From assembly GCF_000003605.2 (NCBI RefSeq), contig NW_003142306.1, positions 185,408 to 229,228 of the forward strand: a stretch of 43,821 nucleotides of DNA, given 5' to 3'. Under the pieces are notes generated by a model, which worked only from the letters and a program-made list of their open reading frames with translations, did no database searches and was not told where the DNA came from. A program made the translations under genes and the position numbers. Origin of the DNA: Saccoglossus kowalevskii (lineage: Eukaryota; Hemichordata; Enteropneusta; Harrimaniidae). Shown one piece after another: positions 1 to 43,821 of this stretch (positions are counted from its first letter, which is position 1; each line of letters starts with the position of its first letter).

Positions 1-106
1 CAGCCAATGAGATCCATGTATACAGACACATCATAGTTATTGCTGCAGCTAGCTGACACCACATCACTCTGCAGTTCATAACATTCAGATATTTTATTTT
101 TTCTAG

Positions 107-314
107 CTGTGTTTTATCATCAAATTAGTACACCGGATTATGCAATTGAACAACGTATATACGCACATCAGTTGTATCCTCAGTTATTGGTATGTGACAT
201 CATAATTCAGAAAAATCACAAATATGCTAATGAGATAATTGTCAGTGTTCAAGACAATTTTACCCCTGAGTCATCTGATCTTGAAGTGAATTTTTCCTCT
301 GATAGCAGTGTAAG
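107..314 (+). CDS. PGGHG: PGGHG exon (first in window)
   Basis: The acceptor TTCTAG ends at 106 and the donor is AAG|GTATGC. The exon enters with two bases of a split codon and leaves with two bases (AG) that join C of the next exon to give Ser. It encodes part of the N-terminal beta-sandwich (…TPDYAIEQRIYAHQLYP…). A rival donor at 310 (GTAAGG) would break the frame with the next exon, so 314 is preferred. Confidence 0.85.
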
Positions 315-3300
315 GTATGCAGATTTTCTTTTGTCTTGAAGAGATTTTTTAATTATACTGTAAAACATGTCTATAAGCTAACATTACCTAATTTAGCTAG
401 AAATAGGCTAATTTAGTTAATCTGTCATTTTTTTAATTCATGTTGTCGCTAATTAAACCGTATTCTCACCATGATTTTGTTAAGATTCTGTTGATTCATG
501 AAATACATCCAAATTAATTCATTAAACAGCAAGTACCGGTAGTTATTTCATTATGTTTACAGTAGTTGTCACCTTCCTATTTCTACTCAAAATAAACAGG
601 CTTTCTGAAATGAGACCACTTCCACTGCTTTAACTTCAAAAGCAGTAAATTCAATAGCTTAAAAACACTGTAACATAAATACATTCTGACAATGCAACTA
701 ATTTGTTTTGGGTTTATATACATTCATAATAATTACCTAATTTGTATAATAATTTACTTTTCGGCTTTCCATCAATTTTTTTTAAGAATTAATCATCACA
801 TTATCATAAAACTTGGTACATATAAGTGCCGTGAAACAATACACAAAACCTAAATAGTTTGGGGTTGGAGTCTATCTTATATTTGCTTAATTTGTGTAAT
901 AATTATTTTCAAAAAACAATTATTGCCATTCAATAAGACTTGATATATAAGTGCCTGGACACAATGCACTAGTTTTGAATTGAAATTCAAGCATACTAAT
1001 TGCTGAATTTGCACAATTTGCATAATTATTACATTTAATTGAAATTTGGTTCATATATGCTCTGGCATAATCCACAGATAAGATTAGTTTTATGTTGAAA
1101 ACCATACATATTGATTATCTAATTATTATTAGCCAATTTCTGGTATCTCAAAAAATAAGAATTTAAATTGTACTTGTGGGAAAGGTGCTCTGGAATAAAT
1201 TAGACTGAAAACTACAGATGTAAAATCAAATGTATTTTGTATGTACCAAGTAAACAACTGGGCGGACCATCCAAATTACATTTCCCATGATGCACTGGTA
1301 CAATCTCTGGGATTGCGGAGCCGCGCTTTTAGTATTATAAACTTCAATAATGTGAATCACATTGTTTTCACGTTGTACATCTCAAATAGCAGACAAATAT
1401 TAGTTGCCAAGTTTCTTATTTGAAAGGCTAATTAATTTTTAATGTGCCTCCAATACTCTCAGCACATGGGAGTTCTTTCTAAGCTTTCTTTGATTTTAGA
1501 TTATACTGATAATCATCCAAACATCATGATTGTTGCCTACAGACAAAACAAATAGCATTTTTTGTAAGCTTTTCTGGACCCTGACAATTTGTGGGATATA
1601 TGTACGAAAAACTGAGATGTATTTCAAAACAATTTTTTTCTTCTATCATTATTTACAACTCAAATCTTATATATATATACTCAAATATTATTTCTTTACA
1701 GCTCAATGTATGGCAAAATCTTGGCACCGGAATCTGACACAAGTGGTTATTTAGATGTTTTCATATTCTGGAACCAGTTTCCAAAATTGCTAATTTTACA
1801 ACCGAACGAGGAGCGGAAGTCTTGGTTTTCCATCATCTCAGTGTCACAAATTAAATCTAAAGCATTGGAATCTTACAAATTGGGCACGGAGATGACCAAA
1901 GCAGATGAACTTTTCAATAGCCACATTGCATCATGGGAAACTAAGTGGAAGAGTGGAAATATAGACTTAGATGGCGATGTTTATCTTTCAAAGGCAATTC
2001 ATGCTTCCATGTACTATATCCTGAGCTCGTTGCCACCTATAATGAGTGAAGAATTTCCATTTTATGGCCTAAGTCCTGGTAGCCTAGCAACAGGAGGCAG
2101 AAGTCATGACGATGACTACCATGGTCATGTTTTCTGGGACATGGAGATATGGATGTATCCTCCAATTCTAGCTTTTCATCCATCACTTGCTAGGAAGATG
2201 CTTCTCTATCGGGTACAGTGTCTAGATGAAGCAAAGAATAAGGCTCGTCGGCATGGTTACAGAGGAGCAATGTTTCCCTGGGAAAGTGCTTACTCAGGTT
2301 TGCATTTAAATTAGCTAGGCTTGGGTAGACTTCCATCTGAAACATGAAATTGGATAGCTTTTTTGGAACATTCCAACACAAAACAAAAAAGTTTTAGGCT
2401 TGGTTTAGCCTTGATCTATGGTGGATGGGGTGTACACCTGACAGAAATGTACACAATGTATATGTACATAACAGTGATTACATATGTGCCTAAAATTCAT
2501 TCCATGAACACAAGAATTTAACTAACTTGCACCAAATTAAAAATTTAATTGAATTTTTATGTGTTATGTTTTTATGTGATGATTATTAATATTTTGCATT
2601 TGGTCTATATGTTTATTTGCAAACTGGAGTGAGGGCGGACTAATGACCAAAAAATGTAATTTGCTTTTCATTCAGAGTTAGGGTTTGGTGTTTTGTCTGA
2701 TTAACCTCCTAAGACCATTCATACTTGTGTCTCTCTGTCAACGTCTTTTGAAAATAATTTCATATAAAGCTAAATCTGTTAAATTTCAGAAAGCTTTATG
2801 ACTGGTATACTTTTCCTGGTAACAGCGCCATCTAGTGATGCTTTAGGCTTCTCATTTCTTGGCTGCTAGCTTTTTTAAATATTTCTTTTTAATCAATCGG
2901 GCAAATATCGTTAGCCTGCTTCTGAGTGCATATGCATGGTTGAACGATTACTGACTATAATCATTATTAAATACTGATGTAGGTATAGAGGTGTGTCCAG
3001 GCGCTGTCTATGCCAATAATGAACAGCATATAACTGGAGATATAGCGTGGGCAGTTCAACAATATCTGTATGTAACAAGAGATGTGTCATTTTTAACCAA
3101 TGATGGTGGTTGGGAGTTGATTTACAATATTGCAGTGTTCTGGGAAAGCAGAGTTGATTATGATGACAGTATTGATAAATATGTTATAAACAGTAAGTTT
3201 TTTGTTTCATCAGCTGTTTCAATTTTGTATTCTTCCACAACATACTGTAAACGTAGCTACATGTAAATATCTACATGTCATTTTAGAGAATTGGATTCAA

Positions 3301-6300
3301 TTCATGAAATGACAGAATCTTACTTTAGTTAAAGTATTCATGTACACCTGGACACTAGTTGCCAAGCAACCACAAGGCACCATTAAGTACTGTAGAATAC
3401 TTCATTTTAGCTGGAATTTTTGAAAAGACTTTTTGGGTATTTGGTTTTGTCACAGTTATCGCTCTCATTGTGAGAATTACATTCTTTTCTATTGACTTGC
3501 TAAAAAGACATGTTTCACAGTGGTCCTTTATGTTTATTTTGTTCAAAAATGTTCACAAAAACTTCAAGAAATGTTTGATTATGAGGCCAGGAAAAAAAAT
3601 TCTGTTTTTCGTTTCAGGAAAATTTTAAAATCAGACGGCAAGGTGATTTTTTTTTGAATACTGAGCTAAAATTGGGGAAATTTGAGACAAGTGCAAGTAC
3701 ATTTTTTTTGTACAAGCACATTTTGGAATGTTTTAGAAGGAAAACAAAACGTCCGAGGCGCATAGATCAAAATGATGCATGCGGAAACGAGAAACATAGA
3801 TAATTTTTTTCTCAGCCTAAGCAATTGATTGTTTTAATTTCTAGGTGTAATGCCACCAGATGAGTACCATCATTGTATTGACAACTCTGTATACACCAAT
3901 GTTATCGCCACAATCAGTCTAATGCTACCATACTTTGCTGCTAAGTTAATGAAGAATAAAGTGACAGTGCCAGAGCAGTGGAGACACATTGCGGATAATA
4001 TCTATATACCATTTGATGAGAAAAATAAATATCATCCAGAGTTTGATGGATACACTAAAGGTAAAAAAACAGTTAATTTACAAAAAATCGTAATTCAGTG
4101 TTTACAGTGAAAGGCGGGAATATGTACATTTATAAACATATTTACAAAAATTTGTAAATACTGATCATCATTCAAATTATATAAAAAAATAAATATAATA
4201 GTGATTGGCTCAAGAGCTAAACATTGTCTATACCCATAATGCACATGCAACCCGTCATGTGACATAGCAACTGTAAATGCCCACTTAGTCAAAATAAAGC
4301 AATTGGGATTCAATGATGTTGAACTAACTCATTAATATTATTAGATGATGTTAAACTTCAATTTTAAACTGGATTGGTCATTTTTTACAGGCATTTGATT
4401 TACAAACAAATAATTTAGAGTTTATTTATTCACAAACATTCTTTTCATTTATTTGATAATTTCAAGTTCCTACATTCTTGTTTTTTTTTAAGTATTGTCT
4501 TGTTAATGATAACATTTTTCACCATTGCAAAGATCATATGCAAACTATTATTTTTACAAGTGAACCATAAAGTTCATTATCATTACTATTATTATATTAT
4601 AATATTTATAATGTCCCCAGGTTTCTGTCATTCACTGTTTCACTAAATAAGTCATATAAGATTCTGTTTGAAAGGTTGATTTCATGTTATTTTTGTGTGG
4701 ATCCACACGAGTATAGGAATTAGAGATAATGTAATATTTAAAAAAAATACGCATATGTAAATCTTTTCTTTAATTAGGTAGTGAGGTTAAGCAGGCTGAT
4801 GTCATTCTTCTTGGCTATCCATTAATGTACGACATGCCAAAAGATGTTCGTAAGAATGACCTCATCAACTATGCCAAAGTAACTGATTCATTCGGCCCGG
4901 CGATGACTTGGAGTATGTTTGCCATTGGGTGGCTTGAGTTGAAAGATTTTGAAAAAGCTGATAAAATCTTTAAGAGAAGTTATGCACACATACAGGAACC
5001 ATTTAAGGTAATGTAATGCAGTTTGATAATCTGGGGTCATGACATTTAAATCTATTATAGTATTCCATATCATAATAGAAGGGATATATTTCAGATTTTA
5101 ATATATATACTCTATTCGCTCTATCTGCATATAAACCAAAAATCACATTGGCTGTTTACCATATCGTTACAATTTTACTTATTTTTACCATAGAAAAATC
5201 TCTGTAATTTACATACAAGTAAGACATGTGATACTGGTACTGATACAAAAAATATTGTAGAGAAATAAAACAAGTAATCCAGTTGAAAAATTAAAACAAT
5301 ATTTTAGCTTCTTATTTTAAGAGAACCTGATTAGCTTAATTAAAATTCCTCAGTTATATAACCGAATGATTTATAACAAATTCTAACCAGGTTATATACT
5401 ATTTTATGGTGGCCATTTTAAAGATATGCAATAAAATATGCATATAATTGTACTTTTCTTACTCTACTTTAAACCATGTTTATCACTTTATCTTTCCCTC
5501 AATAGACTTGGTCAGAAGTACCAGACGGAGGAGGGGCATATAATTTTATAACTGGTATGGGTGGATTTCTGCAGACAATCATTTTTGGATATGCTGGAAT
5601 CCGAATCTACTCTGACCATCTGGAAATGAACCCTGTTCTTCCATATGAAACTAATAACTTTGTACTACATGGAGTACATTATTTGGGGAGTGCCTTTATG
5701 TTGGAGATCAGTGATACCATGGTAACTGTCACAAGAACGACAAAGAATGAGAACTCTCCTGAACTACATCTAGTTCAAAATGATAAAAGTATTCCGTTAT
5801 CTTTTGGTAAGTATGTTACATGCTTTCCTTCATGAATAATATGAGGTTATTACAAGCATACCTCAAAGTATGCACAAAGATAGTACAGCGGGAGTATTGA
5901 CTTGCGAGTGCATATTTTGAGGTATTCTCGTAATAACCTTATTATTATACATCTTCTCTTTCCAATGGTACATACTGGGATGCCAAAATCCCAAAAGTTT
6001 AGAACAGAATAAGTGAACTTGTTTGTGTGAAGTTTAGTCAAACCCTGTTGGCAGCCATGTTTGTTTTTATTATTAGAGGAAGATGATTGTAACAACATTT
6101 TCAGTTCATGATACCCCGTATTTCAATAACTATCAATATACAGTATTAAATATTACATTTACATGTTATCATCCATATTGCACAATTAAAATGGATAATG
6201 TACATTATTATACATCTGTCACCGTAATGCCATAAGTTACAGCGTGCCGTAATTTTGCAGTATTTTACTGGGTATTTTCATCCTACCATATTAGGAAATA

Positions 6301-6731
6301 TGAATTCCAAATATGGAACGACTAAGCACATAAGCGTTCTCTAATAAAAAAAAACCAAAAACATGACTGCCACCAGAGTTTGACCGAATCCCACACAAAG
6401 AATTTCGTTAAATTTGTTCTAAATGTTTTGGATTTCGGCATTCCCATGATGTATTCCTGAGAGGAAAAGATTATTATGAGGATACTGCAAAGTATGCACT
6501 CATACAGTTCACTGTCACATAGACTTCCGCTTCGCATTGGTCAATACTCTTGCTGTACTGTCTTCATGCATACTTTGCAGTATTCTCGTAATAACTTTAT
6601 ATGATGACATGTTCTATGAATGTCTTATACATGATACAATATTGACGTATTTTATGACTGTTTTGTTTGTTTTTTACTTTTCAGAGAAATCTGTTTCCGT
6701 GCCAAGAGAAAAACTTATCATCCAGCCATAA
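107..6731 (+). CDS. PGGHG: Protein-glucosylgalactosylhydroxylysine glucosidase (GH65), C-terminal seven exons
   Basis: Exons: 107-314, 1702-2297, 2983-3192, 3845-4060, 4778-5007, 5506-5806, 6685-6731. All have AG/GT borders and compatible phases (2,1,1,1,0,1), giving about 601 residues ending at TAA 6729-6731. In animals this enzyme removes glucose from glucosyl-galactosyl-hydroxylysine of collagen. Diagnostic segments are GHVFWDMEIWMYPP, WESAYSGIEVCPG, VMPPDEYH, KQADVILLGYP, GPAMTWSMFAIGW and GGGAYNFITGMGGFLQ. Candidate catalytic acids, by recall of the human enzyme (Asp301, Glu430, Glu574), are Asp at 2138-2140, Glu at 3862-3864 and Glu at 5515-5517; all three are present. The human protein is about 737 residues, so roughly 130 N-terminal residues lie upstream of the window. 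The reading frame is intact, so the gene looks functional. It is convergent with the Ig gene array. Confidence 0.93.
700..1210. repeat. Diverged tandem repeat, units of about 150 bp, in a PGGHG intron
   Basis: Three to four degenerate units share the order ACCTAATTTG(C/T)ATAAT, TTTTCGGCTTT, AATCATCACAT, AACTTGGTACATA, then …TTTTGGGTT. The same family is present in better condition at 35230-36200. Introns 315-1701, 2298-2982, 3193-3844, 4061-4777 and 5008-5505 otherwise hold only AT-rich sequence with no coding signal. Confidence 0.7.
1702..2297 (+). CDS. PGGHG: PGGHG exon with the FWD catalytic segment
   Basis: This is the largest exon (596 bp). The acceptor is TTTACAG and the donor TCAG|GTTTGC. 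It holds the linker helices and the start of the (alpha/alpha)6 barrel, including the GHVFWDMEIWMYP segment with the Asp at 2138-2140 that matches the first GH65 substrate-binding or catalytic acid. It leaves in phase 1. Confidence 0.92.
2983..3192 (+). CDS. PGGHG: PGGHG barrel exon
   Basis: The acceptor is GATGTAG and the donor ACA|GTAAGT. The split Gly codon joins …ESAYS-G-IEVCPG, a stretch typical of the family. It encodes barrel helices (HITGDIAWAVQQYLYVTRD, GGWELIYNIAVFW). Confidence 0.92.
3845..4060 (+). CDS. PGGHG: PGGHG exon with the general-acid motif
   Basis: The acceptor is TTTCTAG and the donor AAAG|GTAAAA. It opens with VMPPDEYH; the Glu at 3862-3864 is the likely general acid of GH65. 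NSVYTNV follows, then barrel helices. Confidence 0.92.
4778..5007 (+). CDS. PGGHG: PGGHG barrel exon
   Basis: The acceptor is TTAATTAG and the donor AAG|GTAATG. It encodes EVKQADVILLGYP and GPAMTWSMFAIGWLELKD, among the best conserved stretches of the family. It ends in phase 0. Confidence 0.92.
5506..5806 (+). CDS. PGGHG: PGGHG exon: end of barrel and C-terminal domain
   Basis: The acceptor is CTCAATAG and the donor TTTTG|GTAAGT. It begins TWSEVPDGGGAYNFITGMGG, with the Glu at 5515-5517 in the position of the third family acid. The C-terminal beta-sheet domain follows. Confidence 0.92.
5842..6600. repeat. Large imperfect inverted repeat (foldback) in the last PGGHG intron
   Basis: The left arm (about 5842-6078) aligns with the reverse complement of the right arm (about 6342-6600) over most of its length. 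Each arm also contains a smaller nested palindrome with ends like GCAAAGTATGCA (5842-5946 and 6470-6600). The spacer is about 265 bp. It looks like a foldback or composite palindromic DNA element. It lies wholly between the 5806 donor and the 6685 acceptor. Confidence 0.8.
6685..6731 (+). CDS. PGGHG: PGGHG terminal coding exon
   Basis: The acceptor is TTTTCAG. The exon completes a Glu codon, encodes KSVSVPREKLIIQP and stops at TAA. It is short, but the frame and the polypyrimidine acceptor support it. No AATAAA is seen close downstream, so the 3' end of the mRNA is unknown. Confidence 0.75.
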
Positions 6732-6796
6732 ATATTCTTATCTTCAATTATATTCAATCTTGGGTTTGTATGAATCTTCTAAAATATGTGGTTTTA

Positions 6797-7480
6797 AATA
6801 TTTAAGGTCCCTAGCCTGAAGCGCTAGGCCCCTATTATTATCGTCTTTTCCTCTTTCTTTCTTTCTTCTTTCTTCCCTAAAATCCTCATGTCGTTTGAGA
6901 TAACCACTGAATGGAATGGTCTGAAATTATCCATACTGATAGTCCTTGATGTGAACTAGAACACCTGACTTTCAGAATTTTGATTGGTTGATTGATTGGT
7001 TTGGCAGCCATATTGGATTGAAATTATACCGGAAGTGGCTATTTGACCATTTTCTGAGGATCTAGGCAATCAGACTTTTTATGGCATATGGTAAAACTCG
7101 TGTGTAATAGATATCAGTGGTCCCATGACTTTTTCCGCTGCTTTTTCTCCAAAAAATGGCAAAAAACGCTAGAAAATCTTTAGAAACCACCATCTTGATT
7201 TTTTGACAAAGATAACTAAAAGTTTGAGCATTTGTTTCTCTTGAATGCTCCAACCAATCAACTAGATTTTTTGCATATAACATGTACTACCTTAGCTTCT
7301 TACACGAAAAGATAAAAAAAATCGATGAATCACATGGTTTGGCTGCCATTTTGGATTATTGACAAGAATGACCAAAGGTTTGAGCATTTGTTTCTTATTG
7401 GTGCTTCAGCCGATCAACTGAATATTTTGTAAATAACATATGGCCATAGATTGTTAAAAGATAAGAGACGATGTATACGA
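6797..7480. repeat. Dispersed-repeat-like sequence with internal duplication
   Basis: It starts with CCTAGCCTGAAGCGCTAGG (itself a near palindrome), followed by a CT-rich tract (6855-6882). At about 7196 and 7360 two similar segments of about 165 bp share GTTTGAGCATTTGTTTCT and the pattern C(A/G)ATCAACT-to-ATAACAT. There is no open frame of note. The rest of the intergenic stretch 6732-8264 is AT-rich, with a T/A-rich tract at 7740-7810, and I see no gene in it. Confidence 0.5.
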
Positions 7481-8264
7481 TCATGTAACCTCATTAATAT
7501 GCATAAGTACATATATATTCTGAAAACCATATCTTGATAATCAAACTAGGTAAATACATGGAACCACTTACACTGTTCATTCAAACTACCCTAATAGAAA
7601 CCAGGTGACTTAATTAAGTATGGAATAGATTTCTGATAGATTGGGCGTGCTGATGCTGATTGTAGCTTTAATTTTTCTTTTCACATAGAGGCAAACCAGA
7701 AAAATAACATTCTTGAACCACAATCTGATTAAAATAAGATCCTAGTTTTTGTTTTGTTTTTTAATTTTTTTTTTTAATTTTATTTTTATTTATTTTAATT
7801 TTATTTTATCTGGATCTATTATTTATTTGTTGATAGGTTTTTAAAGTTTTGGTAACTGCGAATGTGGCGATAGTTAAAAATATACCGAATCACAAGTAAA
7901 ATAAATATATAAGATAAAATACACACCATGATACAATACATCAGATTTTAATCAGATTGTAGTAAACTGCACCATGGGTTTGTGCTGACCAATTACTTTT
8001 AGATGTGTTTTAAAAAAAGGATATATTTTTATATAAACTGTATTTAACAAGGATGCTCCAATTAGCAAAATGATAAACTTCTTTGGGGCATCTCTGCTTT
8101 AACTGTAATATGTATTCAATATATTGGTAGCCATATTGATGCAAGATAGTGGAAGAATCTTTGAATGCTATCCACCTTCAAACAATGTGTAGTACTAGTA
8201 TACAATTTTTATTTACTAAATAGATTTAACACATACCTTAATATGGACTACTGGGATATTATTC

Positions 8265-8270
8265 TTTATT
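8265..8270 (-). promoter_or_regulatory. Candidate poly(A) signal, gene 1
   Basis: AATAAA on the - strand, in a segment (GGGATAT…CTTTATT on the + strand) shared with gene 2 at 24093-24098. It implies a 3' UTR of about 730 bp. Other AATAAA matches occur nearby in this AT-rich DNA, so the choice rests on the conservation. Confidence 0.4.
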
Positions 8271-8518
8271 CTTATAATTTTTATTTTAAAATATATAGCA
8301 AAAATCTACATATTGCTAACTAACAGTCCAATATTTCAGTATCTGTCTAGACACAAATATTGGCAATTAACATGCACTCATACTTAAACTAATGTCAAAT
8401 TGATTGAACCATGGAACTCTTCAGCTTATTAGTGCAAGACATGAAAGCATATCAAAATATTCGTAAAAGAAAATTTTTAATCATGTACTAAAAATCTAAG
8501 AAATTTTTATGAAGACAT

Positions 8519-8622
8519 TATGTGGGTTTTACAATAAACTAGTCTAGATTTACCACTTGGAAATTGATCATTTGTATAAAAACACGAATAATAATGAGTT
8601 GTAGCATCCGTAGAAATACAAT
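8519..8622 (-). other. Conserved 3' UTR block, gene 1
   Basis: About 105 bp that match 24409-24512 below gene 2 far better than the flanks do (shared AAACTAGTCTAGATTTACCA, GATCATTTGTATAAAAAC and GCATCCGTAGAAATACAAT). It is non-coding and is probably 3' UTR. Confidence 0.65.
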
Positions 8623-8678
8623 GTCTCTTAGTTGACAGCAATACACATTCAAATAACAATTGTTTTGTTATCAAATAT

Positions 8679-8887
8679 TACTGTAAAATGACTAATTTTC
8701 ACTGGGTTTAAATTTGACAGATTTAGCATTTCAGGCATACTCGGTGGGTTCTAAATTCAGTTTTATCATTTAGATAATGTGTTCTATGCTCAATTTTACA
8801 TATTCACTGGGTTTTAATTTAGCACATTTTCCAGTCAGCGAAATAAGCAAAATTAAAATCTAGTGAATAATTAACACTTTTACAGTA
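8679..8887. mobile_element. Palindromic MITE in the gene 1 3' UTR
   Basis: The ends are inverted repeats (TACTGTAAAA… and …TTTTACAGTA) extending about 40 bp imperfectly through TTCACTGGGTTTAAATTT-like sequence. TA flanks fit a Tc1/mariner-type target. Gene 2 lacks it at the same place (24512 onward), so it inserted after the duplication. Confidence 0.65.
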
Positions 8888-8995
8888 TGCAATTTTATTT
8901 TTGTACAGGACTACTCTTAAAGTAGAATATGACCATGCATATACAAATCTCAAATACTTATATATCACAGTTGTGCACTGTAATAAATAATGCCT

Positions 8996-9138
8996 TCAAA
9001 TAGTTACACTTGTTCTTTCTTTTCTACCTTTCCTCCTCACAAGAAAAACTATGAGAAATGATATGATAATTATTGCAATGATTAAAAATACCAAAACTAT
9101 CCAGAATCCAACGTTCCAACTATCCCCATTTGATGCAT
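8996..9138 (-). CDS. Gene 1 terminal exon: transmembrane helix and tail
   Basis: The acceptor is TTATAG. SNGDSWNVGF is followed by a hydrophobic helix (WIVLVFLIIAIIIISFLIVF), then basic RRKGRKERTSVTI and stop (8996-8998). The tail is only about 15 residues, with no tyrosine motif. The C-terminal -VTI is shared with gene 2 and fits a class II PDZ ligand pattern. Confidence 0.88.
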
Positions 9139-12100
9139 CTATAAATGAAAGTAATAAAAGATTGATTAGTTGAGGCATAATAAGTATTAAAAAAATATAT
9201 AATTGCAGTAAGAAATTCAACGATATATCAGGTGGAGATTGTAGGATCAAATGAGTAGGTTGGTCCTTCTCTTTTCAAAAGACCTGACTTCGCTTCCTGT
9301 CCTTTCACTGATTTAGTCATGTGTTGGAACACAATGTTTGTCCTCTTTGTCATCTGTTCCTTTCCTGTTAATACATTATATTCAATTGAGCATGAGTTTA
9401 TTTCAAATTTACTCACCTGCAACTTGTATTGGACCAATCACACACGTCTGTGATTGGTTAAATGTTGAATGTTTGGACGTACAAGTGAATGTTGCACCGT
9501 TGATTTCGTTGCTTATGTTGACCTGCAGTGATAGTGCTGATTCATCTATATGAATGCCTTCTTGGTTGTTTCCATCTTGGTCCCATTGTAATATTGCTGG
9601 AGGATCACCGCCTTTAGATATACATGTCAATAACACAGTATCTCCATCAATGAGGTCTTTACTGGATTTTGCACATTGTGGATAATTATCTTTTGGTGGA
9701 ATGGCATCTATCAGGAAATAGTAAACCGGGGAATATAAATTTGCCAAGTTTTGTCACTAAAAGTAAATGTTTTTTTTTCAACATTTTGTGCTAAATTAAT
9801 ATTCTGCACTAAACTACTCTACTTACACATAAATAGAACTTAGACTCAAATGGCCGTCGAGATCTCGTTGATAGCGAGACAACCACAAAGACTTGTTCAT
9901 TGCCCTTCAAATAGTGTTACATTCATCCCCCATTATCAACTCTATCGTTGATGCGATAATGGTAGAGTACGAAACACTTTGAGAGGCAAAAGTAAGCCTT
10001 GTGGATCTCGCGCTCTCAACGAGATCTCGGCAATCAGTTCCGTCCAAGCTCGATCAGCATAATCACATGCAAAGCAACTGTAGATGCAAAAAATATATAC
10101 CATCTTCTGTAAATGCTATAAAATCCTGAAGTAATTTGAGTTATCCAGGATTAAAAACCAACATCTATCTTTCACGGAACACTGATACGAGCATCCAAAT
10201 ACAGAAATACAGCAGTAACCATCTTATGAATAACATGAAATTAGTGTCTACACATCAATCAGAACTTAAAATATTGCTATTTTCCATGGCACTCACTGGG
10301 AATGATACTATGACACAGCGTTTTGCCCAATGCACATCCTGCAATCTGCTCCAGGGGTGTCATAACTTGTATATGGTTTTGAGTAAACTTTATACTGTAT
10401 TTATATAAACATACGAAATTGGAGAATTCATCTTTGTCAATATTCATCACTTTGTTTACCATCACCAAATGAATAACTATAAGCATATTTACCCCCAATG
10501 TTCAGTTGCATGACGTTTGATGAGACCACTGGCAGTTCCTCTACACTTGATGTTAGTAAGCAATAATATGAGCCAGCATCAGGTTTACTGACTGAGTTGA
10601 TATTCAAGTTGAATTCACCAATGGATTGGTCACCTCCAATGAAGTACCTACAATATGCTCGATGTAATCATAATGGAGAAAATGTGTCTGGCATTATTAT
10701 ACAATATAGGTGAATACCCAATATTCAACTTCACAAATTGGACACTATTGATAGGCCAACTTATTTCCTTAAAGTGACATCCAAAAAAGTGAGTTGTGTT
10801 ACTGTAGGAGGTGATCATACCCATTACTGAAAATTCCATTAAATGAGATGTTTATCTGCATAGGTAGTCATTTAATTTATATTCACTACATGCATCCTTT
10901 ATATATTTTTTCAGTATGAAGTCATCATAAATTCTGTGATACATTATGTTTTTTTCTGAAACAATCTCGCTTTAACAGAATATGTTGGTGTTACCTAAAT
11001 TTTATTGAGACGTATATTATAAGTTATATATACTATATATATGTTGAGTAATTATAAAAACATTCCCATATTGTCATTATTCAAGGCTGTATTGTTTATT
11101 GGCAATTTCTCGAGGTATTTTGAATATACAATCGGGAAGGAATATACAATATGCTGTAAACACTTTAGCGTGAAGTACTGCCGATTAAATAAATATATCA
11201 AATTGATTTACTGAAACGTACCTTGTGTCGTCATTGTTCATGGTGGTGTCACTACTGATCACCTGACCATCTCTAATCCAATGAATGGTGCCTAATTTAT
11301 TTTGAACGGTACAGTCCATGGTGATATCCTCTCCTACCTTAGCATTTCTGTTGGCTTCTTTTGAGAACAGTTTTATTTCTGTCTGCAAGACTAATGACAA
11401 ATGAATCTATTTAACACATATGCAAACAATTTGGAAAGTGGTTTTGGTAGCCCATATATGTTATAATTAATTGTTTGTAGTTTTTTAAGAACACAGCAAA
11501 TTGTAACAAATACAATGAAAAAACAGTGGTACGATGTGTGAACAGTCATTGCTTCTTGGCTGTATGTCGACTTGTCCCACTTGTTTGATCATGTATTGAA
11601 ATATGTTTGTGAGGCATTGTTTGTTGGTAATCATTGAGACAGACAGAATTTGTTTGCTTACTGATATATTTATTGTTTTGGGTGTTTGACTAGTAATTCT
11701 GTTTTACTGATAATGCATTTAGTAAGTATTGATTATGTATACGGTTATTTACCTCATTTGTAATATTACTTTTAATTAGTATTGACGATTAGATACAACT
11801 ATTACTTACTGTCTACTGCAAGTGGTCCAACCTGGCACGTTTCCTGGTTTTGATGTGTTGGATGGGTTGATACACAGGTGAATACGGACCCCTGTAATTC
11901 TTCTGTTATAGTCAGCACTAATCCAACTCGAATTTCTGTGTCGGTATCCAAGGTGATACCATCTTGCTCTTCACCGCCATCTTGGATCCAACGTAATATT
12001 GCTGCCGGTTCGTCTCGTTCAGTTTCACATACTAAGATTAGATTTTCTCCAAGTATAAGTGTATTTACTGTACTTGGTGCACATGTTGGAACCCTAACAG

Positions 12101-15100
12101 GAACTAGAATATAAAAGCTGGTGTTATAATAACTGTATAAAAACAACAGATATTGGATATTGTGTTTGGGTTTCCATGTTGATATTGTAAATGAAATTAT
12201 GTTTATTCGACGGTACAGTAAATTGCGCTGAATGTACTAAAAATCGAAAAAGCATGTGAAGGAAAGACAACGCCCTTATGCCTTATTAACCTGATGCGTT
12301 TGTTTTGTACTATTCGCTTGATAAATAGGGTCAAATGTTCAGGCAAATATGTCTGTCATTGCCTCGTAATCTTTTATTGTAATATTTTAATCTAACAACA
12401 CAAGAAGCAAGACAAATGCTATCAGTGTGCAATATTGAACAATGAAACATTTGTTCAGATAGCCACTAATTCCTATTTTGCTGTCGTAATGATATAGCTA
12501 AATCAGATAGTACACATTATATTAAAACATGGTCATACATTCAAATGATTGTTTCGATACATATTTCTATACACCATGCATATTAAGCAATCCATATTAC
12601 AGTGCATTCCACAATTAAAAACTATTAATGAACATGACAAACTTTATATATCACTGGTTGCATTGGTATTTGTAGATGAATAGGCTAACATAGTTAGTTA
12701 GGGTGATCAATTCAAGTATATTTCTGAACAATCTAGAGGAAAGCAAACAAAAGAAAACCTGGTGATTTAGTTTGATTCAACCATTTAACGTCATTCTTGC
12801 CCAGCACAAAGACGGTTGATTGATGTTGTCGTCTCCATTGTTCAAAAAACAAGTGCCTCTCATCTGGAATGTTACAAATTGTTTTATTTCAATACTAAAT
12901 TATCATAAAACAGATGCGGATTTTGTAATGTAATTTATGACAAAACGTGTATTCATGTGTAAAATACTCTCATGAACATTTTGTTAACACAGTGTGTTAG
13001 TACATGCTTTGAATGAGGGTTAGTGATGAATTGTAAATAGTGCAACCATGTCAATTGTTATCTCATTTGTTGTAAATGCAGCATTACGTTCTGTGTTCAC
13101 TTATCGTTTCTATACATTCCATATGATGGACGGGGTCGATTCGTGCTTACGTTCGATGGGAGGTTCAGTTTGCTCTTCAGTTGGTTGCTCGGTTGAAAGT
13201 GCAGTTGGAGTTTCGGTTGGACCTACGGAAGCATGTCCAGTTAGACGTTCGGTTGGAACGTCAGTTGGTCGTGAGGTTGGGCGTTCCAAAACTGTCAGAA
13301 CAGCTGTACTGCTGGTTATTTCTGGATGACCATTGGCGGATGTCACTGAACACACGTAATTACCAGCATGCTCTGGTCTCACTGACTCAATCTTCAAATT
13401 GTAATCAACTGATGGAATTGGACTATTTATGGTGTACCCGGATGTAGATGTTGCAATTGTAGAATCAGAACTTATGTCTTCACCGTTCAATGACCATACT
13501 AACTGCCCTGCTTTGTTACTGACAGAACAGAATAGCGTGACGTCACTGCCTTCGTGTTCCTCAATACTTGAAGGCTCAGTAAGAAAATCTTGTAGCTCTA
13601 TCAGAAATTTCAATATACATTATTTTAAAAACTGTCACACGTAATAACAAGTAGTAGTATCAATTAAACAAATTACAAAGTGATGTCGTCATAACAAATG
13701 CAAACCATCCAGCATGGTACTGTCATCTGCTATTAGTGAAAGATAAATTGAAAGTACCTGGCAATTATAAATCGACATATGCGATGTTCTTCGCATACTG
13801 TTTTCACACATGAGAGAAGAATCCTAGAAAGTTAACCTTTTAATAGCATTTTCTCAATGTCATTTCCTGTTGGTGCAAAGTCTTACCAAGATATATATGA
13901 CTGATGAAAACAGCCTTTATTATATTTACTTACTTTCAACTGTTAGAAGAGCGGTATCACTGGTTATTTCTGGATGCCCATTGGCTGACGTCACTGAACA
14001 CACGTAATTACCAGCATGCTCTGGTCTCACTGACTCAATCTTCAAATTGTAATCAACAGAAGGAGTCGGACTGTTTATGGTGTACCCGGATGTAGATGTT
14101 GTAATTGTAGAATCAGAACTTATGTCTTCTCCATTTAATGACCATACTAACTGTCCTGCTTTGTCACTGACAGAGCAAAATAGTGTGACGTCACTGTCTT
14201 CCAAGATACCTTTGCTAACAGGTTCAACACCGAATGACTGTAGTTCTGTCGGAAAATCATACATTATATCATACAACTATATTTTTTACTAAAAGTCTGT
14301 TTTCTCATTTTCCGAACTTGTCTTTAAAAAAATGTGATGCTTCACAGTCAATCGCATGTGGCATGTTGTGTTATACGCACCCACAGTGTAATGACTACCA
14401 GCAACTCTATAAGATATATTATTAATTTAACTACCCTTTAATTAATCTCTTATTATGCCAATTTAAATGAAGAGCAAAGTTGAGTATTTTTTTTAATATT
14501 CAAATAAATAGCTACGTAAATGAACTTTGGATTATTAGTACATACCAGTAAATCATATAAATCTGAGTGGCATTCATCTGTTGCTGACCAAAGCGCCATT
14601 AAGAATCTAGTTGTTTCATAGATGTTAATGAAAATTAACATTTTATAGATTATAGAATCCGCAGAAAAATATCAAATTCCTAGAAAATTTTAAGGGCTCT
14701 ATCAATAAAACATGTTTAGAAACTGATCAAAACTGACAGCTGGTATTGTTATAAATACCTTAATGTCATGTATTTAATAATTCACGTAGTCAAGTATTAC
14801 AATTAGAATTAGTTTAGAACATTTTTAGATTGTTGCAAGCCATCTACATTTCACTGGACTTCATAACGTTGATGACAGAAAATGTTATGACCGTTTAAAT
14901 AATTAATTCATCAAGCCACTATTCATCCATCGATATGCAAAATATTCTTGTTCTAAGTTCTACATGAAAATTATGAATCAAATGAGATCTGCTCAGCAAG
15001 CACTCATCAAATTCTTTCACTTTTTCAGATATTGTAGATGTTAAATTTGTTAAACAAACAACATATTCCAATAAAAACATTTAATAACAAGTTATTGCTT

Positions 15101-18100
15101 GGTTGTGGTATAACTTTTAATTTTCTCATAGTACATGTACTCATTCGAATCTTCAACATATGAAAGTTTTTGACGTAACATCGATTTTAATGTGAATTAG
15201 GAGTTTTCATAAAATATATAGTTTGATAAGTTTTAAAACAATTCTTCTATGAAAACAATGTGTTTTAATTTACTTTCTGAAAACCTCTATTACAACAATA
15301 ATCCTTAGAATCATAGATTATGCCTTGGTTCGTGCAAAGTGTGAAAACATGAGAATGATTCTAGTCTACTGCCATCTACTATCACAAAAGTGCAATCTTG
15401 AATGCTATTAATTACAATGTATTAACTATTGTATTTGATCGACGACTAATTGATAAATTATTACCTTCAATTTAATTCGGGCATCATATATCTTAGCACC
15501 ACCTACGAGGAGTTAACTTTCCAATCTGAATACATCCCATTAACTACATTATAACTTCTTACCTTTCACTGTCAATAACGCTTGACTAGGTCCAATTTGA
15601 ACACTGTTGCCGGAAGCTGTTACACGACAAGCATATGTCCCAGCGTCTTGAGTGTCTGCGTTTACAATTTGTAGATTATATTCTCCATTGTTTTGGTTCC
15701 CAGTAATTGAAAACCTGTTATCACCATTGGTGACTGTGGCGTCGCTGGTAATGTCCTCACTGTCCTTTGACCAAATGACAGTGCCTTCNNNNNNNNNNNN
15801 NNNNNNNNNNNNNNNNNNNNNNNNNNNNNNNNNNNNNNNNNNNNNNNNNNNNNNNNNNNNNNNNNNNNNNNNNNNNNNNNNNNNNNNNNNNNNNNNNNNN
15901 NNNNNNNNNNNNNNNNNNNNNNNNNNNNNNNNNNNNNNNNNNNNNNNNNNNNNNNNNNNNNNNNNNNNNNNNNNNNNNNNNNNNNNNNNNNNNNNNNNNN
16001 NNNNNNNNNNNNNNNNNNNNNNNNNNNNNNNNNNNNNNNNNNNNNNNNNNNNNNNNNNNNNNNNNNNNNNNNNNNNNNNNNNNNNNNNNNNNNNNNNNNN
16101 NNNNNNNNNNNNNNNNNNNNNNNNNNNNNNNNNNNNNNTAATAACAGTAGTAGTAATGAGTCATTAGCTCTCTTAAAATTAGATGCGTTAATTATCTTCT
16201 GTTTGATTTGAAATATGTATGTAACTGTTTTTTACTATTTATTATAGCCCACTTGAAATGTGCAAATAATACTATTGTTACTGACATCAGATATTAAAAG
16301 ATACAAATGCAATTCTTTGAAATGAAAAACGCCTAATGATAAGAAACAATGAGCGGAGAAACAAGCAGGAGACAAAGAATTTGAAGAGATGGACAAACAC
16401 ACTAGCAGAAATATTTGAGATTCGTGGAAGGCAGATATGCCTGGAGTACCATGATTGATGACGTTACAAGAGATGTAAAATACAAGTCAACACATACCCG
16501 TCACTGTCAATGAAACTTGTTCAGATATGGCACCGTTATCGCCTCCTCCCTGTGTTATCGTACATTGGTAGTTCTTGGCATCGTCATGCCCAACATTCGT
16601 AATTCGTAAATCATATGCTTCGCCGTCGGCGGTAGATTTATATACAATTGAATAGTCAGCATTTCCTGTGCTCATTGTTGTGTCAAAATTAAGTGGACTC
16701 CCATCTTGCAACCACGTGAGAAAGCCTTTTTTCTCAGCAACTGTGCAATGGAATGTCACGGTGTCTCCGACCACAGCCGATTGGTCAGTGGGCGTAACCG
16801 TGAAATGTTGAGCGGCGAGCACTGCAGAAAGCGATTCAAACCGAGGTTAAAACAAACTTGGAAACTGTAAAATTGTCATTTGCTAATTTGATTGATAAAT
16901 CAATACCCCTTTGTCTATTTTAAATAAAATGTAATACTTTAAATTTCATTTGTCGTTTAGCTGAGTTCACAATAGCTCATGGTTAGTTGGTTCAAACTCA
17001 ACCCATACTTGAAACAGAACTCTCAGTCCGCCTCAACCTTCATAGCATGTAGTGTTTAACTTAAAATATACAAACTGCAGTATTTCAAGATATTAATGGT
17101 GTGCAATATAAATTATATGAATTAAAACATAACATTTACAATCTCCATATGAATATAATGTTTACAATCCCCATTTAAATACAACTGTATCAGTTTGGAA
17201 TAAAGCATAAGAGAAAAGCATTGATTTCCTGTTAGCTATCAAACCCTTATGGGTACATTAACCTAGTTAAACTATGGGTATGGGAAAGTTTGCTGGAATA
17301 CACCCAAGAACTGAAAAATGGCGAACAAAACCAATAATCATAAAAACGTACGGTGTCCTTGTGAATAAGTTTACATTGTGTTATAACAAAAATTAAAACG
17401 CATGTCAATAAAAGAATGTATATAAAGCTAAATTGTAAAAATATAGTCAGCTAAATTATTAATATCTAAATTTTTGCTTAAAATTGAATATGATAATTGT
17501 TTTATATTTCTGACAAACCAATACATATAAATGTTCCTTATCTTCAAATAAATAATAATCTCATTTTACTGAAATCTTTAGTTTTGTGTGTCTACTATAA
17601 AAAATTTTTCCAAATTATGGTTGTAAATGCATCTTTTCTTCACAGTGTAACTCACATAAACATCTTGTGAAATTGTATTACAATTAACCGTTTGTATTGT
17701 ATATTATTAATCGTTTTTGTTCAAGTAACCTAATTTGTTAAATCTGTTAATATCTTGGTGCCATTTGCTGCTACAAAATTTATAATTAAATGTTTCTATT
17801 GTTGTTTTTTACCTTTTAATATTGTCCTGAATGTGTAGTGCCCACATTGCAATTGACATCACCAATTGCAATAATTAACACATGATACATCCTTGTTTTA
17901 CTTCTGTTTTCTGATGAATGGTATTGTTTATATAATTATGTATGCTAATGTTAGTGGTTGACTATATGTTTCAAATTATTTAACATTTTTAATCATGTTA
18001 TTTGCAATAATTTATATAATGAACCTACTCTTCATATATTCTCTAAAGCCTTAGCAAAATCTAGGAAATATGCATAATAATTTTGTTTGTTTGTTTTTAA

Positions 18101-18999
18101 ATATCATGGATAAATGTTTTTAATACAAATATCTGGCATGTTGATTTTATTCTGAATCCTGACTAATTACTTTTCGGCATTATATTTTCTTCAATATACT
18201 TTTATAATATTACTTGACACTGGGTTGTAGCCTGAATATATATATATATATATATAGATGTAACCCCGGAATTCATGAATACGAGTTATAGTACATACAT
18301 TGCATATACATTAGATCTATATAAAAATAATTAAATAATTTAACTAGGAAGTCAAATAATATATTTATTCTTATGAGTTTTAAACAAATAACATGTGAAG
18401 ACTTGTCACACTTTAAACTTGCTGATAATTAAGTTTTTCGCCCTTGTTAAAATGAAATAATTTTGAGTTCGTGCGTTTTCCATCAATAACATTGACCTTT
18501 CGAATCACGGGTTTCCATTTCACCGCCCCACCCTTAGTACTTTATTGGGAATAAAAATGAATGGCATTGAATACAGTGTTTTAATTTGGTTTTAAATGAC
18601 TTTCAAGTATGCCAGTTATTTATAGGCTACATTTATTCGATTAATGCATGTCAGTGCCATCTGAACACACCAAAAATAGCAAATGAATACAGCACCACGC
18701 ACATGTTAGACTGACCCGCTCGTCAGCTGTCTCGAAATATTCTTTCAAGCTTTGTCGAATCTTTGAAAAAAAAAACGTGAATAGTCGGCCCTGAAGATCA
18801 TTCTTTAGTAACATAGATTAGGTTTATAATAAGCAACAAGTAGGCGTGGAATCAACTATGTTCGTCTTTACCTTTGACCGCGCTACGACTTGGAGGCGGT
18901 AAAATAACAAATAATGATAGAAAGTGTTAACTTACCTAAGTTACAAACTAATACAGAGTATACAACACACGTAACACTCCCACTTATTGGAAACATCAT
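8996..18999 (-). CDS. Ig receptor gene 1 (multi-Ig type I membrane protein)
   Basis: Exons on the - strand in order: 18999-18936 signal peptide, 16821-16498 Ig1, (gap)-15563 B, 14245-13934 A, 13597-13151 A+stalk, 12103-11810 C, 11390-11222 and 10647-10493 V, 9707-9417 D, 9138-8996 TM/tail. Borders are AG/GT and the phases agree. If B is 312 bp as in gene 2, the product is about 836 residues: signal 1-21, seven Ig domains, a stalk between the second A and C, then TM. Ig cores show Cys…Trp…Tyr-x-Cys. The style (VAEKKG…LTWLQDG, NGEYNLQIVNAD) recalls nephrin/Kirrel adhesion proteins. The ligand is unknown. The N gap removes the N-terminal third of B and some intron. It is nearest to gene 2, which has an extra B-A pair and no stalk. 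Confidence 0.85.
9417..9707 (-). CDS. Gene 1 exon D (membrane-proximal four-cysteine Ig)
   Basis: 291 bp, phase 1-1. PPKDNYPQCAKSS, VLLTCISKGGDPPAILQWDQDG, GATFTCTSKHS, QTCVIGP. N-glycosylation sequons include NIS and NQS. It follows V directly, as a C2 domain does in two-domain adhesion modules. Confidence 0.9.
9853..10112. repeat. Foldback element in the D-Vb intron of gene 1
   Basis: The arms pair with each other (CGAGATCTCGTTGA… with …TCAACGAGATCTCGG, then ACTTGTT…GCCCTTCAAA). A related element lies in the same intron of gene 2 (25725-26175), but in the opposite orientation between collinear flanks. Confidence 0.65.
10493..10647 (-). CDS. Gene 1 exon Vb (second half of V domain)
   Basis: 155 bp in all three genes. 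It enters in phase 2 (completing Arg, then YFIGGDQSIGEFNLNINSV), has the canonical KPDAGSYYC, and exits in phase 1 after QLNIG. With Va it makes one V/I-like Ig domain. Confidence 0.88.
11222..11390 (-). CDS. Gene 1 exon Va (first half of V domain)
   Basis: The acceptor is CATTAG, phase 1. A nearer TTGCAG at 11383 is rejected because it would shift the frame against the other two genes. It encodes EIKLFSKEANRNAKVGED…MDCTVQNKLGTIHWIRDG and ends …DDT with two bases of Arg at ACAAG|GTACG (phase 2). Confidence 0.85.
11810..12103 (-). CDS. Gene 1 exon C (four-cysteine C2-like Ig)
   Basis: 294 bp, phase 1-1. PTCAPS…, LILVCETERDEPAAILRWIQDGG, GSVFTCVSTHP, ETCQVGPL. Besides the Ig Cys pair it has an N-terminal and a C-terminal Cys, as exon D does, which suggests a second disulfide and a common origin of C and D. 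The pattern G-(E/D)PPA-x-LxW-x-(Q)DG resembles the second (C2-set) domain of nephrin/Kirrel proteins. Confidence 0.88.
13151..13597 (-). CDS. Gene 1 exon A + Thr/Glu/Pro stalk
   Basis: An A-type Ig domain whose exon runs past the usual donor into about 45 residues rich in Thr, Pro and Glu (RPTDVPTERLTG…PTALSTEQPTEEQTEPP), ending at GAAC|GTAAGC in phase 1. The stalk DNA is a degenerate 12-bp repeat. It probably forms an extended, possibly O-glycosylated spacer between the distal A domains and the C-V-D membrane-proximal part. Confidence 0.88.
13934..14245 (-). CDS. Gene 1 exon A (no stalk)
   Basis: The acceptor is CCGACAG and the donor GAAA|GTAAGT, 312 bp, phase 1-1. Core: VTLFCSVSDKAGQLVWSLNG, …YNLKIESVRPEHAGNYVCSV. 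The usual Asp of DxGxYxC is His in all A domains here. The first 20 or so residues (VEPVSKGILEDSD) differ between copies while the rest is nearly fixed. Confidence 0.9.
15563..15788 (-). CDS. Gene 1 exon B, cut by the assembly gap
   Basis: Visible part: EGTVIWSKD, NGDNRFSITG, NGEYNLQIVNAD and GTYACRVTASG, ending in the phase-1 donor AAAG|GTAAG. Strands A-B with the first Cys fall in the N run that starts at 15789. It is closest to the two B exons of gene 2 (31427-31744 and 33745-34056). Confidence 0.82.
15789..16138. other. Assembly gap
   Basis: 350 N. It hides the 5' part of exon B and its acceptor. An extra exon in the gap cannot be excluded, since its true size is not known from the sequence. 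Confidence 0.99.
16498..16821 (-). CDS. Gene 1 exon Ig1
   Basis: The acceptor is CTGCAG and the donor ACGG|GTATG, phase 1-1. It begins VLAAQHFTVTPTDQ and has the Ig core FHCTVAEKKGFLTWLQDG and DDAKNYQC. It is the membrane-distal domain, and VGDTVTFHC is typical of strands A'-B. The ortholog in gene 2 is six residues shorter in the C'-D region. Confidence 0.88.
18236..18258. repeat. (TA)n microsatellite
   Basis: About ten TA units in intron 1 of gene 1. The rest of this intron (16822-18935) is AT-rich. Parts of 18430-18880 match intron 1 of gene 2 (36370-36770). Confidence 0.85.
18936..18999 (-). CDS. Gene 1 exon 1: start and signal peptide
   Basis: The start is ATGATG (18999), with A at -3. 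It encodes a hydrophobic leader, MMFPISGSVTCVVYSVLVCN, and ends L-G|GTAAG in phase 1. The matching exon of gene 2 ends with the same VIYSVLVCNL-type run, which supports the start and the donor. A large intron of about 2.1 kb follows. Confidence 0.85.
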
Positions 19000-19116
19000 T
19001 GTTCTGTGATCTTGACAGGGAAATACATCACAAATATAGATTAATTATCATGGATAACATTGTGACCCGTCGAAATAATACTTCATACTGAATCAGCTAT
19101 TGTAATTGATCTACAT

Positions 19117-19146
19117 GTACGGACATCATGTCGCGATACACGGCGT
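19117..19146 (-). promoter_or_regulatory. Conserved upstream block, gene 1
   Basis: A 30-bp stretch, identical to 37007-37036 upstream of gene 2, contains TCATGTCGCGATACACGG. It lies 118 bp upstream of the start codon. Flanking sequence is conserved but diverged. It is a candidate core promoter or 5' UTR element, with no match to a named motif that I recognise. Confidence 0.45.
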
Positions 19147-20829
19147 CGATATGTGACCTTCGATACAGTGAGTCGTTGGATGTATTCGAATGGTCATATT
19201 ATAAATGAAACAATATACGATTCGTCACAGAAACCGGATACGTTATGTGTCGACATGCCAATGTATCATTACATAGTGTTTAACACGTATTATGATTGAC
19301 AGACGATCACATGATTCCCGCGGGCCGTTGTCGAATACAGTATGATAGTGTGCAGCCGATGTTTTTTCATGAAACAATGGTCGAATGGGCCCCGTTATTG
19401 CAAAGGCGTGTCTGTTCGTAACCATCAATTAAGAATGATTGTGTTTTGATTATTAAATAAGGTCGATGACGTGTATAATACGTCCTATCTATTCACCAGA
19501 TACACAACCATGATGTTAATTATGCATAGTTCATTCAAAGGTTATAGCTAGTTACTAACGTACAGTTATCGAATTATTTTAAATGTTGCAGTCAATACTG
19601 TTGCCTAGGTGACTAGCTCATCTGGGAGTGAATTTCGACGATGATAGACTCTGGTTGATAATTAAAATAACAGTCACACAGTGCATGATTAGTATCATTA
19701 AATCACTGACCTTAATCGACATGTATCATGTAATATACCGGGACAAACAAACACGCGGTTTGTGAGAGAGATTAACAGTCGCTGGTATTTAGGAAATACG
19801 TTCTACTTACTTTAATACGATGCACTTTATGTATTCTCAATATATCGATCCGATTCTTGTACCGTAAGTTGTAATGTCGTAATTAATCTGTTTACCAGCA
19901 CCGTTCGTCAGAGTGTGTGTCATTCACGTTCAGGTCACCCCATTGTGTTAAGGTCAGAGTCGAGTTATTCTTTTCAGATAACGCGGTTTGTTGATGACAC
20001 GTTTTATTGTTCGTTGTGTCTTGTGAGTTGTCGTCACAGCTGTATTTTCTATTTATATACAGGGTATTCATGTTGTACTTTCCCTTATTTAGGCGCTGAT
20101 ATCATCTTTTGAATGCCAAATTGTCGTTTTTGTACCTGTGATTGAGATGGACACCAGCCTCGTTAGAATCAAATAATCTATTTTTTCGGCTCATTTGTTA
20201 AACGATTTTTATCTCGTGTTCAGTCATTTACAAGTTTGATACCAAAAAACATAGTTGCCAAATCGCATATTCAAACAATAATCGTGGGTGGAATTCATGA
20301 AAAACAAATTAATACATATTTAAATCAGGTGTATATTTATAGACATTTATCAAAGTATGGTGAGTTAATCTGCTGTGAATAATGTTGATATCATTACTTG
20401 AAATATATCCAATACTTCCCGGCCAATCACAACGTTCAATTGCAGATCTGTTAGATGATCATTCGAGTATAGCCGAGCTGAGAGGGATTTCCCCGAGTTG
20501 GGTTTGATTCATTTATGCTGTATTAGCAGTCAGACCATGATTACCGCCTCTCGTGTGCGGATTGTTGTTAGTTCAAATCTATCAATGCTGATGCAGATTT
20601 GAGCGATGATCGAATTAAGTTATTTAGTTCCACCATGTACCACACTCTGTCTGTAACATTTTACTACCGACTCAGAGACATAATTTCATTCTGGAAGGAC
20701 GTTTCACGGACGTGGAATGGATCAAAGTGAACGTTTTCAGGTGAGAACACGTTGTTAACATATGACAAACTACGAATACTACTTTTTATGTTGAAATCAT
20801 ATATGTTATGGGTCTGTGATAATGACGGC

Positions 20830-23800
20830 AAAGTGAATTTCTACTATTTTATGGAATCTAACCTCCTGGCTATTGACGTAATTTCACTTGAATTGGCGTA
20901 AATACAATTTAGCGAACTTATGCCTGTGGTGGCGACGTTTATCGTTCAAAAACCTTTTTCATTTTAGGACATTTCATTGTTCGAGGGTATTCCATTAATC
21001 GCACATGTTAAGTCGACGACGAGCCTAAATGACAACTAATCAAAAACAACCGCAATTTACAATGTTACCAGCCAGTTCTCATGCATCTGATGGGCATTGG
21101 ACGATTCAATGCCAACCTAAAACGAAACTACGACTTAAAATGCTCATGCACTAAAGTGACGATATCCAAAAAGGGGGTTCCCCTTTAAATAATAATAATT
21201 GTGATCAAATTGTTTTGCTTGGATATAGCAAGGTGCCGACAAAATGACCGATTTATTCTCCGCATGGGAACAGCGAAATGTACATATATTCATTTATTTG
21301 ATGTCTAGTTTTGTAAAAGAAAAATAACTACATGTTACGTAAAAATATAAAACGTATCAGATAATACTAACTCAGACGTCCCCAAATTTTATTTTGGCTC
21401 ATATTTTCTGGATAGACAATCAATTTTGTGATAATGAAAAATGTCACTGTTCCATAGGGTACATATTACCAGGTAAACGAAGCGTGGTAACATAACTGAC
21501 TGGAAACTTGCTTTTGACTAACATTGTTTTCTCTGTATCAGAAAAATTCTCCATATATATAGTAAATATAAGCATAGGAATTTTTTATCCTTCCCAGATA
21601 ATTATATATTCGGTCAAGCTCGTCACATTAAACAATTTCTTTCAATGGAATAATCTACATTATATAGTCACGCGTTCCATTCAAAAACACGTTCCTTCGC
21701 ATTCCTTCGTTTTAGTAGCACTCAAAAAATTCGTGTTGAAAATACTCTTCTACGCCCATAATTGTACCGAATATTCTATCTTTCACTTCTAGTTGTATCG
21801 GGGAAAAAACTATCCGATTGAAACTTTTCCGTATTTATTTCCACTAGTATTGAACGTTCAATGAAACCTAGATATTTTTCGGAGAAGGAAAGGCGATTAA
21901 TGTGGGATATTTATATAACTCAATCCAGGTTCTGAATTCTGCATGGATCACAGCAAAATTCTAAATTCCGCTGGAGCATGTATCTGTAATGTAATTTAGT
22001 CGATTTTTCAAATCTTTCGAAAAACTGTAAAACAATATAGTGATATTTGACATTCATAACATATGCCATTGATACCAACTAACGCATTTATTTAAAGTAA
22101 TTTTGAGAAATTTCGCGTAGCGCTAGACATCTTTCTCCGAGTGAACATAAAATTTGTGAATTTCTGTAGGCATTTTTATCCAAGTTCATCCATGAATTTG
22201 ACAATATAGGGATCACATTTCAACAAAAAATCTACATATACGTTAGGAGTACATCATGTTTTTGTCTGTAAAGTGTGCGATTGTTTTGTTGTTTTTGTAG
22301 GAGTCTAACTCCCAGTCTATGTTTCACATAATGAGATATATGTGATATTGAAATACGAACGTCGACTCTCTAACAGGCGACGTTGGATTTCTAGGTACTT
22401 TACCGCAAGGTATCTCTCGAATCATGGGATTAGCTAATTATCATCATCCAATGATCGACATGTGATATGATTTCACATGAGTCTGGGCCAAACCATTATG
22501 CAAATAAAAATATAAGTTTAATGTATACACCATTACATTTGATAGAACCCATTAAATACATATTAAACAAAACAAAATATTTGCGTGATGTCGATACTTT
22601 ACGTCGAAATAGTATAATGCGAACATTAACAGAAGTTTGAAGCAGCAAACGACTCTAAACGTGTAGTTGTAGTATATTAGGTAGTTTATAACTATGGCTC
22701 TGTCAAAACAAGTTTGTGATGACGAACTTTAGTTCATAATCCTTTATTCTTAATATGACGACATTGGCTATCAACTAAACTGATATTGGTCAACTACATT
22801 GACTTTAGTCAACTACACCGGCATCGGTCAACTACACCGGCATCGGTCAACTACTCCGGCATCGGTCAACTACACCGGCATCGGCAACTACACCGGCATC
22901 GGCAACTACACCGGCATCGGTCAACTACACCGGCATCGGTCAACTACTCCGGCATTGGTAATCTACACCGGCATCGGTCAACTACTCCGGCATTGGTCAA
23001 CTACACCGGCATCGGCAACTACACCGGCATCGGTCAACTACTCCGGCATCGGTCAACTACTCCGGCATTGGTAATCTACTAAACTTACATTGGTCAATGA
23101 AAGGAGTTTGGCAAATAATTCACGTAGAGATACAAGGTTCTAATCAAAGGAATACACATCAGTTCATCCAAACGGTCAGCTGAGGTAACGCCTCGCTGTT
23201 CCCTTCTCTTACAACATCTTACCAACTTTCCAAAAAATCTAAGGCGTGGCAGAGTAACATGGTTGCAGCCGTTGATATAATCACGTGGTTACCGGAAATG
23301 TGTCTCAACGGTTAGAGCATTGAGAAATTGTCACTACTGAACACAATTATCAACCTGTTTTTATAAAATTACTGCAATTTATGTTTTAATGTCTACCTTA
23401 AACATGGATCTTATAACACTACTAAATCGTGTGAACCAAACGTGATGTCTCCACAAAACTATACAGAATTGTGAGTGTTAACGCACACAAATAACATTAA
23501 TAAAAGAAAACTCAATCTGTACAGCTAACAGCTGGGGATAGGTTAATTCCCCCGCCAGCAGTGATAACGTTTTTAATAAAACGTAAGGAATTTAAATTCT
23601 GCCACAGGACCTATTGCCGCCAATGAATTGAAAGACAAACAAGCATATGATCATCCCTACATCCAGGTGGTGACACTTGCAAACTGTCAGTCATTTTTCA
23701 AATATTTGACCACCACTCCAGATTGTGCACTCATACCAGTCAATATCTGAATTATTGTTTTCAACTCATGCAATATCCCATACACAAGATTTCTGAAAAA

Positions 23801-24060
23801 AACATGTCATTCCATTTTATCTTGTATTCGTTGGTTTAAAATGTGTAGTTAAAAAGGAGATATTTATTTATACAATTTTTAACGAGTTTGACTCAATTAG
23901 CTAAATAATAATGTTCCTTGGGGCATCTCATCTCTACAATATCTACTTAATAATTAGTCATATTGAATCAAAATATTGTAAGACATACATCTTTCAATGC
24001 TATCCACCTTCTAACAGTGTGTAAGATACATGCTTCTTTAGTCTCCTAACACATAACTTA
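20830..24060. other. Intergenic region between Ig genes 1 and 2
   Basis: Homology between the upstream regions of genes 1 and 2 ends near 20830 (CATATGACAAACTACGAATA is shared with about 37480). Beyond it no gene is supported up to the 3' end of gene 2. The longest open frames are AT-rich and featureless. The minisatellite at 22785-23092 is the only clear structure. Confidence 0.6.
22785..23092. repeat. Minisatellite, 18-19 bp unit
   Basis: About 15 tandem copies of GGTCAACTACACCGGCATC with variants (ACTCC for ACACC, loss of the T, ATTGGTAAT for ATCGGTCAA). The edges are degenerate (CAACTACATTGACTTTAG). Long open frames across it only reflect the repeat. Confidence 0.95.
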
Positions 24061-24092
24061 ATATGGACTAATGGTGACAGTTTTGGGATATC

Positions 24093-24098
24093 TTTATT
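24093..24098 (-). promoter_or_regulatory. Candidate poly(A) signal, gene 2
   Basis: AATAAA on the - strand in the block shared with gene 1 (8265-8270). It would give a 3' UTR of about 525 bp. Confidence 0.4.
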
Positions 24099-24408
24099 TT
24101 ATTTATTTGTTAAGTTACGTTAAAATATATAGGAAAAGTAATATTGCCTAACATCACAATTCTTCAGCATTTTACTAGACACCAATATTGAAAATAATTG
24201 CAATAAATGTAAAAACATAATGCAGAACTTTTGTATTGTAACTATCTCAATAACTGTTAATGTCAAAATTATTTAACTATGGAATTAAAAAAATACAGCG
24301 TATCAACTCATTGGATGAAAGCATATTAAAATATTCGAAATAGATTAGTAGTTTTGCATGTATGTAATCATATCATATCATAAATGTTATCATTTAATGA
24401 AGACATTA

Positions 24409-24512
24409 TGTGACATTTACAGTAAACTAGTCTAGATTTACCACTTCCAAAACGATCATTTGTATAAAAACGTGAATAACAATAATTTGTTGCATCCGTA
24501 GAAATACAATTA
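24409..24512 (-). other. Conserved 3' UTR block, gene 2
   Basis: Partner of 8519-8622: the two blocks are closely similar over about 105 bp while the neighbouring sequence is not. Confidence 0.65.
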
Positions 24513-24620
24513 TATTTAAAGTGGAATACGGCCATGCGTGTACAAATTGAACTGCCGCAGTGTTATGAAACAATTACCTGATTATGATCAGAATGTAGAA
24601 ATACTGCCACAACTCATCGA

Positions 24621-24763
24621 TCAGATAGTTACATTTAGTGTTTTTGTTCTATGTTTCTTTCTCACGAGAAGAACTGTTAGAATTATTAAAATAAGTATTG
24701 TAATAATTAAAAATACCAAGACTACCGCGAATCCAACACTCCAGCTATCGCCTTTTGGTGTAC
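24621..24763 (-). CDS. Gene 2 terminal exon: transmembrane helix and tail
   Basis: TPKGDSWSVGF, hydrophobic FAVVLVFLIITILILIILTV, then RKKHRTKTLNVTI and stop. It has the same short basic tail and -VTI end as gene 1. Confidence 0.88.
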
Positions 24764-27700
24764 CTATAAATTGAAGTAATAAAACATTGATTAGTTGAGG
24801 CATAGACATTCAACGATATATCAGGTGGAGATCGAACGGGTGGGGATGCCTTACGCTTTTAAAAAGACATGACTTCGCTTCTTTGGTCATGTGTTGCAAC
24901 ACAGTGTCTGTCCTCTTTGTCATCTGTTTTGTTTTTACGATTTAAATATTCTGGTTATTACCTTGTATTCAATCGGGTATGATGTTATTTCAAATTTACT
25001 AACCTTCAAGTTTCATTGCCCTACCTGTGAATAAAAACAAACAAACAACATGGTCTTGTAAATACATAAATACAAGTTTGCATTTAAGTTCAATGATATA
25101 TTTAATGACGTAGTTTCATGTAGAGCAGGATGCGATCACTTTTTTCCAATACCTGTTTGCTCTATGCTTGGAGGTACAAGAACCTTTCTCTCCATTATTT
25201 GATCCAGTATAGTATTATGGTTTGTTTTCTATCGCTGCGTGTTCTTGGAATGTAAATATCCCTCACGAATTATGACATTGTATTTCATTGAAACATGATT
25301 TAAACTCTACTCACTTCTAACTTCCAGTGGTCCAATCACACACGTCTGTGATTGGTTAAATGTTGAGTGTTTGGACGTACAAGTGAATGTTGCACCATTG
25401 ATTTCGTTGCTCATGTCGACATGCAGTGATAGTGTCGACTCGTCTATTTGAATGCCCTTTTGGTTGTTCCCATCTTGGTCCCATTGTAAGGTTGCTGGAG
25501 GGTCACCACCTTTAGACATACAGGTCAGTAATACGATATCTCCATCAATGATGTTTTTACTTGATATTGCACACTGTGGATAGTTATCTTCTGGTGGAAT
25601 GGCATCTATCAGAAGATAGAAAAATGTATAGTTTAAAATGTCACTAAAAGTAGATTATATTTAATTTTTTCCAAATTGCTACGTGTATCGGATTTTTGCA
25701 ACTAGTGTCACATTTAAATTTTCGCAGAAGATGATCTTGTTTACATCTACAGTTGCTTGGCTACCATGCATGTGATTATTTTAATCGACTCTGAGCGCAA
25801 ATGGTCGCCGATCTCTCGCCGAGTTCGAGAGTCACGTGGTTTATTTTGCCCTAAATACTGTTTCATTCTCTCATGTCTTAGCATTCAATGTAGATGTGGT
25901 AATGTAGGAAAATGTACACACTAACAACAACAGCCCCTCCCCCAACCATTTTTTTTCCCACCTATCCCCCCTTCTCTTTTTCTTTTTCTAATATTGCTTC
26001 ATTTTATGCTGTTAATTACCTTTATGTATATCTTTTTGACATGTAAGATTATTTTGAAGTAATGTACTTTTGTGGGAATATATGTGAATAAAAAAAAACA
26101 AATTAAAAGAAAAAAAAAATGTAGGAAAATGTAACACTGTTTGAGGGGCACTGAACAAGTCTTTGCGGCTAAGATATGTTTTATGTATGTAGAAAGTTGT
26201 ATTACTATATCAGATTCAGTTTAATGCAGAACATGTTGATTTCAGTTGTCCAGGACTAACATCTCACCTGTATGTTTCAAGGGAAACAGGTATAAGCATT
26301 AATAAAAACGGCAGTAACCATCTTATGAATGACACGATATTAGTGTCTACACATCAATCAGAACTTAAAATTATGGTATTGCGATTTTCCAGGAATTTCA
26401 CTATGAGTGATGAAGCCTTTTGTCTAGTGCACTCTGCGCTCTTGTCCCCTTTGTCCAACGATATCACCAGTTCACATCCTGAAATCTGCTGCAGTAACCC
26501 CGTGTCGTTTTATACAAAATACTATATTAGAGAAATAATATTCATCACTTTGTTTACCATCACCAAATGAATAACTATAAGCATAGTTACCCCCAATGTT
26601 CAGTTGCATGACGTTTGATGAGACCACTGGCAGTTCCTCTACACTTGATGTTAGTAAGCAATAATATGAGCCAGTATCAGGTTTACTGACTGAGTTGATA
26701 TTCAAGTTGAATTCACCAATGGATTGGTCACCTCCAATGAAGTACCTACAATATGTTTGACGTAATCATAATTGTGCACATGTATACTGCTTTATTGTAA
26801 ACAATGTAAAGCGCGTGTAAAATACATTGTATATTTACATGGAATTCGAACACGCGCTGCGCGACGACCATCGCGCTTTAAGGCAATCCTAAACTTCACA
26901 AATCTTCCTGAAAGTTCCAATTATTTAGAAGGATAAGTAGAGTTTAAGGCCGGAAATGAATAATTTTGATTTGTTGCCTACGGATTATATAACTTACACC
27001 TTCACTTTCTGTTCTCTGGTATCACAACATGTGTTGGCAGCCACACAACGCAATATCCTTCCACTGTGGCTTGGGAAGTAGTACCAAGCACAGTCCCTCT
27101 ATCCCTCTATAGAGGGACTGTGTACCAAGGTACAGTGAACTTAATTATCTTTTTCTAACTTGCTCAAACTATTTTTGGAAATAAGATTATATATTTTGAA
27201 TGTACTTTGGGAAAGAGTCCCTTAAGTCCCCCGTCTCTAACCTGAATCCTAACCCTGACACCGCGAGATAACTTGGTGTCCCGAAGAAGGGCAAATAATT
27301 AGGAAATAAGTAGGAGAGTAGAAATGGAGTGGTGGGTTAGAATTAGTGTTATGGGGGGCTATGTACTAAATATTACATTTATCACGCCAAAATGCTATGG
27401 GTATCAGTTTGGGTTCAAAATATGTTTTAATGGTAATATTCAACCAAACACTAGCATGAGAACACACTTATTGGTATTGTGCCATATAATACAACACAAT
27501 ACAATGTGTAAATGTACAATACCTATAACTGCTCAAAACACTTGTGTGCCAGCAACAATGACGGCGTTCAAACCGCCACACCTGTCTAAATTCGTCGTTA
27601 TCTCAGTAAAATTTACTAATGTTAATTGTCGATTGAATAAATGTATTTACTGAAACTAAGCATACCTTGTTACGTAATTTTCGTCATTGTTAATGATTGT

Positions 27701-30700
27701 ATCATTACTGATCACCTGACCATCTTTAATCCAATGAATGGTGCCTAATTTATTTTGAACGGTGCAGTCCATAGTGATATCCTCTCCTACCTTAGCATAT
27801 ATGTTGTCTTTTTTTGAAAACAGTCTTATTTCTGTCTGCAAAACTAATGAAAAATGAACAATGATGAGAAATGAACGTATTTACTGCATCTGTCAACAAT
27901 TGTCATTTATGTTTGTAGTTATTATAGCAACACGTAAATTTTGTATATATGGAACAATGGCGCCGCCGACGTCGCTAGGTCTACTTTTTCTAATTTGATC
28001 GTGTATTGATATATCTTTGTCAGACTTTATTTGTTGGTAAGTCAGCCAGCCAGACATGATACACTCTGTCAGTAGTTAGTTTATTTACTGATCCAGTGTT
28101 TTGGATGCTTGACTAGTAATTCCACTTTGTTTATACTGTTATTTGCCTTCTACCATCTGCTTTGCTTTTAATTAGTATTGACCGGTTGGTTAGTTCACTT
28201 CCGAGTTTTTACATGGGAGACCACATATATTACTTACTGTCTACTGCGAGTGGTCCAACCTGGCATGTTAGATTGGTGTGATGTGTTGGATAGATTGATT
28301 CACAGGTGAATACGGACCCCTGTAATTCTTCTGTTATAGTCAGCACTAATCCAACTCGAATTTCTGTGTCAGTATCCAAGGTGATACCATCTTGCTCTTC
28401 GCCGCCATCTTGGATCCAACGTAATATTGCTGCCGGTTCGTCTCGTTCGGTTTCACATACTAAGATCAGGTTTTCTCCAATTATAAGTGTACTTACTGTA
28501 CTTGGTGCACATGTAGGAAGAGGTGCTAAATTATGAAAAACAAATGTGTTATATTCACCACATAAAAATAATTGTAATTCAAAAATGTGTTTAGTAATTC
28601 ATGTTAATATTGTGAATGAAAGAATGTTCAATCAGTAATAAACAACGCAAAAATACATAAACTTTAAATACTGATAACGTAATAATAATTGTCGGCTTCA
28701 TTTTAATAAGAAATTTTCAGTAAGATACGTAATTTATGCAAAATGTTTTATAAATAGTTGACATAGTTCTGTGACCAAGCATATGTTTAACGCTATCACG
28801 AACATTATGTTAACATTGTGTTAGTACATGCGTTGAATGAGTGTGAGTAATGAGTTGTAAATAGCGCCACCAAGTCAATGGTCAATTGCTATCTATGTTT
28901 TTGTTAATTGCAGGATTACGTTCTATATTTAAATATGGGTTCCTATCCGGGCATTTGATGAATGGAGTCGACTCGTGCTTACGTTCGATGGGAGGTTCAG
29001 TTAGCAGTACGATTGTACCTTCAGAGGCACGTTCAGTGGCATGATTAGTTCGGCTGTCGGTTTGTTGGGAAGTTCAGTTGGTCGCGGGTTTGGCGTTACA
29101 ATTTGATATGTGATATCATATTTACTTACGTTCTACTGTCAGAATGGCGGTATCACTAGTTATTTCTGGATGACCATTGGCTGACGTCACTGAACACACG
29201 TAATTACCAGCATGCTCTGCTCTCACTGACTGAATCTTCAAATTGTAATCAACAGAAGGAGTCGGACTGTTTATGGTGTACCCGGATATAGATGTCGTGA
29301 TTGTAGAATCAGAACTTATGTCCTCACCGTTCAATGACCACACTAACTGCCCTGCTTTGTTACTTACAGAACAAAATAGTGTTACGTCATCGCCTTTATG
29401 TTCCATAATACTCAAAGGCTCAGTAATAAAATCTTGTAGGTCTGTCAGAAATTTAGAAACATAATATGTTAAAAACATGAAGACGAACATAAAAACAAGT
29501 GTGCCACACACAACAACCAGCAAGAGCGTGAACCGACCAAATTTTGAAGGAATTTTGCCAAAATTAATGCAAACCATCCACTATGCCTTGGGTTCTGCGA
29601 CCCCCTATTAGATGTTGTTCCAAACAATTTGTGACCCATTTCTAAAAACACGCAAGTTGATTAATATAAATGGTAATTCTCTCAGAGATTTCTTGCGCAT
29701 GTGGAGAGATTCATAGAAAGTTACCTATTAGATGGCATTTTCTCAATCACATTTCCTGTTGCTGCAGATTTATACCTTGATATATACTACTGATTAATAC
29801 AGCCTTTATTATATTTACTTACGTTCAACTGTCAGAACAGCAGTATCACTGGTTATTTCTGGATGACCATTGGCTGACGTCACTGAACACACGTAATTAC
29901 CAGCATGCTCTGGTCTCACTGACTCAATCATCAAATTATAATCAACTGATGGAGTCGGACTATTTATGATATACCCGGATGTAGTTGTTGTATTCGTAGA
30001 ATTGGAACTTATATCTTCACCGTTCAATGACCATACTAACTGCCCTGCTATGTTACTGACAGAACAGAATAGCGTGACGTTACTGCTTTCTAGACAGTTT
30101 GTGCTAACCGGCTCAACAACAAATGACTGCAGTTCTGTCGGAAAATCATATAATATATTGTGCAATTATTTGTTATTATCAAAATCTGTTTTCACATTAA
30201 TCCGAACGCTTAGGTCAATAACTGCCAAAAGTGTAATATTTCACAGCCAATTATAATTTACCTAGCAATTATGTCGTACATATCCATCCGTAATTGCTGC
30301 CAGAAACTCTAGGTGAAATATATTATTCAATTAACTACTCTTTACAATATTAATGTTTAATTAGTCTATAAATACGCTAATTCAATTGAAGAGTGAGGTT
30401 GAGTATTTCTGTAATATTCATTAAAATAAATAGCCACGTGACTGAACTTTGGATTATTGGTACGTACCAGTAATTCAAATGACTTAAGCATATATGTGTC
30501 ATTGTTTGCATTTTGCTGTTCAAAATGTCATTAAGGATATGTATAGTAGAGTTTTTTACATATGTTATTTAAACTGAACTGTTTATATATTATACAATTC
30601 ATAGCAATATCTATTTATTCCAAGAGTAATTCATAGCTCTATACTAAAAACAGTTGTCAATATGGACAGCTCGAATTTTTATAAATACCTAATTTGCATA

Positions 30701-33700
30701 TATTTTAAATATTTAATTAATCACACAGTCAAGTACTAAATTATTTTAGAACATCTTTAGATAGTTAGCAGCCAGCGGCATTTCATAGGAAGTCAACATG
30801 TTTGTCAAAACCATTTCACAATCACTCCACTATTTATCCATCGGTATGCATAGTAGGCTAAATCTTTGTTCTAAATCCGAAATCAAATCAAAAAATCACT
30901 ACTCAGTGATCACTATATCAGAGATTGTAGATGTGATATACAATACTTCGTCAGCGAATTTTGTTAAATTTACGCATGGTAAAGATTTGACTATCAAATG
31001 TAAAAACAAACAATTTCCTGCAATAAAGAGTTTATTTACTCAGTAGTCATTTGACCACTTGAAATATGCATCTAACGTAACATTGATTTTTAATTAGTGT
31101 GAATTTAAGCTGTGATATAGCTCACAATATTTCTATGAAAACAATTAGCGTGAATTTCTGAAAACCTCTAATACATCCTTTGATTCATTCTAGTTCAGTG
31201 GGAACATTAAAAGTAAGGATCATTCGTGATTAGGTTCGTCAAAAAAACATGTGATGATTGTAGTCTACTGCCATCTACCATCACAAAAGTGCAATATTGA
31301 ATACAGTATATTAACTATTGTGTGTAATCCTCGAGCAATTAATTGATTTGAATATCATATATCTTGGTGCGAGGCGTTAACCAACCAATCTGGCTACCAT
31401 CCATTTACTACAATAAATGTCCTTACCTTGTACTCTTAAAATTGCATAACTAGAAGCAATTTGTTCACTCCTCCCCGAAGCTGTCACACGACAAGTATAC
31501 AATCCATAAACCCCAGAGTCTGCGTTTACAATTTGTAGATTATATTCTCCATTGTCTTGGTTTCCAGTAATTGAAAACCTGTTATCACCATTGGTGATCG
31601 TGGCGTCGCTGCTAATGTCAACACCGGACTTTGTCCAGATGACAATCCCTTCTTTATCTTTGACGGCGCATTCCATTACAACTGAATTACCAGCCAGTAT
31701 AGTAGTGTCATTTGGAGTCGTGAGGAAGCTTTGGGGGTCCCTTACTGTTAAATAATAATAATCGACATTTGTGTTGATAAACATTGATTTTTCCAAATTC
31801 CAATGCGTTCTTTCCATACATTCCAATCATCTTAAGATTACCTAATTAAAGCTTAGTAAGGTCTCAGTCTGTATTCGTTGGTCTGCGCAACAGTCAAAGT
31901 CGCTATTTGCGTTTATATGATCATACGCATGCGTGGAGCGACGACCACCGCTCTTGAACTTTAAAAAAAACGCGACGTGTAAATTATTTTTAGTGTGATT
32001 TGTAATCGGTATGTAACTGAGTTTACAAATTACTTTCCTGCATGATTTAGAATTTGCTGCAATGTCTCGCCTTTATATTTACTGCATATCAAGGTGGCAT
32101 TATCATATTTATTTACTTACTTTCAACTGTTAAAAGAGCAGTGTCACTGGTGATTTCTGGATGACCATTGGCGGATGTCACTGAACACACGTAATTACCA
32201 GCATGCTCTGCTCTCACTGACTCAATCTTCAAATTGTAATCAACTAATTGAGTCGGACTCGTTATGGTGTACCCGGATATAGATGTCGTAATTGTAGAAT
32301 CAGAACTTATGTCTTCACCGTTTAATGACCACACTAACTGCCCTGCTTTGTCACTAACAGAACAGAATAGCGTAACGTCATTGCGTTCAAGGATAACTGT
32401 GCTAGCAGGTTGAACATCAAATGACTGCAGTGCTGTCGGAAAATCATACAATATATCGTGCGATTATTTTGTATTATTAAATCTTTTCACACATTAATCC
32501 AAACTTTTGCGCTAATAAATGCAAAAAATTAATTTTTCCCCGCCAATCATAATTTACGTGGCATAGATGTCGCCCGGAGATGTCGTGTCGTGCATATTCA
32601 CAGTGTAATGTCTGCCAGCAACTCTATGTGAGATATATTATTAATTTAACTTCGTTTTATTATTTAAAGGTTTAATTATTCTTAAAATATGCTATTTTAA
32701 TTGAAGAGCAGCAAAGTTGTATATTTTTGTAATATTTATTCAATTAATTGACCTTTATGATTATTAGTACGTACCAGTAAGTTAAATCAAAGCAAAGTGT
32801 CATTATTCACCTTTTACTGTTTACATACGTTAATCCATAGCCATATCTAATTATTTCCGAGCTCCATCATCATTGGAACATGCTTAAAACAGTTGTTAAA
32901 ATTTACAGCTCGCGTTGTTATGGATACCTAATTGCATATTTGCATGTATATTATATATTTAATAATTCACAAATATTAAAATGATTTTAGAACAACTTTA
33001 GATGCTTACCATACATTCACATTTTACTGAAAGTCAGAACGAACTTTGGTAAAAAAGTTTTCATTATCATTTAAATAATCAATGCAGTCACTCCACTATT
33101 TATCTATCGATATGCAAATTAGTGTAAATCTTTGTTCTATTTTCGACATCATAAATGATCAAACAAATAAGTAAGACTCAACGATCACTCATCAGATACC
33201 TTCACTTGTTTCAGAAATTGTAGCTGTGATTTTATTGTACTTTTTTTGTACATTTTCAAGGGGTAAATTGTGATATTGCTTTTAATTTCTTCACAGTACG
33301 CATTTGAATCTTCAAATAAGGATTTATTTACTAGCAGTCACGTGACCACATCTAACGTAACATCGATTTTGAATTAGTGTGAATTATCAGCTTTTATATA
33401 TAGTTTAATGTGGTTTAAAATATTATTTTTATGACAACAGTTAGTGTGAATTTTAATTTATTAAAACCGCTACTACATCCTTAATCCATTCTTGTTGTGT
33501 GGAGACATTAGCATCATGGATTATTCTTAGGTTTGGAAATGTAAATGTAAATGATTCTATTCAACTGCCACCTACCATCACAAAAGTGCACTCGTGAATA
33601 CTATTAACTATTGTGTGTAAACAATGAGCAATTGACAAATTTGTATCTTCAATTTAATTCGAGCTTCGTATATCTTGGCACTACCTACGAGGCGCTAACT

Positions 33701-36700
33701 TGCCAGTCTGGCTACCTCTCATTAACTACAGTATAGCGCTTTACCTTGCACTGCCAATGATGCTGTATCAGGACCAATTTTTGCACTCTGACCGGAAGCT
33801 GTTACACGGCATTCATATATCCCAGTGTCTTGAATGTCTGCGTTTACAATTTGTAGATTATATTCTCCATTATCTTGGTTCCCAGTAATTGAAAACCTGT
33901 TATCACCATTGGTGATCGTGGCGTCGCTGCTAATGTCCTCACCATTCTTTGTCCAGATGACAATGCCTTCTTTATCGCTGACGACACATTCCAATACAGC
34001 TGAGTTACCAGCCAGTACAGTAATGTCACTTGGAATCGTATGGAACCTTTGAGGATCTGTTGGATAATAATAATGAAAGAAGACATGATTTTTTCACGAA
34101 ATATGCCATGAGATATTGAAATAGACAACTGAAATTCTTTGAAAACATCCTAATAACAGAAAAAAATGGACAGAAATGGAAACAAAAAGTGAAGTTCATT
34201 GACGATCTGAAGAGGTGGACAAGAACATCTCTGCAAATTATATTTCGATTCATTATACATACCTGTCACTGTCAAAGAAGCTTGTCCGGAGATGATCGCG
34301 CTATCACCACCTCCATGTGCTACACTACATTGGTAGTTCTTGGCATCATTATGCTCAACATCCATAATTTGTAAATCGAAAGCTTCTCCGTCAGAAGAGG
34401 TACTGTAAATAATTGAATAATCACGATTGGTTGTGTCCACTGGACTTCCATTTTGCAACCACGTGAGATGGCCTTTTCTTTCAGCAACCGTGCAGTGGAA
34501 TATCACAAGGCCTTCGACCATAACCGATTGGTCAATGGGCGTGACCGTGAAATGTTGAGCTGCGAGAACTGTAGAAAAAATGATTCAAACCCGTTTCAAA
34601 AGTTAAAACAATGAGTTCAAATCATCTGAAATATGTTAAATGTAAATTATCAAAATTTTACCAGCGTTTTAAAACATTATATTTGTAAAACATAAATTCA
34701 AAGTCGTTCTTGTTTGCGTGTTCTAGAACTTTTTATATAGGGTTGGGAATGCAACTACGTAATTGTTTAAAACATAACTGAAAAATGTGAGTTTGTAGTG
34801 TTTTATATAAGGCAATTTTATAACACAAAATAACTAAACCGCGGATAAAATACAACTGAACTGTTTGTTTAGCAGCTATTATACAGTTATAATTTCCTTT
34901 AGCATGCTCTTTATTTCGTAATGAGAATGTTCATGAACAGCATAATCGTGATTTCAAATTTTTTGTTCCATTGTGTGAAACAGGGTTTTACAAAATCATA
35001 CAGTTTGAAAATGAAATATCTCCACCACATCGACTTACATACTTCCACAAATTACAGCTAAAATCTAAATTAAAGATCTGATATTTACCAATTAATAAAA
35101 AACCGAAACATTAGAAAATATTAGAAACTCACTTGGTCGTCATTAGCAATGGACCCTGATTGCTGGACATCTTTTTGTCTGTATGAGTATATTTATGCGT
35201 GTGTCTGTCAGTTTGTCTGTTCCACTGATGTCTCAAGAACCATACATCGTTTTTTGAATGAAACTTGGTACATAGATGAAATTATATTAATTACCTAATT
35301 TGCATAATGATTAGTAAATTTTCGGCTTTTCCACTGATATCTCAAGTACTAATCATCATATTTCAATGAAACTTGGTACATGTACATATATGTCATAGGA
35401 CACTGCACAGACCTGATAGTTTCTAGGGTAATATCAGTAAATATTAATTTAAATATTAATTACCTAATTTGCATAACGAATTAATTTTCAGCTTTTGATA
35501 TTTTAAGTAGTAAGCATTACATTTCAATCTAACTTTGTACATAGCTCGTCAACGACTATGCAGAAATTAATTGTTTTGGGATAAATATGTGTTCATATTA
35601 AACACCTAATTTATATAATTAGTTAATTTTCGGCTTTTCCACTGATATCTCAAGTACTAATCATCACATTTAATCAATTAATTTTCGGCTATTCCACTGA
35701 TATCTCAAGTACTAATCATCACATTCAATGAAAATTGGTACATAGATCCTCTAGGACTATGCAAAGGCCTGATTAGTTTTGGGATAAATTATTGTGCATA
35801 TTAATAACTTAATGTGTTAATAATATATTTCTAAACTATGCAGAGAGCCAAGTAGTTTTCGGTATATATTTCGCATATTAATCACCTAGTTTGCATAATT
35901 AATAAATTTTCAACTTTTACACTGATATTTCAAGTAATAATCATCACATTTCAATTAAACTTTGTATATAGATGCTCTAGGACACTGCACAGACCAGATT
36001 AATTTTGGGTTGAAATCTGTACATATCAACTACCTAATTTGCATAATTAACCAATTTTAAGCTTTCACACTGATACATAAAGTACTAATTATTCCATTTC
36101 ACTGTAACTTGGTACAAATATGCTCTAGGACAATGTACAAATCTGATTAGTTTTGGGTTAAAATCTGTTCATTTTAATTTCCTGATTTGCAGAATGGATA
36201 CCGCCTAGAATTGTGTGTGTCAAATTTAATTACGCGAAAATAAAAGTTAAATAAATTCCATATACATGGGAAAACTAAACTATATAAAACTAAATTAAAA
36301 AAATTGAATAATGTTAATATTTTCACGAGTTCTAAACAAATAGCATGCGGAGACTTGCCACACTTTTAACTTGATAATAATTAGGTTATTCGTTAATTTT
36401 TCATGCGATTCATGAGCATCTATTTCACCGCCTACCCTTAGTACTTTCCTGACGATCGCGTGATATTACATTGTTTTAAGCGGTTTTAAATGACTTTCAA
36501 GTATGCTAGTTATTTAGAGACTACTCTTATTCGATTAATGCATAATATTATCATCGAAACACAGAAAACAACAGCACACACTTTTTATGCTAAAGCGCTT
36601 GTCAGTTGTTCCAGGATATTCATAGGCTTCGTTGAATTTTTGCAAACACTGAATAGTCGGCCCTGATAGTCATTCTTTATCAACATAGATGAAGTTTATA

Positions 36701-36883
36701 ATAAGCAACACGTAGGCGTGGCATGGTCGACAAAAAACTATACTCGTCATCACTTTTCACTTCGTTGCGACTGGGAAGTGATGTAATAAAAAGAATGATA
36801 GGAATTGTTAATTTATCAACCTACTTACCTAAGTTACAAACTAAAACAGAGTATATAACGCATTTAACACTCGTCGCAAACAT
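24621..36883 (-). CDS. Ig receptor gene 2 (nine-Ig type I membrane protein)
   Basis: Twelve coding exons on the - strand: 36883-36829 signal, 34568-34263 Ig1, 34056-33745 B2, 32432-32121 A2, 31744-31427 B1, 30134-29823 A1, 29441-29130 A0, 28525-28238 C, 27843-27666 and 26745-26591 V, 25605-25315 D, 24763-24621 TM/tail. The lengths sum to 2982 bp, exactly 993 residues plus stop. Approximate domains: signal 1-18, Ig1 19-120, B 121-224, A 225-328, B 329-434, A 435-538, A 539-642, C 643-738, V 739-849, D 850-946, TM about 955-977. Compared with gene 1 it has an extra B-A pair and lacks the stalk. It is complete and open, so probably functional. It looks like a cell-surface receptor or adhesion molecule; the ligand is unknown. 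Confidence 0.9.
25004..25024 (-). other. Possible 21-nt chimeric mini-exon or relic, gene 2
   Basis: It lies between exons D and TM. It has an acceptor (TTCACAG) and a donor (GAAG|GTTAGT), and is phase 1-1, so it would add seven residues (…RAMKLE) next to the membrane. The acceptor side matches the TM-exon acceptor of gene 3 (40721) and the donor side matches the D-exon donor of gene 1 (9417). It may be spliced or may be only a recombination scar. Confidence 0.35.
25315..25605 (-). CDS. Gene 2 exon D
   Basis: 291 bp, phase 1-1. PPEDNYPQCAISSK, VLLTCMSKGGDPPATLQWDQDG, GATFTCTSKHS, QTCVIGPLEV. It is the membrane-proximal four-cysteine Ig domain. Confidence 0.9.
25725..26175. repeat. Foldback element in the D-Vb intron of gene 2
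   Basis: Excluding the retroposed insert, the order of segments is the reverse complement of the element at 9853-10112 in gene 1 (CATCTACAGTTGCT near the left end here, complement near the right end there). Confidence 0.6.
25917..26117 (+). mobile_element. Retroposed insertion with poly(A) tail and target duplication
   Basis: It is flanked by 16-bp direct repeats AATGTAGGAAAATGTA (25901-25916 and 26118-26133). It ends with GTGAATAAAAAAAA…, an AATAAA signal and an A-rich tail. There is no coding potential in 200 bp, so it is likely the 5'-truncated 3' end of a LINE or another retrocopy. It interrupts the foldback element shared with gene 1. Confidence 0.85.
26591..26745 (-). CDS. Gene 2 exon Vb
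   Basis: 155 bp, phase 2 to 1. YFIGGDQSIGEFNLNINSV, KPDTGSYYCLLTSSVEELP. It is very close to gene 1 Vb. Confidence 0.88.
27082..27129. repeat. Perfect 14-bp palindrome with short direct repeats
   Basis: CACAGTCCCTCTAT (27089-27102) and ATAGAGGGACTGTG (27109-27122) are exact inverted repeats around a 6-nt loop. TACCAAG flanks both sides (27082-27088, 27123-27129), as a target duplication would. Confidence 0.75.
27666..27843 (-). CDS. Gene 2 exon Va
   Basis: The acceptor is TTCATTAG and the donor ACAAG|GTATG (phase 2). LQTEIRLFSKKDNIYAKVGE, MDCTVQNKLGTIHWIKDG. It is three residues longer than in gene 1 at its end (DENYVTR against DDTR). Confidence 0.85.
28238..28525 (-). CDS. Gene 2 exon C
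   Basis: LPTCAPSTVS, VCETERDEPAAILRWIQDGG, GSVFTCESIYP-like, TCQVGPL, phase 1-1, 288 bp. The DNA is nearly identical to exon C of gene 1, with few differences in about 200 bp, mostly synonymous. Confidence 0.88.
28975..29100 (-). pseudogene. Decayed stalk segment of gene 2
   Basis: It is homologous to the gene 1 stalk, including the donor context CCCATCGAAC|GTAAGCACGA. Read in the frame that reaches that donor it meets a TGA and loses the Thr/Pro register through an indel, so it is probably intronic now. Confidence 0.65.
29130..29441 (-). CDS. Gene 2 exon A0 (stalk lost)
   Basis: DLQDFITEPLSIMEHKGDDV, LFCSVSNKAGQLVWSLNG, AEHAGNYVCSV. Its 5' half pairs with the A+stalk exon of gene 1, but its 3' end, GTAGAAC|GTAAGT, is like A1/A2, so the exon stops before the stalk. 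Stalk remains persist just downstream (28975-29100). Confidence 0.88.
29823..30134 (-). CDS. Gene 2 exon A1
   Basis: ELQSFVVEPVSTNCLESSNV, LFCSVSNIAGQLVWSLNG, PEHAGNYVCSV, 312 bp, phase 1-1. An extra Cys lies in the variable N-terminal segment (TNCLES). Confidence 0.9.
31427..31744 (-). CDS. Gene 2 exon B1
   Basis: VRDPQSFLTTPNDTTILAGN, MECAVKDKEGIVIWTKSGVDI, NGEYNLQIVNAD, then SGVYGLYTCRV. The region before the second Cys has two extra residues compared with B2 (SGVYGLYTC against QDTGIYEC). 318 bp, phase 1-1. Confidence 0.88.
32121..32432 (-). CDS. Gene 2 exon A2
   Basis: ALQSFDVQPASTVILERNDV, LFCSVSDKAGQLVWSLNG, AEHAGNYVCSV, 312 bp, phase 1-1. It differs from A1 mainly in the first 25 residues and in ITSPTQLVDYN. 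Confidence 0.9.
33745..34056 (-). CDS. Gene 2 exon B2
   Basis: DPQRFHTIPSDITVLAGNSA, LECVVSDKEGIVIWTKNGEDI, NGEYNLQIVNADIQDTGIYEC, phase 1-1. This is the distal copy of the duplicated B-A pair. Confidence 0.9.
34263..34568 (-). CDS. Gene 2 exon Ig1
   Basis: The acceptor is CTACAG and the donor ACAG|GTATG, phase 1-1. LAAQHFTVTPIDQ, FHCTVAERKGHLTWLQNG, NDAKNYQCSVAHGGG. The internal Met of SVMVEG is not a start; the frame runs back to the acceptor. Confidence 0.88.
35150..36220. repeat. Tandem repeat of about 150-165 bp units in intron 1 of gene 2
   Basis: About six to seven degenerate units follow the order CCACTGATATCTCAAGTACT, AATCATCACATTTCAATGAA, ACTTGGTACATAGATGCTCT, AGGACTATGCA…CCTGATTAGTTTTGGGATAA, ACCTAATTTGCATAATTA, TTTTCGGCTTT. 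A TGTCTGT-rich head lies at 35175-35225. It is absent from intron 1 of gene 1 and belongs to the same family as 700-1210. Confidence 0.9.
36829..36883 (-). CDS. Gene 2 exon 1: start and signal peptide
   Basis: ATG at 36883, then FATSVKCVIYSVLVCNL-G|GTAAG, phase 1. The hydrophobic leader is homologous to exon 1 of gene 1. An intron of about 2.3 kb, filled by tandem repeats, follows. Confidence 0.85.
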
Positions 36884-37006
36884 CGTTGTTCCGTCACCTG
36901 GAAAGAGACATGCAACACAAATGATACACTTTAATAAATATGAATAGCATATTAACATATCGAAATAATACGTCACACGGAACAACTTATTGTAACGTAT
37001 CTGAAA

Positions 37007-37036
37007 GTACGGACATCATGTCGCGATACACGGCGT
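37007..37036 (-). promoter_or_regulatory. Conserved upstream block, gene 2
   Basis: Identical over 30 bp to 19117-19146 upstream of gene 1, and 124 bp before the start codon (118 bp in gene 1). The similar spacing supports a promoter or 5' UTR role. Confidence 0.45.
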
Positions 37037-37549
37037 GCAACGTGACCTTTGACATAACAAGTCGTTGGATTACACGGATGGTCGTGTTATTACTGAAATA
37101 ATATACGATCCGTTAAAAAACTCTCTCGATATGTCTTGTATCGATATGTGTATAGTAATTATCGTGTTATGATTGACAGACAATCACATGATTCTTACGG
37201 GCTGTCAAACATGATGTCTTGGCATAGGTGAAAATCAAACAATATCAATGCAAGCATCATGAATGTGGAGGTTGACCGAATTATTATATTGGAGTTAATT
37301 TATTGTTTTAAGATGAGTTGTACTGTGTAGATAGCCACACTCTGTAACATTATATTACCGACCTAGAAATATGATTTCATTCTAGAAGGTTGATGAATAC
37401 AGTTTGATACATCTGGGTTGGTTCTAATTGGAACGCATGGGAGTGTTAACACGAGAGCACGTACTTTTGCCCACGTCAGCATATGACAAACTACGAATAC
37501 TACTTTTTTATTTTTTAAACATATATGTTCTGGCACATTGTTTCATTTT

Positions 37550-40500
37550 TTCAAGTGTTAATAAAACGGGATGAATTGTTCTAACTGAATTGGTTATGTA
37601 CTACTCCATAGGGTCAATCAAGGCGATTGTTTATTTGGGGTTTGGCTATGATAAATGCATGTTGTTAATCACTTGCACAGCGTATGTTTACAGAACCCCT
37701 AGTTGTTCATTTACTAGCTGATAACACTAATCATCAGTGTATATCGTTCACATTCTGTATGTGTGTAATATATTAGCATTGTCAATTTCTTTAAATCAAG
37801 TTTATTTCACTACAGCTTTCGCGCCTGCATTTCCGACGAGTGCTGTGGTGAAATAGACATAATTTACTTTCTATTGACTAGAAAGCTACATATCCAAAGG
37901 TCAGTTTGGCTTTATCGCCTACTACGTGAATTTCCGTCTACGATTACATAATCCTTATGGGATTACTAGTTCTATTTCACTAAGAATAAGCGAAACGTGA
38001 AGTTCTTGAAATTTGGGACATAATTGTGAAATGGTGGTGTACACAATTCAATTCGCAAAATTTAGAAGATGTTACTAATTTCTAAATTGAACTATTCTCT
38101 GACTGAAGTCATTCTAACATTGCGTTACGGGACGTCTTTATTTATCCAGTGTTGAGGAACTGTGATTTATCTTACTATACACTGGTGCGTTTTAACACAG
38201 GACAGGAAATTGTACTCAAGATACTGAGTACAATAGAGTATGGTGATAAATTGCAACATCATATAACGAGCCTGTATGCAGAACACAGGTGTGAATATTT
38301 TGGTGAGTGTTAACAATACACTCATTTCGGTTTCGTACGTGTTTCTAGGATGGGCTGATCAGTTCCAGCATGAATTTGTCATTTTCGTAAAAATAGCTAC
38401 AACGACGCCAGTTACTGAGCCACATGTAACAAAATTGGTTGAAATTTGCCGTCATCGTCAACTCTAAATATCGTGCGATCATGGACGTATTGAGTACTAG
38501 TGTGACCCGGAATGAGTCTTATTTCCGTTCCATTTATAGTTGTACGTTGCTTTATTTTCGAAGTACGCTCTGTATCATCACACACACACACACTCGGAAC
38601 AGTGAACAACACTAAACGCAGTGTTAAGTTCATATCAAACAACTGGGGATATTTCTGGCTCTTTGCAGTGACGTTTCAAATTCGCGAACACGATTTTCAT
38701 TGTCGTCGTTGAACCTGTAACATGGTAATGAGCAACGTTTTAGGACCTGTGTAAATATTTGTGAAGATTGCATCATGTTTAATTGCATCCACGTCACGTG
38801 ACATTGATTGTCAGCAGTTAATTATTCATTTTTAGCAGCGCGTCGGATTTCCGGTTCATGTTGTTGATTTTTTCAACAAACTCTCAATCTTTACTCTATT
38901 TATTGTCATAAATACAACATCAGTGAATCAGTGTGTAATATTATTAAAGCGGGGGAGTCGTCACCTGCGCATGCGTCAGATGGGCATAGCATGTCATAGT
39001 TTACAAACAAGCGTCTACCCATGAGCCTTTGCGTTTTAGTGTGTGTTGTTATCGTCGCCTGAGACTCGATTCTCGCGCGTGCGCAGGTGACGACCCTGCC
39101 GCTTTAATAGCCACATACAGGCAGTTTGTTACTCTGTAATCGATCTATAAATTGAAGGAAACATGATTTTACTGGAGCTTTGCTGGAGCTGTTTAATACA
39201 GTTTTTACTTGCAAGGAAATAATCCCTGTTGTTCAGAAGCCTATATATATTATGTGATTTTCTAAAAAAATATCACGTTAATATGACAAAATGGTCCGAA
39301 CCCCAACTTATTACTTGCGTACGCGCACAGCTCCTTAGCACGTATTAAGAAGTCAAAAACTCTAAGTACAGGTTAAATCTGATTCTTTTTACTTTCACCA
39401 TGGAAGATATTACCTTCCATGCTCTCACATATGACCTTGTTTAGCAATGAGCAATCTCTTCACAAAATATCAGCAAAATATTATCACTTTAATGCATGAA
39501 TTAATTTTGTTTTGAATTATATTTAATATTTTTTATCACCAAACATGTACCATCAGCGTACACCGAGTTCGTTGAACGTTGTCTAGACAGTACACCGAGT
39601 TCGTTGTATTTTGACATACCAGACAACATAGTGATTCGGTCGACTCACCCTCTAGACAATTCCATTCCATGGAAAATTCCGTCGAGTGTTTAGAATTCTG
39701 ACCCAGAGGTGAGTTGCAACAGTCTGTTCAATCTCTGTGTCCACGTTATTTCAATCCAGGGTTATTGTATCTTTGTAATACGGTATACATTGTATATAAC
39801 AGACTCACACCATGCTAAACTTTAGTATTAACGGTACTTTTAATAAATATAACTTAATCTCAAATAACATAAATAAGCAATTGAGAAATGCACAAGTACC
39901 AATCCAACTGAACCAGTTTGAACTCCTAATTGTACAAATAAATCGGGCAAGGCTCCATCCACTTGAAATAATTACAATATGACATATGAACTAATAATTC
40001 ATTCATGAAAAATAATGCCACAAAAAACAGTTGACGACATAAAATAATTTCCATGCCAGTCAAAATAAAGAAAGATACAGTTGGCTGAACTGTAGGCGTG
40101 TTTGTCTGTAATGGCCGGAACTCAAAATGAAAAGGAACCCCGAACACATGGTGAAGCTAGCATTTACACCAAAGTACACTGACTAGAATACTGTGGTAGT
40201 AATGCGCATAGGTGGATCTACCACAGTCCAGACGAATTCACTTTATTCTGGGGGTGGAATTATGATACCATAAAACTGAGTTCAACACGTATAACAATCA
40301 GTTATAATGAAAGTCGTTGCCGTTATGGCATGAAACTTGGCAACCCTTTCTTGTTCACCATTCCATATTCGACACTGTATCCTGAAGCTAATTACATATG
40401 ACCTACTAAGTGGGTTCAGGCCTGACCCCTCCCCCCCCCAGGACGATCCTGCTTGTTTCACGAGTCCAAATTATAAAGTGAAACCACATACTTTACAGTG

Positions 40501-40570
40501 GAGGGTCTATGGTGAAACCAGATAACTTATCATTTTAACTTCTTGAGGTAGAAAATATCAATTCATTAGA
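37550..40570. other. Intergenic region between Ig genes 2 and 3
   Basis: No gene is supported. It holds a MITE (38944-39107), a short (CA)n tract at 38578-38595, a 17-bp direct repeat (GTACACCGAGTTCGTTG at about 39560 and 39592) and a C-tract near 40431. The 3' UTR of gene 3 should start at 40572 and run leftward. The 3' UTR block of genes 1 and 2 is not evident here. Confidence 0.55.
38944..39107. mobile_element. MITE with terminal inverted repeats of about 32 bp
   Basis: The left end TTAAAGCGGGGGAGTCGTCA… matches the complement of the right end (…GACCCTGCCGCTTTAA) through GTCGTCACCTGCGCA. The borders are TTAA on both sides, also readable as TA target sites outside TTAAAGC ends. It is 164 bp long and non-coding. 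Confidence 0.85.
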
Positions 40571-40572
40571 CA

Positions 40573-40721
40573 TTACACATGACTACTTGGTAAAATTCTT
40601 GGAAATGATAGCTTCCACTTTAAGAGAATAACTAATAGAAATACTATAATTAATATGGTAAGAATTAGAATTATCAATGTCACCACGAATTCAATGTACC
40701 AGTCATTTCCATTTGGCATAC
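40573..40721 (-). CDS. Gene 3 terminal exon: transmembrane helix and divergent tail
   Basis: The acceptor is TTCACAG. MPNGNDWYIEF, hydrophobic VVTLIILILTILIIVFLLVI, then LLKWKLSFPRILPSSHV and stop. The tail is unlike genes 1 and 2; -SHV fits a class I PDZ ligand pattern. Confidence 0.83.
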
Positions 40722-43617
40722 CTGTGAATACAAACAAACAAACAACAGGGACCTGTAAATACATAAATACAAGTTTGCAATTATGTTCAATGATATATTT
40801 AATGACGTAGTTTCATGTAGAGCAGGGTGTGGTCACTCTTTTACAATACCTGTTCTAAACTTGGAGGTACAAGTAATCTTGCTCTCAGTCATTTGATTCA
40901 GTAATGTATTATGGCTATCAGTGTTTCCTTGTTTTCTATCGTTGCGTCTTCGTGGAATGTAAATATCCTTCACGAATTATGACATTGTATTGCATTGAAA
41001 CATGATTTAAACTCTACTCACTGGTAACTTTCAATGGTCCAATTACACACGTATGTGATTGGTTAAATGTTGAATGTTTGGACGTACAAGTGAATGTTGC
41101 ACCATTGATTTCGTTGCTTATGTTGACATGCAGTGATAGTGTTGATTCATCTATATGAATGCCGTCTTGGTTGTTTCCATTTTTGTCCCATTGTAAAGTT
41201 GCTGGAGGGTCACCACCTTTAGATATACAGGTCAGTAGCACCGTATCTCCCTCGATGACGTAATTACTGGATATTGTGCATTGCGGATATATACTTTCTG
41301 GTGGGATGGGGTCTGCCAGAAAATAGAAAACCGATATTTATTTTCGTTGTTATGTGAATAAGTAATAATGACGCTCAGTACATGAGTACTTGTGTATGTT
41401 TTTACTCAATTTATGAACAATGTGTTTGTTGAAGGCTGTCCATCAAACCTATTGTCGTTGTAGTTTCATAGTTTCAAAGTGAATGGAAAAATATTATGTT
41501 TACCCGCAATTTGTAGTCGAATATCTTTTGATGAGACCAATGGCAGTCTGTCCACATACGATGACAGTAAACAATAGTATATCCCAGCGTCGTGTTTACT
41601 GACTCTGTCGATATTCAAGTAATATTCACCAATGGATTGGTCACCTCCAATGAAGTACCTAAAATGTATTTAATGTGATCATAGTGGTTATTGCAATTTG
41701 TGAAGGTCATAGTGGAATTATGTTTATCAATAACATATTTGGGTTCGGAAAAGAATGGTGAAATGAAGAAATATAATCACATGCTATAAATCATTGCACT
41801 ATTAAAAATATGTACCGATAAAACATATATCCAATTTTAACTTAAACCTAAACATACCTCGAGAATTCATGTTCGTTATCTTTCATGACAGTATCACTAC
41901 TGATCACATGACCATCTCTAATCCACTGAATGGTACCCAGCTTATTTTGAATGCTGCATTCCATGATGATATGCTCTCCAACTTTGGCGTATTTCTCTGC
42001 CTCCTTTGAGAACAGTTTTATTTCAGTCCGTGAACCTGTGATTAAATGTGTATGTATGTAAACAATTGGGCGTTTTATGTGGTGTACTTTGTATTTGGCA
42101 ATGTGGAAATGTTATTCAATGCAAAACCTAATGTAAATTAACTGCAATTATTTGATTATCAAATAGCAAAACGTTTAGGCTAAACTTTAAGATATTCTCA
42201 CATCTCGTTAGTGTCAAATGTAATGACAATGACGAGTTTTCGCCAGAACATTGTCTTCCACATTTTCTGGCCACCGATTGCATTCATACCGTGTAAATAA
42301 ATGCATTTTATGGGACAGACCAAACAAAGACTTACAATAAAAACGGATGGGATAGTGACACGTGATCATATTTGCTGTGCCGTGGGTTACATCACGTCAC
42401 ATCGTTTTGAGTTCGAGTAGATTGGTGAGTCTACAGACATTGAAGTTCACATTTAAATAATAAAAACGGTACAACTTACTGTCTACTTCAATTGGTCCAA
42501 CCTGACATGCCTCTTTGATATGAAGTGTTGGATGTGTTGATTCACAGGTGAATACTGACCCCTGTAGGTGCTCTGTTATGGTCAGGAATAGACCAACTCG
42601 GATTGCTGTGCTGGTTTCTAGGGTGATACCTTCTCGCACGTCACCGCCATCTTGAATCCAACGTAATATTGCTGCTGGTTCGTCTCGTTCAGTCTCACAC
42701 ACTAAGATTAGATTTTCTCCAAGTATAAGTGTACTTACTGTACTTGGTGCACATGTTGGAGCCCTAAAAAGAACTAAAATATGTTTTCCGATTATCTTTC
42801 TTGTTCACAATTTCGAAATCTAAATTTCGATGATATGAATCAATGCGGAGACACAATCGACATGACAGTTCTTTAAATATACGTTACATATCCATATATA
42901 TTGTACACTTAGGTGTTGTTATTCTAATGTCCTTCTAATAAATTATGTATCTATCAATCATTGACTACAGATAGCGAGAGATGAATTATTACAAATAAAA
43001 ATGCAACTTCGCAATGGCAAATTGTGTGAATGGAAGCTAAACGTGCTTACGTTGGGTGGCGTTTTCAGATGAGTGTTCTGTGGTACTCTCAATTGTTCGT
43101 TCGGTTGAACGTTCGGTGACACTTTCGGTCGAAAGTTCAGTGTGGCGTTCGGTGGCACGTACAATTGTAACTTCGATGCTACTTTCGATCGGCCATACAA
43201 CTGGATGTTCATTTAGATGTAAAGTTTGATAGTCAGTGCCACGTGTGGTTGAATGGTCGGTGGTACTCCTGATTGGTCGTTCAGTTGGAAGTTCAGTGGG
43301 GTGTTCGAAAACTGTCAGAACAGCAGTATCACTGGTTATTTCCGGAAGACCATTGGCGGATGTCACTGAACACACGTAATTACCAGCATGCTCTTGTCTC
43401 ACCGACTCAATCTTCAAATTGTAATCAACTGATGGAATCGGACTATTTATGGTGTACCCGGATGTAAATGTTGAAATTGTAGAATCAGAACTTATGTCTT
43501 CACCGTTCAATGACCATACTAACTGTCCTGCTTTGTTACTGACAGAACAGAATATCGTGACGTCACTGCCTTCCAGGGCATCAGTGCTAGCAGGTTGAAT
43601 AACAAATGACTGGAGCT
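40573..43617 (-). CDS. Ig receptor gene 3 (3' part; 5' end beyond window)
   Basis: Visible exons on the - strand: 43617-43051 A+stalk, 42773-42480 C, 42035-41858 and 41658-41504 V, 41312-41022 D, 40721-40573 TM/tail. All are AG/GT with the same phases as genes 1 and 2. It has the longest stalk (about 85 residues) and a different tail. Upstream Ig domains and the signal exon should lie past 43821. V and C are more diverged than between genes 1 and 2. Confidence 0.85.
41022..41312 (-). CDS. Gene 3 exon D
   Basis: 291 bp, phase 1-1. DPIPPESIYPQCTISSN, VLLTCISKGGDPPATLQWDKNG, GATFTCTSKHS, HTCVIGPLKV. Confidence 0.89.
41504..41658 (-). CDS. Gene 3 exon Vb
   Basis: 155 bp, phase 2 to 1. YFIGGDQSIGEYYLNIDRV, KHDAGIYYCLLSSYVDRLP, LQIAG. 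Confidence 0.87.
41858..42035 (-). CDS. Gene 3 exon Va
   Basis: The acceptor is ATCACAG and the donor TCGAG|GTATG (phase 2). SRTEIKLFSKEAEKYAKVGE, MECSIQNKLGTIQWIRDG. 178 bp, as in gene 2. Confidence 0.85.
42480..42773 (-). CDS. Gene 3 exon C
   Basis: 294 bp, phase 1-1. APTCAPSTVSTL, VCETERDEPAAILRWIQDGG, GSVFTCESTHP, EACQVGPIEV. The four-cysteine pattern is kept. Confidence 0.88.
43051..43617 (-). CDS. Gene 3 exon A + long stalk
   Basis: A-type Ig (LQSFVIQPASTDALEGSDV, SVSNKAGQLVWSLNG, QEHAGNYVCSV), then about 85 stalk residues with a TERxTE-like period (RATERHTELSTESVTERSTE…). The donor is CAAC|GTAAGC, phase 1. The open frame extends upstream of 43617, but the CTGACAG acceptor and homology set the exon edge. 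Confidence 0.88.
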
Positions 43618-43821
43618 CTGTCAAAAAATCACACAATTTAGTCGAAACATAATCACACAATTTGTCTTTGCGGAACTGTCTGATGCGAATACAGCTCAGC
43701 CAAACATAACGCCTGTTGCATGAAAGTTTTATTTTGTAAAGACACACATAAAATTGCCAAGACTTTAGGTTAGGTCAAAATAACCTAAATGCCTAATTAA
43801 CAAGCTAGAAAAATAAGATTA

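Follow-up and report, generated by a model that had tools for sequence, protein, structure and literature searches.

The window, meaning the whole stretch of 43,821 nucleotides that was analysed, contains three paralogous Ig-domain genes, which lie head-to-tail on the minus strand (Table 1). The window was scanned for phase-1 exons that carry the cysteine/tryptophan pattern of Ig domains and are flanked by fair splice sites. The minus strand gave 15 such clusters and the plus strand none, and none appeared in any of the 20 order-1 Markov copies made of the minus strand, which agrees with the initial annotation of at least three paralogous genes on one strand. The initial annotation had also proposed a search of the flanking DNA for further copies, and such copies were found. 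At least nine related genes are present on contig C3325 at approximately 194-335 kb; eight of these lie on the minus strand and the remaining one on the plus strand. The array stretches past the window as far as at least C3325:334,610. Several N gaps are found across the array region. Domain matches were counted by contig in one assembly, of this genome alone. Contig C3325 held 33 of the 42 C-domain matches, 33 of the 40 A-domain matches, 13 of the 34 F-domain matches (13 of the best 14) and 4 of the 13 G-domain matches (the four best-scoring). A pair of D-type and F-type domains was also found on another contig, and thus D may predate the array.

Gene 1 has seven Ig domains, as initially annotated, with the 5' part of domain B hidden by an N run at 15789-16138. 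Its signal-like exon joins domain A in frame, and the exons from C to the transmembrane (TM) exon join in frame separately. The signal-like exon sits in an 800-bp block with 70% identity to its gene 2 counterpart. An AATAAA sequence occurs approximately 100 bp 3' of the TM exon. Gene 2 splices to a single open frame of 12 exons and 989 residues with all 11 introns GT-AG, and a Pfam scan recognized nine Ig_3 stretches, which bears out its description as a nine-Ig gene. The same scan also returned Unc5 N-terminal, Ig_6, alphaherpesvirus gE, Izumo-Ig and 2B4 matches over the cut-offs; these were read as matches at the level of the fold because scores add up over repeated Ig domains. With a signal-like exon in frame, tandem Ig domains and a TM exon, gene 2 has the parts of an IgSF type I transmembrane receptor, where signal and TM calls are based on hydrophobicity only. 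Gene 3, correctly described as partial, has four Ig domains, and its C and stalk, D, E, F and TM exons are in frame; its 5' part is hidden by an N run starting directly past the window. The stalk of gene 3 contains a 24-bp repeat at 43098-43153.

Table 1. Features of the three Ig-domain genes, in window coordinates.
Gene	Feature	Position	Strand	Remark
1	Signal-like exon	18936..18999	-	MMFPISGSVTCVVYSVLVCNL; donor GTAAGT; putative signal function, from hydrophobicity
1	Ig domain A (membrane-distal)	16498..16821	-	
1	Ig domain B, visible 3' part	15563..15788	-	
1	Ig domain C1	13934..14245	-	
1	Ig domain C2 and stalk	13151..13597	-	T/P/E-rich stalk
1	Ig domain D	11810..12103	-	C2-set type
1	Ig domain E, first exon	11222..11378	-	Phase-2 end
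1	Ig domain E, second exon	10493..10647	-	
1	Ig domain F	9417..9707	-	C2-set type
1	Transmembrane exon	8996..9138	-	13-residue tail ending SVTI
2	Signal-like exon	36829..36883	-	MFATSVKCVIYSVLVCNL
2	Ig domain A	34263..34568	-	
2	Ig domain B1	33745..34056	-	
2	Ig domain C1	32121..32432	-	
2	Ig domain B2	31427..31744	-	
2	Ig domain C2	29823..30134	-	
2	Ig domain C3	29130..29441	-	Without stalk
2	Ig domain D	28238..28525	-	
2	Ig domain E, first exon	27666..27831	-	
2	Ig domain E, second exon	26591..26745	-	99.4% identity to gene 1 over 52 codons
2	Ig domain F	25315..25605	-	
2	Recombination joint	25003..25030	-	
2	Transmembrane exon	24621..24763	-	13-residue tail ending NVTI
3	Ig domain C and stalk	43051..43617	-	Long T/S/E stalk
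3	Ig domain D	42480..42773	-	
3	Ig domain E, first exon	41858..42035	-	
3	Ig domain E, second exon	41504..41658	-	
3	Ig domain F	41022..41312	-	
3	Transmembrane exon	40573..40721	-	Approximately 15-residue tail ending SSHV

The three genes share a plan that the initial annotation captured in large part. One symmetric phase-1 exon per Ig domain was found for eight of the nine domains of gene 2. The exception is the membrane-proximal I-set domain E, which is split by a phase-2 intron in all seven genes inspected, so not every Ig domain corresponds to one phase-1 exon, and a strict rule of one exon per domain was rejected. A signal exon had been assigned to all genes; genes 1 and 2 each have a signal-like exon, and the 5' part of gene 3 lies in the N run. 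The TM exons with a very short tail were confirmed, at 13-15 residues in genes 1-3, as were the differences between neighbors: seven against nine Ig domains, a stalk in genes 1 and 3 but not in gene 2, and different tail ends. The ends SVTI, NVTI and SSHV are presumably PDZ-like motifs.

The genes outside the window differ in their tails and domain content. Genes 5-9 have long, charged, R/S/K/D/E-rich frames after the TM exon, and gene 4 has a long frame that is less charged; the tails of genes 4-9 are open-frame readings whose limits were set by eye, and parts of them may be missing. The tail of gene 9 has a PPPY motif, and an ITIM-like pattern ([ILVS]xYxx[LIV]) was identified in one of the nine tails, that of gene 7, with the tails of genes 4-9 as cut by eye. 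In genes 1-4, G is lacking, a second domain of the C2-set type (D) occurs and a two-domain B-C module is multiplied; these genes form a separate branch from genes 5-9. For the tails, D and G, which state is older and which newer is our inference, and the 13-15-residue tails of genes 1-3 are probably derived. Gene 4 has at least 16 Ig domains, including a frameshifted Ig exon at C3325 245719-245419 and an Ig domain with neither canonical cysteine at C3325 242715-242404, and its tail has a frameshift in a lysine-rich run. These defects, together with the N gaps, could indicate a decaying pseudogene cluster or assembly artefacts. However, the window genes are open through every joined exon with AG/GT borders, and their dN/dS is well below 1 (see below), so this explanation is highly improbable for the array; for genes 1-3, a pseudogene cluster was rejected on account of the open spliced frames.

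Several features indicate how neighboring genes have changed. First, gene 2 is a chimera. Its positions 25016-25623 match gene 3 and positions 24621-25018 match gene 1, and the two matches abut. At the joint, a gene-3-type intron and acceptor adjoin an apparent remnant, read by eye, of a gene-1-type F exon end. Secondly, the stalk sequence of gene 1 aligns with an intron of gene 2. Third, a tract of gene 1 at 10439-10663, which contains the second E exon, is 96-99% identical to gene 2, and in that exon only 1 of 52 codons differs. Over 498 codons (A, C1, D, E1, E2 and F) of genes 1 and 2, identity continues unbroken for at most 31 codons (permutation p 0.002). With the matches concentrated on C3325, the initial proposal of a recognition family generating diversity by duplication and conversion is supported in part, for a tandem paralogous IgSF array that changes by duplication and unequal recombination and most likely also by conversion.

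Our analysis gives no support to the suggestion that the array generates diversity in recognition surfaces. Exon-pair dN/dS was finite for 42 of 49 pairs and at most 0.55 in all of these, and none of 10 chosen exon pairs exceeded 0.59 by the GY94 method; thus no dN/dS above 1 between paralogs was found in the recognition domains in these two sets, though exon averages are blind to a few selected sites or to alleles. For example, the A domain, farthest from the membrane, shows strong constraint in the comparison of genes 1 and 4 (GY94 omega 0.02, with dS saturated) and is looser in that of genes 1 and 2 (omega 0.43). The C exons also show a marked division. Across 21 pairs, mean dS is 1.29 for codons 1-16 and 0.32 for codons 17-102, and the core of the C domain looks homogenised by conversion. 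However, the low core dS could partly reflect constraint on synonymous sites, and the first part spans just 16 codons. When the C exon of gene 4 was compared with six other C exons, one dS interval (gene 3, 0.13-0.40) was fully below the intervals of the F and D exons, one touched them and four overlapped them. The clearest conversion-like signal makes the C domains alike, not diverse. Diversification by strong selection between paralogs was rejected on the dN/dS values and this homogenising signal. The initial description of the family as fast-changing thus stands for its architecture (chimera, stalk, tail and module number), and excess amino-acid change was not found.

These results bear on whether the genes encode receptors for immunity or allorecognition, with selection and conversion diversifying their extracellular domains. 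The tandem array with its closest members mostly on one contig, the variable domain number, stalk and tail, and the chimera joint would fit such receptors, and known systems offer parallels. Hydractinia Alr genes are likewise clustered, related IgSF transmembrane genes, of which Alr1 and Alr2 are highly polymorphic (PMC11067881, in excerpt). Botryllus fuhc-tm, like the products predicted here, is a type I protein that carries its Ig domains in tandem and ends in a short tail (PMC12065747, in excerpt), but it has three Ig domains and known allelic variation, as opposed to 7 to at least 16 Ig domains in genes 1, 2 and 4. According to the same excerpt, only five codons of fuhc-tm bear signs of balancing selection, and neither fester nor uncle fester encodes a known signalling domain, so weak selection and missing signalling motifs would be compatible with a recognition role. 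In contrast, the excerpt reports ITIM/hemITAM motifs for candidate Alr genes of Hydractinia and for the Botryllus system, and one of the nine tails here has an ITIM-like motif. No finite dN/dS reached 0.6, genes 1 and 4 show constraint in their distal A domain, and the conversion-like signal homogenises. The Alr proteins have a V-like N-terminal domain. These findings do not refute immune use. With nothing to suggest that the domains are being driven apart, a role in immunity or self-recognition is no more than possible, and in the specific form given above we regard it as unlikely.

The relatives of known structure direct attention to adhesion receptors. DCC, Dscam, Kirrel1 and Robo2 top the list of solved-structure relatives for gene 2 A-D. 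Domain B1 of gene 2 aligns with Kirrel1 and SYG-1, and E-F of gene 8 align with SYG-1 D1-D2 (E 1.6e-11). With a D/F profile, SYG-2 was fourth among the best 60 listed and was the highest-placed chain with an independently passing stretch. The array thus shares pairs of I-set and C2-set_2 domains with the Neph/nephrin group (Kirrel, SYG-1/SYG-2), whose members are among the best 60 solved relatives listed. A structural or developmental adhesion family of this kind, acting for instance in epithelium, in nerve or in the glomerulus of hemichordates, and amplified in this lineage but with no recognition role, would also be consistent with dN/dS well below 1 and with the C termini that we take to be PDZ-like. 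However, in at least one list of relatives Dscam, DCC, Robo and titin score no lower than Neph-type chains, and titin and many antibody chains appear in the same lists as the adhesion receptors. Nephrin has an FN3 domain after its Ig domains, and no FN3 was found among the 25 of 29 Pfam families listed for gene 2; nephrin membership was rejected on this basis. The array also differs by its variable domain number, split E and RS-rich tails, the last of which is, to our knowledge, no feature of nephrin, and turnover of domain number, stalk and tail with a chimeric gene would be unusual for a fixed structural role. This explanation is a credible one, though on the doubtful side.

The tails allow a further comparison. 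We take the array tails to resemble those of the angulins (ILDR1, ILDR2 and LSR). These are Ig receptors with a tail tied to SR proteins, and have one extracellular Ig-like domain as opposed to the Ig array here; ILDR1 binds TRA2A, TRA2B and SRSF1, and splicing-related effects are common to it and ILDR2 but not to LSR (PMC5547134, in excerpt). The likeness, read from sequence, is one of tail composition only: no Pfam LSR match was obtained in the tails of genes 4, 6, 8 and 9 or part of 5, and membership in the LSR family was rejected accordingly. By analogy, long-tailed receptors might use SR-like tails to couple contact to RNA processing or to signalling in the nucleus, with short-tailed chimeric paralogs that have the same homogenised C core serving as ligands or decoys, and self might be told from non-self by domain number and reach, not by hypervariable residues. 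We consider this idea very unlikely.

The explanation that we favor is a putatively lineage-specific tandem array of type I transmembrane IgSF adhesion or recognition receptors, likely of an enteropneust hemichordate, as the mitochondrial code and gene order suggest, and we hold it to be probable. It is broad, and the immune and structural explanations are narrower forms of it, so their likelihoods overlap with its own. The anatomy points to IgSF adhesion or recognition receptors, where adhesion is suggested by resemblance to very common folds. Surface location, contacts, signalling and a decoy role would follow from it in this way. The ancestral plan would have had N-terminal I-set domains, a split I-set E, a C2-set F, an I-set G, a TM helix and a long R/S/K/D/E-rich tail; it would be kept in genes 8 and 9 and in part in genes 5-7, and the stub would have replaced the long tail in genes 1-3. 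As long surface rods, the receptors may make trans contacts through their distal domains whether with the same paralog, with a different one or with a conserved partner. Members with long tails would link contact to the cell interior, and those with short tails would serve as ligands for adhesion or as decoys, perhaps anchored by PDZ proteins at their SVTI, NVTI and SSHV ends. Reach and tail would change through unequal recombination and splice-site turnover, and domain sequences would be held by purifying selection and homogenising conversion.

Hemichordates adjoin echinoderms and chordates in the animal tree. No multigene Ig recognition locus was described for them in the titles and abstract openings found in the open-licence literature. 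The array would provide a concrete route by which receptors alter their length and signalling capacity: splice-site loss would give stalks and unequal recombination a chimera, with one domain core remaining uniform, and stub-tailed forms coexist with long-tailed forms. Polymorphism, if present, would make the array a candidate for a recognition locus; otherwise the array would be a clear example of how turnover among adhesion receptors can mimic an immune locus.

The tandem array of multi-Ig receptor genes proposed in the initial annotation is real, and it is larger than described, with further copies found in the flanking sequence. Domain searches covered the window and the 100 kb to its right on contig C3325 (NW_003142306.1) and identified no fewer than nine genes, eight of them on the minus strand and one on the plus strand. 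Genes 1-3 lie in the window on the minus strand. Genes 4-9, known from domain matches and from tails read as open frames cut by eye, lie beyond it. These counts are lower bounds because the left flank and several other stretches of the contig read N. The Ig domains are classed A (membrane-distal) to G. In the searched assembly (572 Mb, 4,830 contigs), 33 of 42 C-domain matches and 33 of 40 A-domain matches are on C3325. Only 13 of 34 F-domain matches are there, yet these are 13 of the best 14, and the four of 13 G-domain matches on the contig are the best four. Off the array, contig C1741 carries an F-type exon, 47% identical to gene 2 F, paired with a D-type exon; the pair is a possible dispersed family member.

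Coordinates of features in the window (bare positions) and on named contigs
Feature	Position	Strand	Observation
Window	C3325:185408-229228		43,821 bases
Array	C3325, ~194-335 kb	mostly -
I-type domains	C3325, 40-41.5 kb		Three additional domains
Left flank	C3325:145500-185407		N
Glycoside hydrolase family 65 match (PF03632)	1616-5835	+	Match in frame 1616-2314; more long frames up to 5835
N run	15789-16138		Hides part of gene 1 B domain
Minisatellite	22771-23072		19-bp unit repeated ~16 times, lying between genes 1 and 2
Gene 2, gene-1-like tract	24621-25018	-	68% identity
Gene 2, gene-3-like tract	25016-25623	-	85% identity
Gene 2 first intron	35284-36195		Short tandem and interspersed repeats
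Dispersed repeat	38943-39108		90-92% identical to two further places along the contig
Gene 4 Ig domain	C3325:242715-242404		Both canonical cysteines lost
Gene 4 Ig exon	C3325:245719-245419		Frameshifted
F-type and D-type exon pair	C1741:89023-90185		Region examined C1741:86500-92500
Ig-match run	C3771, 13-482 kb	one strand	Very large

The plus-strand frames that include the PF03632 match probably represent a gene that converges on gene 1. Ig matches also occur in open frames of 429-2,918 aa on contigs C127, C2456 and C1466; these frames bear a distant likeness to domain F and may be read as long multi-Ig exons or intronless genes. The run on contig C3771 is possibly a titin-like or hemicentin-like locus. 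The mitochondrial contig of the assembly (17,037 bp; COX1 identified by Pfam, the remaining genes by eye) has a chordate-like protein-gene order. In its genes AAA encodes conserved lysines, AGA encodes a serine, and ATA falls where isoleucine fits. Under established mitochondrial codes these features match an enteropneust hemichordate more closely than an echinoderm, amphioxus or vertebrate.

A mechanical scan of both strands of the window sought phase-1 exons that carry an Ig cysteine/tryptophan pattern and are flanked by fair splice sites. The scan identified 15 clusters on the minus strand and none on the plus strand. First-order Markov copies gave no clusters (20 of 20 copies), so the Ig exons are not due to chance. 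Gene 2 is complete, with 12 exons encoding 989 residues in a single open frame and GT-AG at every intron: a signal-like exon, A-B-C-B-C-C-D-E-F (nine Ig_3 stretches by Pfam) and a transmembrane (TM) exon with a 13-residue tail. Gene 1 reads A, B, C, C+stalk, D, E, F, TM, the stalk being an extension that is T/P/E-rich here and T/S/E-rich in gene 3. Gene 3 reaches into the window from outside, where an N run begins immediately past the edge, and its C+stalk, D, E, F and TM join in frame. The Ig counts first proposed (seven, nine and partial) hold. The proposed rule of one phase-1 exon per Ig domain fails at E, which has two exons (E1 and E2) separated by a phase-2 intron. This intron splits an arginine codon in all seven genes inspected by eye (1-4 and 6-8), and gene 9 E is likewise in two pieces. 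The split E domain is a useful signature of the family.

The genes beyond the window differ in architecture. Genes 8 and 9 have I-type domains, E, F, G, TM and a long charged frame. Gene 6 has E, F, G, a TM-like segment and a tail, and gene 5 has F, G, TM and a tail, its 5' part falling in a gap. No G is visible in gene 7. Genes 1-4 have an additional C2-set domain, D, without G. D may have been gained in genes 1-4 or lost elsewhere, given the D-type/F-type pair on C1741. Gene 4 has 16 Ig domains free of frameshift, one of them without its cysteines, and one frameshifted Ig exon; its tail has a frameshift inside a lysine-rich run. Its domains mostly alternate C-like and B-like copies, which a tree of 33 domains separates into two moderately supported groups (86/85 and 82/79). 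The tails of genes 6, 8 and 9 have in common a YY motif that precedes a basic cluster, and the gene 5 tail aligns there with a single Y and a basic cluster. Among open-frame tails, R+K+D+E+S+H make up 59-66% in genes 5-9 and 44% in gene 4. Genes 1-3 stop 13-15 residues past the membrane, and the window holds no exon resembling tail pieces of genes 4, 6 and 8, the tails searched. Because genes 4-9 carry longer tails, the stub tails look derived.

Several kinds of change were identified among these genes. First, gene 2 looks chimeric: the point where its gene-3-like and gene-1-like matches abut lies 15 bp into the F exon of gene 1. Secondly, genes 1 and 3 lack the donor that serves other C exons (alignment read by eye), and reading through runs to a downstream donor that ends their stalk exons and is still contained in the gene 2 intron. 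Third, genes 1 and 2 have in common a tract of ~225 bp at 96-99% identity that extends beyond E2 into the intron. E2 differs at one of 52 codons, and the longest identical run is 31 of 498 codons (exons A, C1, D, E1, E2 and F; permutation p 0.002). Lastly, across the 21 pairs formed by seven C exons, mean dN and dS are 0.46 and 1.29 over codons 1-16 (dS omitting one saturated pair), and 0.05 and 0.32 over codons 17-102. Gene 4 C gives dS 0.25 against gene 3 C (bootstrap 0.13-0.40) and 0.30 against gene 1 C2 (0.18-0.50); the four remaining C exons give 0.43-0.68, and their intervals are wide. For gene 4 F and D against genes 1-3, dS is 0.73-1.09, and for A it is saturated. The C-domain pattern fits conversion holding one domain core uniform, most clearly in two of the six gene 4 pairs.

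An immune or allorecognition role had been suggested from the array layout. The dN/dS values are not those of a diversifying recognition surface: they range from 0.16 to 0.55 in the 42 of 49 same-class exon pairs with finite values (the remaining seven comprise six saturated pairs and one with dS 0), and a likelihood fit of 10 chosen pairs gave 0.01-0.58. Exon averages may mask a few selected sites and are silent about alleles. One review reports evidence of balancing selection at only five codons of fuhc-tm, a known allorecognition-locus protein. The distal A domain is constrained between genes 1 and 4 because its likelihood-fit dN/dS is low, at very large dS for A pairs against gene 4; it is looser between genes 1 and 2 (0.43).

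The solved relatives of the array domains are adhesion and guidance receptors of a general kind. For gene 2 A-D the top entries are DCC, Dscam, Kirrel1 and Robo2; for gene 8, whose E-F aligns with SYG-1 D1-D2, they are Dscam, DCC, titin and Robo2. The D/F profile matches 754 chains; among the best 60, Dscam, neurofascin, Robo2 and SYG-2 come first, then CADM4 and nectin-3, and antibody chains are numerous. No FN3 was found in gene 2 among 25 of 29 Pfam families listed. The RS-like tails recall those of angulins, of which ILDR1 is reported to bind SR splicing factors (PMC5547134). This likeness is a lead only, since Pfam LSR had no match in the five tails or tail parts scanned. Published accounts of the Hydractinia and Botryllus systems describe polymorphism and ITIM/hemITAM motifs, whereas a simple ITIM pattern matches one of nine array tails; fester and uncle fester reportedly lack any known signalling domain. 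Neither selection nor tail motifs support the immune reading, plausible though it is. The best current name for these genes is adhesion/recognition receptors, and the array is informative on the turnover of receptor genes.
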